Below are positions 1 to 64,000 of a DNA stretch of 64,000 bases, piece after piece; positions within the stretch are counted from its first letter, which is position 1, and each line of letters begins with the position of its first letter. This DNA comes from Flavobacterium cellulosilyticum (GTDB taxonomy: Bacteria; Bacteroidota; Bacteroidia; Flavobacteriales; Flavobacteriaceae), in NCBI RefSeq assembly GCF_004349355.1, contig NZ_SMFK01000001.1, positions 496,001-560,000 on the forward strand, written 5' to 3'. The position numbers and the translations under genes were made by a program. Below the pieces are notes generated by a model. That model was given only the letters and a program-made list of their open reading frames with translations, searched no databases and had not been told where the DNA came from.

Positions 1-2250
1 CTATTTGCCTGCATGCAATCTTCTTTTGCTCAAATGCAACCTTTTAAATTGCAAGAAGTAAAGCTGACAGATGGAGTGTTTAAAAATGCACAAGATGTTG
101 ATCAAAAGTACATTTTGGAACTTAATCCAGATAAATTACTAGCTCCCTACTTGATTGATGCAGGTATACCATTAAAAGCCACACGATATGGTAACTGGGA
201 AAGTTCTGGATTGGATGGTCATATTGCAGGACACTATTTGTCTGCTTTAGCTATGCTATATGCCAGTACTGGAAATACAGAGCTAAAAACACGTTTGGAT
301 TATATGGTTAATGAACTAGCACTTTGCCAAGCTAAAAATGGTAATGGCTATGTAGGAGGTATTCCTGATGGAAAAGTATTTTGGGACCGTATTCACAAAG
401 GAGATATAGACGGAAGTACTTTTGGATTGAATAACACTTGGGTACCAATTTACAATATTCATAAACTTTTTGCAGGCTTACGTGATGCTTATGAAATTAC
501 CGGAAATGAACAAGCTAAAAAGGTTTTAATAGGATTAGGGGATTGGTTTATTGAACTCATAAAACCACTTTCAACCGAACAAATTCAGCAAATTTTGAAT
601 ACAGAACATGGTGGAATAAATGAAACTTTTGCCGATTTATACATTATTACAAAAGAAAAAAAATACCTTGAAGCTGCTCAGAAACTTTCGCATCTTAAAC
701 TTTTGAATCCACTACTTGAAAAAGAAGATAAGCTTACGGGTCTTCATGCCAATACGCAAATACCTAAAGTAATTGGTTATGAAAAAATTGGACATTTGAC
801 AAATAATACCGCTTGGGAGCATGCCGCTGATTATTTTTGGCATAATGTCACCGAAAAGCGTAGTGTAGCATTTGGAGGGAACAGTGTACGGGAACATTTT
901 AATCCAACTAACGATTTCAAACAAATGCTTGAATCGAATCAAGGTCCTGAAACTTGTAATACCTATAATATGCTTCGTTTGACAAAAGCCTTGTTTTTGG
1001 ATAATAATGATGTGAGTTATCTGGATTTTTACGAACGCGCACTATATAACCATATTTTATCTACTGAAGAACCTGAAAAAGGAGGTTTTGTTTACTTTAC
1101 GCCTATACGCCCAAATCATTACAGAGTGTATTCACAACCTGAAACGAGTATGTGGTGTTGTGTGGGATCTGGTTTAGAAAATCACACAAAATATGGCGAA
1201 TTGATTTACAGTCATTCTCAAAATGATGTTTTTGTCAATCTTTTTATCCCTTCTGAATTGAGTTGGAAAGAAAAAGGACTGCAATTAATACAAACAAATA
1301 ATTTTCCAAACGAAAATGCTACTGAATTAGTTTTGAAATTGAAAAAAAGCAAAAATTTTTCATTAAATATTCGTTATCCAAATTGGGCAACAAATGTCAA
1401 AATTTTTGTTAATGGAAAATCTCAAGTATTTACAGGAAATCCATCGCAATATATAAATTTGAACAGAAAATGGAAAAATGGAGATAAAATTTCATTTCAA
1501 TTCAATATGGAAACCAAATTAGAATACCTTCCTGATGGTTCTAATTGGGCTGCTTTTGTACGCGGACCAATTGTTTTGGCAGCCAAAACTTCAACAAATG
1601 ATTTGACAGGACTTTTTGCTGATGATAGTAGAATGGGACATGAAACGAAAGGAAAATTGTACCCGCTTAATGAAGCCTATGCACTGGTAGATGATGCTAA
1701 AAATTATGTTTCAAAATTAGTGTCAATTGACAATATGGACTTCAAGTTGGATTCGTTGACACTTCAACCTTTTTATAAGATTCACGATGCACGTTATCAA
1801 ATGTATTTTCAGACTTTGACCAATAATGAATATATAAACCAAATCGAAAATCAAAAACAGCATGAAGCTGCAATTTTAGCTCTTGAGGCCATCACTGTGG
1901 ATAAAATAAACTGTGGAGAACAACAACCCGAGGTGGATCATCAATACAAAGGCGAGCAAAGTAATTCTGGTTATGATGACGAGAAATTTTGGCGTACAAC
2001 ACGCTCTTATATTTCCTATCAGTTGCAAAACAAAAACAAAGCTGGTAAATACATTGAAATCAATACTTTGAACGATATAAATCCTGAAAATTTTGAGATT
2101 ACAATCAATGGGAATGAAGTCAAAATTAACTCCATAGAAGATAAAACCATCAAAATTCAAATACCAGAGCAAGCAAACTTTCAACTGAAAATTACTGCTA
2201 AAAATAAAATACTGACACCTCGATTTTATCAAATTAGGATTTTAAAATAA
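1..2250 (+). CDS. GH127 beta-L-arabinofuranosidase (5' end outside window)
   Basis: A secreted glycosidase of family GH127 (the former DUF1680), which removes terminal beta-L-arabinofuranose from plant glycans. The frame is open from base 1 and the visible start reads LFAC-MQSSFAQ, the end of a signal peptide, so the true start lies upstream; numbering here counts the ATG at 13 as residue 1. The family's zinc and thiol centre is visible: ETC at residues 313-315 and the vicinal pair WCC at 381-383, where the first Cys of the pair is the expected nucleophile. An all-alpha barrel (about 20-450) is followed by beta-rich domains. It lies 12 nt ahead of the GH43-CBM6 gene on the same strand, so they are probably co-transcribed. 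The family call is firm; arabinoxylan as substrate is inferred from the neighbours. Confidence 0.88.
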   Translation, partial: LFACMQSSFAQMQPFKLQEVKLTDGVFKNAQDVDQKYILELNPDKLLAPYLIDAGIPLKATRYGNWESSGLDGHIAGHYLSALAMLYASTGNTELKTRLDYMVNELALCQAKNGNGYVGGIPDGKVFWDRIHKGDIDGSTFGLNNTWVPIYNIHKLFAGLRDAYEITGNEQAKKVLIGLGDWFIELIKPLSTEQIQQILNTEHGGINETFADLYIITKEKKYLEAAQKLSHLKLLNPLLEKEDKLTGLHANTQIPKVIGYEKIGHLTNNTAWEHAADYFWHNVTEKRSVAFGGNSVREHFNPTNDFKQMLESNQGPETCNTYNMLRLTKALFLDNNDVSYLDFYERALYNHILSTEEPEKGGFVYFTPIRPNHYRVYSQPETSMWCCVGSGLENHTKYGELIYSHSQNDVFVNLFIPSELSWKEKGLQLIQTNNFPNENATELVLKLKKSKNFSLNIRYPNWATNVKIFVNGKSQVFTGNPSQYINLNRKWKNGDKISFQFNMETKLEYLPDGSNWAAFVRGPIVLAAKTSTNDLTGLFADDSRMGHETKGKLYPLNEAYALVDDAKNYVSKLVSIDNMDFKLDSLTLQPFYKIHDARYQMYFQTLTNNEYINQIENQKQHEAAILALEAITVDKINCGEQQPEVDHQYKGEQSNSGYDDEKFWRTTRSYISYQLQNKNKAGKYIEINTLNDINPENFEITINGNEVKINSIEDKTIKIQIPEQANFQLKITAKNKILTPRFYQIRILK

Positions 2251-2262
2251 TCAAACAGACAA

Positions 2263-3615
2263 ATGAAAAAACAAAAATCACGCTGGATAGTATTATCTAT
2301 TTTTATGTATTTTTCTTTTATTGGAATTGCTCAAAATCCAATAATAAGAAATCAATATTCTGCTGATCCATCTGCTAGAGTATTTGGAGACAGAGTTTAT
2401 GTTTATCCTTCTCATGATATATTAGCAACTGATGGAAAAGGCAGGAAGGATTGGTTTTGTATGGAAGATTATCATGTTTTCTCATCTGATAATCTTACCG
2501 ATTGGACAGATCACGGCATGATTGTCACTCAAAACAAAGTACCTTGGGTACGTCCAGAAAGTTATAGTATGTGGGCTCCAGACTGTATAGAACGAAACGG
2601 AAAATATTATTTTTATTTCCCATCTACACCAAATGATAATGTTGGTAATGGTAAAGGATTTAACATAGGTGTAGCAGTTGCAGATAAACCAATTGGGCCT
2701 TTTATTCCTCAAGACAATCCTATAAAAGGAGTGCAAGGTATTGATCCTAATGTTTTTATTGATAAAGACGGTCAAGCTTATTTGTATTGGTCTTCTGGAA
2801 ATATTTATGGCGCAAAACTAAAAGAGAATATGACTGAGCTAGATTCTGAAGTTAAGACTTTAGGCGATTTACCTTCTAAAGGATTAAAAGAAGGACCCTA
2901 TGTGTTTGAACGAAAAGGGATTTATTACATGACATATCCACATGTTGAAGATAAAATTGAGCGATTAGAATATGCAATTAGTGATAATCCATTAGGTCCT
3001 TTTAAAGTTATGGGAGCAATTATGGATGAATCACCAACGGGTTGCTGGACAAATCACCACTCGATTATAGAATTCAAAAATCAATGGTATTTGTTTTACC
3101 ATCACAATGACTATTCTCCAACATTTGATAAAGCCAGATCGGTTAGAGCGGATAGTTTGTCGTTTAATTTAAACGGTACTATTAAAAAAGTGATTCCAAC
3201 TTTAAGAGGTATAGGCATTACCAAAGCTGTTAGTGAAATTCAAATTGATAGATACTCAAAAATCAGTGAAAAAGGAATTTCAATAGATTTTATTGATCCT
3301 CTTGATAATTTTAAAGGTTGGAAAACACAATTTAGTACTTCAAATGCATGGGTTGAATACGATTCTGTTGATTTTGGTGAAAATTCTTTAAAATCTGTAC
3401 TTATAAAAGCAAAGTCCAACACGGGTGGTAGTATAGAGGTAAGGAATAATGGTAAAGATGGAGTTTTAATAGCTGAAGTTAAAATACCTAAAAGTACTCA
3501 TTGGCAAACCATAACAGTTCCTGTAAAAAAGTTTACAACTGGAATTCAAAACTTGTATGTTGTTTTAATGGATAATAAAAAACAAGTTGAGATTGATTGG
3601 ATAAGTTTTAAATAA
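2263..3615 (+). CDS. GH43 arabinofuranosidase/xylosidase with C-terminal CBM6
   Basis: A secreted glycosidase expected to release arabinose or xylose from arabinoxylan chains. Residues 1-23 form a signal peptide ending at IGIA-Q. The GH43 five-bladed propeller covers about 27-330, and its three acidic residues can be placed: general base D35 (SADPS), pKa modulator D161 (GIDPN) and general acid E210 (KEGPY). Residues about 340-450 form a beta-sandwich ending in VEIDWISFK, typical of CBM6, which binds xylan. The ATG at 2263 follows an A-rich leader. It is the second gene of the GH127 unit and is followed by a 985-nt gap. The exact specificity (arabinofuranosidase against beta-xylosidase) cannot be read from sequence. 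Confidence 0.88.
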   Translation: MKKQKSRWIVLSIFMYFSFIGIAQNPIIRNQYSADPSARVFGDRVYVYPSHDILATDGKGRKDWFCMEDYHVFSSDNLTDWTDHGMIVTQNKVPWVRPESYSMWAPDCIERNGKYYFYFPSTPNDNVGNGKGFNIGVAVADKPIGPFIPQDNPIKGVQGIDPNVFIDKDGQAYLYWSSGNIYGAKLKENMTELDSEVKTLGDLPSKGLKEGPYVFERKGIYYMTYPHVEDKIERLEYAISDNPLGPFKVMGAIMDESPTGCWTNHHSIIEFKNQWYLFYHHNDYSPTFDKARSVRADSLSFNLNGTIKKVIPTLRGIGITKAVSEIQIDRYSKISEKGISIDFIDPLDNFKGWKTQFSTSNAWVEYDSVDFGENSLKSVLIKAKSNTGGSIEVRNNGKDGVLIAEVKIPKSTHWQTITVPVKKFTTGIQNLYVVLMDNKKQVEIDWISFK

Positions 3616-4049
3616 GGCTGTGTTTAAATGGAATACACCATAATTAAAACCTCATATAAGATTACTTTCTTCGATTATTTTCACTGTTTAAATCATTTTT
3701 TAAAAAACAAATTAAAATATTTTAAACAACACAATAAATTTTTTAAATGCGAATTTAATAATTTTCATATTAATTTCTGAAAATATAATTGTTATTAAAC
3801 TAGTCTTTTTTTTTACGTTTTTTACTGTCTAAATTTATTGAAACTGAATTTTTTTCAACATAATGTGTAAAAAGAACACTTATAATGTTTTTTTAAGATT
3901 ATTTTAGGATTATTTTATTAGAGTAACCATTGTTGATATTTTTGTTTAAAAACCACTTTATTAAATAATTCTCAGTATTTCACTTGTTTTTTTATTTTAT
4001 GTAAATTTTAATTTTAATTTTTTTGTTTTATTCTTTAAATAAATATTAC

Positions 4050-4061
4050 ACAATCGGTTGT
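4050..4061. promoter_or_regulatory. LacI-type operator O1 of xusA
   Basis: The near-palindrome ACAATCGGTTGT with a central CG, as expected for LacI-family operators. Its right half supplies the TTG of the -33 element of the xusA promoter, so a bound repressor would block polymerase. The same core recurs at 4171, 20940, 33209, 33366 and 38973, and in a variant form at 21046. Confidence 0.6.
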
Positions 4062-4087
4062 TTTTTTATTTTATTATTTTATATTTG
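4058..4087 (+). promoter_or_regulatory. predicted promoter of the xus operon
   Basis: TTG at 4058-4060, a 19-nt spacer, then TATATTTG at 4080-4087. This is an exact match to the -33/-7 pattern used by the Bacteroidetes primary sigma factor. The transcript would start near 4094. A second promoter closer to xusA was not seen. Confidence 0.6.
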
Positions 4088-4170
4088 TCTAATAGAAATT
4101 CACAATAGTTTGTTAATTTAATTCTAGAAACAGATTGAGATATTATTTTATCTCTTTATTATATTTTAAC

Positions 4171-4182
4171 ACAACCGATTGT
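4171..4182. promoter_or_regulatory. LacI-type operator O2 of xusA (inverted)
   Basis: ACAACCGATTGT, the exact reverse complement of the O1 site, 121 bp downstream of it and about 80 nt after the predicted transcription start. It could act as a roadblock site or as a partner of O1. Confidence 0.55.
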
Positions 4183-4370
4183 TATTCACTGTTTTTACTA
4201 AATTGAAATCTATTATAGTATGTTATAAACTGTTGTTATTTAAATTGATTTTTTACGATTTCTAAATGAAATTTACATTCATCAAAAATACTAGTATATT
4301 AAAAATATTATTAACTAAACCACAATAACCAAAAAGCCTATGAGATAATTATTATTTAAATAAAATCACC

Positions 4371-4520
4371 TTTTAGATGTACTAAATTAATGTTTTTGTA
4401 TTTTTTTTACTAAAAATTAGTATAGGATCTAAATTAGTAACAGGTGTTTTTTATATCAACGAAATCATATTTTTCATTTTATTAAGATTTTAAGTTAGGA
4501 AAATTTTATACATCTAAAAT
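4371..4520. repeat. 11-bp inverted repeat in the xusA leader
   Basis: TTTTAGATGTA at 4371-4381 is exactly complementary to TACATCTAAAA at 4510-4520, with 128 nt between. If the leader RNA is made, the arms could pair close to the xusA start. In such AT-rich DNA a chance match is possible. Confidence 0.3.
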
Positions 4521-4600
4521 TGATTTAATAAAGTGTAAAGTATTTGATATAAAAGTTAAGTGTTAATTTTTAATAAATTTAAAAATGTCAAAATATTAAT

Positions 4601-7600
4601 ATGAAAATACAATTAATAAAAATTCCACGTAAAGGTAAATTCGTGGTAATAGGAGTTTTGTTTCAGTTTATGTTTTCGAATGCAGTGTTAGCTAATGAAG
4701 GTCATAAGACTTTATCTTTATTAGTAGAAAAAAAGGTTCAAACTACACAACAACTAATAGTTACAGGCACAATTATTTCTGCTGAGGATAAGTTGCCAGT
4801 TCCAGGTGTTACAATAGTAGTTAAGGGTAACTCTACATTAGGGGTTATTTCTGATATTGATGGAAAATATAAAATTATTTTACCTAATTCAGTTGCCGTG
4901 TTAGTTTTTAGTAGCATTGGTTTCAATACTATTGAGAAAAAGATAAATGGACAATCGGAAATTAATGTTGTCATGACTCTAAATAAAACCACATTAGAAG
5001 AGGTTGTTATTGTAGGGTACGGAAAGCAAAAAAAGGCGAGTGTTGTTGCTGCAATTTCTCAGATTTCTGGATCAACATTAGAACGAGCAGGTGGAGTTCA
5101 AAGTATTGGAGCGGCTTTAACAGGTAATGCACCTGGATTAATTACTAGTGCAAGTACTGGTATGCCAGGTGAGGAAGATCCTCGTATAGTAATTCGTGGA
5201 ACTAGTACTTGGAATGGTTCGTCTCCTCTTATATTGGTCGATGGAATTGAGCGTCCAATGAGTAGTGTTGATATTGGTTCTGTAGAGTCGGTTTCTATTC
5301 TAAAAGATGCTTCTGCAACTGCAGTATATGGTGTTAGAGGAGCAAACGGTGTAATTCTTATCACTACTAAACGTGGAAGTGTAGGGAAAGCATTGATTAG
5401 AGCTAGAGTTAATACAACTATGAAAGTTCCTTCGCAATTGCCTAACAAATACGATTCTTACGATGCTTTAACTGTTAAAAATCAAGCCATTGAAAATGAG
5501 TTAGCATTATCACCATCTTCTTGGAATGACTATCTTCCACAAGCAATAATTGATAAATATAGATTTCCTGCTAATCAAGGAGAAAGAGAACGCTATCCAA
5601 ACGTGAATTGGGATGATACTTTATTTAAAGATTATACGATGTCTTATAATGCGAGTTTGAATGTAAGCGGTGGTACTGAATTTGTTAAGTATTTTACTAG
5701 CGCAGATTTTTTAAGTGAAGGTGATCTTTTTAGAAAATACAGTAATGATAGAGGATATGATCCAGGTTATGGATTTAACCGATTAAATGTTAGAACAAAT
5801 TTAGATTTTAAAATTACTCCGACCACAACCTTTGTAGTAAACCTTTCAGGTTCACATGCGGTTAAGAAAAGTCCTTGGGGAGCTTCCGGAGGTGAATATA
5901 CAATGTGGGATGCAGCTTATTCTACAGCTCCTGATGTGTTTTTACCTTATTATGAGTCAGATGGTTCTTGGGGTTATTATGCTCCAAATCCTGGTAAAGC
6001 ATCAAATTCAGTTCGTAATTTAGCTATTAGCGGTATCCAATATAAAACCACTACACGTCTTACTACTGATTTTGCAATAGATCAAAAACTAGATATGTTA
6101 GTAAGAGGTTTAAATTTTAAAGGGACAATAGCTTTAGATAACACTTTTGTAGAAGGTGATCGAGGGGTTAATGATTTGTACAATGATACCCAGCAGAAAT
6201 ATATTGATCCAGTTTCAGGAATGGCTACTTATACACAGAACTACGATACAACCAATAGGTTTGATTTTCAAGAAGGTGTAAAATGGTCTCCTAGTGCCGG
6301 TACAGTTCAGAATTGGGGAACACAGAGAAGGCTTTTTTATCAAGGACAATTGAATTATAGTCTAAATATACAGTCTGATCATGATATTACGGCAATGGGA
6401 CTTTTTAATCGTAATGAAAATGCAACTGGAAGCGAGATTCCTCATTATAGAGAAGACTGGGTTTTCCGTACTACTTATGGTTACAAAGGGAAATATTTTG
6501 CTGAATACAATGGAGCATACAATGGTTCCGAACAATTTAGTAAAAAAAATCGTTTTGCTTTCTTTTCTTCTGGAGGAATTGGTTGGATAGTATCTAAAGA
6601 AGGTTTTATGAAAAAAACAGAATCTTTCTTAGACCTACTTAAAGTGAGATTAAATTATGGAGAAATAGGTGATGATAATATTGGTGGTAGATTTGGTTAT
6701 TTGACGCAATGGTCTTATGGAGGACAATCTCAATTAGGAACAAGTGGTGAAGGAGGAGAGGCCAGTCCTTACACATGGTATAAACAGAGTTCTTTAGGGA
6801 ATGAATCTGTCTCTTGGGAAACGGCAAAAAAATCGAATTTAGGTATTGATTATGGATTCTTTAAAGGCTTAATAAAAGGCTCAGTTGATTTCTTTAAAGA
6901 AGATCGTTCAAATGTGTTTTTATCAGGTGGTGGTAGAGCAATTCCATCCTATTTTGGAGCCTCAGCTCCCCCAGCAAATTTAGGGAGAGTGAAAAACGAA
7001 GGTTATGAATTTGAGATTAAATTAAATCACACCTTTGCTAATGGTTTGAATTTGTGGGCTGATATGAATGTGTCCCATTCAAAAAACAAAATTATAAATG
7101 CAGATAACCCTGAATTATTGTCAGATTATCAAAAGTCTGAGGGTAAAGCCATCGGTCAAGCTTATTCCTATGTAGCACAAGGTTATTATAATACTTGGGA
7201 TCAATTGTATGCAAGTACCATTCAAGATACAAATGATAATCAAAAATTACCAGGTAGTTACAATATTCTAGATTATAATGCAGATGGTGTAATTAATTCT
7301 TATGACAATATACCTTATGGATTTACTGGTACTCCTCAAAATACGGCTAGTACTACCCTTGGTTTTAACTGGAAAAAGTTTAGTGCATTTGTTCAGCTTT
7401 ATGGAGTTAATAATGTTACACGACAAGTAGTACTTGGAAGTTTAACTTCGCAAAATCACGTAGTATATAATAATGGTTCATATTGGTCTAAAGAAGATAC
7501 TAATGCTGATTCACCAATGCCTCGTTGGCTTTCTACTCCAAGTGGTTATAACGATGCTCAGCGTTATATGTATGATGGTTCATATTTCCGTTTAAAAAAT

Positions 7601-7813
7601 GCTGAAATAGCTTATACTTTTGATTCAAGTACTTCATTTGTAAAATCGATAGGTATTCAAAATATAAGAGTATTTCTAAATGGTGATAATCTTTATTTCT
7701 GGTCCAAAATGCCTGACGATAGAGAGAGTAATTATGCTGGAACTGGTTGGGCATCTCAAGGAGCCTATCCAACAGTTAAACGTTTTAATCTAGGAGCTAA
7801 TATTATTTTTTAA
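4601..7813 (+). CDS. xusA: SusC-like TonB-dependent xylo-oligosaccharide transporter XusA
   Basis: An outer-membrane channel that works with its SusD lid (next gene) to import large xylan fragments using TonB energy. Residues 1-32 form a signal peptide; about 51-127 a carboxypeptidase-regulatory-like beta-sandwich; EEVVIVGYG (133-141) is the usual TonB-box-like segment; about 145-257 the plug, with the canonical GxAPG...RIVIRG and ILVDG blocks; the remaining 800 residues form the beta-barrel, ending in an aromatic-rich strand with Phe last. The length of 1070 aa is normal. It is the first gene of the tandem SusC-SusD-SusC-SusD-SusE-like-GH10 arrangement known as xusA-E/xyn10C from Prevotella bryantii and Bacteroides ovatus, on which the symbol rests. 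Two LacI-type operators lie in its leader. Confidence 0.9.
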   Translation: MKIQLIKIPRKGKFVVIGVLFQFMFSNAVLANEGHKTLSLLVEKKVQTTQQLIVTGTIISAEDKLPVPGVTIVVKGNSTLGVISDIDGKYKIILPNSVAVLVFSSIGFNTIEKKINGQSEINVVMTLNKTTLEEVVIVGYGKQKKASVVAAISQISGSTLERAGGVQSIGAALTGNAPGLITSASTGMPGEEDPRIVIRGTSTWNGSSPLILVDGIERPMSSVDIGSVESVSILKDASATAVYGVRGANGVILITTKRGSVGKALIRARVNTTMKVPSQLPNKYDSYDALTVKNQAIENELALSPSSWNDYLPQAIIDKYRFPANQGERERYPNVNWDDTLFKDYTMSYNASLNVSGGTEFVKYFTSADFLSEGDLFRKYSNDRGYDPGYGFNRLNVRTNLDFKITPTTTFVVNLSGSHAVKKSPWGASGGEYTMWDAAYSTAPDVFLPYYESDGSWGYYAPNPGKASNSVRNLAISGIQYKTTTRLTTDFAIDQKLDMLVRGLNFKGTIALDNTFVEGDRGVNDLYNDTQQKYIDPVSGMATYTQNYDTTNRFDFQEGVKWSPSAGTVQNWGTQRRLFYQGQLNYSLNIQSDHDITAMGLFNRNENATGSEIPHYREDWVFRTTYGYKGKYFAEYNGAYNGSEQFSKKNRFAFFSSGGIGWIVSKEGFMKKTESFLDLLKVRLNYGEIGDDNIGGRFGYLTQWSYGGQSQLGTSGEGGEASPYTWYKQSSLGNESVSWETAKKSNLGIDYGFFKGLIKGSVDFFKEDRSNVFLSGGGRAIPSYFGASAPPANLGRVKNEGYEFEIKLNHTFANGLNLWADMNVSHSKNKIINADNPELLSDYQKSEGKAIGQAYSYVAQGYYNTWDQLYASTIQDTNDNQKLPGSYNILDYNADGVINSYDNIPYGFTGTPQNTASTTLGFNWKKFSAFVQLYGVNNVTRQVVLGSLTSQNHVVYNNGSYWSKEDTNADSPMPRWLSTPSGYNDAQRYMYDGSYFRLKNAEIAYTFDSSTSFVKSIGIQNIRVFLNGDNLYFWSKMPDDRESNYAGTGWASQGAYPTVKRFNLGANIIF

Positions 7814-7823
7814 ATTATAGATT

Positions 7824-9710
7824 ATGAAAAATTATTTCAAAACAATAGTAAAATATAGCCTTTTAGTTGGCTTGGTCGCCTTTCCGATATCTTGTGAACA
7901 ATATCTTGATGTATCTCCTAATACTTTGATTTCAGATACTGAAGCATTTGAGGATTTTACTAAATTTCAAGGTTTTACTGAAGAACTATATCAATGTATT
8001 CCAGATTTTACCAATGGATATTGGACAAATTCATGGAATTGGGGAGAAGATGAAATTCAATCTTCAGCTCGTGATTTCCATTTTGTATGTAAAATCGACA
8101 ATGGAAATTTATGGGGTTGGCAATCGCAACAGGATGGTTGGCAAGCAGGTTGGATGAATCGTAACAATGTTTCAACAGACAACGACCGTTTTCATAAAGA
8201 TTTATGGACATTAGGTTGGGCTGGTATTCGTAAAGCAAATATAGGTTTAGCCAATATTGATAAATTGAATGCAACTCAGGAAGAAAAAGATTTAATAAAA
8301 GGGCAACTTTTGTTTTTTAGAGGATGGTTTCACTTCCAGTTTATTCAATATTTTGGAGGGCTGCCATATATTGATACTGTACTTCCTAGCGATCAGCCTT
8401 TGAGATTACCAAGACTTAGTTATGCCGAATGTGCAAATAAAGCAGGGGCAGATTTTAGAGCAGCAGCAGATTTATTACCAGTTGATTGGGATAATACCAC
8501 TGTTGGTAAAAGAACCCTAGGAAAAAATGCTTTGCGTATCAACAAAATTATGGCCTTAGGTTACTTAGGTAAAAATTATCTTTGGGCAGCAAGTCCGTTG
8601 ATGAACAAAGAATCAACAGGAAGCGCAACTTATAATATAGAATTCTGTAAAAAAGCAGCTAAAGCTTTTGGTGAATTATTAACTAATACGGAGAAGAGTG
8701 ATTCTAAATACTCATTATTGCCATTCACTAATTACAGTGATAACTTTTATACCACTGGTAAAAACTGGGCAATTCCTGGAGGAGCTGAAGCTATTTTTAG
8801 AGGACCTTATTGGGGAGCTAATGGTTCTAACTGGGGTACAAGTAAGCAATACCAACCATCACCTATACTAGCAGATGGAGATGTGAAATTCTTGCCTACT
8901 GCAAACTATGTTGATAATTATGGTATGGCAAACGGTCTTCCAATAACAAGTATTACTCAAGCTGATGCAGAGTCAGGTTATGACCCAACTCATCCTTGGC
9001 AAGGTCGTGATCCTCGTTTTTATAACGATATTGTTTATGATGGTGTAAAATGTGTTAAAGGAACATTGCCTGCAGCTTCTGAATCAGATCGTTATGCTAA
9101 ATTGTTTACGGGAGGTAGTTATCGTAATATAAGTACTGGAAGTAGAACAGGTTATTTACTTTATAAATTTATTCCAATTACTGCTAATAAATACGATGGA
9201 GGTTATGACTGGGGTAATAATTTAAATATCCATATTCCATGGATGCGTTTATCAGATATTTACTTGATGTATGCCGAATCAGCCGCTATAGGTTATAATT
9301 CTCCAACTGCGAAAGATGAAGCGTATAATAAGACTGCTGTAGATGCTATCAATATTGTTAGAGATAGAGCAGGTGTAGGTCATGTTGCGAACAAGTTCTT
9401 AGCTTCTGTTGATCCTTTTATGAATGAAGTAAGACGAGAGAGAGCAGTTGAATTAGCTTTTGAAGGTCACCGCTTTAATGATCTACGTCGATGGATGCTA
9501 TTTATAAAAAGTCCATATACTTTAAAGAAATCAATTGAATTTGATAGAGATCCAAGTTTTAGTACCGCAAATCCTAAAACAAATAAAGTGCTTAATATTC
9601 GCGAAACTGTTATTCTAGAAAGAAATTTAAGTGACAAGCATTATTGGTTACCATTGAAAAATGCAGATGTAAATATGTATTTGGAGTTTGCTCAAAATCC
9701 AGGATGGTAA
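7824..9710 (+). CDS. xusB: SusD/RagB-like xylan-binding lipoprotein XusB
   Basis: The surface lid of the XusA transporter, binding xylan chains and handing them to the channel. The leader ends in the lipobox FPIS-C24 followed by EQ, an acid residue as in Bacteroidetes surface-export signals. The body shows the SusD fold: alpha-helical repeats around RKANIGLANIDKLN and LLFFRGWFHFQ, and the C-terminal RERAVELAFEGHRFNDLRRW block present in nearly all SusD proteins. The final residues NPGW are also typical. It begins 10 nt after xusA, so the two are co-translated or at least co-transcribed. The length of 628 aa is a little above the family average. Confidence 0.9.
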   Translation: MKNYFKTIVKYSLLVGLVAFPISCEQYLDVSPNTLISDTEAFEDFTKFQGFTEELYQCIPDFTNGYWTNSWNWGEDEIQSSARDFHFVCKIDNGNLWGWQSQQDGWQAGWMNRNNVSTDNDRFHKDLWTLGWAGIRKANIGLANIDKLNATQEEKDLIKGQLLFFRGWFHFQFIQYFGGLPYIDTVLPSDQPLRLPRLSYAECANKAGADFRAAADLLPVDWDNTTVGKRTLGKNALRINKIMALGYLGKNYLWAASPLMNKESTGSATYNIEFCKKAAKAFGELLTNTEKSDSKYSLLPFTNYSDNFYTTGKNWAIPGGAEAIFRGPYWGANGSNWGTSKQYQPSPILADGDVKFLPTANYVDNYGMANGLPITSITQADAESGYDPTHPWQGRDPRFYNDIVYDGVKCVKGTLPAASESDRYAKLFTGGSYRNISTGSRTGYLLYKFIPITANKYDGGYDWGNNLNIHIPWMRLSDIYLMYAESAAIGYNSPTAKDEAYNKTAVDAINIVRDRAGVGHVANKFLASVDPFMNEVRRERAVELAFEGHRFNDLRRWMLFIKSPYTLKKSIEFDRDPSFSTANPKTNKVLNIRETVILERNLSDKHYWLPLKNADVNMYLEFAQNPGW

Positions 9711-9754
9711 TTATTAAGATTATTTTAAAAATTATAAAAACAAATTAGAAAATA

Positions 9755-12700
9755 ATGAGATATATACAACTAAAAATAGTGTTATGTTTTTTAATTATTG
9801 CTTTTTCTCCCACAGTTTTAATTGCTCAAGTTGTTAGAAATATTGATGTCAATGGTAGTGTTAGGAGTGCTAAAGGAGAGCCAGTTATGGGTGCTACTTT
9901 AGTTAGTAAAAAAGGTAATATTTCCACAACTACTGATTTTGCAGGTAAGTTTACAATTAATGTACCTATAAATTCAAATTTATTAATAAATGCTACGGGG
10001 TTTGTTTCAAAATCTGTAGTTGTTACTCCAAAATCGAATGAAATTGAAATATTATTAGATAAGGATCAGTCAGTACAAGTAGCTTTTAGGAAAGTTCAAG
10101 AAAAAGACCTTTTAGGAGACGTATCCTATGTTAACATTCCTGAAATTTTGAAAAATAATTACACAACATACAGTTTAGATGGTTTACAAACTTTTGTAGG
10201 TGGTTTTAATGGTAATATCTGGGGGGCTGGAGGCTATTTAGTATTAGTTGACGGGATTCCACGTGATGCAACATCTATATTACCTGTAGAGATTGAACAA
10301 GTTTCGTTTTTAAAAGGAGTTGCTGCAGTAGCATTGTATGGAAGCCGTGCTGCTAAAGGTGTTGTTTATATCACTTCTAAAAAAGGCGTTATTCAAAAAC
10401 AACAAATTGCTGTCAGATTCGATGCAGGGATTAATCTAGCTAAAAGCTTCCCTAAATACTTAGGTTCAGCAGAATACATGAGCTATTACAATCAAGCGCG
10501 TTCAAATGATGGCTTATCACCATTGTATTCACAGGAGACTATCTATAATTATGCGTCTGGTAGTAATCCTTACCGTTTTCCAAATGTAGATTACTATTCA
10601 TCTGATTATCTGAAAGATTTTGCTAAAAGATATGATGCCAATGTAGAAATTAAAGGCGGAAATAAAATAGCCCGATATTATACAGTAGTAAATTTCTCTA
10701 ATACAGGAGATTTGTTGAATTTTGGTGAGGCTAAGAAAAACAATACAAATCGTTTTAATATAAGAGGAAATGTAGATCTTGCAATTAATGATTTCATTTC
10801 ATGTACAATTGGTACTAACGCTATCTATTATAATGGTAGAGGAGTTAATACAAATTATTGGAATAGTGCAGCAAATACAAGACCTAATCGATTTTCTCCA
10901 TTATTACCTACGGATATGATTGAAGAAAGCGACCAAGGTTCCCAAGGTATAATAAAAGATAGTAACTATCTTATTGATGGTAAATATTTATTAGGGGGTA
11001 CGCAATTGGATTTAAATAATTCATTTGCTGCAATTTACGCGGGAGGATATAATACATATACTAATCGTCAGTTTCAATTTAATACAGGTGTAAATGCTAA
11101 TTTGAATAGTCTTTTAGATGGATTGTCTTTTAAGTCTAAGTTTGCTGTGGATTATGAAACTTCCTATTCTCAATCCTACAATAATAACTATGCGGTATAT
11201 GAAGCAGCGTGGAATAACTATGCAGGAAATGATCAAATAACATCTTTAACTAAATATGGTGATGATTCTAAATCAGGAATTCAGAATATTTCTAATAGTG
11301 CATACAAACAAACCATAGCTTTTTCAGGTCAATTTGATTATGAGAAAAAGATTGAAGGAGGTCATAACTTTTCAGCTATGTTGATAGCAAATGGATTTCA
11401 ACAAGCCCTTTCACAAGTTTACCATAAGGTAAGTAATGCAAATTTAGGACTTAATTTAAGTTATAATTTTGCTGGAAAATATTACGCTGAATTTAATGAA
11501 GCTGTAGTGCATTCTGCTAAATTTGCTAAAGGAAAGAGACTTGCAACTTCACCTACATTGTCTTTGGGTTGGAGACTTAGTCAAGAGAATTTCCTGAAAG
11601 ATTGGTCCTCTTTAGACAACTTGAAATTGACAGTTTCTGCCGGTATATTGAATACAGATTTAGATGTTTCTAACTATTATTTGTATCAAAGTATCTATAC
11701 ACAAACGGATGGAGCTTGGTTCAGTTGGAGAGATGGTTCTTTAAACAGAAGTACTGATTCTCGAAGAGGTGAAAATTTAGACCTTTCGTATGCTACAAGA
11801 AATGAGGTAAACGTAGGTTTAGAGGCGTCATTTCTTAAAAAACTAATAACGTTTAATGGTACTTTCTTTGCTAACAAAATTAAGGGTAATCCCATACAAG
11901 CATCTGTTTTATATCCTAATTATTTTAGTACAGGTTTTCCAAATACCTCTTTTATACCTTATGTTAATTATAACAATGATGATCGTATTGGTTTTGATTT
12001 CAACGTTAGATTTAATAAAAGAGTTGGTCAAGTAGATTTGTCTTTAGGAGTTACAGGTAATTATTATGACAGTAAAGCTTCTAAAAGAGCAGAACAGTTT
12101 GAAAACGACTATCAAAATAGACAAGGGAAACCAATAGATGCTCTTTGGGGACTTAAAAGTGAAGGCTTTTTTATGAATGATTCTGATATTGTTGGTCATG
12201 CTTCACAAACATTTGGTACAGTTAAGCCTGGTGATATTAAATACCATGATCAAAATGGAGATGGTGTTATTAATTCACAAGATGAGGTTTATTTAGGTAA
12301 AGCTGGATGGAGTGGTTCTCCTTTTACTGGAGGTATTAATTTTACTGCCAAATGGAAAACATTAACATTTTTCGCATTAGCAACTACACAAATTGGTGCT
12401 TATGGTATGAAAAACAATTCTTATTTTTGGATAGATGGTGAAGATAAATATTCAGTTATGGTAAGAAATAGTTGGACTGTTGAAAATCAAGCAACTGCTA
12501 CTTATCCTAGATTGACTACAAATACAAGTGATAATAACTACCGTTCATCAGATTTTTGGATTTACAGTACAAACAGAATTGATTTAGCGAATGTTCAGAT
12601 TTCATATGATTTTCCAAAAAAGTTGATTCAAAATTCATTTCTAAGTGAATTAGGAGTTTATGTAAATGGTTCTAATTTGTTAACAATCTCTCCAGAACGC

Positions 12701-12775
12701 GAAACTATGGAGTTAAATATTGGTGGATCGCCACAAACTAGGTTCTTCAATTTAGGCTTAAAAGCTTTATTTTAA
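9755..12775 (+). CDS. xusC: second SusC-like TonB-dependent transporter XusC
   Basis: A second outer-membrane xylan oligomer channel. Signal peptide 1-24 (TVLIA-Q), carboxypeptidase-regulatory-like domain about 30-105, plug about 118-208, then the barrel to residue 1006. It differs from XusA: the usual VVxVGYG segment is replaced by VQVAFRKVQEKDLLG (107-121), and the plug passes from GLQTFVGGFNG straight to GAGGYLVLVDGIPRD, without the PG...IRIRG stretch. YGSRAAKGVVYITSKKG (195-211) confirms the plug end. This divergent form is what is expected for the second SusC of xus clusters. It follows xusB by 44 nt and precedes its own SusD by 28 nt. Confidence 0.88.
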   Translation: MRYIQLKIVLCFLIIAFSPTVLIAQVVRNIDVNGSVRSAKGEPVMGATLVSKKGNISTTTDFAGKFTINVPINSNLLINATGFVSKSVVVTPKSNEIEILLDKDQSVQVAFRKVQEKDLLGDVSYVNIPEILKNNYTTYSLDGLQTFVGGFNGNIWGAGGYLVLVDGIPRDATSILPVEIEQVSFLKGVAAVALYGSRAAKGVVYITSKKGVIQKQQIAVRFDAGINLAKSFPKYLGSAEYMSYYNQARSNDGLSPLYSQETIYNYASGSNPYRFPNVDYYSSDYLKDFAKRYDANVEIKGGNKIARYYTVVNFSNTGDLLNFGEAKKNNTNRFNIRGNVDLAINDFISCTIGTNAIYYNGRGVNTNYWNSAANTRPNRFSPLLPTDMIEESDQGSQGIIKDSNYLIDGKYLLGGTQLDLNNSFAAIYAGGYNTYTNRQFQFNTGVNANLNSLLDGLSFKSKFAVDYETSYSQSYNNNYAVYEAAWNNYAGNDQITSLTKYGDDSKSGIQNISNSAYKQTIAFSGQFDYEKKIEGGHNFSAMLIANGFQQALSQVYHKVSNANLGLNLSYNFAGKYYAEFNEAVVHSAKFAKGKRLATSPTLSLGWRLSQENFLKDWSSLDNLKLTVSAGILNTDLDVSNYYLYQSIYTQTDGAWFSWRDGSLNRSTDSRRGENLDLSYATRNEVNVGLEASFLKKLITFNGTFFANKIKGNPIQASVLYPNYFSTGFPNTSFIPYVNYNNDDRIGFDFNVRFNKRVGQVDLSLGVTGNYYDSKASKRAEQFENDYQNRQGKPIDALWGLKSEGFFMNDSDIVGHASQTFGTVKPGDIKYHDQNGDGVINSQDEVYLGKAGWSGSPFTGGINFTAKWKTLTFFALATTQIGAYGMKNNSYFWIDGEDKYSVMVRNSWTVENQATATYPRLTTNTSDNNYRSSDFWIYSTNRIDLANVQISYDFPKKLIQNSFLSELGVYVNGSNLLTISPERETMELNIGGSPQTRFFNLGLKALF

Positions 12776-12803
12776 ATTAACAAATCATTAAAAAATAAAT
12801 GAT

Positions 12804-14555
12804 ATGAATAAAAAAATCTTAATAATATTATCAGTCATCTTTATGTGTGTTAGTTGCGATGATCTCATCGAGCCAGCCATAGAAAACAATAGAGGACTAA
12901 GTGATATGTACGATGAGGCAGGTTATGCACAAGGAATTTTACTGAATGCTTATACTAGACTACCTGGAAATGGATGGTCATTTAATGATGTAGCAACTGA
13001 TGATGCCGTTTCAAACGATGTTAGTAATAATTATCGTAAAGTGGCTACGGGACAATGGACGGCAAATTTTAACCCTTTAGATCAATGGACAAATTCAAAG
13101 GCTGCAATTCAATATTTGAATATTTTTCTTGCAGAAGCTGATAAAGTTAATTGGGCAAAAGAAGAAAATGTTAGTAAGTTATTTAGACAACGATTAAAAG
13201 GAGAAGCTTATGGATTGCGTGCACTTTATATGTACTATTTGTTACAGGCGCATTCAGGTATAACTGATAGTAATGAGTTATTGGGTGTTCCTATACTTTT
13301 AGAGCCAGAAGGGGCATCTTCAAATTTCAATATACCTCGAAATACATTTGAACAATGTATGGCTCAAATTTATAGTGATTTAGCAAAAGCTAAAGAAATG
13401 CTTCCATTAGATTTTGAAGAAGCTACTACTTTGCCCCCAGGTTATACTAATTTGAATGATTATAATAGAGTTTTTGGAGATTATGCTAGACAAAGGGTAA
13501 GTGGTAGAGTTGTAATGTTTATTAAAGCAAAAGTGGCTTTATTGGCTGCGAGTCCAGCTTTTAGTTCTGGCAACTCAACTACTTGGAGTAATGCTGCTGA
13601 TTATGCTGGTCAATTACTAGCACTCAATGGTGGTATTGCAGGACTAGATGCAAATGGTTTAACATGGTATAGTAATGCTACAGAATTGACTAATTTAGGA
13701 ACTGGAAAAAATTCCAAAGAAGTTGCTTGGAGAACGGATATTGCTGAGAGTAATACTTTAGAAGCCGACAATTTTCCTCCTACACTTTATGGTAGTGGGC
13801 GTATTAATCCTACGCAAAATCTAGTTGATGCTTTTCCAGATATTAACGGATACCCTATTACAAGCGCATCAAGTAATTTTAATGCTTCTACTCCTTATGC
13901 TAATCGTGATCCCCGCTTGAAGACTTTTATTTTAGTTAATCAAGGTACGGCGGGTGTAAGTGGAACGGTTATTACTACAGCTAGTAACGGAACTACAAAT
14001 GATGCCCTTAATAAGGTAGCAACTTCAACTCGAACTGGTTATTATATGAGAAAATTGCTAAGACAAGACGTGAATTTAAACCCTTCGTCAAGAACTACTC
14101 AAAGACATTATAGACCACGTTTGCGTTATACAGAATTATATCTTAATTACGCAGAAGCGGCTAATGAGGCTTGGGGGCCTGTAGCAAATGGCAGCTATGG
14201 TTTTTCTGCCTTTGATGTAATAAAAGCAATAAGAAAACGTGCGGGTATTACCCAACCAGATCCTTATTTAGAGTCTATCAAATCAAATAAAGATGCTATG
14301 CGTGTTTTAATTAGAAATGAGCGTCGATTAGAATTATGTTTTGAAGGATACCGTTTCTGGGATTTGCGTAGATGGAAATCAAATTTAACTGAAACGGCTA
14401 AAGGTATGAACATTCAAGGAACTACTGCTGCTCCTACATATACTTTAATTCCATCTGTTGAGAATAGAGTTTTTAGTGACTATATGTATTATGGACCAAT
14501 ACCATATAGCGAGACGCTTAAATTTAAAGCATTGCAACAAAACAAAGGATGGTAA
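12804..14555 (+). CDS. xusD: second SusD/RagB-like lipoprotein XusD
   Basis: A surface glycan-binding partner of XusC. A short leader ends at the lipobox CVS-C18 followed by DD, an acidic tail typical for surface-exposed lipoproteins in this phylum. SusD hallmarks are GEAYGLRALYMYYLLQAHSG (about 132-151), LRYTELYLNYAEAANEA and IRNERRLELCFEGYRFWDLR near the C-terminus, and the closing NKGW. The length of 583 aa is normal. It sits between xusC and xusE with gaps of 28 and 51 nt, inside the single plus-strand operon. Confidence 0.9.
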   Translation: MNKKILIILSVIFMCVSCDDLIEPAIENNRGLSDMYDEAGYAQGILLNAYTRLPGNGWSFNDVATDDAVSNDVSNNYRKVATGQWTANFNPLDQWTNSKAAIQYLNIFLAEADKVNWAKEENVSKLFRQRLKGEAYGLRALYMYYLLQAHSGITDSNELLGVPILLEPEGASSNFNIPRNTFEQCMAQIYSDLAKAKEMLPLDFEEATTLPPGYTNLNDYNRVFGDYARQRVSGRVVMFIKAKVALLAASPAFSSGNSTTWSNAADYAGQLLALNGGIAGLDANGLTWYSNATELTNLGTGKNSKEVAWRTDIAESNTLEADNFPPTLYGSGRINPTQNLVDAFPDINGYPITSASSNFNASTPYANRDPRLKTFILVNQGTAGVSGTVITTASNGTTNDALNKVATSTRTGYYMRKLLRQDVNLNPSSRTTQRHYRPRLRYTELYLNYAEAANEAWGPVANGSYGFSAFDVIKAIRKRAGITQPDPYLESIKSNKDAMRVLIRNERRLELCFEGYRFWDLRRWKSNLTETAKGMNIQGTTAAPTYTLIPSVENRVFSDYMYYGPIPYSETLKFKALQQNKGW

Positions 14556-14606
14556 GGTTTATAGAGCCTATATGTATGCTATTTATTTTAATATAATTTC
14601 AAAAAA

Positions 14607-15641
14607 ATGAAAAACAAGCTATTTTTAATGTTTACGATTTTATTTATCACCTTAACATCTTGTACAAATCAAGATGCTGCATTTGATAATTTTGAGTATC
14701 AATCGGTTTATTTTGCCTATCAATTTCCTGTTAGAACAATTACTTTAGGAGAAGATACTTTTGACACCTCTCCAGATAATGAGCATAAGTGCAAAATAAT
14801 GGCTACTTTGGGAGGTGTTTATAATAATGATAAAGATGTCACCATCGATGTAGAAGTGGCTAATTCTTTAACTCAAAGTTTGTTGTTTAAGGCTGCAGGT
14901 GATAATATTGTTCCAATGCCTAGTAATTATTATTCTTTATTGTCTAATAAAATAAATATTGGTAAAGGACAAGTTACTGGTGGTGTTGATGTTCAGCTAA
15001 CTGATGCTTTTTTTGCAGATCCTCTTGCTCTAAAAAACACTTATGTTATCCCTATTAAGATGACTCGTGTTGTAAATGCGGATACTATATTGTCAGGAAA
15101 AGCATTAGTTGCTAATCCTAATAAAGCAATTGCTACTGATTGGTCTGTAGCTCCAAAGGATTTTATATTCTATGCTGTAAGATATGTTAATCCTTGGGAT
15201 GGTAATTATTTACGTAGAGGAAAAGATATTATTGAAGGTAATAATGGAAATACTTCCCTTAATAAAACAATTGTTAGACACAAAACATATGTAGAAAGTG
15301 ACGAGGTATATAAAATTAATACTTTATCATTAACTAAAATAGATTTTCCAGTTGTTTATAAAGATGCGGCTGGAAATAACATAAACTGTAAACTGATACT
15401 TACTTTTGATTCAGTGGGTATTTGTACGGTTTCTTCTTCTAATCCGGCTAGTTATACAGCAACTGGAACAGGTAAATTTGTAAAAGGAGGAGAGAAAAAC
15501 AGTTGGGGATCAAAAGATCGTGATGCTCTGTATCTTGATTATAAGGTTAATTTACAGAGTTTTAATGTTGCAACAAATGATACATTAGTATTAAGGGACA
15601 GAGGTGTTAAAGCGCAAACATTTTCACCAGTTCTTAAGTAA
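14607..15641 (+). CDS. xusE: XusE-type surface glycan-binding lipoprotein (DUF1735/DUF5627-like)
   Basis: A predicted outer-surface xylan-binding protein with no enzyme motif. The lipobox is TLTS-C19 followed by TNQD. The N-terminal half (about 30-165) looks like the DUF1735 beta-sandwich of SusE-like proteins, with the pattern NTYVIPIKMT; the C-terminal half (about 175-344), starting near FYAVRYVNPWDGNYLRRG, resembles the DUF5627 domain that accompanies it in xylan loci. Position directly between xusD and the GH10 gene matches xusE of the conserved cluster, and this supports the symbol more than any single motif does. Whether it binds xylan is inferred from that synteny. Confidence 0.75.
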   Translation: MKNKLFLMFTILFITLTSCTNQDAAFDNFEYQSVYFAYQFPVRTITLGEDTFDTSPDNEHKCKIMATLGGVYNNDKDVTIDVEVANSLTQSLLFKAAGDNIVPMPSNYYSLLSNKINIGKGQVTGGVDVQLTDAFFADPLALKNTYVIPIKMTRVVNADTILSGKALVANPNKAIATDWSVAPKDFIFYAVRYVNPWDGNYLRRGKDIIEGNNGNTSLNKTIVRHKTYVESDEVYKINTLSLTKIDFPVVYKDAAGNNINCKLILTFDSVGICTVSSSNPASYTATGTGKFVKGGEKNSWGSKDRDALYLDYKVNLQSFNVATNDTLVLRDRGVKAQTFSPVLK

Positions 15642-15665
15642 TTATCAATTATAAAACTAAATGAT

Positions 15666-17348
15666 ATGAAAAAAATATATAGAATTGTGCCACTAGCTGC
15701 GTTATTAATAACGTTAGCAGCATGTACAGAACCACATGTGCTTTCTTATGAAGTTGAAAAGCCTGAAACTATTGCTAATCAGGATAAAATTAATGCATAT
15801 GCAGACTTAAAAACTTATGTTGATAGAGCGGCGAATCCTAATTTTAAATTAGGAGCAGGAATATCATTATCTGATTATACAAGTAAAAGCATAATGTATA
15901 GGTTGGTAAATAAAAATTTTGATGAGATTACTTTGGGCTATGAAATGAAACATGGCGCAATAGTTAAAGCGGATGGAAGTCTTAATCTTGATAATGTCAA
16001 TAAATTATTAAAATCAGCTCAAGAGTCAAATGTTTCAGTTTTTGGCCATACACTTTGTTGGCATGCCAATCAAAATGCAACTTATCTTAAAAAACTGATT
16101 GCACCAATTGTTTTATCATCAACAGGTCCAGGTTGGGATTCTGTAATAGCGGTTGACTTTGAAAATGATGTTACGGCAAATTATCAATCTAATGCCAATG
16201 CAGTAGCGAGCTTTACGGCTATGGGACAAGGAGCCAATGGAGTAGGAAGAGCATTGAAGATTACTAATGCTAGTGTTCGTGCCAATGATTGGGAAGCGCA
16301 GTTTTTCTTAAAATTTTCTCCAGCTGTACAGCAGGGCGAAAAGTATACACTAAAAATGGACGTTCGTTCAGATGTAGCTGCTTCTTATTCTACACAAGCA
16401 CACGTGACTCCGGGTGCTTATAAGTTTTATGATTTCTTTGGAAGTATCTCATCAACAACAACTTGGGCGACTTACACCAAAGAGATTACAGTTTCAGCAG
16501 ATATGGCAACTTGTGGTGCTATTGCCTTTAATTTAGGAAAAACAGCCACAAGTTTTTATTTTGATAATATCACCTTAACAAAATATAACGCAACTGGCAG
16601 TATTCAAACACAAGAAAAAACTCCTGAACAGAAGAAAACTATTATATCTGGAGCCCTTGAAAAATGGATAAAAGAAATGGTTGTTAATTGTGCTCCATAT
16701 GTAAAAGCTTGGGATGTCGTTAATGAGCCAATGGATGATGGAAAACCATACGAATTAAAAACAGGCATTGGTAAAACCAATATGGCTGCTGATGACTTTT
16801 ACTGGCAAGATTATTTAGGAAAAGATTATGCCGTTGATGCCTTTAGACTGGCAAGACAATATGGTAATTCCTCAGATAAATTATTCATAAATGATTATAA
16901 TCTTGAATATAGTATGGATAAATGTAAAGGTCTTATTCAGTATGTTAATTATATTGAAAGTAAAGGTCAAAAAGTGGATGGTATTGGTACTCAGATGCAC
17001 ATTAGCATAACTTCTGATAAAGCTAAAATTGCAACGATGTTTCAATTGCTAGCTGAAACTGGTAAACTTATAAAAGTTTCAGAACTAGATGTTGCAGCAG
17101 GAACTAAAGGAGTAAAGCTTACAGATGATCAACTTCGATTGCAAGCAGAGATGTATCAATATGTTGTGGATATGTATATGAAATATATTCCATCAAGCAA
17201 GAGATACGGAATTACTGTTTGGGGCTTAACAGATAGTAAGGATGACGCATCTTGGTTACCAGGTATGCATCAAGGTTTATGGGATGTTAATTTTACTCGT
17301 AAACCTTCTTATACTAGTTTTGCCGAAGGACTTAAAACTCTAAAATAA
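15666..17348 (+). CDS. xyn10C: GH10 endo-1,4-beta-xylanase with an inserted CBM (Xyn10C type)
   Basis: A cell-surface endo-xylanase that cuts xylan to oligomers for the Xus transporters. Lipobox LAA-C20. The GH10 barrel is interrupted: it starts at about 45, reaches VFGHTLCWHAN (125-135), is then broken by a beta-sandwich of the CBM4_9 kind (about 159-308, ending FYFDNITLTKY), and resumes at about 320. The acid/base is E354 (WDVVNEP) and the nucleophile E473 (KVSELDV). Insertion at this loop is the known design of the surface xylanase in xus clusters, which often carry two modules; only one is present here. The ATG at 15666 is preferred over the overlapping ATG at 15661, which meets a stop at once. 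Confidence 0.93.
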   Translation: MKKIYRIVPLAALLITLAACTEPHVLSYEVEKPETIANQDKINAYADLKTYVDRAANPNFKLGAGISLSDYTSKSIMYRLVNKNFDEITLGYEMKHGAIVKADGSLNLDNVNKLLKSAQESNVSVFGHTLCWHANQNATYLKKLIAPIVLSSTGPGWDSVIAVDFENDVTANYQSNANAVASFTAMGQGANGVGRALKITNASVRANDWEAQFFLKFSPAVQQGEKYTLKMDVRSDVAASYSTQAHVTPGAYKFYDFFGSISSTTTWATYTKEITVSADMATCGAIAFNLGKTATSFYFDNITLTKYNATGSIQTQEKTPEQKKTIISGALEKWIKEMVVNCAPYVKAWDVVNEPMDDGKPYELKTGIGKTNMAADDFYWQDYLGKDYAVDAFRLARQYGNSSDKLFINDYNLEYSMDKCKGLIQYVNYIESKGQKVDGIGTQMHISITSDKAKIATMFQLLAETGKLIKVSELDVAAGTKGVKLTDDQLRLQAEMYQYVVDMYMKYIPSSKRYGITVWGLTDSKDDASWLPGMHQGLWDVNFTRKPSYTSFAEGLKTLK

Positions 17349-17404
17349 TAGTGTATTACTAAACCGGTTTCTTTATCGGTTATTTAAAACAGTTAATTTA
17401 AATT

Positions 17405-17441
17405 TCCCTTTGGATGTGTTTTTTAACAACAGCCAAAGGGA
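17405..17441 (+). terminator. hairpin between xyn10C and the GH5 gene
   Basis: TCCCTTTGG at 17405-17413 pairs perfectly with CCAAAGGGA at 17433-17441; the 19-nt loop has a further TGTT/AACA pairing. The T-run lies in the loop and not after the stem, so it may be a partial terminator or an RNA-processing or stabilising hairpin that sets lower expression of the GH5 gene. Confidence 0.4.
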
Positions 17442-17466
17442 TTATTAATTTTAAAATCATTCTAAA

Positions 17467-18708
17467 ATGAAGTTGTATAATTTTTTTCGTGTAGAATTTG
17501 TTTTTCTACTGCTTTTTTTTGTATCCTGTTCAAAGGATGATACACCAGCAACATCCCCTCCTTCTACTCCAGTAGTAGAAAAAATAACTTGGCCATTGGG
17601 AACACCTAAACTCAAAGTTGTTGGTAAATACCTTCAAGATCCATGCGGGAATATCATTAAATTACATGGTGTTGCAATGACTCCTAGTCCTTGGTTTAAT
17701 GGTGGAGCAGTTGGTGAATGGCGTTGGAATAATTATGATGTGGCAGGTTGCTTACAATATAATAATGCTATAATAGATAAATTATCTGATGCAAAACAAG
17801 GTTGGTACCTTAATTATGTTAGATTGCATATAGATCCTTACTGGACAAATAATTTAGGGATTTCGGGCATTCAAGAAAATGATATTTCACAATTTAATAT
17901 TGAGAGGTTTAAAGATGCAATAGACAAAGTGATTATTCCACTTATAGCACATGCAAAAACAAGAGGAATGTATGTTATTTTGCGTCCACCTGGTGTTTGT
18001 CCTGAGCAAATCGCGGTTGGTGGTGCTTATCAGGATTATTTAAAACTGATATGGGATTATATTTCAAAGCATCCTTCCTTAAAAAATTCAGATCATTTGA
18101 TGTTTGAATTAGCTAATGAACCCATAAGAATTAAACTTCCGGACGGTACTTATGGCGCAAATACTCAAGCACATTTTGATCAGTTAAAATTATTTTTTCA
18201 ACCCATCGTTAATATGATTAGAGCTAATGGTGCCAATAATATTCTTTGGATTCCAGGTTCTGGATGGCAATCACAGTATAAAGGATATGCTGTAAACCCT
18301 ATTGAAGGCGAGAATATTGGCTATGCAGTACATATTTATCCTGGATATTGGGGAAAAGATAATAATGATCCTACTGTATTTAGAGCTAATTGGAATGAAA
18401 ATATAAAACCTGTGGCCGATATAGCACCAATTGCTATTACAGAAATTGATTGGGGTCCAGATAAATACTCCGTTTGGGGAAAAGGTGGGCTAACAGGAAC
18501 AGCAGGAGGATGGGGATTTGGTGCTAATTTTAAAGTGCTAACTGATGAATCTGCTAATGTAAGTTGGAATGTTTTGTCTCCAGAAAATCTTATCGATAAA
18601 GGGTCAGTTAATGGAGGAATTGCGTATGATAATAATCCACAGGCCTGTGCTAATGCTGTAAATATTTGGTTTAAAGAATATGCCAAAAAGCTGGTGATTT
18701 GTAAATAG
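17467..18708 (+). CDS. GH5 family glycoside hydrolase lipoprotein
   Basis: A probable surface-anchored endo-glycanase. Lipobox FFVS-C21 followed by SKDD, then a Pro/Thr-rich linker (25-40). The GH5 (beta/alpha)8 domain spans about 48-410; acid/base E218 in FELANEP and nucleophile E326 in AITEIDWG are clear, and R119 with H121 (YVRLHID) fit the strand-3 pattern. Substrate cannot be fixed from sequence: GH5 includes xylanases, cellulases and mannanases, and the subfamily was not recognised. It follows xyn10C by 118 nt with a hairpin between, so it is either the last gene of the xus operon or weakly separated from it. Confidence 0.85.
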   Translation: MKLYNFFRVEFVFLLLFFVSCSKDDTPATSPPSTPVVEKITWPLGTPKLKVVGKYLQDPCGNIIKLHGVAMTPSPWFNGGAVGEWRWNNYDVAGCLQYNNAIIDKLSDAKQGWYLNYVRLHIDPYWTNNLGISGIQENDISQFNIERFKDAIDKVIIPLIAHAKTRGMYVILRPPGVCPEQIAVGGAYQDYLKLIWDYISKHPSLKNSDHLMFELANEPIRIKLPDGTYGANTQAHFDQLKLFFQPIVNMIRANGANNILWIPGSGWQSQYKGYAVNPIEGENIGYAVHIYPGYWGKDNNDPTVFRANWNENIKPVADIAPIAITEIDWGPDKYSVWGKGGLTGTAGGWGFGANFKVLTDESANVSWNVLSPENLIDKGSVNGGIAYDNNPQACANAVNIWFKEYAKKLVICK

Positions 18709-18990
18709 TAACTATCATTTGTATTTTATAGAACGCTAGTTCATACATTACTGACCTATTTTATGTATGAAAAATAAAGAATTAAAAACAAGAATATTTC
18801 GGTAGCTATTAAGCCCCTTAGTGTTACAACATTTGGAATTAAAAGGCAATTCTAATATGGTCAATTAAAATACAATCAGTTGTTTTTTATCAGACTGAAG
18901 TTATTTGTTTTAATAAGAACAGTATAAATTCATTAAAAAATAAAGAGAAGTAAGTAATAGAACTATTAACTTTAAACATATGAAAATTTC
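18709..18990. other. intergenic region with a degenerate operator
   Basis: No intact gene. ACAATCAGTTGT at 18872-18883 differs by one base from the LacI-type operator seen elsewhere. Downstream is the broken 5' gene end at 18991, so this stretch reads as the former regulatory region of a lost gene. A small stem (18741-18748 with 18763-18770) has no T-run. Confidence 0.4.
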
Positions 18991-19095
18991 ATGAAAATGA
19001 ATAAAAAGTAGCAAACTAGTATTATTTTTAAAAGTAGCAATAGGGGCTTTTTATTCTCTTGTCCCTCTTCGGATTAACGACTTTGTTGCTCAAAA
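18991..19095 (+). pseudogene. 5' remnant of a secreted-protein gene, possibly susC-like
   Basis: The ATG at 18991 begins MKMNKK and then meets a stop. If one base is restored in the A-run near 19003-19007, the frame continues SSKLVLFLKVAIGAFYSLVP and then LRINDFVAQNKT, a convincing signal peptide with a VA-QNKT cleavage region of the kind found at the start of SusC-like receptors. The coding sense is lost near 19095, where the tail of the esterase remnant begins in the opposite direction. The identity is an inference from the signal peptide alone. Confidence 0.35.
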
Positions 19096-19563
19096 TAAAA
19101 CTCTATACTATCATCTTCATAAGCATTTGCACTATCATTCTTTTTTACATCATCTACAACTTTTGCAAATAGATATACGTAGGTATCATCCCACATTTCT
19201 TTCATCATAAGGTGCTGTTCCAACAAGAATGGTTTTTGCATCAAAAGTTTTAATAGCAGGATCGTTCCATCCAGCATCAATAGTTCCGTCTTTTGTTGGA
19301 GCACTAAAAGACCTATAAACAGGTGTAACTTGCTGAACAACCTTGCCTTTAACAATATTTGATAATCCCTTTAAGGCTGTTGCATCTATTGCCTCAGCAG
19401 AAATGTAATAATCACCTCCAGAAACGTTGTTACATGTAAATGAATACGGAGCCGTTGCATCTTCACTTAGTAATACTTTTCCATTAAAAAACTGAACTTT
19501 AACTGCATCATTGTTGATGTCAGTAACCTCGGCAGTTATTATTATTGTTGCAGGTTCAGCGTA
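19074..19563 (-). pseudogene. decayed C-terminal part of the CE15 gene: Ig-like domain and broken CBM9
   Basis: On the minus strand the frame of the CE15 gene continues past its TAA stop (19564-19566) without a shift. It reads YAEPATIIITAEVTD, then FFNGKVLL and APYSFTCNNVSGGDYYISAEA, the pattern of a bacterial Ig-like domain. Next comes TKDGTIDAGWNDPAI, the start of a CBM9-like domain. Near 19195-19210 the frame changes, and KEMWDDTYVYLFAKVVDD then NAYEDDSIEFYF continues CBM9. It ends at a stop at 19074, well short of a full CBM9. One stop, one frameshift and a truncated end mark it as a relic. Confidence 0.7.
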
Positions 19564-20847
19564 TTATTTTTTATTTGTTGGACTTGTATTAGTCACACTT
19601 GGAGTGTTGGGATCTGCAGGAGTTTTCCAACTTTGAATCCACATATTGTAATCCGTGTTCGGATAAGGATGCTCGTGGATATCCGTATTAACAGTTTTAT
19701 CCTCAAAAAGGAATTTATCCACAAATGCTTTTATTGCTGGAGTTTGAGTAGCTGGAACTGCACAGTGACCATGTCCTCCATCAATATAGAACCCAAATCT
19801 GTCTGAAATACCAAATTCCTTGTACACTTCCTCAGTTGCTCTAGCCGACACATAAGCGGATTCATTAGCCAGCCATTGAAAATCAGTATTTGCTGTTACT
19901 AATAATGCTCTTGGGGCTACCATGGCCATTAATTCATGATGATCGTGAGGCAAAACACTGGCTCTACCACTAAAAGTACTTCCCATATTGGGTAAAAACC
20001 AAGAATAGTTGGTGTTGTCTATTTTTTCAACACCAGGAGTAGTTTCAGATACACGCCAAGAAGGAGCTCCTCCTCCACCCGATTCTTGTGCGATAGTTAA
20101 TGCGATACGTTCATCAAAAGCACCTGCAAATAATGCCATTTTACCAGCGTACGAACAACCTGTTACAGCAATATGGCTTACATCAGCGTTAATCTGAGCT
20201 TTTACTATTTCTATTCCGTCAATCAAGCGACTAACTCCCCAGGACCAAGCACTGTAATTACCCATAGTATAGGTATCAGCATCTGGATGAAATTGTGGAT
20301 AGAGTTTAAAATATGGATCCGCTGCATTTCTACTTCCTTGCGAATAGGTTACTACCTGATTGTGAATGAATGGGATTTTGATTGCATTTGCAAAAAGGGT
20401 TGCAGGTAGGCTTCCTGTTCCACTGTTCATCCCTATTATTATAGGAAAAGGACCAGCACCTGTTGGGATGGTTACATTTGAAATTAAAGTAAGTGTTTGT
20501 CCATTTTCGACAACTACTACAGTTAGAACCCCACCAGTATAGGAAGCTGTAATATTAGCGGGACGAACGGGCTTCAATCCTATTTCATATTGTTGAATTT
20601 CGGCTTTAATTTCATTCCTTCTACATTCCCAATCATTGAAATTAGTTGACCTCCCACTTCCATTAGACCATGCAAAAGGATCAGGAAGCATTGGGTAGTT
20701 TATAAGATTGTTAGGTGAAGGAAGTGGAGTCGCAGCACAAGACACTCCTGTATTCTCACTATTATAAACAGCGGGGTGCTGTGCATAGGTATTGAATGTT
20801 ATACATGCGCTTGTTATAAGCGCCAATAGGGTTAATTTTTTTTTCAT
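19564..20847 (-). CDS. CE15 glucuronoyl esterase (C-terminally cut back)
   Basis: A secreted esterase that breaks the ester bond between lignin alcohols and 4-O-methylglucuronate of xylan. Signal peptide 1-22 (NTYA-Q). The alpha/beta-hydrolase core has the CE15 signature VTGCSYAGK with nucleophile S232, E255 in AQESGGGG, and the histidine motif DGGHGHC at 356-362. The catalytic domain is complete at about 35-395. The protein ends in the linker TPSVTNTSPTNKK, after which the same frame would run on into an Ig-like and a CBM9 domain but for a stop codon. The enzyme may therefore work without its binding module. Two LacI-type operators lie upstream, and a strong hairpin separates it from the minus-strand operon. 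Confidence 0.88.
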   Translation of the reverse strand: MKKKLTLLALITSACITFNTYAQHPAVYNSENTGVSCAATPLPSPNNLINYPMLPDPFAWSNGSGRSTNFNDWECRRNEIKAEIQQYEIGLKPVRPANITASYTGGVLTVVVVENGQTLTLISNVTIPTGAGPFPIIIGMNSGTGSLPATLFANAIKIPFIHNQVVTYSQGSRNAADPYFKLYPQFHPDADTYTMGNYSAWSWGVSRLIDGIEIVKAQINADVSHIAVTGCSYAGKMALFAGAFDERIALTIAQESGGGGAPSWRVSETTPGVEKIDNTNYSWFLPNMGSTFSGRASVLPHDHHELMAMVAPRALLVTANTDFQWLANESAYVSARATEEVYKEFGISDRFGFYIDGGHGHCAVPATQTPAIKAFVDKFLFEDKTVNTDIHEHPYPNTDYNMWIQSWKTPADPNTPSVTNTSPTNKK

Positions 20848-20939
20848 TTTTAAAGGTTTTCCGTTAATTAATTATTTTGGTTTAATCCTATGATTCTCGT
20901 TTATAATCCATTGGAATTCCTTTAAATGATTTGTTTTGC

Positions 20940-20951
20940 ACAATCGGTTGT
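20940..20951. promoter_or_regulatory. LacI-type operator upstream of the CE15 gene (proximal)
   Basis: ACAATCGGTTGT, identical to the xusA O1 core, with the symmetry extending outward (GCACAATCGGTTGTGTT). It lies 93 nt before the CE15 start. No clean TAnnTTTG was found on the minus strand here. Confidence 0.55.
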
Positions 20952-21045
20952 GTTAATGACTTAAAAAAAATCAATTATCCTTACTTAGTATTAAGTATCT
21001 ATAATTGATAGGCTTAGCTAATTTAAATAAAAATATTTATGAAAC

Positions 21046-21057
21046 ACAAGCGATTGT
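21046..21057. promoter_or_regulatory. LacI-type operator upstream of the CE15 gene (distal, variant)
   Basis: ACAAGCGATTGT inside a longer near-palindrome, AAACACAAGCGATTGTGTTT (21042-21061). Its arms are the most extended of all sites although one core base differs. The centre lies 106 bp from the proximal site, close to ten helical turns. Confidence 0.5.
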
Positions 21058-21118
21058 GTTTCGTTTTTAATTATTTCATATTGCTATTCAAATAATTAAG
21101 GAAGTTGCGAAGTTGTTA

Positions 21119-21180
21119 TATTAGATAAATTGTTCATCAAAAAGGAGAAGCTTGATTTAATTTTAACAATTTATCTAATA
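21119..21180 (-). terminator. terminator of the minus-strand xylan operon
   Basis: A perfect 16-bp inverted repeat (21119-21134 with 21165-21180) with a 30-nt loop that itself holds a small ATCAA/TTGAT stem. It lies 18 nt after the stop of the GH43 gene on the minus strand. This placement separates the GPH-GH43 end of the operon from the CE15 gene. Confidence 0.5.
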
Positions 21181-21198
21181 CAGTTTAAATCTTGTAAA

Positions 21199-22218
21199 TT
21201 ATATAAGATAGGGTTGTATCGTCACGATAGTTCCATCTTCATTATACTCAATTTCAGTTACCTTTATAGAACGTAAATGAGTTATTCCTTTTGATAAGCT
21301 AGAATCATGATAAAATAAATACCATTTCCCATTTACTTCACAAATGGAGTGGTGAGAAGTCCAACCCACAACAGGTTCAAGTATAACACCTTGATAAGTA
21401 AATGGTCCATAAGGAGAATCGCCTGTAGCATAACAAATATAATGGGAGTCACCTGTAGAATAAGAGAAATAGTATTTCCCATTGTATTTATGAACCCAAG
21501 CAGCTTCAAAAAACCTACGACTATTATCTCCAGCTAACAAAACAGCACCGTTCTCATCCAAAATTTGGATCTCTTTGGGTACCTCTGCAAATTCTTTCAT
21601 GTCTTCTGAAAGCATCGCAATAATCGGACCCAAAGAAGCTTGATCTGCTGTTGGTTCTTCATTGGCTTCATCATAGGTATTATTTCTATATTTTTGCAAT
21701 TGGCCTCCCCAAATACCACCAAAATACATATAGTATTTTCCGTCTTCATCTTCAAAAACAGCTGGGTCTATAGTATAACTGCCTTTTATGGCTTCCTTTT
21801 CGGCTAGGAAAGGACCAGCAGGAGTATCACCAATTGCCACACCAATTTGGAATATACCATCTCCACGTTTGGCAGGAAAATAAAGGTAGTATTTGCCATT
21901 TTTGTGAGCAGCATCAGGAGCCCACATCTGTCTTTCGGCCCAAGGAACGTCATTTACATGCAAGGCTAGTCCATTATCAACTGCAGGAGAATCTATAGCT
22001 TCCATTGAAATAACATGATAATCTTCCATTCCAAAATGATCTCCATTGTCGTTAAATGGGATTCCAGCGTCGATATCATGAGAAGGATAAATATATATTT
22101 TTCCGTTAAATACATGTGCAGATGGATCAGCAGTATACATGTGAGAAACTAAAGGTTGTGAAATCGCCTTATTATTTATTATTTCGAAATCCATATTTTC
22201 TGTACTTTCTTCAGGCAT
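21199..22218 (-). CDS. cytoplasmic GH43 beta-xylosidase/arabinofuranosidase
   Basis: An exo-glycosidase without signal peptide or lipobox, so expected in the cytosol, splitting xylo-oligosaccharides brought in by the adjacent GPH symporter. The GH43 propeller fills the protein: base D31 in YTADPSAHVF, the second Asp in YTIDPAVFEDEDG, and the general-acid Glu in RFFEAAWVHKYNG. The N-terminal blocks resemble the GH43 at 2263 (both have IYPSHDI-like and MEDYHV segments), but this copy has no CBM6. The start at 22218 gives a short acidic leader; the Met at residue 9 is an equally possible start. It lies 29 nt after the transporter, as last gene of the minus-strand operon. Confidence 0.87.
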   Translation of the reverse strand: MPEESTENMDFEIINNKAISQPLVSHMYTADPSAHVFNGKIYIYPSHDIDAGIPFNDNGDHFGMEDYHVISMEAIDSPAVDNGLALHVNDVPWAERQMWAPDAAHKNGKYYLYFPAKRGDGIFQIGVAIGDTPAGPFLAEKEAIKGSYTIDPAVFEDEDGKYYMYFGGIWGGQLQKYRNNTYDEANEEPTADQASLGPIIAMLSEDMKEFAEVPKEIQILDENGAVLLAGDNSRRFFEAAWVHKYNGKYYFSYSTGDSHYICYATGDSPYGPFTYQGVILEPVVGWTSHHSICEVNGKWYLFYHDSSLSKGITHLRSIKVTEIEYNEDGTIVTIQPYLI

Positions 22219-22247
22219 AATCGTATTTTTTATTTAATGTATACTAA

Positions 22248-23681
22248 TTAAAGTCGTCGTTTTTTTAAATCAGCTTCTATTTCAACTTCCATTTTCTTAT
22301 TGATTTCATAGAAAAATAAGAGCCCTACTCCTATTATAAATGGTATCGAGGGAATAATGCTTACCAATAATTTAATTCCATTTATAGCACTTTCTGCTTG
22401 TTGCAATGAATTGGGAACATAGTTAAATAAGCCTAAAACTGAAGTAGTCATTGCACCTCCAATACTCAATCCCGCTTTTAAACCCACCATCATTGCCGAA
22501 AAAATAATGGCCGTTGCTCTGCGATTATTTTTCCATTCAGAGTAATCTGCTACATCAGCGATCATAGCCCATAAAAGTGGGATTGTAATTCCATAGAAAA
22601 AACCGTGCAAAATTTGTGAAAAAAACATCAAAGCAACTGATGTAGGTGAAAAGAAATAAAAGGCAAGTATAAAAAGTGTTGAGATGAAAAGGAACAATCC
22701 AAATACGTTTCTTTTACCATATTTATCGGCTAAATTTTTAGACAATGTAATCCCAACTATCATAAAAATAATGCCGCCAGCATTAAACAATCCAAATCCA
22801 GCTGAAACAGGATCGTTTCCAAAAGTATTCAAACCAATTGTGGAAAGAAAATCTAAAATTGGTTGAATAAATAAAGCCAATTCCTCTTTGTCAACATAGT
22901 TTTCAAAATAGTAAACATAAGAGCCTCCTTTTATTGCTAAAGTAATAAATACTAATGTTGTGAGGCTTAACATAATGAGCCAAGGTTTGTTCTTTACCAA
23001 ATCTCCTAAATCTTCTTTGACACTAGATTTTTGTTCTGATTTTGGAACTATTCGCTCTTTGGTTGTTAAAAAAGTAATTAATAACATTATAGTTCCCACG
23101 ATAGCCAATACGGTCATTACTTTTTCAATTCCAATGGCTTTGTCCCCATTTCCGGCACTTTTGATAATTCCTAACATAAACACTTGAACAAAAAATTGAG
23201 CAAACATCACAGCTACAAATCGGTAGGAGGACAAACTATTTCTTTCTGACATATCACCAGTAATTACTCCACTTAAAGCAGAATAAGGTAAGTTGTTGGC
23301 AGCATAAAGCATCAATAAAAAAGTATAGGTTACCACAGCATAAATTACCTTTCCATGATAGGAGAAATTGGGAGTGGTAAAAGCCAATAATGCAATAACT
23401 CCTAAAGGTACAGCCGACCATAATATCCATGGTCTAAATTTTCCCCAACGAGAGTTCGTTCTATCTGCTAATACTGCAATAATTGGATTAAATACAAAAG
23501 CAGCTATTAATCCAACAACTAACATTATTATGGATGCATGTTTTGGAGATAAACCATAGATATCGGTATAAAAATAAGCTAAATAGGTCATTAAGGTTTG
23601 AAACACCAAATTTGCGGCGAGATCTCCTAAACTGTATCCAATTTTTTCTTTAATTGATAATTTTTGTGAAGTAGTGTTCAT
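22248..23681 (-). CDS. GPH-family sugar:cation symporter (xylo-oligosaccharide importer)
   Basis: An inner-membrane carrier of the glycoside-pentoside-hexuronide family, 477 aa with about 12 hydrophobic segments. The N-terminal KEKIGYSLGDLAANLVFQ and the loop DRTNSRWGKFRPWIL are family signatures. GPH members next to GH43 genes (such as XynT/YicJ types) carry xylosides or xylo-oligosaccharides with Na+ or H+; hexuronide transport is a possible alternative given the uxuA gene in the same operon. It starts 4 nt from the end of the GH10 gene upstream and is followed by the cytoplasmic GH43, which fits import of short xylo-oligomers for internal hydrolysis. Confidence 0.85.
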   Translation of the reverse strand: MNTTSQKLSIKEKIGYSLGDLAANLVFQTLMTYLAYFYTDIYGLSPKHASIIMLVVGLIAAFVFNPIIAVLADRTNSRWGKFRPWILWSAVPLGVIALLAFTTPNFSYHGKVIYAVVTYTFLLMLYAANNLPYSALSGVITGDMSERNSLSSYRFVAVMFAQFFVQVFMLGIIKSAGNGDKAIGIEKVMTVLAIVGTIMLLITFLTTKERIVPKSEQKSSVKEDLGDLVKNKPWLIMLSLTTLVFITLAIKGGSYVYYFENYVDKEELALFIQPILDFLSTIGLNTFGNDPVSAGFGLFNAGGIIFMIVGITLSKNLADKYGKRNVFGLFLFISTLFILAFYFFSPTSVALMFFSQILHGFFYGITIPLLWAMIADVADYSEWKNNRRATAIIFSAMMVGLKAGLSIGGAMTTSVLGLFNYVPNSLQQAESAINGIKLLVSIIPSIPFIIGVGLLFFYEINKKMEVEIEADLKKRRL

Positions 23682-23685
23682 GAAG

Positions 23686-24813
23686 TTATTTTTTTTCTTT
23701 TTGTTTTAAACTCAAAACTTGATAATATGCTTTCTTTGGTTCTAAATTGGTATCAAATAGTAAAGGATAGTCAGTTCTTCCCCTAATAGGGAAGTTATTT
23801 AACCACGATTGAGAATCATTTACTCCCCAAAAAGTTACTCTACTTATTTTGTCTTTGTGTTTTAAAAATAATTTAAAGATTTCATTATAGCGTTGAGCAA
23901 GTTTAACTTGCATAGAATCTGGTAAAGTTTTAGGGTAGGGATTCATCTTTTCATTATTTTCAAATCTTTGGCTTACATCTGCGCCTTGTAATCCATAAGG
24001 ACTTGGTAAAACGGATACATCAAGTTCTGTAATAGACACTTTTACTCCCAAATTAGAATATGCAATAATACTTTTTTCAATTTCTTCAATTTTTGGACTA
24101 TCAAGATGCCAATGTCCTTGCATTCCAATACCATCAATTTTAACTCCTTTTTCTTGTATTTTTTTTACCATTCGAATTACACCCTCTCTTTTTGCTGGAT
24201 TAGTCATGCTGTAATCATTATAATATAGGTCGACTTTAGGGTCAGCTGCCGCTGCAAGTTGGAACGATTTTGCAATAAAATCTTCTCCAAGTACTTTTAA
24301 AAACACCGATTTTCTTAAACTTCCATCATCGTTAACGGCTTCATTGACTACATCCCAGGAATCAATTTGTCCTTTGTATTTTTTTACAATAGTAGTAATG
24401 TGATTTTCTAATGCTGCATTCATTTCTGCGCTGTCTTTTATTTCAGAAAACCACTTAGGTAATTGACTATGCCAAATTAAAGTATGACCATGAATAAACA
24501 TTTTGTGTTTTTTTCCGAAAGCAACATACTTATCTGTTGTTTCAAAATTAAATTTGTCTTTTTCTGGATGAACAAACATCGATTTCATGATATTTTCAGA
24601 AGTAATAGCATTGAATTCTGTTGAAATCAATTTAGTGACTTTTGGGTCTTTCTCTTCAATTTGACTTTCATCTAGTGCTGTTCCTATGTAAAAGTCACCG
24701 CTGAATGCATTTTTAAGCGAAACGGTTGAATCAGTTTTTTTTTGTACCGATGAGCAACTACTTAATGCAAGTGTTGCTGTTACTAGTAATAATAGGGTTT
24801 TACTTATTTTCAT
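23686..24813 (-). CDS. GH10 endo-1,4-beta-xylanase lipoprotein
   Basis: A membrane-anchored endo-xylanase. Lipobox LSS-C20 followed by SSVQKK, without the acidic run of the surface lipoproteins, so it may face the periplasm. The barrel is uninterrupted (about 30-370) and has HGHTLIWHSQ (108-117), acid/base E158 in WDVVNEA and nucleophile E263 in SITELDVS. The length of 375 aa is that of a single-domain GH10. It lies between the other GH10 (22 nt upstream) and the GPH symporter (4 nt downstream), so it probably makes short oligomers for uptake. Confidence 0.92.
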   Translation of the reverse strand: MKISKTLLLLVTATLALSSCSSVQKKTDSTVSLKNAFSGDFYIGTALDESQIEEKDPKVTKLISTEFNAITSENIMKSMFVHPEKDKFNFETTDKYVAFGKKHKMFIHGHTLIWHSQLPKWFSEIKDSAEMNAALENHITTIVKKYKGQIDSWDVVNEAVNDDGSLRKSVFLKVLGEDFIAKSFQLAAAADPKVDLYYNDYSMTNPAKREGVIRMVKKIQEKGVKIDGIGMQGHWHLDSPKIEEIEKSIIAYSNLGVKVSITELDVSVLPSPYGLQGADVSQRFENNEKMNPYPKTLPDSMQVKLAQRYNEIFKLFLKHKDKISRVTFWGVNDSQSWLNNFPIRGRTDYPLLFDTNLEPKKAYYQVLSLKQKEKK

Positions 24814-24835
24814 TATTTTTTTGATTTATATTTAG

Positions 24836-25948
24836 TTATTTTAATCCTTCAAGAAATCCGGTATAGGCAGCTTTGTATCCATAATTTGAGTCAAACAATA
24901 ATGGCCATTCATATTCTGTTACGACAGGCCAACCTCTTAACCAAGAGTCATTATCTCTAACTCCCCAAAATGTAATTCCAAATCTTTGGGCACTTGGAAT
25001 TGTTTTATACAAAACCGCTATGCTTTTATACTTTTCCTTTTGAGCATTTGATCTTTCTGCGGTAAAAGAAGTTAACGCTAAATCTCTATTGACAGACATA
25101 TCCAATTCAGAGAAATGAATTAATAATCCAGTACCCACAAGAGGTGACAAAGTTGTACTTATGGTCGCTATGTCAGGATAAGAATAGCCTACGTGCATTT
25201 GAGAACCAATTCCATCTATAGGAATAGCTCTTTTTTTGAAATCGGCCACCATATCAACCACACTCTTAACTTTTGATGTTTGACTGTCTAAATTATAATC
25301 ATTGTAAAATAATTTAACTTCGGAATTAGCTTCTTTGGCCCAAGTGAAGCATTTGGCAACGTAGTCTGGTCCTAATTTAGCATAAAACGGGCCTGCAAGA
25401 GCCTCGTTTGTAAAGGCTTCATTTACAACATCCCAACTTGCTACAACTGACTTTCCATCGGTGGTTTTGGCAAGAGCAAAATGTGCTACCGTTGCTTTTA
25501 TATATCCCTTCACTTGTGCTTCAAATTCTACATCTGTTCCTGTGAAATTTTTTAACCACGTAGGTATTGATGCATGCCAAACCAAGGCATGCCCATGAAC
25601 TCTAAATCCATTTGCTTTAGCATAAGCTACAATTGCATCTCCTCTACTAAAATCATAGGTGTTTTGTCCAGTAAACATTGCTCCCATTTTCATGTCGTTT
25701 TCCGCTGTGATGCTGTTGAATTCTTTATTTAATATAGAGGTAAAATTATTATCAGAACCAGATAGTCTGTTCGCAGAAACAATATTTCCTATAGGAAATG
25801 TAGCGGCTGCTTTTAAGGTAATAGCATTGGGCGCAGGAGTTGGTTTTGGCGTAGTGTATACTTGGTCAGTTTCTAATCCTCCGCCACAACTTACTATGGT
25901 CGTGGCAATAATTATTGCAAATGCTGATGAAATTTTGTTGATGTTCAT
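24836..25948 (-). CDS. GH10 endo-1,4-beta-xylanase lipoprotein (second of a pair)
   Basis: Another single-domain GH10. Lipobox TIVS-C21 followed by GGGLE, then a Thr/Pro linker TTPKPTPAP. The barrel has VHGHALVWHAS (117-127), acid/base E177 in WDVVNEA and nucleophile E281 in HFSELDMS. The reading frame is open to a TTG at 25954, but the ATG at 25948 gives a normal lipoprotein leader and was chosen. Sequence differs widely from the adjacent GH10, so this is not a fresh duplication. It sits 26 nt after GH115. The acidic residue soon after the Gly run may favour surface display; this is a guess. Confidence 0.9.
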   Translation of the reverse strand: MNINKISSAFAIIIATTIVSCGGGLETDQVYTTPKPTPAPNAITLKAAATFPIGNIVSANRLSGSDNNFTSILNKEFNSITAENDMKMGAMFTGQNTYDFSRGDAIVAYAKANGFRVHGHALVWHASIPTWLKNFTGTDVEFEAQVKGYIKATVAHFALAKTTDGKSVVASWDVVNEAFTNEALAGPFYAKLGPDYVAKCFTWAKEANSEVKLFYNDYNLDSQTSKVKSVVDMVADFKKRAIPIDGIGSQMHVGYSYPDIATISTTLSPLVGTGLLIHFSELDMSVNRDLALTSFTAERSNAQKEKYKSIAVLYKTIPSAQRFGITFWGVRDNDSWLRGWPVVTEYEWPLLFDSNYGYKAAYTGFLEGLK

Positions 25949-25974
25949 ATTCAATAATTTATTTTAGGTTTTGG

Positions 25975-28875
25975 TTAATTTTTTATGTTAAAATTTTCAG
26001 GAGGACCTAAATTTGTTTTTTTTAATTCGCTTTTTTCGGTTTCTATAATAATTTTTTGAAGTACTAAGCCCTCATCGATTCTATAGTAATTTAAAATATG
26101 ATTTCCAGGAGTTGCAATCTTAAATTCAGTAGTAACTACTTTAATGCTTTCAGAAACATTTTTATCCCAGTATTTAGGAACTTTACCATTGTAATCAAAA
26201 ATATAAGGATCTGAATCGTAATTTACTTTCACAGGGTTTTCCTTGTCAAAAGATAAACCAAAATACATACCTTCTCTTGTAGAATAATTAATCGTTGGAG
26301 AAAAATACATGCTCACTTTTACAGTTCCTGTATTTTTAAAATTTACATTGTAAGAAAGTTTTGGTGAATTGGCATTTAATTCAACTCTACCTTTTTTGAT
26401 AGGTAAAGAAATGACAGATGAGTTCGTTTTACCTAAGTTTTCAACCGTTTCCCATTTATAAGTTTCAGGTTCAGTTTTGTCTGCATAATGTTCTGCATCT
26501 ATAGCAATGAATCCGTTGTTTTCTACAAAACCAACATTACCTTCTCGTTTTTCATTGATGATTTTAATTAGAATTGGAATGCTTTTACCATTTCCAGAAA
26601 CTACAATTGTGCTCGTTTGAGTACCTTGTGGCGCTTTTTCCCAAATGATTCCTACTTTTATACGCTCTTGTTGGTCAATCGCTCCTTTCGATTTAGAAAA
26701 TTTAATCCAATCTGATTTGGAAAATATAGAAAAATCAAAAGGTTTTGTTCCTCTATTAAAGATATCAATATAGGACGAAGTGTTGTCAAGTGAATTAAAC
26801 GCTGGCAATATGGATTCTTCAGTTGCATTTGGCCACCATTCAGTAGTTCCTTCAATAGTAACACCCATTTCAGCTGCACTTGGAATGCTAATGGTTTTTG
26901 TTGCAGGTATGATATTCGTTTTAGGATCTGACCAAATTGTATAACCAATATGGGTTTGCGACATCATGTGATTCCATTTGCCATTTGCCATTGTTGTATT
27001 GTAATAATCCGAAAGCTCAGCATCATTATCAAACAATGTTTTTACTTTGGTGGCATAATTGTTTGTCGCTGCTCTTCCTTGGCTTGCATACAGGCTGTTT
27101 TTTGCAACAGCAACATTCAATTCATGTAAATTGGCACTTGCTAGAACAGGATATAAAACCAATTGATAAAAAGCATCTCTAAATTCAGCGGGCAATTGAT
27201 TATTTACTTCTTGCGCTTTTTTTGCCAAAGCATTATACTCTGAAACGGCCGTTTCAGCCTCGTTATAATCCGTTAGGCTATAGGTTGTAGCATTTAATAA
27301 TTCGGGTTTTTTTCGTGCATTGTACTTGCTGTACATTTTCAAAAGTGTAGCAATAGCTGTTGCATTTTGCTCTCCAAAATTAGCCGAAGCCCATTGGGTA
27401 TAATAGTCTTGTAAATTACCAGCATTCCAAGCTTCTGGATTCCAGGCATAATCCATGAAAAATTCAAGCGGAAATTCTACGGGTTTAATATCTCCTACAT
27501 TCACAATCCATATTTGATTGACATCATGCTCATAAGCCAAATGCATTTGCTCCCAAGTGCGTTCGATTTGGTTGGTGTTAATCCATTTATAACTTCTTGG
27601 ACCACCCACATAATCAAAGTGATAGTAAATTCCATAACCGCCTTTACGAGGTTTCGCATCTAATTCAGGCAATTTTCGTAAATTTCCCCAATTGTCATCG
27701 CACAGCAATAGCGTTACATCATCTGGAACTTGCATGCCTTTGTCATAATAATCCTGAACTTCTTTGTATAAAGCCCACATTTGTGGCGTTTGATCCGCAG
27801 GTTTTTTGGTCACACTACTGATAATTTCACGCTGTGTTTTTACAATATTTTCCAAAAGGCTAATTGCAGTTCCTTCGGTCATGGGTTCATCACCATCGCC
27901 ACGCATCCCGATGGTTACCATGGTTTCTTTGTTGCCCATTCGTTGCATTCCCTCTGTCCAGAATTTTTTTAAACCCTCAGGATTTTTATTAAAATCCCAT
28001 GCTCCATTAACGGCTTTGTTCCATTCTCCATGGGCTTTTGCTAATGGTTCGTGGTGCGAAGTTCCCATTACAATCCCGTATTCGTCCGCTAAAATTCCGT
28101 TTTGTGGATCATCAGCGTAAAATTTTTCACTCCACATGGCAGGCCATAAATAATTGCCTTTCATTCTGAGAATTAACTCAAAAACGGTATCGTAAAATTT
28201 AGCATTAAATTTTCCGTAATTGTCACGAACCCATCCTGTTAGTGCGGGAGCTTCGTCATTGATAAAAATGCCTCGGTATTTCACCTTTGGTTCCCCTAAG
28301 CTATGAATTCCTGAAAGAGCATGTAATTCTGATTGCTTTTTTGCGGGAACATCAGCCCAAAAATGCCAAGGCGAAACCCCAATTTGACTTGATAAATCAT
28401 AGATACCATAGATTGTTCCGCGTTTGTCAGATCCAGCAATAACTAAGGCTCTTTTGATAGATTTCGTTGGGTTTTCTACAATTTGAGTAGTAAATTTTTC
28501 CCATTTCCCATGCAGTTCTGCGGGGTTTATTTTTCCTTCTTTGGCTAATTGATCGATGATGGTACTGTGTCCTAGTGTACCAATTATTATAGCATATTCA
28601 ACCCCTGATTTGTTGTTTTGAATTCTGTTTGGATGTAAATTAGTAACAGCGAAAATGTCATTTTCTAAATGTCCTACCACACGTAAAACTCCCCCATAAT
28701 CATTATCACTGATTACAATTGATGCCAATTTGCCTTTTGATGCAATGGGGAAACTTCCTTTTGAAGCTGAGTTTGTAACATATTTATTAGGATTGATAGC
28801 ATAGGTATTAGTAGCCATCAAAACCAATAAAGGAAAAAGCAAGCAATAAATATATTTCTTTATACTATTTTTCAT
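25975..28875 (-). CDS. GH115 xylan alpha-1,2-glucuronidase
   Basis: A large exported enzyme that removes (4-O-methyl-)D-glucuronate from internal xylose units of xylan, a job GH67 enzymes cannot do. Signal peptide 1-26 (TNTYA-I). Family blocks seen are GTIYGIYDLSSQIGVSPW, the long run ending in NDEAPALTGW, GNYLWPAMWSEKF, MGTSHHEPLAKAHGEW, IGMRGDGDEPM and YYHFDYVGGPRSYKW. The C-terminal 300 residues are beta-rich with an Ig-like part. The length of 966 aa is usual. Its start abuts the stop of uxuA with no gap, which ties side-chain release to glucuronate catabolism. Confidence 0.92.
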   Translation of the reverse strand: MKNSIKKYIYCLLFPLLVLMATNTYAINPNKYVTNSASKGSFPIASKGKLASIVISDNDYGGVLRVVGHLENDIFAVTNLHPNRIQNNKSGVEYAIIIGTLGHSTIIDQLAKEGKINPAELHGKWEKFTTQIVENPTKSIKRALVIAGSDKRGTIYGIYDLSSQIGVSPWHFWADVPAKKQSELHALSGIHSLGEPKVKYRGIFINDEAPALTGWVRDNYGKFNAKFYDTVFELILRMKGNYLWPAMWSEKFYADDPQNGILADEYGIVMGTSHHEPLAKAHGEWNKAVNGAWDFNKNPEGLKKFWTEGMQRMGNKETMVTIGMRGDGDEPMTEGTAISLLENIVKTQREIISSVTKKPADQTPQMWALYKEVQDYYDKGMQVPDDVTLLLCDDNWGNLRKLPELDAKPRKGGYGIYYHFDYVGGPRSYKWINTNQIERTWEQMHLAYEHDVNQIWIVNVGDIKPVEFPLEFFMDYAWNPEAWNAGNLQDYYTQWASANFGEQNATAIATLLKMYSKYNARKKPELLNATTYSLTDYNEAETAVSEYNALAKKAQEVNNQLPAEFRDAFYQLVLYPVLASANLHELNVAVAKNSLYASQGRAATNNYATKVKTLFDNDAELSDYYNTTMANGKWNHMMSQTHIGYTIWSDPKTNIIPATKTISIPSAAEMGVTIEGTTEWWPNATEESILPAFNSLDNTSSYIDIFNRGTKPFDFSIFSKSDWIKFSKSKGAIDQQERIKVGIIWEKAPQGTQTSTIVVSGNGKSIPILIKIINEKREGNVGFVENNGFIAIDAEHYADKTEPETYKWETVENLGKTNSSVISLPIKKGRVELNANSPKLSYNVNFKNTGTVKVSMYFSPTINYSTREGMYFGLSFDKENPVKVNYDSDPYIFDYNGKVPKYWDKNVSESIKVVTTEFKIATPGNHILNYYRIDEGLVLQKIIIETEKSELKKTNLGPPENFNIKN

Positions 28876-30045
28876 TTATTTCATTTTATGTAGAAGACCC
28901 ATTTCTAAACCTCTTAATTCCGCTAATCCTTTCAATCGTCCCACTAAGGAATATCCGGGGTATTGTTCTTTTCCGTCTTCTATTGAATGTAAAAAACCAT
29001 GATCAGGACGCATTGGCAAACTGATATTTCTTTTTTGCATCAGCACAATCAATTTTTCCATAATACTTGCAATTGGATTATCCCCATACAAATGTTCGGA
29101 TTCTCTAAAAATCGCTTTACTGTCTCGAGTCACATTTCTTAGATGTAAAAAATGAATGCGATCGCCGTAATTGTCAATCACTCTTTCTAAATCATTTGTA
29201 GGGTCGGCACCTAATGAACCAGTGCAATAACACAATCCGTTGGCATTTATAGGGACAGCTTCAAATAGTAGTTTTAAGTCGGCTTCGTTGCGTACGACTC
29301 GTGGTAATCCTAAAACGGAAAACGGGGGGTCATCTGGATGAATTGCTAGTTTTACACCCAATTCTTCGGCAACTGGAGCGACTTCGGATAAAAAGTATAT
29401 CAAATTGGCTCTAAGAGTATTGTCGTCTATATGAGTGTAATTTTCGAGTAAGCTTAAGATTTGCTCCTTTGTAAAATTGATTTTACTTCCCGGCAATCCT
29501 AGCAATACATTTTTAAATAACAAAGCTTTTTCGTCTTCAGAAAGTAGGTTTCCATACGCCAAAGCGATTTGTTTTTCTTCTTCCGTATAATCGTTAGCTA
29601 CATTAGGTCTTTGTAATAAAAACAAATCAAAATAGTTAAAAGCAACTTGATTGTAAAGTAAGGCTTTGCTACCATCTGGATTTTCAAAAGCATGATGAGT
29701 TCGTACCCAATCCAAAATCGGCATAAAGTTATAAGTAATGACTTTGATACCACATTGAGCTATATTCTTTATACTAATCTTATAGTTTTCGATGAAAAGC
29801 AAGTAATCGCCGTTGGCTTTTTTAATATCCTCGTGAACTGGTAAACTTTCAATCACCGTCCATTCCATTCCCGCATTTCGAATAATTTCTTGTCGCACTT
29901 GTATCGCTTCAACTGTCCATACATCACCAACAGGAATTTCATGTAAAGCGGTTACTATACCACTTACGCCACATTGACGAATATCTTGTAATGAGATGGC
30001 ATCATTAGGTCCGAACCACCGCATTGTTTGTTGCATTTTTTTCAT
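28876..30045 (-). CDS. uxuA: D-mannonate dehydratase UxuA
   Basis: A cytosolic enzyme that turns D-mannonate into 2-keto-3-deoxygluconate in glucuronate breakdown. The N-terminal block MRWFGPNDAISLQDIRQCGV, the IHPDDPPF metal-site motif, GLCYCTGSLGADP and MRPDHGFLH are family signatures. The length of 389 aa matches UxuA. It lies 13 nt after an SDR that probably makes mannonate from fructuronate, and directly before the GH115 that frees glucuronate. The isomerase UxaC needed ahead of both was not found in this window. Confidence 0.93.
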   Translation of the reverse strand: MKKMQQTMRWFGPNDAISLQDIRQCGVSGIVTALHEIPVGDVWTVEAIQVRQEIIRNAGMEWTVIESLPVHEDIKKANGDYLLFIENYKISIKNIAQCGIKVITYNFMPILDWVRTHHAFENPDGSKALLYNQVAFNYFDLFLLQRPNVANDYTEEEKQIALAYGNLLSEDEKALLFKNVLLGLPGSKINFTKEQILSLLENYTHIDDNTLRANLIYFLSEVAPVAEELGVKLAIHPDDPPFSVLGLPRVVRNEADLKLLFEAVPINANGLCYCTGSLGADPTNDLERVIDNYGDRIHFLHLRNVTRDSKAIFRESEHLYGDNPIASIMEKLIVLMQKRNISLPMRPDHGFLHSIEDGKEQYPGYSLVGRLKGLAELRGLEMGLLHKMK

Positions 30046-30058
30046 TTACAATCTAAAA

Positions 30059-30796
30059 TTAAAATCCAATACTATTTCCACCATCAACAGGAAGAATTGT
30101 TCCCGTTACAAATTTGGATTCACTTGTAGCAAAATAAAATACTGCATCTCCAATATCCGAAGGTTCTCCTAAAATTCCCATTGGAGTCCTGGAAAGCACC
30201 TTGTTTTTTCTTTCTGGGTCACTGTCTAATGCTTTTGCTGACATTTTTGTTTTGATAAAACCAGGTGCTACACAATTGACACGAATTCCCATTGGAGCTA
30301 GTTCTACTGCCATGGCTCTAGTCATTGCTTCAATCGCACCTTTACTAGCTGTATAAGCAATTACCTTTGGAATACCATATTGTGACGCCATTGAACTGAT
30401 GTTGACAATGCTTCCACCTCCATGATTTTGCATCACTTTTACCACTTCACGGCTTACTGCAAAAACACTTTTTAAATTAGTATGAATAATGGACTCGAAA
30501 TCTTCGTCCGTTACCTCAATAAATTCTTTTTTAGAATTGATTCCTGCGTTGTTTACTAAAATGTCAATGTTACCACCTTTGGCAATATCAGCTATCATGG
30601 CTGGAATTCCAGCTAAATTATTCAAATCATATAAAACTGGAATCGCATTTGCACCAATTTCGGCGCAAGCTTCCTCTGTTTTTTCTTTTGTTCTTCCTAT
30701 TATAAAAGTGGTAATACCGTTATCACATAATTTTTTAGCTGTTGCAAAACCTAAACCAGAATTACCTCCTGTTACTATTGCTATTTTTGTATTCAT
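30059..30796 (-). CDS. SDR oxidoreductase, probable fructuronate/mannonate reductase
   Basis: An NAD(P)-dependent short-chain dehydrogenase of 245 aa. The nucleotide-binding GGNSGLGFA (10-18), NNAGIN, the catalytic Ser in NISSMAS and the YTASKGA pair (Y and K) are all present. Next to uxuA in Bacteroidetes such an SDR is commonly taken to replace UxuB, linking D-fructuronate and D-mannonate. That assignment rests on neighbourhood only; gluconate 5-dehydrogenase-like activity is the main alternative. Confidence 0.8.
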   Translation of the reverse strand: MNTKIAIVTGGNSGLGFATAKKLCDNGITTFIIGRTKEKTEEACAEIGANAIPVLYDLNNLAGIPAMIADIAKGGNIDILVNNAGINSKKEFIEVTDEDFESIIHTNLKSVFAVSREVVKVMQNHGGGSIVNISSMASQYGIPKVIAYTASKGAIEAMTRAMAVELAPMGIRVNCVAPGFIKTKMSAKALDSDPERKNKVLSRTPMGILGEPSDIGDAVFYFATSESKFVTGTILPVDGGNSIGF

Positions 30797-30815
30797 ATTT
30801 TTTTTAAGTTTAATC

Positions 30816-30870
30816 GGTTAACTGTTTAATTGGTTAATTGTGAAATGCCAAAGCGATTAAACAGTTAGCC
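30816..30870 (-). repeat. inverted repeat between the GH67 and SDR genes
   Basis: GGTTAACTGTTTAAT (30816-30830) pairs with ATTAAACAGTTAGCC (30856-30870) except at one base. It lies in the 128-nt gap after the GH67 stop on the minus strand and could lower readthrough into the SDR-uxuA-GH115 genes or stabilise RNA ends. Confidence 0.4.
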
Positions 30871-30924
30871 AGTTGAACTTATATATTTTTTTTATTGCCA
30901 TTGAAATTGCAATTGATTTTGAAC

Positions 30925-33108
30925 TCAGTTATTTCCCGGTGCGAAAGGGAATTTTAAAGATTTAAAATACTCTAATGAATGTACTGGTTTTTCAACTCCT
31001 TTTGGTAATTCTTTTCCAGAAAATTGTTGAAAATACAACAAGCAGGCATCGCGCCACCATTTGGCTTCTTTTTGTTGAATATGGAGTAGCATCTGCACTT
31101 CTTTAAAACGATTTTCGTCTACATACGATTTCATTTTTTCCCAAGTCGTTTGCATTGTTGTCACTTGATTTACCCCTTCTTGGTATTTCAATGCCAATCC
31201 ATTCCATAGGGTTTCTCCGTTTTTCAATTTGTAATCCCAGGGCAAATGATGAAACCATAGCAAGTTTATTTCAGGGCAAGTGGCAACGTTGTTATATTGT
31301 TTTGCTACTTCTGGAGCGTATTGTGCAGTAGCATTACTTCCTGTCGAAGAACGGTCAAAACCAATTCCATTATTATCTGCTTTATGATAATATACCGGAT
31401 TCCATTCTGGTCTCGATAAATCACTAACCCATGGCCCTGGTCCATAGTGATGTCCTGTGTCCATAATGTGATGCAATCCTAGCGGTGTCATATAATTGAC
31501 TACTGCTTCTCTTGAATCTAACATCATTTTTAGTACAGGACTTACAAAATTGGGATTATTAGAAAAAGTCATTCGCAACCATTCATTGGCAATAGTCTCC
31601 GAATCTAAACTGGGGTTCCAAGCCAAACGCCCGAAACCATACCAATTGGCTTGTGCAAAAGGATGACCTGTCCAATTTAAATCATTTCCAATATTTGCTA
31701 CTCCTGCTATTCCAGTAAGTTTGTGTTGATCAAGGGAACCTTCAATAATTTTAGCAACAGTTGATCCTTTTCCTTTGCTATAGGTATCTGCTTCTAAAAC
31801 TTCTTGGTATAATTTTGGGAGATAAACTAAATGGGTGCTAAAACCCAAATATTCCTGAGTAATTTGAAATTCCATCATCAAAGGTGTTTTTGGCATTGCT
31901 CCAAACATAGGATGAAATGGTTCTCTAGGTTGAAAATCGATTGCTCCATTTTTTACCTGTAGAATGACATTGTCTCTGAACTTTCCGTCATAAGGAACAA
32001 ATTCGCTGTAGGCTTGTTTGGCTCGGTCATCAGCATCATGTTCTGAGTATACAAAGGCTCTCCACATTACAATTCCGCCAAAAGGAGCCAAAGCATCAGC
32101 TAGCATATTAGCACCATCTACATGGTTTCTACCATAATTTTGTGGACCTGGTTGTCCTTCTGAGTTGGCTTTAACTAAAAATCCGCCAAAATCTGGAATT
32201 TGTTTGTAAATTTCGGATGCTTTATCTTTCCACCATTGTTGTACTGCAGGATCATATGGATCGGCAGTTTTTAATTTTCCTATTTCAATCGGTGCTGAAA
32301 ATCGAGCAGTTAAATAAACTTTAATTCCATACGGTCTAAAAGCATCCGCTAAAGCCTTTACTTTTTCTAAATACAGTGGCGTCAATATCAATGCATTCGC
32401 ATTCACGTTGTTTAAAACCGTTCCATTAATTCCAATTGAGGCATTGGCACGAGCATAATCAATATAACGTTGGTCAATAAAATCAGGTAATTTTTGCCAA
32501 TTCCAAAGCGATGCTCCAGCATAACCGCGCTCTACTGATCCATTAAGATTGTCCCAATGATTCAGTACTCTAACATTAATTTTTGGAGAATCAATTATGG
32601 CTAAATTATCAATTGATTGATTGGTTTGAATCATTCTTAAAAAATGATAAACCCCATATAATACTCCAATATCTGTTTTGGCAGTTATTACCAATAGTTT
32701 TTTATTGTTGCTAGTACTTGAAATTATATAACCTTCATTGTTTATTGAAGTTATTTGTGATGCCAACTGCTGTTTCAAATTATCGTCAAGATTGCTAATA
32801 GAGCCAATTACTATAAGCCCTTTCGAGTCACTATTTTTTTCTATATTAATTCGAGAAGACAACATGCTTTGCAACCCTAATTGAAGTTCTTTTTGAGCAA
32901 TTTGAATTGTTTGAGATTCACCAAAAGCAGTAATTCCTTTTATTTGAGAAGTATAAGTGTTTACTAAATTTACATTTTCAATAGGGTAATATTGTAACCA
33001 CAATTTATAATCTTCCTGTGCCGTAGTACTTTCGCCTATTCCAAAAAAACAAAAGAATAAAAAAAGAAGCTTTTGAAAAAAATTAAATAGTGTAAATTGT
33101 AACTTCAT
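30925..33108 (-). CDS. aguA: GH67 alpha-glucuronidase
   Basis: Removes (4-O-methyl-)glucuronate from the non-reducing end of xylo-oligosaccharides. The ATG at 33108 gives a clean signal peptide (1-30, STTA-Q); the open frame reaches a TTG at 33171 but that adds no plausible leader. GH67 landmarks: the general acid E317 in KANSEGQPGP, and D391 (GAIDFQPREP) with E419 (QEYLG), the pair thought to activate water; spacing agrees with the Cellvibrio enzyme. The length of 727 aa is standard. Being exported and not cytosolic, it should act in the periplasm. It heads the minus-strand set and shares a 360-nt regulatory gap with the divergent GH3 gene. Confidence 0.94.
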   Translation of the reverse strand: MKLQFTLFNFFQKLLFLFFCFFGIGESTTAQEDYKLWLQYYPIENVNLVNTYTSQIKGITAFGESQTIQIAQKELQLGLQSMLSSRINIEKNSDSKGLIVIGSISNLDDNLKQQLASQITSINNEGYIISSTSNNKKLLVITAKTDIGVLYGVYHFLRMIQTNQSIDNLAIIDSPKINVRVLNHWDNLNGSVERGYAGASLWNWQKLPDFIDQRYIDYARANASIGINGTVLNNVNANALILTPLYLEKVKALADAFRPYGIKVYLTARFSAPIEIGKLKTADPYDPAVQQWWKDKASEIYKQIPDFGGFLVKANSEGQPGPQNYGRNHVDGANMLADALAPFGGIVMWRAFVYSEHDADDRAKQAYSEFVPYDGKFRDNVILQVKNGAIDFQPREPFHPMFGAMPKTPLMMEFQITQEYLGFSTHLVYLPKLYQEVLEADTYSKGKGSTVAKIIEGSLDQHKLTGIAGVANIGNDLNWTGHPFAQANWYGFGRLAWNPSLDSETIANEWLRMTFSNNPNFVSPVLKMMLDSREAVVNYMTPLGLHHIMDTGHHYGPGPWVSDLSRPEWNPVYYHKADNNGIGFDRSSTGSNATAQYAPEVAKQYNNVATCPEINLLWFHHLPWDYKLKNGETLWNGLALKYQEGVNQVTTMQTTWEKMKSYVDENRFKEVQMLLHIQQKEAKWWRDACLLYFQQFSGKELPKGVEKPVHSLEYFKSLKFPFAPGNN

Positions 33109-33208
33109 TATTTTTATAGTTAAATTTATTTTAAAAAACTTAATTAATTTATTGTCTGAAAAAAAAATCAAGCATATTATACTATTATTAGTATATTTAT
33201 TTATATTT

Positions 33209-33220
33209 GCAATCGGTTGC
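33209..33220. promoter_or_regulatory. LacI-type operator, GH67 side
   Basis: GCAATCGGTTGC with central CG, 101 nt before the GH67 start. It is part of a 26-nt block (33203-33228) that recurs at 33360-33385 with a single difference. TATATTTG just ahead of it (33202-33209) also fits a plus-strand -7 box. Confidence 0.55.
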
Positions 33221-33363
33221 GTAAAAGTAATACTTTATATGAATAATAAAAATATTTTTGGATAAATATTTCTCATACACATAAATAAACCTAATAAAAA
33301 ATGTGAACTAATTAGGAAAAGTATGTTTATTTTGACTAATTCAGAAAATAATATTATTAATAT

Positions 33364-33394
33364 TTGCAATCGGTTGTGTAAAAGTGTAGTTTTG
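33364..33394 (+). promoter_or_regulatory. predicted promoter of the GH3 gene
   Basis: TTG at 33364-33366, a 20-nt spacer and TAGTTTTG at 33387-33394. The operator at 33366-33377 fills the space between the two elements. The predicted leader is about 70 nt. Confidence 0.55.
33366..33377. promoter_or_regulatory. LacI-type operator, GH3 side
   Basis: GCAATCGGTTGT, lying between the -33 and -7 boxes of the GH3 promoter. It is exactly 157 bp from its partner at 33209, close to fifteen helical turns. Confidence 0.58.
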
Positions 33395-33471
33395 AATTTA
33401 AATATAAATCCTACTTTTTTACAATACTACCATCTTACTGATTATCAACTAAACTTATAGATATAAACCTT

Positions 33472-35721
33472 ATGAAAACAAAATTATTCTCATTAATTAA
33501 GCTAGTAGTACTTTTAATATTTGTCTCCTCTAATAGTCAAACTACCGCAAAGACTGATGCCAAAAATTTTGAAACATTTGCATTTTACAATCCTTCACTA
33601 TCTATTGATACTAGAGTAAACGATTTAATTTCTAGACTAACATTAGAAGAAAAAGCCAATCAAATGATGCATAATACCTCCGCAATCGAAAGATTAGGTA
33701 TTCTTCCTTATAGTTACTGGAACGAAGCCCTTCATGGTGTAGGTCGATCGGGCGTTGCCACTATTTTTCCACAAGCTATTGGACTCGGTGCTACCTTCGA
33801 TAATGATTTGGCCTATAGGGTTTCTTCAGCAATTTCGGATGAAGCTAGAGCAATGCACAATATAGCTAAATCCAAAGGCTTTAATTTGCAGTATGATGGA
33901 TTAACTTTTTGGACCCCGAATATTAATATCTTTAGAGATCCTCGCTGGGGTCGTGGCCAAGAAACCTATGGTGAAGATCCGTTCTTGACGGCTACAATTG
34001 GGACTGCTTTTGTAAAAGGCTTGCAAGGAAATAATCCAAAATACTTAAAAACGGCTGCTTGCGCCAAACATTTTGCAGTACACAGCGGACCTGAAAAATT
34101 ACGACACGAATTTAATGCAGAGGCCAGCCCAAAAGATTTGTGGGAAACTTATTTACCCGCTTTTAAGGCTCTTGTTGAAGCTGATGTCGAAGCAGTAATG
34201 TGTGCTTATAATAGTACCAATGGTGCTCCTTGTTGTTCAAATAATCATTTAATTACTGATGTTTTAAGAAATCAATGGCATTTTAAAGGGCATGTTGTGA
34301 GTGATTGCTGGGCAATTCAAGATTTTTATACTCCAAAAGGAAAAGGTGGTCACGGTGTTGTAAAAACTGAAGCCGAAGCTGCTGTATTAGCCGTAAAAAG
34401 TGGTGTCAGTCTCAATTGTGGAAATTCATATGAAGCGCTACCAGATGCTGTAAAAGAAGGCTTGATAACTGAAAAAGAAATTGACAAACAATTAGCAATA
34501 TTGCTTCGAACCAGATTTAAATTAGGTTTGTTTGATCCTATGGGAAGTAACCCTTTTGATGCAATATCGTATAATGTTGTAAATAGCTCAGAGCATCGAT
34601 CATTAGCGAAAGAGGTGGCTCAAAAAAGTATGGTATTGTTAAAAAATAATGGAATTTTACCCTTAAAAAATAACTTATCAAAATATTTTGTTACTGGTCC
34701 AAATGCAACTAGCATCGAAGTGCTTTTAGGAAATTATTATGGTATTAATCCCAATATGGTAACTATCTTAGAAGGAATTACCTCGGCAATCAGTCCTGAA
34801 AGTCAATTGCAATATAGATTAGGTGCTATGCTGAATCAAAAATCGATCAACCCAATAAATTATGCCACTGGGAATGCAGGAAATAGCGATGTTACAATTG
34901 TAGTATTAGGTGTTTCGAGCACGTTAGAAGGTGAAGAAGGCGATTCGATAGATTCGGATACAGCCGGTGATCGATTAAATTATGATTTACCAGAAAATCA
35001 AATAGAATACCTAAGAGATTTAAGAAAAGCTGCTGATAAAAACACTGAAGATAAAAAACCAATCATTGCAGTAATAACAGGTGGAAGTCCTATGAATCTG
35101 GCTGAAGTTCAAGAATTAGCTGATGCCGTTTTGTTAGTTTGGTACCCTGGTGAAGAAGGCGGAAATGCTGTTGCGGATATCCTTTTTGGGAAAATTTCTC
35201 CATCTGGGAAGTTACCCATAACCTTCCCAAAATCATTAGATCAATTGCCTCCTTTTGAAGATTATTCTATGAAAGGACGAACCTATAAATATATGAATGT
35301 AGATCCAATGTATCCTTTTGGGTTTGGATTGAGCTACACCAATTTTACATATGGAGAAGCAAAAGTAGCATCAACTAAAATCTCCAAAAAAGACAATCTT
35401 AAAGTGGCTGTAAATGTTACAAATTCCGGAAAAGTACCATCAGAGGAAGTGGTACAATTGTATGTTACGGATTTAAAAGCATCTGTAACAGTTCCAAATT
35501 TTCAATTAATGACTATGAAACGAATTGCTCTAAATCCTGGAGAAACAAAAGAAGTTGTTTTTGATCTTACGCCAAAAGCATTCGAAATGGTTAAAAATGA
35601 TGGTTCACGAACAATAGAATCGGGTGATTTTAAAATTTATATCGGTGGTTCCAGTCCAATGAAACGTAGTTTTGAACTTGGTGCTCCAAAAATGGCAGAA
35701 AAAATAATTACAGTAAACTAA
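33472..35721 (+). CDS. GH3 beta-xylosidase
   Basis: An exported exo-enzyme that releases xylose from xylo-oligosaccharides. Signal peptide about 1-27. The N-terminal barrel has the nucleophile D278 in HVVSDCWA and the KH pair at 199-200 (ACAKHFAVHSGPE); the second alpha/beta domain covers about 385-610, and a fibronectin-III-like domain closes the protein (about 640-735). At 749 aa it lacks the PA14 insertion often found in Bacteroidetes GH3 enzymes. The pattern matches beta-xylosidases more than beta-glucosidases, which is also what the locus suggests. It shares 19 nt of spacing with the esterase gene behind it. Confidence 0.9.
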   Translation: MKTKLFSLIKLVVLLIFVSSNSQTTAKTDAKNFETFAFYNPSLSIDTRVNDLISRLTLEEKANQMMHNTSAIERLGILPYSYWNEALHGVGRSGVATIFPQAIGLGATFDNDLAYRVSSAISDEARAMHNIAKSKGFNLQYDGLTFWTPNINIFRDPRWGRGQETYGEDPFLTATIGTAFVKGLQGNNPKYLKTAACAKHFAVHSGPEKLRHEFNAEASPKDLWETYLPAFKALVEADVEAVMCAYNSTNGAPCCSNNHLITDVLRNQWHFKGHVVSDCWAIQDFYTPKGKGGHGVVKTEAEAAVLAVKSGVSLNCGNSYEALPDAVKEGLITEKEIDKQLAILLRTRFKLGLFDPMGSNPFDAISYNVVNSSEHRSLAKEVAQKSMVLLKNNGILPLKNNLSKYFVTGPNATSIEVLLGNYYGINPNMVTILEGITSAISPESQLQYRLGAMLNQKSINPINYATGNAGNSDVTIVVLGVSSTLEGEEGDSIDSDTAGDRLNYDLPENQIEYLRDLRKAADKNTEDKKPIIAVITGGSPMNLAEVQELADAVLLVWYPGEEGGNAVADILFGKISPSGKLPITFPKSLDQLPPFEDYSMKGRTYKYMNVDPMYPFGFGLSYTNFTYGEAKVASTKISKKDNLKVAVNVTNSGKVPSEEVVQLYVTDLKASVTVPNFQLMTMKRIALNPGETKEVVFDLTPKAFEMVKNDGSRTIESGDFKIYIGGSSPMKRSFELGAPKMAEKIITVN

Positions 35722-35740
35722 TTTGATAAAAACACACATA

Positions 35741-37678
35741 ATGAAAAGATTCAAAGTACTATTATTGGTCCTTATTTCAGTACAATCCTTTACTCTTTTG
35801 GCTCAAATTAAATTGCCTAAATTAATCAGCAATGGATTGGTATTGCAACGAAATGAAAAAATAAAAATATGGGGTTGGGCTGCTCCAAAAGAACAAATCA
35901 AATTAGAATTTAAATCTAAAACCTATACTACATCGGCAGATGTAAAAGGTAATTGGAGTATTTTATTGCCTGCACAAAAAGCGGGTGGCCCCTATGAAAT
36001 GACGTTAAAAGCAAGTAATCAAATTACATTAAAAGACATTCTTTTTGGCGATGTTTGGGTATGTTCAGGTCAATCGAATATGGAACTGCAAATGGAGCGC
36101 CTAAAGGAAAAATATTTCGAAGAAATAAAAAACTCCAAAAACAATGAAATCCGACAATTTACCGTACCCGATAAATATGATTTTAAAAGCCCTCAAAACG
36201 ATGTTGACTCTGGAAATTGGGTTGCAGCGAATCCAGAAACAGTTTTAGAATTTTCAGGAGTTGCTTACTTTTTTGCGAAAAAAATTTATGAAAAAGAACA
36301 TATTCCTATTGGATTAATTAATTCCGCTTTAGGAGGTTCGCCAGTAGAGTCTTGGATGAGTGATGAAGCTTTAAAAGCATTTCCTAATGCCTATGATGAA
36401 GTCCAAAAATTTAAAAACGATCAGCTTATTGCTGATATTGAAGCCAGCGATAAAAAACGAAATGACGATTGGTATGCATTAGTCAATGCAACAGATAAAG
36501 GGTTAGCGGATGAAAATCAAAAATGGAGTCAGGCCCGTTTTGATGATACAAATTGGAGCAAAATGGCTATTCCAGGATATTGGAAAGACCAATCCATTGG
36601 TAATGTAAACGGTGTAGTTTGGTTTAGAAAAGAAATAGAAATACCCGAATCGATGGCAGGCAAACCAGCTAAATTAATGCTTGGACGAATTGTAGACCAA
36701 GATTTTGTTTATGTTAATGGAGAAATGGTAGGAACAACAGGTTATCAATATCCTCCAAGAAGATATGAGGTGAAACTGGGGATTCTGAAACCAGGAAAAA
36801 ACACCATTGCTATTCGAGTGATCAATAATAGTGGTAATGGAGGTTTTGTTAATGACAAGCCGTATTATTTGGCTGTGGCCAATGATACCCTAGATTTAAA
36901 AGGGGAATGGAGATACAAATTAGGAGCAGAAATGAAACCTTTGGCTGGACCAACATTTATTCGTTGGAAACCAGAAGGACTTTACAATGCCATGATTGCT
37001 CCTTTATTAAATTTAAAAATCAAAGGGGTGATTTGGTATCAAGGAGAATCTAATACCGGAAATCCAACTGGATATACTCAATTATTTACTACTATGATAA
37101 ACGATTGGAGATCCAAATGGAATCAAGGCAATTTCCCTTTTTTATATGTTCAACTAGCCAATTATATGGACCACCATCCCAATCCTATAGAAAGTAATTG
37201 GGCCGCTTTGCGACAAGCACAATTAGAATCACTTCGAGTACCAAATACGGGAATGGCCGTAACAATAGATATCGGAGAATGGAATGATATTCATCCATTA
37301 AATAAAGAAGCTGTTGGAAACCGTTTGGCTTTTTTAGCCCGAAAACTTGCCTATGGGGATGCCAACGTTGTTGAATTAAGTCCAATTCCTTTGAGTACTG
37401 AATTCAAATCGGACAAAGTAATTGTTACTTTTAAAAATGTAGATGGCGGATTGATTGCAAAAAATGGATCTGAACTAAAATCTTTTGCTATTTCTAATGA
37501 TGGCAAAAACTTTGTATGGGCAAATGCCAAAATTGTAGGCAAAACAGTGGAAGTTTGGAATGACAAAATAGATAATCCAACGAATGTAAGGTATGCTTGG
37601 GATGAAAATCCGGTCGAAGCTAATTTGTTTTCTAAGGAACGACTTCCAACAACTCCATTTGAAGTAAAAAAGAAATAA
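35741..37678 (+). CDS. SGNH esterase of the sialate O-acetylesterase type, probable xylan acetylesterase
   Basis: An exported esterase expected to remove acetyl groups from xylose units. The frame is open from a TTG at 35723, but the ATG at 35741 gives a proper signal peptide (1-21, TLLA-Q). The SGNH core is split: the Ser block CSGQSNMEL (nucleophile S112) and later WYQGESN and DIGEWNDIHP with the Asp-His pair. Between them, at about residues 265-385, lies a GH2-type jelly-roll domain (KPAKLMLGRIVDQDFVYVNG). The C-terminus is a small beta domain. Proteins of this design are often labelled sialate esterases; acetylxylan is the likelier substrate here. Confidence 0.82.
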   Translation: MKRFKVLLLVLISVQSFTLLAQIKLPKLISNGLVLQRNEKIKIWGWAAPKEQIKLEFKSKTYTTSADVKGNWSILLPAQKAGGPYEMTLKASNQITLKDILFGDVWVCSGQSNMELQMERLKEKYFEEIKNSKNNEIRQFTVPDKYDFKSPQNDVDSGNWVAANPETVLEFSGVAYFFAKKIYEKEHIPIGLINSALGGSPVESWMSDEALKAFPNAYDEVQKFKNDQLIADIEASDKKRNDDWYALVNATDKGLADENQKWSQARFDDTNWSKMAIPGYWKDQSIGNVNGVVWFRKEIEIPESMAGKPAKLMLGRIVDQDFVYVNGEMVGTTGYQYPPRRYEVKLGILKPGKNTIAIRVINNSGNGGFVNDKPYYLAVANDTLDLKGEWRYKLGAEMKPLAGPTFIRWKPEGLYNAMIAPLLNLKIKGVIWYQGESNTGNPTGYTQLFTTMINDWRSKWNQGNFPFLYVQLANYMDHHPNPIESNWAALRQAQLESLRVPNTGMAVTIDIGEWNDIHPLNKEAVGNRLAFLARKLAYGDANVVELSPIPLSTEFKSDKVIVTFKNVDGGLIAKNGSELKSFAISNDGKNFVWANAKIVGKTVEVWNDKIDNPTNVRYAWDENPVEANLFSKERLPTTPFEVKKK

Positions 37679-37713
37679 TAAAATGGTTAAATCTTATCTA
37701 AAATAGCGTTCCA

Positions 37714-38745
37714 TTATATTTTTTTTGAAGATTCACGAACAAGAACCTCGGTATTTAAAAAAGTAATTTCTTTAATCTCGTGCCTTTTGAGTGATTTTAA
37801 ATTTTTCAAAATAATTTCTGCAGAAGCTTTTCCCATTTTTGATGCAGGATGGGTTATTGTAGACAAATTAGGTTCAATTATATGTGAAATAGGGTCGTTA
37901 TTAAAACCGATAACGGCCAATTCTTCAGGTATTTTAATACCTCTTTTTTTAGCGGTTTGTATTGCACTTACGCCAATAATATCCCCTGAAGCAAAAATTC
38001 CATCGGGCGGATTCGGCAAGTCAAATAGAATATTACTTTCCCTCTCCCCTTCTTCATAAGAAACCGATTTTAAATTGACGATTAATTCTTCCTCTATAGG
38101 TAAATTAAAATCCTTTAATGCATCTTTATACCCTCTTTTCCTTTCACTATATAAATTTCCAAACTCAGAACCTGCGGTAAGATGTGCAATTCGAGTACAA
38201 CCTTGTTCTATAAGATGTTTTGTTGCTTTATATCCAGCGGCATAATTGTCTATTATAACACGAAAAGTATTGAAATCTTTTGGTACCCTATCGACAAAAA
38301 CTAATGGAATATTACTGGTTACAAATTGCTGAAAATGGGATGTATCACGGGTTTCCATTGATAATGAACATATAACTCCGCTAACTCGACTGCTGTATAA
38401 GGATTTAGCCATACTTACTTCCTCTTTATACGAGTCATGGGATTGCATTATAATTACATTGTATCCAGATTTTCGGGCTGTTATCTCTATTCCACTAATC
38501 AATGAGGAAAGAAAGGGTTGGGTAACTGTTGGAATTAATACTCCAATAGTATTCGATTTGTTTCCTCGCAAACCAGCAGCCAAAGTATTAGGGACATAGC
38601 CCATTTCTTCTGCAGTCTTTTTTACTTTTTTTATTGTTTTAGCACTAATTGTTGGATGATCTTTTAAAGCTCTTGAAATTGTTGAGGTGGCAAGATTTAA
38701 TTTTTCAGCAATGTCATAGATCGTTATATCCTTATTTTCTTCCAT
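37714..38745 (-). CDS. LacI-family transcriptional regulator of the xylan locus
   Basis: A sugar-responsive DNA-binding protein of 343 aa. The N-terminal HTH (residues 6-26, ITIYDIAEKLNLATSTISRA) and hinge helix (NTLAAGLRG) are standard, and about 60-340 is a periplasmic-binding-protein-like sensor (TIGVLIPTVTQPF, ASGDIIGVSA). It is the only LacI protein in the window, and seven CG-centred palindromes of LacI type lie at xylan genes, so it is proposed as their binder; the ligand could be xylose, a xylo-oligomer or glucuronate. It is convergent with the esterase gene (35-nt gap) and divergent from the GH43 at 38881. No operator was seen at its own promoter. Confidence 0.9.
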   Translation of the reverse strand: MEENKDITIYDIAEKLNLATSTISRALKDHPTISAKTIKKVKKTAEEMGYVPNTLAAGLRGNKSNTIGVLIPTVTQPFLSSLISGIEITARKSGYNVIIMQSHDSYKEEVSMAKSLYSSRVSGVICSLSMETRDTSHFQQFVTSNIPLVFVDRVPKDFNTFRVIIDNYAAGYKATKHLIEQGCTRIAHLTAGSEFGNLYSERKRGYKDALKDFNLPIEEELIVNLKSVSYEEGERESNILFDLPNPPDGIFASGDIIGVSAIQTAKKRGIKIPEELAVIGFNNDPISHIIEPNLSTITHPASKMGKASAEIILKNLKSLKRHEIKEITFLNTEVLVRESSKKI

Positions 38746-38767
38746 AATTTAAAAACTGAGTAAGTAA

Positions 38768-38775
38768 CAAATATA
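38768..38775 (-). promoter_or_regulatory. predicted -7 box of the LacI gene
   Basis: The plus-strand CAAATATA reads TATATTTG on the minus strand, an exact TAnnTTTG, placing the start of the transcript about 16 nt before the ATG. No good -33 TTG was found at the usual distance. Confidence 0.4.
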
Positions 38776-38819
38776 CATTTTTTTAATAAATAGCATTCTG
38801 ATTACTCCCTAAAATAAAA

Positions 38820-38849
38820 TTGTACTTTACTAAAAAAATAATATATTTG
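38820..38849 (+). promoter_or_regulatory. predicted promoter of the GH43 lipoprotein gene
   Basis: TTG at 38820-38822, a 19-nt spacer and TATATTTG at 38842-38849. The transcript would begin near 38856, about 25 nt before the ATG. The operator belonging to it seems to lie inside the gene at 38973. Confidence 0.6.
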
Positions 38850-38880
38850 AAATTGAAAATTATTCCTAAAAAATCATCGT

Positions 38881-40626
38881 ATGTCAATATTCATTTCAAA
38901 ATGCTTAAAAACATTTTCTGTACTTATTTTACTGACTTCAACATTTTCATGTAAAAAAATTTTCCAAAAAACACAACCGATTGCGTATTCTGAATATGCG
39001 GCTTTTGATTGGTTTGAATATCAAGGAAAAGATGCTGTCTTTAAATCTATCTCAAAATCAGATGATGAATATCTTAATCCAATTTTAGCGGGTTTCTATC
39101 CTGATCCAAGTATTTGCAGTGCTAATGGTAAGTATTATTTAATTACCTCTTCATTTGTCTATTTCCCGGGACTTCCAATTTTTGAAAGTGTTGATTTAGT
39201 CAATTGGAAACAAATAGGTCATGTGATAGATCGTAAAGAGCAAGCTGATTTTTCTGGAGCGGGTGTTTCCGAAGGGTTGTATGCACCAACAATCCGTTAT
39301 AACAAAGGACAATTTTATGTTATTTGTACTAATGTGAGTGGAGATGGTAATTTTATAGTTACTGCGACAAATCCTGCAGGTCCATGGTCTGACCCTATTG
39401 TTATTCCAGGAGTTAATGGTATTGATCCCGATATTTTCTTTGATGAAGACGGCAAAGTGTACATTACGCATAATGGCCCACCACCCAACAATATTTCGAT
39501 ACATAATGGACATAGAGCCATCTATATGTTTGAGTATGATCTAAAGAATCATACCATTGCAAGCGAATCAAAACTTATTGTGAACGGCGGGACTGATATG
39601 GCTATAAAACCAGTTTGGATTGAAGCCCCGCATATTATAAAAAAAGACCAATATTATTATTTGATTTGTGCACAAGGAGGAACTGCCTATGAACATTCTG
39701 AAGTGGTATTTAGAAGTAAAAATGTGTACGGTCCCTATTTGAGTTATGAGCATAATCCAATATTGACGCAAACATTTCTAGACCCCAATAGAAAAAACGA
39801 AATCTCAACTTCAGGTCATGCTGATTTTGTTCAATTACCTAATGGTGATTGGTGGTCCGTGTTTTTAGCTTGTAGACCTTACGGAATGGAATTGTACAAT
39901 ACCGGCAGAGAAACATTCATGATGCCTGTAGAATGGAAAGAAGGTTGGCCTACAATTGTTGATGGGAAAAAACCATTGCCTTTTGTGAACAAAAAACCAA
40001 ATTTGTCTCCTTCTAAAGAAAACATTGCTCCAACTACTGGAAATTTTGTTTCACACGATGATTTTAATAATAATCAACTTGATTATATATGGAATTTTAT
40101 CCGAACTCCTTTGGAGAAATGGTATGAATTAAGTGGTGGCAAACTATATATTAAACCACGTAAGGAATCCATTCATACTGAAACTAATTTTTCATTTATT
40201 GGAAGAAGACAACAACATTTGCAATTTGAAGCTTCTACGAAGTTGAATTATACTTTGACAAATACATTACAAACTGCAGGATTGGTGGCTTTTCAAAACG
40301 AAAAACAATATTTATTGCTCGGTAAACGTATCAATTCTGAAGGTAAAACAGAGGTATATCTTGAAGAAACAGCCGCAACTGTAAATGCTGGAAAATCAAT
40401 TATTCTCGCAAAACAAGAATTAAAGGATACATCGAAAGACTTGTTTTTGAAAATTGAAGGAAAAACCCGTTACTATGATTTTTATTATAAGACAACCGAA
40501 AAAGGAGAATGGTTGCTATTAGCGAAAGACATTGATGCTGTGATACTAAGCACCAAAGAAGCCAAAGGTTTTGTTGGAACATATATAGCAATGTATGCAT
40601 CATTAAATCATTTTGGAGAAAAATAA
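38881..40626 (+). CDS. GH43 beta-xylosidase-type lipoprotein with C-terminal beta-sandwich
   Basis: A lipid-anchored GH43 of 581 aa. Lipobox TFS-C24 followed by KK, which suggests retention on the periplasmic side. Residues 66-370 are the propeller: base D75 in FYPDPSICS, D182 in GIDPDIFFDEDG and general acid E248 in WIEAPHI. Residues about 395-575 form a concanavalin-like domain of the kind that follows GH43 beta-xylosidases (SFIGRRQQHLQFEASTKL). Activity on xylose- or arabinose-capped oligomers is likely; the exact specificity is open. The 5' part of the coding sequence carries a LacI-type operator. The xylose operon follows 83 nt downstream. Confidence 0.87.
   Translation: MSIFISKCLKTFSVLILLTSTFSCKKIFQKTQPIAYSEYAAFDWFEYQGKDAVFKSISKSDDEYLNPILAGFYPDPSICSANGKYYLITSSFVYFPGLPIFESVDLVNWKQIGHVIDRKEQADFSGAGVSEGLYAPTIRYNKGQFYVICTNVSGDGNFIVTATNPAGPWSDPIVIPGVNGIDPDIFFDEDGKVYITHNGPPPNNISIHNGHRAIYMFEYDLKNHTIASESKLIVNGGTDMAIKPVWIEAPHIIKKDQYYYLICAQGGTAYEHSEVVFRSKNVYGPYLSYEHNPILTQTFLDPNRKNEISTSGHADFVQLPNGDWWSVFLACRPYGMELYNTGRETFMMPVEWKEGWPTIVDGKKPLPFVNKKPNLSPSKENIAPTTGNFVSHDDFNNNQLDYIWNFIRTPLEKWYELSGGKLYIKPRKESIHTETNFSFIGRRQQHLQFEASTKLNYTLTNTLQTAGLVAFQNEKQYLLLGKRINSEGKTEVYLEETAATVNAGKSIILAKQELKDTSKDLFLKIEGKTRYYDFYYKTTEKGEWLLLAKDIDAVILSTKEAKGFVGTYIAMYASLNHFGEK
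38973..38984. promoter_or_regulatory. LacI-type operator inside the GH43 coding sequence
   Basis: ACAACCGATTGC spans codons for residues about 31-35 (TQPIA). It is about 117 nt after the predicted transcription start, comparable to the downstream site of xusA. A roadblock role is the simplest reading. Confidence 0.5.
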
Positions 40627-40709
40627 ATAATGAACAATTTTTCTCCAAAAAGTTTTAAAATTTTTTAAAAAATATTTTTTCATATCAAAAAAATATATAA
40701 TTTAGCAGA

Positions 40710-41735
40710 ATGGAACAGAACAGTACGGAACTTGTAAATAGAAAAAAATTTACTTTTACTATTAATCATGAAAGTGACACCCCCAAGTACCAACAATTAG
40801 TTGATTCTATACATAATGCTATTGCTGAAAACATCCTGAACAAAGGTGATTTATTACCTTCAGTAAATCAAATTTGTAAAACAAATCAACTGTCTAGAGA
40901 TACTGTATTTAAAGCTTACTCGATTCTAAAAGATCAAAAAGCTATTGAATCAGTCCCAAACAAAGGATATTATGTAGCTGGAGAAACTAGAAAAGTACTA
41001 TTGGTTTTGGATACATTCAAAGCTTATAAAGAAGTTTTGTACCATTCTTTTGTCAATAATTTACCTGACAATATTATAACCGATGTACAATTCCACCATT
41101 ATAATGTTGAAAATTTTAAAACCATTATCAACAATAGTATTGGCAAATATTATAAATATGTTGTCATGAATTTTGATCATAAAGAAGTGGCTTCAGCATT
41201 GAACCCAATTTCAAATGACAAGTTGCTATTAATTGATTGGAATATTCACTCAAAAGCTAAAAATAATTATGTTTTTCAGGACTTTGGAAAAGCTTTTTAT
41301 GAATCTTTAAAAGGTGCTTTGGATTCCTTTAGAAAATACAAGGAAATTAATTTTGTGTATCCTAGTTACACGAATCACCCTATTGAAACAGTGACTTTTT
41401 TTAAAAAGTTTTGTGTTGATTTTAATTTAGAATTTGCAATTATTACCAATCCAAAACAATTTAAAATAGAAAAAAATAAGGCGTACATCAGTGTTAGCGA
41501 TAGAATACTAGGTCAGTTTTTAGAGCAATGCCAAGAAAATAATTTTGAGCCTGGAACAGATGTAGGATTCTTATCTTATAACGAAACCCCGATGAAAAAA
41601 TTCATTTACAAAGGCATTTCAGTTGTATCAACTGATTTCAAAGAAATGGGCACAAAAATAGCCGAGTTTGTAACAAGTGAAGAAACGATGCGATACTATG
41701 TATCGACAAATTTAATATTAAGAGATTCATTATAA
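40710..41735 (+). CDS. GntR-family regulator with sugar-binding sensor domain
   Basis: The probable regulator of the xylose operon it heads. Residues about 20-90 are a GntR winged helix (PKYQQLVDSIHNAIAE, LPSVNQICKTNQLSRDTVFK, KGYYVAG). Residues 95-341 form a periplasmic-binding-protein-like domain, so this is the Bacteroidetes GntR/PBP hybrid and not the usual FadR or HutC type. The xylulokinase gene starts 3 nt after its stop, so they are translated together. Xylose as effector is inferred from the operon. Confidence 0.85.
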   Translation: MEQNSTELVNRKKFTFTINHESDTPKYQQLVDSIHNAIAENILNKGDLLPSVNQICKTNQLSRDTVFKAYSILKDQKAIESVPNKGYYVAGETRKVLLVLDTFKAYKEVLYHSFVNNLPDNIITDVQFHHYNVENFKTIINNSIGKYYKYVVMNFDHKEVASALNPISNDKLLLIDWNIHSKAKNNYVFQDFGKAFYESLKGALDSFRKYKEINFVYPSYTNHPIETVTFFKKFCVDFNLEFAIITNPKQFKIEKNKAYISVSDRILGQFLEQCQENNFEPGTDVGFLSYNETPMKKFIYKGISVVSTDFKEMGTKIAEFVTSEETMRYYVSTNLILRDSL

Positions 41736-41738
41736 ATT

Positions 41739-43226
41739 ATGTATTACATAGGATTTGACATTGGTAGTTCGTCTGTAAAAGCCGCTATCGTAGAAATTGC
41801 AACCGGAAAAAGCATTGGCGTAGTTCAAGAACCGGAAACAGAAATGGAAATGCTTGCGCTAAAGAACGGTTGGGCAGAGCAAAAACCTGAAGATTGGTGG
41901 CTACATTGTTGCAATGCAGTGACTAAACTTAAAAAGAAATACGCCATTTCTAGAACACAAATAAAAGGAATAGGTATCTCTTACCAAATGCATGGTCTTG
42001 TTTTGGTTGACAAAAATGGATCGCCTTTACGAAAATCAATCATCTGGTGCGATAGTAGAGCGGTAGCAATTGGAAACGAAGCGTTTAAATCTATTGGTGA
42101 AGAAAAATGTGTTTCGCATTTATTAAACTCTCCGGCAAATTTTACGGCATCTAAATTAAAATGGGTAAAGGAAAACGAACCAGAAATCTACAATCAGATT
42201 CATAAATTCATGTTGCCAGGTGATTATATTGCCTATAAATTATCCAATGTGATCAACACCACTATATCTGGTTTGTCCGAAGGGATTTTTTGGGATTTCA
42301 AAAATGACACCGTTGCTGATTTTCTATTAAACCACTATGGCATTGATCCTTCTTTGGTTCCAGATATTGTAGACACTTTTGGATTGCAATCTGTAGTTGA
42401 TGAAAAAGGAGCATTAGAAAGTGGTTTAGCCGCTGGGACTCCAATATTTTATCGTGCTGGAGATCAACCTAATAACGCACTTTCGTTAAATGTATTTAAT
42501 CCAGGTGAAGTTGCTGCAACAGGCGGAACTTCAGGAGTTGTATATGCCGTGACCGAAAGTTTATCCGGAAAAGAAAGCACCCGAGTAAACAATTTTGCTC
42601 ATGTAAATTATACCAAAAACACACCAAGAATTGGAAAACTATTAAATATCAATGGGGCCGGTATTCAATACAGATGGTTGCTCAATAACTTGGCTGTTCG
42701 TTCTTATGAAGAAATGAATAATCTGGCTTCTGAAATTCCAGTAGGATCAGACGGGGTTTGTATGCTTCCCTTTGGTAATGGGGCCGAAAGAATGTTGAAT
42801 AACAAAGATATTGGCACACGATTGGTCAACATTAATTTAAACAATCACAATAAAGCACATGTTTGTAGAGCTGCTTTAGAAGGTATTGCTTTTTCATTTG
42901 TTTACGGAATGGAAATCCTAAAATCCGACGGAATCGAAGTAAATGTAATGCGTGCAGGAAACGACAATTTATTTCGTTCGGAGATTTTTTCTAATACTGT
43001 GGCTACACTCATAGGACACGAAATAGAAATATACAATACAACAGGAGCAATTGGTGCCGCAAGAGCTTCTGGACTACACGAAGGAGGCTTCGAGAAATTC
43101 GGAAAATACATAACAGACAATGATCATGTTATGACTTATATGCCTTTTAAAGACAAAGAACCTTATCTAGCAGCATACCATCTGTGGAAAAAAGAATTAG
43201 AACTTATAATTAATAATAACAAATAA
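41739..43226 (+). CDS. xylB: xylulokinase
   Basis: Phosphorylates D-xylulose with ATP. FGGY-kinase fold of 495 aa: N-terminal phosphate loop [11 protein letters not shown] (6-16), the substrate segment [18 protein letters not shown], and the catalytic base D242 in [10 protein letters not shown]. The C-terminal ATP block [11 protein letters not shown] is clear. A 3-nt gap after the GntR gene and an 11-nt gap before xylA make the operon plain. Confidence 0.93.
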
Positions 43227-43237
43227 AGAATACCATT

Positions 43238-44563
43238 ATGATAGTTTTAGGAAATAAAGAATATTACAAAGGAATTGGTCAAATCCAATTCGAAGGAAAA
43301 GAATCTGACAATCCGTTAGCATTCAAATACTACAATCCAGATCAAGTAGTAGCTGGTAAAACAATGCGAGAGCATTTTAGATTTGCAATAGCCTATTGGC
43401 ACACCTTCTGTGGACATGGTGGAGATCCTTTTGGACCAGGAACACAACAATTTCCATGGGATCTGTCGAATGACCCTATTCAAGCTGCAAAAGACAAAGC
43501 AGATGCAGCATTTGAATTCATTACGAAAATGGGTTTTGGTCATTACTGTTTTCATGATAATGATTTGATTCAAGAAGCAGCTACTTTTGGAGAATCTGAA
43601 AGTAGATTGGCTACAATCACCGATTATTTGAAAGAAAAACAAGCGGCATCTGGAGTGAAATTGCTTTGGGGTACAGCCAATTGTTTCTCAAATCCTCGTT
43701 ATATGAATGGTGCTGCTACCAATCCAGATTTTAATGTTTTAGCTAGAGCGGGTGGCCAAATAAAATTGGCTATTGATGCTACTATTGCATTAGGTGGTGA
43801 AAACTATGTGTTTTGGGGAGGACGTGAAGGATATATGTCATTGCTAAATACAGACATGGGAAGAGAATTAGATCATATGGGTCAATTTTTGACTGTTTGT
43901 AGAGATTATGCTAGAGCGCAAGGGTTTAAAGGTAATTTCTTTATCGAACCAAAACCAATGGAACCAATGAAACATCAATATGATTTTGATTCCGCTACGG
44001 CTATTGGATTTTTACGTCAATATGGATTGGAAAATGATTTCAAAATGAACATCGAAGTAAATCACGCCACTTTAGCCCAACATACCTTCCAACACGAAAT
44101 TGAAACTGCAGCCAAAGCAGGAATGCTTGGAAGTTTAGATGCTAACCGAGGGGATTACCAAAACGGATGGGACACAGACCAATTTCCAAATAACATACAA
44201 GAAACTACCGAAGCAATGCTTGTTTTCTTGAAAGCTGGTGGATTACAAGGTGGTGGTATTAATTTTGATGCTAAAATCAGAAGAAACTCAACTGATATGG
44301 CTGATGTTTTCCATGCACATATTGGTGGAGCAGATACATTTGCAAGAGCGTTATTGACTGCCGATAAAATAATTACCTCTTCATCTTATGAAAAACTTAG
44401 AACTGAAAGATATAGCTCTTTTGATTCAGGAAAAGGAAAAGAATTTGAAGAAGGAAAATTAGACCTTAAAGCGCTTTATTCTATTGCACAAGACAATGGC
44501 GAACTAACACTACAAAGTGGTAAGCAAGAATTGTTTGAAAATATCATCAATCAATATATATAA
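43238..44563 (+). CDS. xylA: xylose isomerase
   Basis: Interconverts D-xylose and D-xylulose in the cytosol using divalent metal. Class II type, 441 aa. H106 in [10 protein letters not shown] is the ring-opening histidine; E237 in [10 protein letters not shown] is a metal ligand, and further metal-site residues are in [15 protein letters not shown] and [26 protein letters not shown] (53-69) is characteristic of the Bacteroidetes branch. It is followed by a 208-nt gap holding a strong hairpin, then the sugar porter. Confidence 0.95.
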
Positions 44564-44771
44564 TCTTCTTAGAGGAGCAGCACTAGAGCCTTTTTTCAAT
44601 AAACCCTCGTCCTGCTCTTCACAGTATCTTTTATCTTGTGGCAAAAATAGCCACAAGATAAAAGGATACTTTGCTCCGATCAGGGCTACAAAGTTCTTTT
44701 TTTCTCTAAAAGAACATTTATTAAACTCTTGAATGCTACTTTTTTCTAACAAACCAACCATTTTTTAAATT
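44564..44771. repeat. intergenic repeat with 15-bp hairpin between xylA and the porter gene
   Basis: The core is a perfect stem, CTTTTATCTTGTGGC at 44628-44642 with its complement at 44650-44664, and a 7-nt A-rich loop. It is flanked by AGTAT/ATACT and by GCTCCGATCAGGGCTA (44673-44688). The last segment resembles parts of the repeats at 49771 and 55767. It looks like one copy of a dispersed intergenic element and may also trim transcription after xylA. Confidence 0.5.
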
Positions 44772-46235
44772 ATGAATACAAATTCCAGTTATTTATGGAA
44801 GTTAACCTTAGTGGCAACCTTAGGAGGGCTTTTATTTGGATATGATACTGCAGTAATTTCTGGAACTGTAAGTTCGTTAGATAAGTTTTTTGTGCTACCT
44901 TTTGGTTTAGACGAAATGGCTTCTAATGCTCGTTTAGGATTTTTAGTTTCCAGCGCCTTAATAGGATGTATTATTGGAGGTGTTTTTGGAGGATTAATAA
45001 GCAAAAAAATGGGGCGCAAAAACGGATTAGTTTTAGCAGCCATCTTATTTTTAATATCAGCTATTGGTTCTGCCATGCCAGAAATGTTAATTAAACCTAT
45101 TGGTCAAGGAGATCATACTTTTATCTATGTTTTTGTACTCTATAGAATTATTGGTGGAATTGGTGTAGGATTAGCATCCATGTTATCGCCATTATATATT
45201 GCTGAAATTGCACCCGCAAAAAGCAGAGGAAAGTTGGTTTCTATGAATCAATTTGCTATTATTTTTGGTATGTTGATTGTTTATTTTGTCAATTATTATA
45301 TCTCTCACCAAGGGAATTCAACTTGGTTGGATACTATTGGTTGGAGATGGATGTTTGCCTCAGAAATTATTCCAGCCACACTTTTCCTTTTCTTTTTATT
45401 TTTTGTTCCAGACACGCCAAGATCTTTAATGTTACAATCACAACCAGAAAAAGCATTGGAGGTTTTAATAAAAGTGAATGGAAAAGAGGAAGCCCATAAA
45501 ATTTTAGACGAAATAAAAAATACTGTAACCCAGAAATCTGGAAAGTTATTTTCTTATGGCATTGCGATTATATTTTTTGGAGTTCTAATTTCGATTTTTC
45601 AACAATTTGTTGGGATAAATGTAGTGTTGTATTATGCTCCCGAAATTTTTAAAAGTATGGGTTCTGGAACTGATACAGCTTTGTTACAAACAATAATTGT
45701 AGGAGGAGTAAATCTATTATTTACTATAATAGCAATTCAAACAGTTGATAGAGTTGGTAGAAAACCTTTAATGATTATTGGAGCTTTAGGAATGGCTTTG
45801 GCTATGTTTGCTATAGGTACTGCCTTTTTTGTAGGTTCATTAGGCCTGTTTGCCTTAATCTGTATGTTGGTTTATGTTGCAGCTTTTGCCATGAGTTGGG
45901 GACCTGTTGCTTGGGTATTATTATCTGAGATTTTCCCAAATGATGTTAGAGGAAAAGCATTAGCAGTTGCGGTTGCAGCACAATGGATTGCTAATTACTT
46001 GGTTTCTTGGACTTTCCCGATGATGGATAAAAATAGCTATCTATTGGAGCAATTCAATCATGGTTTTACTTATTGGATTTATGGAGCAATGGGACTTTTA
46101 GCAGCCTTCTTTGTTTGGAAATACATTCCAGAAACCAAAGGAAAAACTTTAGAAGAAATGAATAATTTATGGAATGTTAATGAGATTGAAGAACCTGAAT
46201 TGAATCTTGTTTCTACTTCTCAAATTTTAAAATAA
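44772..46235 (+). CDS. xylE: MFS sugar porter, probable D-xylose:H+ symporter
   Basis: An inner-membrane importer of 487 aa with 12 predicted helices and all sugar-porter signatures: GGLLFGYDTAVISG (17-30), the first R-x-G-R-R/K-like loop KKMGRKNG, PLYIAEIAPAKSRG, QQFVGINVVLYYAPEIF, DRVGRKP and PETKGKTLEEM at the end. Location between xylA and pentose phosphate genes points to xylose, so the symbol is given by function; arabinose or glucose transport cannot be excluded from sequence. Confidence 0.85.
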   Translation: MNTNSSYLWKLTLVATLGGLLFGYDTAVISGTVSSLDKFFVLPFGLDEMASNARLGFLVSSALIGCIIGGVFGGLISKKMGRKNGLVLAAILFLISAIGSAMPEMLIKPIGQGDHTFIYVFVLYRIIGGIGVGLASMLSPLYIAEIAPAKSRGKLVSMNQFAIIFGMLIVYFVNYYISHQGNSTWLDTIGWRWMFASEIIPATLFLFFLFFVPDTPRSLMLQSQPEKALEVLIKVNGKEEAHKILDEIKNTVTQKSGKLFSYGIAIIFFGVLISIFQQFVGINVVLYYAPEIFKSMGSGTDTALLQTIIVGGVNLLFTIIAIQTVDRVGRKPLMIIGALGMALAMFAIGTAFFVGSLGLFALICMLVYVAAFAMSWGPVAWVLLSEIFPNDVRGKALAVAVAAQWIANYLVSWTFPMMDKNSYLLEQFNHGFTYWIYGAMGLLAAFFVWKYIPETKGKTLEEMNNLWNVNEIEEPELNLVSTSQILK

Positions 46236-46259
46236 TAATCAAATTAAAAAACAAACGAA

Positions 46260-46913
46260 ATGAAATTTTTTATAGACACAGCAAATTTGAATGAAATTGC
46301 CGAAGCACAAGCATTAGGAGTTTTAGATGGAGTAACAACAAATCCGTCATTAATGGCGAAAGAAGGGATAACTGGTGCAGATAATATTTTAAAACATTAT
46401 GTAGCCATTTGTAACATTGTTGATGGAGATGTTTCTGCCGAAGTAATTGCAACCGATTATGAAGGAATGATTCGTCAAGGAGAAGAATTGGCAGCTTTAC
46501 ATCCACAGATTGTGGTAAAATTACCGATGATTGCTGCAGGGGTTAAAGCCTGTAAATATTTTTCGGATAAAGGAGTAAAGACGAATGTTACTCTTGTATT
46601 CTCAGTTGGACAAGCGCTATTAGCTGCAAAAGCAGGAGCTACTTATGTTTCTCCTTTTCTAGGAAGGTTGGATGATATTTGCACAGATGGTTTAGGATTA
46701 ATTGCGGAAATTAGACAGGTATATGATAATTACGATTTTAAAACTCAAATTTTATCCGCATCAGTACGCAACACAATGCATGTAATTAATTGTGCCAAAG
46801 TAGGATCGGATGTTATGACAGGACCATTGTCTTCTATTACTGGATTGTTGAAACACCCTTTAACCGATAGCGGATTAGCGCAATTTTTAGCTGATTATCA
46901 AAAAGGAAATTAA
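46260..46913 (+). CDS. tal: transaldolase of the TalC/FSA small type
   Basis: Transfers a dihydroxyacetone unit in the non-oxidative pentose phosphate pathway. 217 aa, the short TalC class: [25 protein letters not shown], and the Schiff-base lysine K87 in VVKLPM. SASVRN at about 162-167 is also conserved. It lies 24 nt after the porter and 2 nt before the transketolase N-half, so it is part of the route from xylulose 5-phosphate to glycolysis. Fructose-6-phosphate aldolase activity is the alternative within this family. Confidence 0.9.
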
Positions 46914-46915
46914 GT

Positions 46916-47758
46916 ATGGAAATTAGTCAATTACAAGATATAGTATCTCAAACAAGAAGAGATATTCTTAGAATGGTTCACAAAGTAAATTCAGGTCATC
47001 CTGGAGGTTCCTTGGGTTGTACCGAGTTCTTAGTTGCGTTGTATAATGAAGTGATGAATCTAAAAGAAGAATTTGAAATGAATGGAATAGGCGAAGATTT
47101 ATTTTTCCTATCCAATGGACATATTTCTCCTGTTTTTTATAGTGTTTTGGCAAGAAAAGGATATTTCCCTGCCGCAGAATTGAGCACTTTTAGATTGTTA
47201 AATTCACGCTTACAAGGCCACCCTACTATTCATGACGGATTACCAGGCGTTCGTATCGCATCGGGTTCTTTAGGTCAAGGATTGTCTGTAGCCATTGGTG
47301 CCGCTCAGGCTAAAAAATTAAACGGGGATAAGAATATTGTTTTTACACTCCATGGCGATGGAGAGTTGCAGGAAGGACAAAACTGGGAAGCCATCATGTA
47401 TGCTTCTGCAAAAAAAGTGGATAACCTAATTGCTACTGTCGACCATAACGGCCAGCAAATTGATGGTTCCACAAATGATGTTTTACATATGGGAAGCTTA
47501 AAAGCCAAATTTGAAGCTTTTGATTGGGATGTTCTTGAAATTAAAGAAGGAAATAATCTAGAGGCTGTAATTGCTGGAATGAAAGAAGCTAAATCTCGTA
47601 CTGGTAAAGGAAAACCAGTATGTGTTATTTTGGATACCATAATGGGGAATGGAGTTGATTTTATGATGCATACTCACGCTTGGCACGGAAAAGCTCCAAA
47701 TGACGATCAATTAGCAAATGGTTTAGCTCAAAACCCAGCAACTTTAGGTGATTATTAA
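46916..47758 (+). CDS. transketolase, N-terminal (thiamine-binding) subunit
   Basis: The thiamine-diphosphate half of a two-gene transketolase. VNSGHPGGSLG (25-35), the cofactor motif beginning HGDGELQEGQNWE and ending at DHNGQQIDG, and GHPTIHDGLPGV are all present. The protein stops at 280 aa, where single-chain enzymes would go on; the second half is the next gene, 9 nt away. Split transketolases are common in anaerobes and some Bacteroidetes. A separate single-chain copy elsewhere in the genome is likely but not visible. Confidence 0.92.
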   Translation: MEISQLQDIVSQTRRDILRMVHKVNSGHPGGSLGCTEFLVALYNEVMNLKEEFEMNGIGEDLFFLSNGHISPVFYSVLARKGYFPAAELSTFRLLNSRLQGHPTIHDGLPGVRIASGSLGQGLSVAIGAAQAKKLNGDKNIVFTLHGDGELQEGQNWEAIMYASAKKVDNLIATVDHNGQQIDGSTNDVLHMGSLKAKFEAFDWDVLEIKEGNNLEAVIAGMKEAKSRTGKGKPVCVILDTIMGNGVDFMMHTHAWHGKAPNDDQLANGLAQNPATLGDY

Positions 47759-47767
47759 ATTAAGAAT

Positions 47768-48721
47768 ATGAAAAAATATACTAATACAGGAAGTAAAGAT
47801 ACCCGTTCTGGTTTTGGAGTAGGTATGACAGAATTAGGTCAAAAGAATGAAAAAGTAGTGGCTTTATGCGCTGATTTGATTGGATCATTAAAATTTGATG
47901 ATTTTAAAAAGAATCACCCAGAACGATTTTTCCAAATAGGAATTGCTGAGGCGAATATGATTGGAATTGCAGCGGGTTTAACAATTGGAGGTAAAATTCC
48001 TTTTACAGGAACTTTTGCTAATTTTTCTACAGGAAGGGTGTATGACCAAATTCGTCAATCTGTTGCTTATTCTGATAAAAATGTGAAGATTTGTGCTTCA
48101 CATGCAGGATTAACTTTAGGTGAAGACGGAGCTACACACCAAATTCTTGAAGACATTGGTTTAATGAAAATGTTACCTGGAATGACGGTAATCAATACTT
48201 GTGATCACAATCAGACTAAAGCAGCAACACTAGCAATTGCCGACTATCACGGACCTGTTTATTTGCGTTTTGGACGTCCAGTTGTACCTAATTTTATGCC
48301 AGCTGATGAACCTTTCATAATTGGAAAAGCCATTATGTTAAACGAAGGAACTGATGTTACAATTATCGCAACAGGACACTTAGTTTGGGAAGCTTTATTG
48401 GCTGCTGAAGCTTTAGAAAGTGAAGGAATATCGGCAGAGGTGATAAATATTCATACCATAAAACCATTGGATGAAGAAGCTATTTTAAAATCAGTGGCTA
48501 AAACAGGATGTGTAGTTACAGCCGAAGAACATAATTATTTAGGTGGATTAGGAGAAAGTGTTGCTGGTGTACTAATTAGAAACAATCCTAGACCACAGGA
48601 ATTTGTTGCTGTTCAAGACAGTTTTGGCGAAAGCGGAACACCCGAACAATTAATGGAAAAATACGGACTTAATAGCGATGCAATTATAAAAGCAGCTAGA
48701 AAAGTGATTAGCAGAAAATAA
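47768..48721 (+). CDS. transketolase, C-terminal (pyrimidine-binding) subunit
   Basis: Partner of the preceding gene. The Pyr domain includes FQIGIAEANMIGIAAGLT, whose Glu activates the thiamine ring; ASHAGLTLGEDGATHQ follows, and the C-terminal domain has TGCVVTAEEHNYLGGLG. 317 aa. Together with TalC it joins xylulose 5-phosphate to glycolysis. Confidence 0.92.
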   Translation: MKKYTNTGSKDTRSGFGVGMTELGQKNEKVVALCADLIGSLKFDDFKKNHPERFFQIGIAEANMIGIAAGLTIGGKIPFTGTFANFSTGRVYDQIRQSVAYSDKNVKICASHAGLTLGEDGATHQILEDIGLMKMLPGMTVINTCDHNQTKAATLAIADYHGPVYLRFGRPVVPNFMPADEPFIIGKAIMLNEGTDVTIIATGHLVWEALLAAEALESEGISAEVINIHTIKPLDEEAILKSVAKTGCVVTAEEHNYLGGLGESVAGVLIRNNPRPQEFVAVQDSFGESGTPEQLMEKYGLNSDAIIKAARKVISRK

Positions 48722-48753
48722 TCATAATAGGGTTAATTCTAAAAAAGAGAATT

Positions 48754-49737
48754 ATGAGTGCGAAAAAAATAAATTGGGGAATTCTAGGATTAGGGAATAT
48801 TGCGGATCAATTTGCTCTTGATTTGGCAATGGTTTCTAATGCAAATTTGTATGCTGTAGCGTCACGAAGTTTGGTCAAAGCAACTGCTTTTGCAAAAAAG
48901 CACAATGCAACCGTATCTTTTGAAGAGTATGATTCCCTTATCAATGACCCGAATGTAGATATTATTTATATTGCTACACCTCATGATTCACATGCGAGTC
49001 TCAGCATCCAAGCTTTAAACGCAAAAAAGCATGTGCTTTGTGAAAAACCTGTAGCCATAAATGCTAAAGACGCTATTCGAATGATTGAAGCGTCAAAAAG
49101 AAATAATTGCTTTTTTATGGAAGCGTTCTGGACCCGATTTAATCCTTCCTTTGTTGCTATTTTAGCAAAAATAAAAAAAGGTGATTTAGGAGAAATACGC
49201 TATATAAATGCTGATTTTGGCTTTATTGTAGAAAACCCCAGTGGCCGACATACCGATATCAACCTTGGTGGAGGTTCTCTTTTAGACATGGGGGTTTATC
49301 CCTTATTTTTGTCTTACATGATTTTGGGGCAACCTGAAAAAATAATGGCTTCCTCCTTGTTTTTTGACACTGGTGCAGACCAACAAACCACAATGGTATT
49401 TCACTACCCAAAAGCACAAGCTGTTTTGCAAAGTAGCTTTATAGCAAGAACTAATATGACGGCCACAATTAGTGGTACTAATGGTCGAATTGTAATTGAT
49501 TCAAATTGGCACGCAGCGCAAAGCTATTCTGTTTTTAAAAATGACATCGAAACCGAATTTGTTTTGCCAACCAAGGGCAAAGGATTTACCTACGAAATTG
49601 AAGAATGTCACAATTGTATTGAAAAATGTGCAATCGAAAGTCAGATTTGGTCTCATCAAAACAGCATGGACTTAATCGAAATTGCCGATCAAGTTCGGAA
49701 ACAAGCGGGAATTGTATATCCAGCTGATGCTATTTAA
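48754..49737 (+). CDS. Gfo/Idh/MocA-family oxidoreductase
   Basis: An NAD(P)-dependent sugar or polyol dehydrogenase of 327 aa. The N-terminal Rossmann fold has WGILGLGNIADQFA, and HVLCEKPVAIN (about 90-100) carries the family lysine. The C-terminal domain has the GGGSLLDMGVYPL block. The family is broad (xylose, inositol, dimeric dihydrodiol and others); last place in the xylose operon makes an aldose such as xylose a fair guess, but the substrate is unknown. 32 nt separate it from the transketolase gene. Confidence 0.83.
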   Translation: MSAKKINWGILGLGNIADQFALDLAMVSNANLYAVASRSLVKATAFAKKHNATVSFEEYDSLINDPNVDIIYIATPHDSHASLSIQALNAKKHVLCEKPVAINAKDAIRMIEASKRNNCFFMEAFWTRFNPSFVAILAKIKKGDLGEIRYINADFGFIVENPSGRHTDINLGGGSLLDMGVYPLFLSYMILGQPEKIMASSLFFDTGADQQTTMVFHYPKAQAVLQSSFIARTNMTATISGTNGRIVIDSNWHAAQSYSVFKNDIETEFVLPTKGKGFTYEIEECHNCIEKCAIESQIWSHQNSMDLIEIADQVRKQAGIVYPADAI

Positions 49738-49770
49738 AAAACTTTAGTAAATCAAAGCACTAATGTCCTA

Positions 49771-49817
49771 GCCCAGATGGTAACGGCATCCTTTGCGGCT
49801 GGAGTTCAGCCGTAAAG
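49771..49817. repeat. intergenic repeat copy with hairpin after the xylose operon
   Basis: GCCCAGATGGTAACGGCATC (49771-49790) is followed by the stem CTTTGCGGCT/AGCCGTAAAG (49791-49800 with 49808-49817, one mismatch, 7-nt loop). The 20-nt block matches 17 of 20 bases with the reverse complement of 55767-55786. It may end the xylose operon. Confidence 0.5.
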
Positions 49818-49869
49818 ATAAAGTGTACAGCTGGATAAAGCTCCTCAAAAACTTTATCGTCTTGATACT

Positions 49870-49899
49870 TTGGTGCTTTGATCCTTTTGGTTACTTTTG
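49870..49899 (+). promoter_or_regulatory. predicted promoter of trhO
   Basis: TTG at 49870-49872, 19-nt spacer, TACTTTTG at 49892-49899, an exact match to the Bacteroidetes pattern. The start site near 49906 lies 29 nt before the ATG at 49935, which decides the gene start. Confidence 0.65.
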
Positions 49900-49934
49900 T
49901 AGCATTATTTTCTCAACTTAAATCTGTTTATAGC

Positions 49935-51290
49935 ATGCAACTGTACAACACTTTGAGCGCAGAAGAGCGAGCCATCCTGATTGATGATGCCGGAAAACAG
50001 CGACTGACGTTGTCTTTCTATGCTTATGCGCAAATTTCAAATCCAACACAATTTCGTAACGAATTATTTCTGGCTTGGAATCCTATTGGGGTTTTGGGTA
50101 GAATTTACGTGGCTAACGAAGGCATAAACGCCCAACTTTCACTTCCTGCCGACAGTTTTTATGCGTTTAAAGACAGCATCGAAAAATATACTTTTATGCA
50201 AGGCATTCGGTTGAATATTGCCGTTGAACATGATGATCATTCCTTTTTGAAATTGACCGTAAAAGTGCGTGACAAAATTGTTGCCGATGGATTAGAAGAC
50301 GAAACTTTTGATGCTACCAACATCGGAATTCACCTAAAAGCTGCAGCATTCAACGAATTACTCGAAGATCCCAATACGATTGTGGTCGATATGCGGAATC
50401 ATTATGAGTCCGAAATTGGTCATTTTACCAAAGCCATAAAACCTGATGTGGACACTTTTAGAGAATCTTTGCCTATTATCGAAGAACAACTCGCCGAGCA
50501 CAAACAGGACAAAAAACTATTGATGTATTGTACTGGAGGAATTCGTTGCGAAAAAGCCAGTGCCTATTTCAAACACAAAGGTTTTGAGAACGTATACCAA
50601 CTTGAAGGTGGAATTATCGAATATACAAGACAAGTAAAAGCGGAAGGTTTAGAAAGTAAATTTATTGGTAAAAATTTTGTATTCGATCATCGTTTGGGTG
50701 AAAGAATTACTGATGATATCGTTTCGCAATGCCATCAATGTGGTGCAGCTTGTGATGTGCATACGAATTGCGCTAACGAAGGTTGTCATTTGCTTTTTAT
50801 CCAATGTGACTCTTGCAAAACAAAAATGGAAGGTTGTTGTTCCGCAGAATGTGTGGAGGTCATCCATCTTCCAGAAGAAGAACAAAAAGCCATTAGAAGA
50901 GGAATTAAAAACGGAAATATGATTTTCAAAAAAGGAAAATCTGCTGTTTTGACTTTTAAAAATAACGAAGAAAGTCACAGCACTTTTGTTGCCGAGCAAG
51001 CAAAAGAAGTTGTTAAAAAAGAACCTAAAATTAAGAAACAATATATTGGAAAAGGAACTCACTTTTTCCCAAAACCTAGTGTTGCTCAATTTTTGATTGA
51101 GGAAAACGAAATTAAAATTGGCGATAAAATTCTTATCAAAGGAACTACTACGGGAGAACAAACATTAGTGCTGAATGAAATGTTTGTGAATGAAATTGTT
51201 GCTGACAAAGCAGTCTCTGGTGACACATGTACTTTTAAAGTGCCGTTTCGCATTCGATTATCGGATAAATTGTATTTAATCACCGTATAA
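49935..51290 (+). CDS. trhO: tRNA uridine-34 hydroxylase TrhO (rhodanese type) with extra C-terminal domain
   Basis: TrhO-type proteins (YceA) make 5-hydroxyuridine at the wobble position of tRNAs, using oxygen. Residues 1-125 are the YceA N-terminal domain (YVANEGINAQ at 58-67), about 130-220 a rhodanese domain with active-site C199 in MYCTGGIRCEKA, and about 250-300 a Cys-rich part (CHQCGAACDVHTNC, CDSCKTKMEGCC). The E. coli protein ends near 350 aa; this one goes to 451 with a basic linker and a beta-rich domain (about 360-451) starting at YIGKGTHFFPKPSVAQF, which resembles the C-terminal domain of U32 peptidases such as TrhP. The open frame runs up to 49878 but the promoter lies inside that part, so the ATG at 49935 was chosen. 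Confidence 0.88.
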   Translation: MQLYNTLSAEERAILIDDAGKQRLTLSFYAYAQISNPTQFRNELFLAWNPIGVLGRIYVANEGINAQLSLPADSFYAFKDSIEKYTFMQGIRLNIAVEHDDHSFLKLTVKVRDKIVADGLEDETFDATNIGIHLKAAAFNELLEDPNTIVVDMRNHYESEIGHFTKAIKPDVDTFRESLPIIEEQLAEHKQDKKLLMYCTGGIRCEKASAYFKHKGFENVYQLEGGIIEYTRQVKAEGLESKFIGKNFVFDHRLGERITDDIVSQCHQCGAACDVHTNCANEGCHLLFIQCDSCKTKMEGCCSAECVEVIHLPEEEQKAIRRGIKNGNMIFKKGKSAVLTFKNNEESHSTFVAEQAKEVVKKEPKIKKQYIGKGTHFFPKPSVAQFLIEENEIKIGDKILIKGTTTGEQTLVLNEMFVNEIVADKAVSGDTCTFKVPFRIRLSDKLYLITV

Positions 51291-51392
51291 TTAATCAGGA
51301 TTGAATCGGTAAATTTCGCTGTAAAAGATTTTCGTTAGAAAATAATTTCCGTCAAAGAAACATAGAATTTTATTCCATTCGAATCTTAAATC

Positions 51393-51426
51393 AACCCATC
51401 TCAAATTCAATTGTGATGGGTTTTTT
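51393..51426 (+). terminator. Rho-independent terminator after trhO
   Basis: AACCCATC (51393-51400) pairs exactly with GATGGGTT (51415-51422), 14-nt loop, and the stem runs into TTTTTT. This is the textbook form, about 100 nt after the trhO stop. Confidence 0.7.
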
Positions 51427-51461
51427 AGTATAATTTTATGATTTATTGCCCATTTTACTAC

Positions 51462-51493
51462 TTGTAACATCAAACAAAAAAATACTATCTTTA
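51462..51493 (+). promoter_or_regulatory. possible promoter of the PSP1-gldH-PBP genes
   Basis: TTG at 51462-51464 and TATCTTTA at 51486-51493 (one base off TAnnTTTG), spacer 21 nt. It would start transcription about 50 nt before the ATG at 51551. Confidence 0.35.
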
Positions 51494-51550
51494 CAAATTA
51501 AACGTTTTAAGAACATAAATTGCGCTTGTCGCAATACTACATATATAATT

Positions 51551-52858
51551 ATGGCATGTACAAGTTGTTCAACTTCTGATGGTGGTGCACCTAAGGGTTG
51601 TAAAAATAATGGGACTTGCGGCACCGATAGCTGCAATAAATTAACTGTTTTCGACTGGCTTTCTAATATGAGCTTACCCAATGGAGAAGCTCCGTTTGAC
51701 TGCGTAGAAATACGTTTCAAAAATGGAAGAAAAGAGTTTTACCGTAATACAGAAAAACTGACATTAAGCATGGGTGACATTGTTGCTACCGAAGCTTCTC
51801 CTGGACACGACATTGGAATTGTAACCTTAACAGGTGAATTAGTTCGCATCCAAATGAAGAAAAAAGGAGTGAATCACACCAGTGCTGATGTAGCTAAAAT
51901 TTATCGAAAAGCCTCTCAAAAAGACATCGATATTTGGTCTGTAGCCCGTGATAAAGAAGAACCAATGAAAGTAAGAGCTCGTGAATTGGCTATTGCTCAA
52001 AAGCTGGAAATGAAAATTTCAGATATCGAATTTCAAGGTGACGGTTCAAAAGCTACTTTCTATTATACTGCTAATGACAGAGTCGATTTTAGACTTTTAA
52101 TCAAAGATTTTGCGAAAGAATTTAGTACAAGAGTCGAGATGAAACAAGTGGGTCTTCGACAAGAAGCGGCTCGTTTAGGCGGCATTGGATCATGTGGTAG
52201 AGAATTGTGTTGTTCGACTTGGTTGACTGATTTTAGAAGTGTAAATACCTCTGCGGCTCGTTACCAACAATTGTCTTTAAATCCACAAAAACTAGCGGGA
52301 CAATGCGGAAAATTAAAATGTTGCTTGAATTACGAATTGGACACCTACATGGATGCCTTGAAAGGATTTCCAAGCATGGACACCAAATTAGTTACCGAAA
52401 AAGGAGATGCAATTTGCCAAAAACAAGACATTTTCAAAGGAATGATGTGGTTCGCTTACACCAATGATTTTGCCAATTGGCATGTCCTTAAAATTGAGCA
52501 AGTCAACGAAATAATTACCGAAAACAAACTCAATAATAAAGTGGCTTCACTTGAAGATTTTGCCATTGAAATAGTGCAAGAACCCGAGAAACACTTCAAT
52601 AATGCTATGGGTCAAGAAAGTTTAACCCGTTTTGATCAACCCAAGAAAAAGAAAAAAACTAATAAAAAACGCAAACCTGCTGGAGAAAATGTTATTGTAG
52701 CAAACAAAAACAATCCAAACCTTAATTCGGATACCAATCCAAATAAAAACAATACTAAAAAACCAAATAACAATTCTAAACCAATTGCTTCTGGAGAAAA
52801 AAAACCTGCAGCACCTAGGAAACCAATAATTATTAAAAAAAATGAGAATAAAGAATAG
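51551..52858 (+). CDS. PSP1-domain protein of the RicT/YaaT family
   Basis: A cytosolic protein of 435 aa. The PSP1 core (about 50-290) has the conserved cysteines in GSCGRELCCSTWL and CGKLKCCLNYE, which in Bacillus RicT-type complexes help bind Fe-S clusters and influence mRNA maturation. An N-terminal Cys-rich start (MACTSCSTSDGG) adds more thiols. Residues about 360-435 are a Lys/Asn-rich, disordered tail. The frame runs up to a TTG at 51446, but the ATG at 51551 starts at the conserved Cys segment and was chosen. It overlaps gldH by 17 nt, an arrangement that implies coupled translation. Its role in this phylum is not established. Confidence 0.82.
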   Translation: MACTSCSTSDGGAPKGCKNNGTCGTDSCNKLTVFDWLSNMSLPNGEAPFDCVEIRFKNGRKEFYRNTEKLTLSMGDIVATEASPGHDIGIVTLTGELVRIQMKKKGVNHTSADVAKIYRKASQKDIDIWSVARDKEEPMKVRARELAIAQKLEMKISDIEFQGDGSKATFYYTANDRVDFRLLIKDFAKEFSTRVEMKQVGLRQEAARLGGIGSCGRELCCSTWLTDFRSVNTSAARYQQLSLNPQKLAGQCGKLKCCLNYELDTYMDALKGFPSMDTKLVTEKGDAICQKQDIFKGMMWFAYTNDFANWHVLKIEQVNEIITENKLNNKVASLEDFAIEIVQEPEKHFNNAMGQESLTRFDQPKKKKKTNKKRKPAGENVIVANKNNPNLNSDTNPNKNNTKKPNNNSKPIASGEKKPAAPRKPIIIKKNENKE

Positions 52859-53321
52859 TGCATTACTGCTTTTGGTTGTAATTCTTCTTTTTTCTTGTGA
52901 TAAAAAAAGAGTTTTTGACCAATATCAATCCGTAGGAAATGCGTGGCATAAAGATAGTGTGGTAACATTCGATTTGCCAGAATTGGATTCCACTAAAAGG
53001 TATAATTTATTTGTAAATCTGAGAGACAATAACAATTACAAATTCAACAACCTTTTTTTAATTGTGGCCATTGAAATGCCAAATGGATTTACGAAAGTGG
53101 ATACACTCGAATATCAAATGGCTAACCCTGATGGATCACTTCTAGGAGATGGTTTTTCGGACATAAAAGAAAGTAAGCTTTTTTACAAAGAGAAAGTACG
53201 ATTCCGAGGAAAATATAAAGTTCACATTAAACAAGCCGTTCGTGAAAGTGGAAAAATTCCTGGCGTAACGGCTCTTGATGGAATAACAGATGTAGGATTT
53301 AGAATAGAAAAATTAGATTAA
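52842..53321 (+). CDS. gldH: gliding motility lipoprotein GldH
   Basis: A lipoprotein needed for gliding and linked to the type IX secretion machinery in Flavobacterium johnsoniae. Lipobox LFS-C19 followed by DKK. The 159-aa body has the family blocks VFDQYQSVGNAWHKDSVVTF, LFVNLRDNNNYKFNNLFLI and FRIEKLD at the end. No enzymatic motif. It overlaps the PSP1 gene and precedes the PBP1A gene by 9 nt, the order known from Flavobacterium genomes, which supports the taxonomic placement. Confidence 0.93.
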   Translation: MRIKNSALLLLVVILLFSCDKKRVFDQYQSVGNAWHKDSVVTFDLPELDSTKRYNLFVNLRDNNNYKFNNLFLIVAIEMPNGFTKVDTLEYQMANPDGSLLGDGFSDIKESKLFYKEKVRFRGKYKVHIKQAVRESGKIPGVTALDGITDVGFRIEKLD

Positions 53322-53330
53322 GATTGAAAT

Positions 53331-55637
53331 ATGGCTGTTCAAAAAAACAATAGTAAGGCAAAAAAATCGAATCAAGACATAACCTTTTACAAAAAGAAAT
53401 TTTGGCAAGTTTTCTTTTTTGGTTTGGGTGGAATATTATTATTTTTCTTATTTGCGTCATGGGGACTTTTTGGTTCCATGCCTTCATTTGAAGATTTAGA
53501 AAATCCAGATTCCAATTTGGCCACTGAAATTATCTCTTCTGATGGCGTAGTCATTGGAAAATATTTTCAAACCAATCGTTCGCAATTAAAATACTCCGAT
53601 TTACCTAAAAATCTAGTAGAAGCACTTGTCGCTACAGAAGACGAGCGTTTTTATGAACATTCAGGAATTGATGGCAGAGGAACATTGAGAGCAATGGTAA
53701 GTCTAGGAACAAGTGGAGGAGCAAGTACTTTGACCCAACAATTAGCCAAACAATTATTCCATGGTGAAGGTTCAAAATTTTTACCTTTTAGAATCGTCCA
53801 AAAAGTAAAAGAATGGATTATCGCTATTAGACTTGAAAGACAATATACCAAAAATGAAATTTTGGCCATGTATTGCAATGTTTATGATTTTGGAAATTAT
53901 TCCGTTGGAGTAAGCTCAGCAGCCAAAACTTATTTTTCTAAAGAACCTAAAGATCTAACAATTGACGAATCGGCAATATTAGTCGGAATGTTTAAAAATT
54001 CAGGTTTGTATAATCCAGTACGTAATGCTCAAGGGGTAAAAAACCGAAGAAATGTAGTACTTGCCCAAATGGAAAAAAGCCATATGATCACGGAAGGCCA
54101 AAAAGTAAAATTGCAAGCATTACCAATTACACTCCATTTTAAATTAGAAAGTCACCGAGAAGGATCAGCAACTTATTTTAGAGAATACCTGCGTGACTAT
54201 ATGAAAAAATGGGTGTCCGAAAATAAAAAAGCAGATGGCTCTGATTATGACATTTATAAAGATGGATTAAAAATTTACACTACCATCGATTCTAGAATGC
54301 AATTACACGCTGAAGAGGCTGTCTCTAAGCATATGGCCAACCTTCAACAACAATTTTTTATTGATCAAAAAAACAATAAAAATGCTCCATTTGTAAACAT
54401 TTCAGATGTTGAAACCCAACGTATCTTGAAACAAGCCATGAAATCATCCAATCGATGGACCGTTTTAAAAAATCAAGATAAAAGTGATGACGAAATAATA
54501 GCTTCATTCAGTCAAAAAGTAAAAATGAATGTTTTCACTTGGAAAGGTGAAAAAGACACCATTATGACTCCATTGGATTCCATTCGTTATTACAAACATT
54601 TCTTGCAATCTGGAATTATGGCTATGGAACCTCAAACAGGTGCTATCAAAGCTTGGGTAGGTGGCATCAATTATAAATATTTTCAATACGATCACGTAGG
54701 TCAAGGCGCCAGACAAGTAGGTTCTACTTTTAAACCGTTTGTCTATGCAACAGCTATCGAACAATTAGGAATGTCTCCATGTGATACCATTGTTGATGGA
54801 CCTTTTATAATTCGTAAAGGACGTCATCATGTTACAGCCGATTGGGAACCAAGAAATTCCGATAATAAATACCGTGGAATGGTAACTTTAAAACAAGGCT
54901 TAGCACATTCCATCAACACTATTTCAGCAAAACTAATCGACAAAACAGGCCCAGAAGCTGTAGTAGAGTTGACTCATAAATTAGGTGTGAAATCTGAAAT
55001 TCCTGTACAGCCATCAATTGCTCTAGGAGCAGTAGATATTACTGTCGAAGATATGGTAGCCGCTTATGGTACCTTCGCCAATCAAGGGGTTTATGTAAAA
55101 CCTCAATTTATTTCCCGTATCGAAGATAAAAGTGGTGTAATAATCTACGAACCTATTCCAGAATCACACGATGTACTTAGCAAAGACATTGCCTTTGCAG
55201 TTATCAAATTACTCGAAGGAGTTACTGAAACTGGTTCAGGAGTACGATTAAGAACCTCCGGTGGCGGAAGTGGTGATAATCGCTGGACAGGCTATCCTTA
55301 TATGTTCACCAACCCAATAGCAGGAAAAACAGGTACAACACAAAACCAATCCGATGGTTGGTTTATGGGTATGGTTCCAAATCTTGTAACTGGAGTTTGG
55401 GTAGGTTGTGAAGACCGATCAGCACGTTTCAGATCTATAACTTATGGTCAAGGTGCAACTGCAGCATTACCTATTTGGGGCTATTTCATGAAATTATGCT
55501 ATGAAGACGAAAATCTTAAAGTTTCAAAAACAGATTTCGACAGACCAGCAAATCTATCCATAAAAGTGGATTGTTATGTTGCACCAAAAGTAAAAGACTC
55601 CACGGCCACTCATGATACCGAAGAATTTGAATTTTAG
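53331..55637 (+). CDS. mrcA: class A penicillin-binding protein (PBP1A)
   Basis: A bifunctional peptidoglycan synthase anchored in the inner membrane by one helix (about 25-46). The glycosyltransferase GT51 domain has the catalytic Glu E103 in ATEDERFYEHSGID and GGASTLTQQLAKQLF. The transpeptidase domain has S465 in GSTFKPF (SxxK), the SIN triad in AHSINTIS and KTG at 666-668. The length of 768 aa is typical. It is last in the PSP1-gldH-PBP run. A hairpin follows. Confidence 0.94.
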   Translation: MAVQKNNSKAKKSNQDITFYKKKFWQVFFFGLGGILLFFLFASWGLFGSMPSFEDLENPDSNLATEIISSDGVVIGKYFQTNRSQLKYSDLPKNLVEALVATEDERFYEHSGIDGRGTLRAMVSLGTSGGASTLTQQLAKQLFHGEGSKFLPFRIVQKVKEWIIAIRLERQYTKNEILAMYCNVYDFGNYSVGVSSAAKTYFSKEPKDLTIDESAILVGMFKNSGLYNPVRNAQGVKNRRNVVLAQMEKSHMITEGQKVKLQALPITLHFKLESHREGSATYFREYLRDYMKKWVSENKKADGSDYDIYKDGLKIYTTIDSRMQLHAEEAVSKHMANLQQQFFIDQKNNKNAPFVNISDVETQRILKQAMKSSNRWTVLKNQDKSDDEIIASFSQKVKMNVFTWKGEKDTIMTPLDSIRYYKHFLQSGIMAMEPQTGAIKAWVGGINYKYFQYDHVGQGARQVGSTFKPFVYATAIEQLGMSPCDTIVDGPFIIRKGRHHVTADWEPRNSDNKYRGMVTLKQGLAHSINTISAKLIDKTGPEAVVELTHKLGVKSEIPVQPSIALGAVDITVEDMVAAYGTFANQGVYVKPQFISRIEDKSGVIIYEPIPESHDVLSKDIAFAVIKLLEGVTETGSGVRLRTSGGGSGDNRWTGYPYMFTNPIAGKTGTTQNQSDGWFMGMVPNLVTGVWVGCEDRSARFRSITYGQGATAALPIWGYFMKLCYEDENLKVSKTDFDRPANLSIKVDCYVAPKVKDSTATHDTEEFEF

Positions 55638-55715
55638 TTCCCAACTAGAGAAACTTTAAACTTTATTGTGCTTTAATTTTTGTTTTTAGGCGCTTTTTAC
55701 TGCTGTACGCTAAAT

Positions 55716-55786
55716 TCCCGATAATCAAAAACTACGGCTAAAAAGCCTTGTTTTTCTAAATCGGGAGATGCCGCTTCCATCAGGGC
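55716..55786. repeat. stepped hairpin and repeat copy after the PBP gene
   Basis: TCCCGAT (55716-55722) pairs with ATCGGGA (55760-55766), with inner pairs AAAAAC/GTTTTT and GGCT/AGCC (55736-55747). Directly after it, 55767-55786 is the reverse complement (17 of 20) of the block at 49771. It belongs to the same dispersed repeat type and lies in the 260-nt gap before scoA, where no clear promoter was found. Confidence 0.45.
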
Positions 55787-55897
55787 ATTTGTTCCCAGAA
55801 CAAAAAGGAGTTAAGACACTATTAATTCACTTTAGAATCTATGAGTAGAATTAATTATAAATCACTAAATTAGTGACATCTTTAAACTACTTAGGGC

Positions 55898-56599
55898 ATG
55901 ATCAACAAAAAAGTAAACAACGTTCTCGACGCACTTCAAGGAATCGAAAACGGAATGACCATCATGCTTGGTGGTTTCGGTTTGTGTGGAATTCCTGAAA
56001 ATTCCATCGCTGAACTTGTAAAGAAAGAAACCAACAATCTCACTTGTATTTCCAACAACGCCGGAGTCGATAATTTTGGACTTGGATTGCTATTGCAAAA
56101 AAAACAAATCAAAAAAATGATTTCTTCCTATGTGGGAGAAAATGCCGAATTCGAACGCCAAATGCTTTCTGGTGAACTCGAGGTAGAACTCATTCCACAA
56201 GGCTCTCTAGCCGAACGTTGTCGTGCTGCACAAGCCGGAATTCCCGCTTTTTTCACGCCGGCTGGTTACGGAACCGAAGTTGCTATTGGAAAGGAAACCC
56301 GAGAATTCAACGGAAAAATGCATGTCATGGAACACGCTTTCAATGCCGATTTTGCCATTGTAAAAGCTTGGAAAGGCGACACTGCAGGAAACCTCATCTT
56401 CAAAGGTACTGCTCGAAATTTTAATCCTGCCATGTGTGGAGCAGCCAAAATCACCATCGCCGAAGTCGAAGAATTAGTCGAAGCTGGAACTTTAGACCCC
56501 AACCAAATACATATTCCTGGAATTTTTGTGCAACGTATTTTTCAAGGGGAGAAATACGAAAAGAGGATTGAGCAAAGAACGGTGAGAGAAAGAGAATAG
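55898..56599 (+). CDS. scoA: 3-oxoacid CoA-transferase subunit A
   Basis: Moves CoA from succinyl-CoA to acetoacetate (or a like acid) with subunit B. 233 aa, with [12 protein letters not shown] (18-29) and the [13 protein letters not shown] block typical for the alpha subunit. It should be followed at once by scoB, but a 163-aa gene of unrelated type lies between. Base composition is richer in C than in the xylan genes, in keeping with core metabolism. Confidence 0.92.
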
Positions 56600-56628
56600 T
56601 TATAGTGCATTTTAAAAGGCCAAGACAA

Positions 56629-57120
56629 ATGAGAAGAATTATACTAATTTTGACTTTAATGCTGCTGATAACTTATAACAGTGACGGACAGACAAACATT
56701 ACCTTTAAAAAAGCAGATCACTATAAGACAAAAAAGTTCGATGTAGCAATCTTTCCAGAAAACTATTTTGAATTTATTTCTGAACAACGTTTCACTCCCT
56801 CAAGACAAGAAATTGACAAAGCAGAAATTGCGTTACGTAACAATTTAAAAATTTCAAACAAACAAGTAGCAAATCAATCCTCGACTCCAATTATTCATAT
56901 AAAATTGAATAAATATAAGCGACAGTATTTCGGTTATATTGATAAAAATGGTGACAGGATTTTGTTTATTAACTGTTTCTGGTCTAAGAACAAAAACAAT
57001 ACTGAGCGCTGGTTGACAAGTGAAATTATGGTTCTTGATGGTGGAAGTTACTACTGGAATGTAAAATTTAACCTCGCCAAAAACGAAATTTTTGATTTGA
57101 ATATAAATGGATCTGCATAA
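56629..57120 (+). CDS. small exported protein of unknown function between scoA and scoB
   Basis: Not recognised. The ATG at 56629 gives a signal peptide (about 1-21, ITYNSDGQ); the open frame starts at a GTG at 56605 that adds no sensible leader. The mature part is about 140 aa, basic, with alternating beta-type segments (TPIIHIKLNKYKRQYFGYID, LFINCFWSKN, MVLDGGSYYWNVKF). No lipobox, repeats or catalytic motif. Its composition is richer in A/T than the flanking sco genes, which together with its place between two partner genes suggests a later insertion. Confidence 0.6.
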   Translation: MRRIILILTLMLLITYNSDGQTNITFKKADHYKTKKFDVAIFPENYFEFISEQRFTPSRQEIDKAEIALRNNLKISNKQVANQSSTPIIHIKLNKYKRQYFGYIDKNGDRILFINCFWSKNKNNTERWLTSEIMVLDGGSYYWNVKFNLAKNEIFDLNINGSA

Positions 57121-57262
57121 AAATTGCTATTCACCAACAGAAGAAAAACGCACTAAAACACTTGCTACAATTAATTTAGTCAATTGACTTAATGGAAAAA
57201 CAGTTTTAATCAACCAAAACTTAAATAACCTTAAATTTCTTAATGGTTCAAAAAACAAAATT

Positions 57263-57922
57263 ATGGCTTTAACAAAAGAAGAAATCGCAAAACGCATCGC
57301 TCAAGAAGTCAAAGATAAATACTTTGTCAATCTCGGTATTGGCATTCCAACTTTGGTAGCCAACTACATTCCAAAAGGAATCGACGTAGAGTTTCAAAGT
57401 GAAAATGGCGTTCTCGGAATGGGCCCTTTCCCATTTGAAGGCGAGGAAGACGCAGACATTATCAATGCAGGTAAACAAACCATTACCACTTTGCCTGGAG
57501 CTTCTTTCTTTGATTCGTCCTTGAGTTTTGCCATGATTCGTGGACAACATGTCGATTTGACCATTCTAGGCGCCATGGAAGTGGCAGAAAACGGCGATAT
57601 TGCCAACTGGAAAATCCCTGGAAAAATGGTCAAAGGAATGGGAGGTGCTATGGACTTGGTCGCTTCAGCCGAAAACATTATCGTAGCCATGATGCACGTC
57701 AACAAAGCTGGAGAATCAAAAATTCTTAAAAAATGCACCTTGCCTTTAACAGGCGTAGGTTGTGTAAAAAAAGTCGTTACCGAATTAGCTGTTCTTGAAG
57801 TCACTCCGAAAGGATTCAAACTCATAGAACGCGCACCAGGCGTATCGGTAGAACATATTATTGCCTCCACAGAGGCTACTTTGATTATTGAAGGCGAAAT
57901 TCCTGAAATGGTAATAGAATAA
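57263..57922 (+). CDS. scoB: 3-oxoacid CoA-transferase subunit B
   Basis: Beta subunit of the CoA-transferase. E47 in FQSENGVLGMGP is the glutamate that forms the thioester; VNLGIGIPTLVANY and GAMDLVASAENIIV are family blocks. 219 aa. A 142-nt gap divides it from the inserted gene, enough for a promoter of its own, although none of the standard form was seen. Downstream are two inverted repeats, then the convergent FAD oxidase gene. Confidence 0.92.
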   Translation: MALTKEEIAKRIAQEVKDKYFVNLGIGIPTLVANYIPKGIDVEFQSENGVLGMGPFPFEGEEDADIINAGKQTITTLPGASFFDSSLSFAMIRGQHVDLTILGAMEVAENGDIANWKIPGKMVKGMGGAMDLVASAENIIVAMMHVNKAGESKILKKCTLPLTGVGCVKKVVTELAVLEVTPKGFKLIERAPGVSVEHIIASTEATLIIEGEIPEMVIE

Positions 57923-57981
57923 TATGACTGTCCACTAAGCATATTAAATTTTCAGCACACAACGTTTTATAAAAAATTTGT

Positions 57982-58054
57982 CACGAATTACATTAATTTT
58001 CACTAATTTTTTAAAAATTATTGCAGGAATTCGTGTCAATTAGTGTAATTCGTG
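57982..58054. repeat. 16-bp imperfect inverted repeat after scoB
   Basis: CACGAATTACATTAAT (57982-57997) and ATTAGTGTAATTCGTG (58039-58054) pair at 15 of 16 positions. The arms resemble a class of short intergenic repeats common in flavobacterial genomes; that comparison is from memory. Confidence 0.4.
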
Positions 58055-58104
58055 GCTGAAAGAAATTATTGGTATTAGTAACGAACTGTCATCTAGAATA
58101 ATAT

Positions 58105-58147
58105 CTTGAACCTTTGCTAAAGTTTAAATCTTTGACAAAGGTTCAAG
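58105..58147. terminator. bidirectional terminator between scoB and the FAD oxidase gene
   Basis: CTTGAACCTTTG (58105-58116) pairs exactly with CAAAGGTTCAAG (58136-58147), with the stem continuing after a two-base mismatch. It lies between two convergent genes. Confidence 0.55.
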
Positions 58148-58172
58148 AAATAACAAGCTTATAGATGATAAA

Positions 58173-60281
58173 TTAATTCTTTTTAAACTCGATTTTCTTA
58201 GCCCCTTTTGGTATTTCTGGAATCCATTTTGGAACTTTTCCGAAACTTATAAAATGGATCACATTAGATAAAAACGTCATCGTAATTGTTCCCAATATAG
58301 AATGGAAAAAAGCAACCATCTTTAACCCAAAACGTAAGAAGGCAGTTGTTTCGGCCATATGAGAGCCAATAAAAGCAGCTGTTTTTTTAGTGCTAGAATT
58401 CAGATGATCTGCACGCCATTCTTTTACAAATTTACCGGTATCAATATTCACAGGACAAGCCAATGCACAAAGTCCATCGGTTGCGCAGGTTTCGTCTAGT
58501 TGGTAGGAGACATCTTTTCGAATTGCCACCAATCTATCAGGATCGTCGTTTGATTCCTCTAAACGGCTAATTTCTCTAGCAATCACAATACGTTGTCGCG
58601 GTGATAAAGTTAATCCTTCGGAAACGCAATGTGGTTCACAAAAACCGCATTCCATACATTTATCTATGATGCTATGTGATTCAGGAATTGGTTTTAAATT
58701 TTTAAGATGCGCTTTTGGATCAGGATTTATTAAAACATCAGGATTTATTTTATTTTGCGGGTCAAAAATGTTTTTGATGCGCTTCATAATTTCATAAGCT
58801 TCTGTTCCCCATTCTTTTTCAACAAAAGGAGCCATATTTCTTCCCGTTCCATGTTCTGCCTTTAATGAACCGTTAAAACGTTCTACAACTAATTCGGCCA
58901 ATTCTGCCATTAGACTTTCATACCGATTTACTTCAGTTTGGTTTGAAAAATCCTGTGAAAAAACAAAATGCAGGTTGCCTTCTAAAGCATGACCAAATAA
59001 AACAGCATCGTGGTATTCGTGTTTTTTAAACAAATCTTTTAGAGCAACACAAGCATTGGCCAATTGTTCCAATGGAAACGCAACGTCTTCGATAATAACA
59101 GATGTTCCATTTTTTCGTAATGCACCAACTGTGGGCAACAATCCTTTACGGGCTTTCCAATTGAAATAATATTGTTTTGGATTGGAGGTAAATTCATATT
59201 CAGTATAGGTTCTAATCGATTCAAAACTTGAACGAATTTTAAGCTGTTTTAATAGCATATTATCCAAATCATTATCGCGACAATCAACAAGTAAAGCACA
59301 GGCGGATTCCGGTAAGGTTTTGAAATATTCAGGTGCATCCGGATCATTTTCAACGGAGCGAATCGATTCTCTATCTAATAATTCTACTGCAGCAACTGGG
59401 CTTGATTTCAATAAAATAGTGGCATTACACGCCTCTTGAATCGTATTGAAAATAATCAAAGAACAAGATTTAAATTTTTCGTCAATAACAGTTTGCAAAG
59501 TAACATTCGAAATAAATGCTAATGTACCTTCGGAACCTACCATTAAATGTTTGATAATTTCAATGGGATCTTCAAAATCCACAAACGCATTGATGCTATA
59601 TCCTGTAGTGTTTTTTATTTTGAATTTATTTTTAATCCGATTATAAAGCATTTGGTTGCTTTTTATTTCGTCTCTAAGAATTTCAATTTCTTGAATTAAA
59701 CCAGCTTGATTTCTCTTGAAATCTGATACACATTCTGGATCGGATGTATCCAAAATAGTTCCGTCGTTCAAAACGATTCGGATATCTGATATTGTTTTAT
59801 AAGCGTTTTGAGCCGTTCCACAACACATTCCACTGGCATTATTGGCAACAATACCTCCAATCATTGCTGCTCCAATTGACGCTGGATCGGGTCCAATTTT
59901 TAGTCCATGTTGGGTTAAAAATTGATTGGCCTTTGCTCCAACAATTCCTGGTTCTAGTTTTATTTTTTGATTATTATCAAAAATGGTATAACTTTTCCAA
60001 CCGTGTGTAGCAACCACTAAAACGGAGTCGGTTATTGCTTGTCCCGATAAACTAGTTCCTGCTGCACGAAAAGTCAAAGCGATATCTAGTTTTTTGGCTT
60101 GTTTTATAATTGCAACAACTTCCGTTTCGTTGTGTGCCAAAACTACAATTTTGGGAATTAATCGATAAAAACTGGCATCGGTTCCATAGGCCAAAGTTTG
60201 TAACGGATTGTCTAAAATTCTTTTGGAATCAATAGTTTTCGATAATTTTTTTTTAAACTTTTGGTAGGAAGGAGATAACAT
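58173..60281 (-). CDS. FAD/Fe-S oxidoreductase of the GlcD/YdiJ type, short form
   Basis: A D-2-hydroxyacid (D-lactate or glycolate type) dehydrogenase. FAD-binding PCMH domain about 30-250 (FRAAGTSLSGQA, IVANNASGMCCGT), FAD-oxidase C-terminal domain about 270-520 (LEGNLHFVFS, AEHGTGRNMAPF), then two 4Fe-4S motifs, CMECGFCEPHC and CATDGLCALACPV. Related YdiJ-like proteins of this phylum, as remembered, continue for some 270 residues with CCG-type cysteine domains; this one ends at 702 aa just after GKVPKWIPEIPKGAKK, where that part would begin. The downstream DNA is terminator, not coding. The missing part would normally pass electrons on, so another protein may supply it. Confidence 0.85.
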   Translation of the reverse strand: MLSPSYQKFKKKLSKTIDSKRILDNPLQTLAYGTDASFYRLIPKIVVLAHNETEVVAIIKQAKKLDIALTFRAAGTSLSGQAITDSVLVVATHGWKSYTIFDNNQKIKLEPGIVGAKANQFLTQHGLKIGPDPASIGAAMIGGIVANNASGMCCGTAQNAYKTISDIRIVLNDGTILDTSDPECVSDFKRNQAGLIQEIEILRDEIKSNQMLYNRIKNKFKIKNTTGYSINAFVDFEDPIEIIKHLMVGSEGTLAFISNVTLQTVIDEKFKSCSLIIFNTIQEACNATILLKSSPVAAVELLDRESIRSVENDPDAPEYFKTLPESACALLVDCRDNDLDNMLLKQLKIRSSFESIRTYTEYEFTSNPKQYYFNWKARKGLLPTVGALRKNGTSVIIEDVAFPLEQLANACVALKDLFKKHEYHDAVLFGHALEGNLHFVFSQDFSNQTEVNRYESLMAELAELVVERFNGSLKAEHGTGRNMAPFVEKEWGTEAYEIMKRIKNIFDPQNKINPDVLINPDPKAHLKNLKPIPESHSIIDKCMECGFCEPHCVSEGLTLSPRQRIVIAREISRLEESNDDPDRLVAIRKDVSYQLDETCATDGLCALACPVNIDTGKFVKEWRADHLNSSTKKTAAFIGSHMAETTAFLRFGLKMVAFFHSILGTITMTFLSNVIHFISFGKVPKWIPEIPKGAKKIEFKKN

Positions 60282-60303
60282 AATAGCAATAATTTCTAGG
60301 ATT

Positions 60304-60336
60304 CAAAAATAGTTAAAAGGAAGTTCTTTTTCGCAA
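60304..60336 (-). promoter_or_regulatory. possible promoter of the FAD oxidase gene
   Basis: Minus-strand TATTTTTG (60304-60311) fits TAnnTTTG, with a TTG at 60334-60336 after a 22-nt spacer. The spacer is on the long side. Confidence 0.35.
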
Positions 60337-60352
60337 TTTCACGTTTAGATTT

Positions 60353-60413
60353 AAAAAAGTTAACCGCAAATTCGCAAATATAAATAATTTGCGAATTTGC
60401 GGTTAACTTTTTT
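60353..60413 (-). terminator. perfect 27-bp hairpin terminator
   Basis: 60353-60379 and 60387-60413 are exact reverse complements with a 7-nt loop; the stem core is GTTAACCGCAAATTCGCAAAT and both flanks are A/T runs that give a U-tract in either direction. It sits 26 nt after the ACT-protein gene on the minus strand. Confidence 0.75.
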
Positions 60414-60438
60414 GAAGAACGATTTTTTTTGAAATAAA

Positions 60439-61095
60439 CTAGTTTTTCAAATCCTTAATCACTTTAAAAGCAACATCCACTTCGTCTTCGCTAACTAAAA
60501 TTGTAAATTCATTTGATGTCGAAATCACTTCGTTGATGATGATTCCTTCCCAAGCCAAACGTTGAAAAATAAAATAATATATCCCTGGAACAACAACATT
60601 TTCTTTGGGTAATTTCACTGTAATTGAAGCTAGGTTTTCTAATTTTTGAATTAGCTTTTCGCCTGCAAAATGTTTGTCAACTAAATGATTTACACTGTTA
60701 CTTACTACAATATTAGTTTCATTAACACCTCTTGAAGAAGTATAAAAAATATCTGAAAAAGCATTGATATCTGTAATTAAATCAGCTTGTTTGTTCAAAA
60801 CTGATTCAGATACTGCAAAGGTGTAATCTGTTAATTCCGAACGAACCGTGATTTCACCAATGTTTTTTATAACTTTATTTATTTTATGATTGAGTCTAAA
60901 ATCAAGCTCTTCCGTAAGTCTTTTTAACGCCATTACTACTGCTCCTTGTTTTACTTCTTTGCCAAATTCACTTTCTAATTCGACCATAATGTTTCTCGAT
61001 AAGGAAGTCAAATTGATAATTCCTAACGATAAAGCATTCAATAAAAATGGTTTAGTTTTAATGTAATTCTCTACTATTGAAGATACAGTTTTCAT
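60439..61095 (-). CDS. ACT-domain protein (aspartokinase-tail-like)
   Basis: A 218-aa cytosolic protein without kinase motifs. The first 85 residues look helical and DNA-binding-like (GIINLTSLSRNIMVELESEF, QGAVVMALKRLTEE), and the C-terminal 130 residues match the paired ACT folds of aspartokinases (ITVKLPKENVVVPGIYYFIF, IINEVISTSNEFTILVSEDE). Relatives are often labelled aspartate kinase, which cannot be right on its own because the catalytic domain is absent. A regulator that senses an amino acid is possible. Strong promoter upstream and strong terminator downstream make it a single-gene unit. Confidence 0.7.
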   Translation of the reverse strand: MKTVSSIVENYIKTKPFLLNALSLGIINLTSLSRNIMVELESEFGKEVKQGAVVMALKRLTEELDFRLNHKINKVIKNIGEITVRSELTDYTFAVSESVLNKQADLITDINAFSDIFYTSSRGVNETNIVVSNSVNHLVDKHFAGEKLIQKLENLASITVKLPKENVVVPGIYYFIFQRLAWEGIIINEVISTSNEFTILVSEDEVDVAFKVIKDLKN

Positions 61096-61151
61096 AGTGT
61101 AATAGGTGTTTTTACTTAGTTTTTACTTAGTTTTTGCTTTTAAATTCTGCG

Positions 61152-61181
61152 CAAAGATATATAAAAAACATTTTGTTACAA
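61152..61181 (-). promoter_or_regulatory. predicted promoter of the ACT-protein gene
   Basis: On the minus strand TTG (61179-61181), 19-nt spacer, TATCTTTG (61152-61159): an exact match to the Bacteroidetes pattern. The leader is about 50 nt and includes a tandem TTTTTACTTAG repeat on the plus strand (61113-61135). Confidence 0.6.
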
Positions 61182-61202
61182 ATATAACATTGATTATTTT
61201 TG

Positions 61203-61568
61203 TTAAAAATGATAAAAAGCATCGATAAGATGTTCAATTGCAAAGGATTTACCTTCTTTATTGATCGCAATAATGTCAAATCGAACCTCAACATCAAGAT
61301 TTTTGGAAATTACGTATTCGTTTACTGCTTTTACCAGAAGTTGTATTTTTTTGGGTTTTACAAAATCTTGTGGTAAACCAAAATCTAGAGACGAACGTGT
61401 TTTGACTTCGACAACGGCAAGTATATTTTCTTTTGAAGCAATAATGTCGATTTCAGCTTTTTGGAAAGTCCAATTAGTATCCAAAATTTCATAGCCGTTT
61501 TTTCTGAGAAATTCAACAGCCATTTCTTCTCCGAGTTTTCCTAATTCGTTATGTTCGGCCATTGTCAT
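61203..61568 (-). CDS. yraN: YraN-family (UPF0102) nuclease-like protein
   Basis: A small protein with a restriction-endonuclease-like fold. LGKLGEEMAVEFLRKNGYEI at the N-terminus, the acidic residues in QKAEIDIIA, and VVEVKTRSSLDFG (E-x-K) make up the expected metal site. 121 aa is the normal size. In bacteria it is often linked to DNA uptake or repair genes, but its role is not settled. Starts at 61568 and 61562 (MTMAEHNE) are both possible. Confidence 0.88.
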   Translation of the reverse strand: MTMAEHNELGKLGEEMAVEFLRKNGYEILDTNWTFQKAEIDIIASKENILAVVEVKTRSSLDFGLPQDFVKPKKIQLLVKAVNEYVISKNLDVEVRFDIIAINKEGKSFAIEHLIDAFYHF

Positions 61569-61602
61569 TTAAGATTTAAGAGTGCAGATAATAGATTTGT
61601 TC

Positions 61603-61702
61603 TTTGCCACAAAGCCACCAAGAAAAAAACAAAGAAATTCAATAAATTTTCTAAAAAAGTTAAATTAATTTAAAATTTGTGCCTTTACGACTTAGTGGCA
61701 AA
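61603..61702. repeat. intergenic inverted repeat between ldcA and yraN
   Basis: TTTGCCAC (61603-61610) pairs with GTGGCAAA (61695-61702); between them are ACAAAGCCACCAAG and TTTACGACTTAG-like segments, the style of a repeat common in flavobacterial spacers. No gene or promoter was seen in it. Confidence 0.35.
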
Positions 61703-61707
61703 TTGTA

Positions 61708-62709
61708 TTACTCAAATGTCAGCTTAGAGGTTGTTGCATTTAATTCCAGTGAAACCTGTTTGCCTAGAATTAAGGCTCTATTATCACGAAAATGACCTGC
61801 CGGAAAATTATAAAGGACAGGGAAGGAATACCCTTTAGTAACATCTGCTATTATTTGGTTCGCATTTTTTCCCCAAGGAATGTCGTTGTCATTCATTTTT
61901 GTCATTGTTCCAACAATCAAACCACTCAAACCATCAAAACAGCCACAGCGTTTCAAATTCATCATCATTCGGTCTATATGATATAAATATTCATCTACAT
62001 CTTCAATGAATAGAATTTTTCCTTTGCAGTCAATTTGTGCATTAGACCCCATCATGCTATATAAAATTGACAAATTTCCACCAACAATTTCTCCTTTGGC
62101 AGCCCCTAATCGATTGGCTGGATCAAATGGCAATTGATAATCTAAGGGTTCCCCAAAAAGTGATTTTCGTAAACTTTCAATAGATTCTTCGCTCGCTCTT
62201 CCAACTGTAATTGGCATGGCACCATGTAAAGATGCAATATGAAGAGTGTTTAAATAACTGTGAATTACGGTAACATCGCTAAAACCGACAATCCATTTTG
62301 GGTTTTGTTTGAATTTGGTAAAATCCAATAAATCAATCATTCGCACCGTTCCATAACCACCACGCATACACCAAATAGCTTTGATGTTTGGGTTGTCCAT
62401 TTGAGTTTGAAAATCAGCTGCACGTTGTTCGTCAGTTCCAGCCAATTGATTGTCATCTAAACCTATCGTTTTCCCAATTAATACTTCTAATCCCCAACGG
62501 TGTAATAGGTCAATTGCCGGTTTTAGGTTATCATCAATGTTTTTTCGAGCTGTTGATACAATAGCTACAGTATCTCCTTTTTGTAAATAGGGTGGTATTT
62601 TCATTGGTGTTTGGGCTTGAATGTTCAAAAAATGTAAAACAAAAATAATCATTAGAAGTTTATTAAAACCGACATTGATTGTTTTATAAAAAAATCGATT
62701 GGAATGCAT
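61708..62709 (-). CDS. ldcA: LD-carboxypeptidase (peptidase family S66)
   Basis: Cuts the terminal D-alanine from murein tetrapeptides during cell-wall recycling. Nucleophile S144 in WIVGFSDVTV, the Glu in AKGEIVGGNLSIL and the His in FPAGHFRDNRAL make the S66 triad; CMRGGYGTVRM is a further signature. 333 aa. The N-terminus reads MHSNRFF...LLMIIFVLHFLNIQAQ, a signal peptide, so it should act in the periplasm, unlike the cytosolic E. coli enzyme. The Met at residue 20 is a second possible start. Confidence 0.88.
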   Translation of the reverse strand: MHSNRFFYKTINVGFNKLLMIIFVLHFLNIQAQTPMKIPPYLQKGDTVAIVSTARKNIDDNLKPAIDLLHRWGLEVLIGKTIGLDDNQLAGTDEQRAADFQTQMDNPNIKAIWCMRGGYGTVRMIDLLDFTKFKQNPKWIVGFSDVTVIHSYLNTLHIASLHGAMPITVGRASEESIESLRKSLFGEPLDYQLPFDPANRLGAAKGEIVGGNLSILYSMMGSNAQIDCKGKILFIEDVDEYLYHIDRMMMNLKRCGCFDGLSGLIVGTMTKMNDNDIPWGKNANQIIADVTKGYSFPVLYNFPAGHFRDNRALILGKQVSLELNATTSKLTFE

Positions 62710-62995
62710 ATTTAAAATATTTAGAGGGTTTTACTCTTTTTCAAATTTAGAATAAACCCATTACAAATATATTTTTTTATAAGGAACTAATTTATCTGAA
62801 TAGGGATTTTTAATAAAAACTTTTTAAATAAAGAAAACGAATTTACCTAATAGTAGCTGAAATAAGGTGTAAATTAATTTTTGTATTATATTTTGTATTG
62901 TTTAAAAGCTGTTTAGTTTAAATTCAAATGATACAATCCGTTATTTGATTTCAAAAAGCTATACATTTATAACCTATAACCTTAAACTCGTTCTA
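62710..62995. other. divergent intergenic region
   Basis: No gene seen. Two minus-strand -7 boxes (TAAATTTG at 62742-62749 and TATATTTG at 62764-62771) could serve ldcA, but neither has a good -33 element. Nothing firm was found for the plus-strand gene pair. Confidence 0.3.
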
Positions 62996-63532
62996 TTGAA
63001 AACTACTTTAATTTTCTTAGTTATCTTTTGCACTAGTATTGCAAATGCTCAAACATTAGAAGTTGGTTTACGCGTACAAAAAACTCAAGAAATGTATTGG
63101 GAAAATGGTGTTTCGGCACAATTTTCCTTTGCAAAATTTAAACCGGAACAATTTTTTTTAGGTTTAGATTATGTTACTTCAAGATTGGGTACTGCCTATC
63201 AATCGAATGCTATTAAACAAGACAGCTATTTGCTTTCCGGAAGTTGGTTATTCAATAAAAACAAACCCTATCACATTGTAACTCGTTTTAATATGGGTTA
63301 TTTCTATTCTGATTTGGAGGAAGATATGTTTGCAGCAATTCCTAACACTTCATTTTTAGTATCACCAGAAGTTGGTTTAAAATATAATTTCAAGAAAATG
63401 CCAATCTCATTAAATCTTGGAGTCGGATTTTATATCATAACTGCAAAAGAAGGATATTCACCTGGAACTTTGCAGCCCCTTTATTACCATTTAGATCTGT
63501 ATTATTCGATTTTAAAAACTAGAAAAAAATGA
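62996..63532 (+). CDS. exported protein of unknown function, possible small outer-membrane barrel
   Basis: Not recognised. No ATG lies in frame; the TTG at 62996 starts a good signal peptide (LKTTLIFLVIFCTSIANA-Q), although the frame is open from a TTG at 62945. The mature part of about 160 aa is built from alternating beta-type strands with aromatic ends (QFFLGLDYVTSRLG, YLLSGSWLFN, ISLNLGVGFYII), as in small outer-membrane barrels. It overlaps the next gene by 4 nt (ATGA), so the two are translated together. Confidence 0.6.
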   Translation: MKTTLIFLVIFCTSIANAQTLEVGLRVQKTQEMYWENGVSAQFSFAKFKPEQFFLGLDYVTSRLGTAYQSNAIKQDSYLLSGSWLFNKNKPYHIVTRFNMGYFYSDLEEDMFAAIPNTSFLVSPEVGLKYNFKKMPISLNLGVGFYIITAKEGYSPGTLQPLYYHLDLYYSILKTRKK

Positions 63533-64000
63533 AAAAAATAAGCTTTCTCTTTATTTATATTCTTGTAACAATTTCCTTTTCCTGTAGCGGACCTACTATA
63601 ACAGATGATTTGCTTGATGGTGAAGTGGTATTTGATCCGTCATTATATAATCCTGAACAATTTTTGGTTTCGGCGAAATACCCTATCCCCACTCCTGCTG
63701 ATTTAAACAAACATATCATCCTCGCTGTTCATGGATATACGGCTACAACATTTGAATGGCAGGAATTTCAAGATTGGTCCGTTACTCCTTCTTATAGAAT
63801 TTCACAAGTATTATTAGGCGGACATGGCAGGGATTATAATGCTTTCAAAAATTCAACTTGGGAAGATTGGCGTTCCTCTATAACTAGTGAATACGAAAAA
63901 CTAATTGCTCTAGGTTATACTAGAATAAGCTTAGTAGGGTCGTCAACCGGTGGAACGCTATTATTAGAATTAGTAAATTCGGGTTATTTCAACAACCATT
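63529..64000 (+). CDS. alpha/beta-hydrolase lipoprotein (3' end outside window)
   Basis: A partial gene that runs off the window after 157 codons. The leader ISFS-C19 is a lipobox. The fold is an alpha/beta hydrolase: ILAVHGYTATTFEW gives the oxyanion HGY segment, VLLGGHGRDY a further loop, and the nucleophile elbow is RISLVGSSTGGTLLL, with the Ser in GSSTGG. Carboxylesterase or lysophospholipase-like activity is likely; the rest of the triad lies outside. It begins inside the stop of the preceding gene. Confidence 0.75.
   Translation, partial: MKKISFLFIYILVTISFSCSGPTITDDLLDGEVVFDPSLYNPEQFLVSAKYPIPTPADLNKHIILAVHGYTATTFEWQEFQDWSVTPSYRISQVLLGGHGRDYNAFKNSTWEDWRSSITSEYEKLIALGYTRISLVGSSTGGTLLLELVNSGYFNNH

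Follow-up and report, generated by a model that had tools for sequence, protein, structure and literature searches.

The CG-centred palindrome RCAAYCGRTTGY, which recurs at the xylan-degradation genes of Flavobacterium cellulosilyticum, very likely serves as operator for a LacI-family protein whose gene lies at 37714-38745 and which would repress the xylan units together. The sign of regulation, repression, is read from the position of the sites only. As far as sequence goes, such a xylan switch is well supported, and it is ordinary in kind. Positions without a prefix refer to the window, that is, the whole stretch of 64,000 nucleotides that was analysed.

Occurrence of the palindrome in window and genome

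Exact copies of CAATCGGTTG are found in the window at 4051, 4172 (reverse), 20941, 33210, 33367 and 38974 (reverse). With up to one mismatch to CAATCGGTTG there are 15 matches (2.82 expected; the highest of 100 shuffles gave 7), and the core CAANCGNTTG matches 7 times (0.83 expected; shuffle maximum 3). An earlier sequence-only reading had listed seven sites and an eighth, one-base-off copy; a pattern search of the window recovers all of them, with coordinates that had been one base low (0-based). The same reading held the motif to be absent from the core-genome part, which is true of the seven CAANCGNTTG matches, none of which lies past 38983, and untrue of one-mismatch copies of CAATCGGTTG, which are present there.

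The 4.66-Mb genome contains 14 exact copies of CAATCGGTTG (reversed control: 2): six in the window, two just upstream at other xylan genes, two unlinked, and four intragenic. The xylan locus of ~78 kb holds 8 of the 14 (binomial p ~2e-11, for locus limits drawn after the sites were known). The extended consensus RCAAYCGRTTGY has 13 genomic sites, 8 of them in the xylan locus, and the whole-genome scan that had been proposed as a check thus shows a motif that is not frequent at unrelated genes. The relaxed core CAANCGNTTG occurs 74 times genome-wide versus 43 for its control and is therefore not specific by itself. A weight matrix built from the sites of relatives and scanned over C1:436001-560000 yields eight sites at 22-28 bits, whereas the sites at 21047 and 18873 reach 13.9 and 11.9 bits, respectively; the simulated background per 124 kb is 0.2 matches of at least 12 bits and 0.6 matches of at least 10 bits.

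That the palindromes arose by chance, or form a structural feature such as a terminator or repeat, is extremely improbable. The four intragenic copies, located in genes for a molybdopterin oxidoreductase, an altronate dehydratase, a Wzz-type and a sugar-isomerase-like protein, would suit this explanation, as none of them fits the extended RCAAYCGRTTGY, but the overall counts exceed shuffles and control patterns alike, and conservation spans genera. The copy inside the altronate dehydratase gene lies ~18 kb from the LacI gene on C11.

Several further sites were set aside or remain uncertain. The eighth copy, CAATCAGTTG at 18873, is present as a sequence and was rejected as an operator: its central CG is broken, it is situated past the GH5 stop, and no adjacent gene start was seen. 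The sites C1:315631 (within an HTCS gene) and C13:52741 (within a glycosyltransferase-28 gene) were likewise set aside. Outside the window, C1:472326 (18.8 bits) lies just within a GH43 gene and is uncertain. The site C7:53907 precedes, by 40 bp, an ORF of 1992 aa whose match to the T9SS tail is borderline. At C12:567872/567889 a back-to-back pair of exact CAATCGGTTG copies precedes an unlinked CBM4_9/T9SS-tail gene, for which no close orthologue appears in 60 genus relatives among the matches listed; the best listed match has 36% identity over residues 91-251 (E 4e-14), and most matches concern the T9SS tail.

Candidate operators and target units of the xylan locus

A first target unit (4601..18708, + strand; Pfam, unit by spacing) consists of SusC-SusD-SusC-SusD-DUF5627 protein-GH10-GH5, a xus-like arrangement, for which the name xus is in use. 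Its candidate operator O1 (4051..4060, + strand, CAATCGGTTG, 26.0 bits) is followed after 19 bases by a predicted -7 box TATATTTG (4080..4087, + strand); a second candidate operator (4172..4181, - strand, 22.1 bits) lies 121 bp downstream of O1. The gene for a CE15-type glucuronoyl esterase (19564..20847, - strand; Pfam GCE_fung) is served by two putative sites of its own, one strong (20941..20950, + strand, 27.6 bits) and one weak variant CAAGCGATTG with palindromic flanks (21047..21056, - strand). The latter had been proposed at 21046 and does exist, yet only as a low-scoring site: G at its variant place is found in 0 of 163 intergenic sites of relatives.

Two candidate operators separate GH67 and GH3. 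The first (33210..33219, + strand, 25.1 bits), 38 bp from the GH67 start, apparently heads an eight-gene unit GH67-SDR-UxuA-GH115-GH10-GH10-MFS-GH43 (21199..33171, - strand; Pfam, unit by spacing), whose largest gap is 128 bp, after GH67. The second (33367..33376, + strand, 24.9 bits) is located ~100 bp before the GH3 start of a predicted target unit GH3-SASA esterase (33472..37678, + strand; Pfam).

A further candidate operator (38974..38983, - strand, 27.1 bits) lies within coding sequence, ~98 nt into the ORF of a probable target, a GH43 with GH43_C2 (38881..40626, + strand; Pfam, lipoprotein signal by eye). It is also ~230 bp upstream of lacI and appears placed to double as an autoregulatory operator. 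Its position is kept in two relatives, L087 and L090; in the latter, a Lutibacter, the site is kept despite differing encoded residues (QPIA vs QSVA). Downstream of this GH43 are genes for a GntR-HTH protein, an FGGY kinase and a xylose-isomerase-like protein (weak Pfam). At the opposite end of the window, GH127 and GH43-CBM6 (13..3615, + strand) are probable targets as the downstream part of a GH43-GH31 unit, whose operator is at C1:491683, outside the window. As predicted from its sites, the xylan regulon extends ~39 kb past the window on the upstream side. The original grouping of xus, CE15, GH67, GH3 and GH43 into one regulon is hence supported in an amended form, with GH67 enlarged to an eight-gene unit, the upstream extension added and 18873 dropped.

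The LacI-family protein

The gene at 37714..38745 (- strand), correctly read from the sequence as a LacI-family gene among the sites, encodes a regulator of 343 aa with Pfam LacI and Peripla_BP_3 domains (PF00356, 42.6 bits, cut-off 27; PF13377, 100.6 bits, cut-off 26.5), that is, the N-terminal LacI HTH and the C-terminal periplasmic-binding-like domain of the LacI/GalR family. The recognition helix reads LATSTISRAL. The hinge PNTLAAGLRG aligns with PNAVARGLAS of CcpA, including the leucine, a residue that in LacI-family proteins enters the central CG step of the operator. CcpA is among the closest solved relatives, and PurR is also found among solved structures. The protein remains below the cut-off of all 18 named LacI-family NCBIfam models listed (best: CytR, 209.7 bits vs 436) and is therefore no named member.

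Conservation beside relatives of LacI

The loci of 80 LacI relatives comprise 1.54 Mb, of which 177 kb are intergenic. In these loci, mostly of one genus and not independent, the core CAANCGNTTG has 185 matches, 166 of them intergenic, in 63 of the 80 loci, while six control palindromes give 0-4 intergenic matches each. The consensus RCAAYCGRTTGY, a CG-centred palindrome, was derived from 163 of these intergenic sites, its inner core having been the search pattern. Within a span from 600 bp ahead of the gene start to 140 nt past it, and among loci with the gene, core sites are found at GH67 (34/40), GH3 (32/39), MFS (14/20), SusC of the upstream-of-window type (23/28) and SusC of the SusC1 type (3/4). 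Genes likely to be internal to operons rarely have one: GH43b (7/32), GH10 (3/34), UxuA (0/24) and GH115 (0/10). Spacings of paired sites are mostly 75-78 and 308-331 bp. Helical phasing of paired sites was discarded as a sign of looping (vector length 0.48 at 10.5 bp, for 40 gaps from related sequences); the window spacings of 121, 106 and 157 bp are out of common phase.

An intergenic core site is absent in 17 of the 80 loci. Two of these are pieces of less than 4 kb, and a contig end truncates three more; the Confluentibacter loci L089, L094 and L096 contain LacI, GH3, GH67, GH10 and MFS, yet no intergenic site.

It is quite unlikely that the sites belong to the GntR-type protein (40710-41735) or to another LacI of the genome. 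The GntR-type gene shares the locus with the sites, and five further LacI genes are present in the genome, but a GntR relative occurs in 14 of the 80 loci and is preceded by a site in none of them, as against 63 loci with intergenic sites, and the stretches of 18-28 kb fetched around the five further LacI genes are free of CAANCGNTTG. The lacI gene itself is preceded by sites in 38 of the 80 loci. More distant proteins lend the alternative some support: at least four LacI relatives of ~40% identity have CAATCGATTG ~50-80 bp from their own starts (by eye, among the matches listed), so that the core does not belong exclusively to the LacI type of the window, and in three Rufibacter loci, whose LacI is the most distant (42-45% identity), the sites preceding lacI are all altered. 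A co-drift of helix and operator in Rufibacter was rejected: the helix reads LSPTT at all three altered-site loci, but L105 (VSPTT) keeps CAACCGATTG.

The assignment to the LacI of the window draws further support from 149 genomes of the family, in which motif number tracks LacI presence. With an orthologue defined by at least 55% identity, a limit chosen after a gap between 56% and 46% was seen, the mean is 6.3 motifs in the 18 genomes with LacI versus 2.26 in the 131 without (reversed-pattern control: 2.6 vs 2.1); G124, with a stop-broken LacI copy, is counted among the latter. GH67 is present in 17 of the 18 LacI genomes versus 7 of the 131 others. CAAYCGRTTG is found upstream of 14 of 18 GH67 genes with LacI in the genome and of 0 of 7 without (p 0.0007); with the relaxed core, 16 of the 18 have a site. 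Site and regulator thus co-occur across genomes, the exceptions being two GH67 genes of G087, which lack a site although LacI is present, and the 17 site-less loci.

Promoter geometry and proposed mechanism

Among relatives, 21 of 23 promoters of one SusC type (other than that of SusC1) share the arrangement operator-N19-TAnnTTTG, which is also found at 4051 in the window and at C1:457385. It was not seen at GH67 or MFS sites, and of four SusC1-type site-gene pairs in relatives one has the exact box, positioned at 25 rather than 24. The consensus of the -33 element is TTG, and the TTG half of O1 (4058-4060) falls just where the -33 element is expected. In the part of PMC9723704 consulted, the -7 box of Flavobacterium psychrophilum spans -12 to -5, which places the operator centre near -36. 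The overlap of the TTG half with the expected -33 element suggests promoter occlusion. While xylan-derived sugar is absent, a LacI dimer would bind the sites, cover the -33 element (with TTG as right operator half) or the start region, and thus block access of RNA polymerase. LacI would be released by a product of xylan degradation (a monomer or a xylo- or aldouronic oligosaccharide), and the SusCD, GH67, GH3, CE15 and GH43 units would come on together; lacI itself is probably subject to the same control.

Activators are known within the LacI family, and the distal sites ~400-500 bp before SusC in relatives would agree with activation, or action both ways, by the bound LacI. We consider it unlikely here, since the proximal sites at SusC fall on the expected -33 element, where a bound protein would block; the double site C12:567872/567889 is downstream of a TATATTTG box, which makes activation unlikely there.

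Comparison with known systems

CcpA/PurR-type LacI/GalR repressors, whose operators are CG-centred, share with the LacI of the window the LacI HTH and Peripla_BP_3 domains as well as a CG-centred palindrome; the targets proposed here belong to SusCD-type xylan loci in Bacteroidota. XylR of other phyla has a different operator (xyl box). It is likewise of the LacI family and linked to xylan, controlling xylanase genes (PMC10766802, as far as consulted), and differs in its host bacteria. For Bacteroides, the text seen of PMC3878776 describes the LacI uronate regulators KdgR, UxuR, UxaR and UxmR, alike in family, phylum and sugar-acid catabolism, together with an NrtR-type XylR.

Xylan loci of Bacteroides and Prevotella, according to the consulted part of PMC8002723, contain xusABCD under XynR, a hybrid two-component regulator (HTCS), and have SusC/SusD pairs, GH10, MFS, GH43, GH3, GH115, GH95 and GH31 in common with the locus described here. 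Whereas those loci are HTCS-run, the window operon is headed by a candidate LacI-type operator instead. No HTCS was found among 40 window proteins and 20 upstream proteins scanned (a subset of the upstream ORFs); the genome has one at C1:311797-315930, ~141 kb upstream of the xylan locus. The xylan locus of Gramella flava also includes a lacI gene amid xylan genes, and the portion of its description that we consulted (PMC5306329) mentions neither operator nor regulon. A literature search that included the motif letters returned, among the matches listed and as far as their text was seen, none that names the operator or regulon.

Control of flavobacterial PULs has mostly been described via HTCS, ECF or AraC types. 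Somewhat tentatively, the results may point to a lineage-wide flavobacterial LacI master repressor that took over two-SusCD xylan loci, which in gut Bacteroidota are HTCS-run, with one half-site built in as the -33 element. Marinoscillum and Fulvivirga loci, with LacI relatives and the same operator, are included in this lineage-wide reading. For xylan digestion in flavobacteria, a regulator, an operator and a target list are now open to testing. The operator could also serve as a probe for more genes of xylan use, as it did in locating the SusCD and GH43-GH31 units upstream, and it could help make xylan-inducible promoters for Flavobacterium johnsoniae.

Proposed operator copies and gene units

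Comparison across relatives supports well the sequence-only reading that a CG-centred palindrome marks a LacI regulon at the xylan genes; it would be a regulon of a well-known type whose promoter layout is neat. All copies named in that reading are present, each one base higher in 1-based numbering: exact copies of CAATCGGTTG at 4051, 4172, 20941, 33210, 33367 and 38974, and the variants CAAGCGATTG at 21047 and CAATCAGTTG at 18873. The window contains 15 one-mismatch matches (2.82 expected) and 7 matches to CAANCGNTTG (0.83 expected), both counts above every shuffle. The genome-wide scan proposed as a check (4,657,187 bases, 36 contigs, with the window at C1:496001-560000) gives 14 copies of the exact string against 2 for the reversed control, with six of the 14 inside the window. 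The relaxed core CAANCGNTTG alone is not specific, since its 74 sites compare with 43 for the control; the longer RCAAYCGRTTGY has 13 sites against 3, of which eight fall in the xylan locus, two on contig C12, one before a gene on contig C7 and two inside genes.

Sites 33210 and 33367 precede an apparent single unit, judged by gene gaps, of GH67-SDR-UxuA-GH115-GH10-GH10-MFS-GH43 (33171 down to 21199). Sites 20941 and 21047 belong to CE15 (20847 down to 19564). A GH3-SASA unit starts at 33472, and the unit SusC-SusD-SusC-SusD-DUF5627-GH10-GH5 at 4601; we infer the operon structure of these units from spacing. Past the CE15 stop, an Ig-like linker and CBM9-like sequence can still be read on the same strand (18990-19563, minus; domains assigned by eye), broken by stops and a shift of frame. 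A binding module may have been lost from the C-terminus of CE15.

The regulon would include the xylan genes named at first and is larger than was then seen. Two exact copies fall in a xylan-type locus that, according to Pfam, is continuous with the window: C1:457385 is 134 bp 5' of a SusC gene, and a GH43 gene starts about 110 bp past C1:491683. The 20 proteins scanned, a subset of the upstream ORFs, comprise SusCD, GH95, SASA, GH97, GH31, GH43, GH8, esterases and GH9-like proteins, and a GH43-GH31 unit continues into the window with GH127 and GH43-CBM6 genes (13-3615). Two further exact copies form a close pair at C12:567872 and 567889, ahead of a gene whose product (258 aa) has CBM4_9 and a T9SS tail. 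The remaining four lie inside genes, encoding a molybdopterin oxidoreductase, an altronate dehydratase, a Wzz-type protein and a sugar-isomerase-like protein; none of these copies fits RCAAYCGRTTGY, and those in the two sugar genes are deep in frame (about 290 and 1020 nt).

The paired C12 copies, set back to back (567872-567898), form a long inverted repeat with 16-base arms, about 45 bp 5' of the CBM4_9 gene, which is remote from the xylan locus. Among the matches listed in 60 genus relatives, no close orthologue of this gene was found.

Conservation with the proposed regulator

The proposed regulator (37714-38745, minus strand) has 343 aa with a LacI HTH and a Peripla_BP_3 domain (Pfam). 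Among solved structures its closest relative is CcpA, followed by further LacI-family members, PurR among them; it scores below cut-off in all 18 NCBIfam models listed. The genome encodes six LacI genes, and no CAANCGNTTG was found when the surrounding 18-28 kb of the other five were scanned.

We fetched the loci of the best 80 of 100 relatives of the window LacI (42-91% identity), mostly from Flavobacterium, the others from Lutibacter, Confluentibacter, Flaviramulus, Maribacter, Salegentibacter, Leeuwenhoekiella, Marinoscillum, Fulvivirga, Rufibacter and MAGs. These contain 185 matches to CAANCGNTTG, 166 of them intergenic, and 63 loci have an intergenic site; six control palindromes give 9-36 matches each, 0-4 intergenic. 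The consensus of 163 distinct sites is RCAAYCGRTTGY with weaker flanks TTTAC/GTAAA. Because the sites were searched for by their inner core, only positions +/-2 and +/-6 and the flank preferences count as findings. The window-type helix LATSTIS occurs in 62 loci, 50 of which have an intergenic site.

An intergenic CAANCGNTTG was not found in 17 of the 80 loci. Two of these are under 4 kb (L062, L110) and three end at a contig edge (L036, L054, L059); for L047, L051, L054, L056 and L057 the species has a second copy whose locus carries sites (L088, L083, L078, L085 and L075, respectively). Three Confluentibacter loci (L089, L094, L096) keep LacI and xylan genes, yet have no such site, and the LacI-operator reading leaves them unaccounted for. 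At the three Rufibacter loci (L111, L112, L113), changes in one or both arms affect the best intergenic matches 5' of lacI, and the recognition helix reads LSPTT instead of LATST. The helix does not account for the site change, because L105, with VSPTT, retains the usual sites. The altered operator-like sites upstream of lacI in L111, L112 and L113, which occupy matching positions, belong to the types GAAACCGATT and CAACCGATTTC.

A survey of 149 genomes drawn evenly from the family separates 18 with the LacI (55% identity or more) from 131 others. RCAAYCGRTTGY averages 6.3 sites per genome in the former (5.9 without the window genome) and 2.26 in the latter (p = 1e-7), against 2.6 and 2.1 for the reversed control (p = 0.08). 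GH67 was found in 24 genomes; the LacI is present in 17 of these (of 18 that have it) and absent from the other 7 (of 131). Among 25 GH67 genes, CAAYCGRTTG is found within roughly 0.9-1.2 kb upstream of 14 of the 18 genes from LacI genomes and of none of the 7 from others (p = 0.0007); the site therefore tracks LacI, not the enzyme gene. Of the remaining four genes in LacI genomes, two have the relaxed core and two, both in one genome (G087), have none.

Promoter arrangement

The arrangement operator-N19-TAnnTTTG is found in 21 of 23 relatives of the SusC type upstream of the window (sites within 300 bp), and also at 4051 and C1:457385. The consensus of the -33 element includes TTG. For Flavobacterium psychrophilum, one study places the TAnnTTTG box at -12 to -5 (PMC9723704). 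The operator centre therefore falls near -36, with the right-half TTG on the expected -33 element; judged by this geometry, the predicted operator position in these promoters would be an occluding one. Transcription from the predicted start would give SusC1, the first SusC gene of the unit starting at 4601, a leader of about 500 nt, with site 4172 downstream of the start. SusC1-type genes in relatives differ in spacing, the box being present in one of four pairs, one base off. This spacing was not seen at the GH67, GH3 and MFS sites. At several of these sites, TAnTTTTA or TATATTTG boxes abut the operator, which would, more weakly, put the transcription start inside it.

Site 38974 lies about 98 nt inside GH43 (38881-40626). 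The same site is found 98 and 104 nt into GH43 in the relatives L087 and L090; in L090 the codons read QSVA instead of QPIA, and the DNA palindrome is retained in the other orientation. A site near the GH43 start is present in three of the five loci with this GH43 type. Site 38974 probably acts for lacI, GH43 or both, because it is also about 230 bp 5' of lacI, near the usual distance (other lacI upstream sites lie at 81-304 bp). A similar core match, CAAACGGTTG at C1:472326 (18.8 bits against the matrix from relatives), is found 48 nt inside another GH43 gene.

Relation to known systems

In the literature consulted, HTCS control is described for Prevotella and Bacteroides xylan loci (PMC8002723) and LacI-type XylR control for xylanases in other bacteria (PMC10766802); a passing remark assigns beta-1,4-xylan systems to LacI-family or HTCS regulators (PMC12125979), and a Gramella xylan locus lists a lacI gene (PMC5306329). 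No description of this operator was found in the literature searched, which excluded most subscription papers and RegPrecise.

Two other regulator genes are noted. One, at C1:311797-315930, encodes an HTCS with Reg_prop, HisKA, response-regulator and AraC HTH domains; CAACCGTTTG occurs about 155 bp 5' of this gene, and its frame contains a copy of the core. The gene at 40710-41735 encodes a GntR-HTH protein with a Peripla_BP_3 match below cut-off and directly precedes the genes of an FGGY kinase and a protein resembling xylose isomerase (weak Pfam matches); its product is perhaps a separate xylose regulator.
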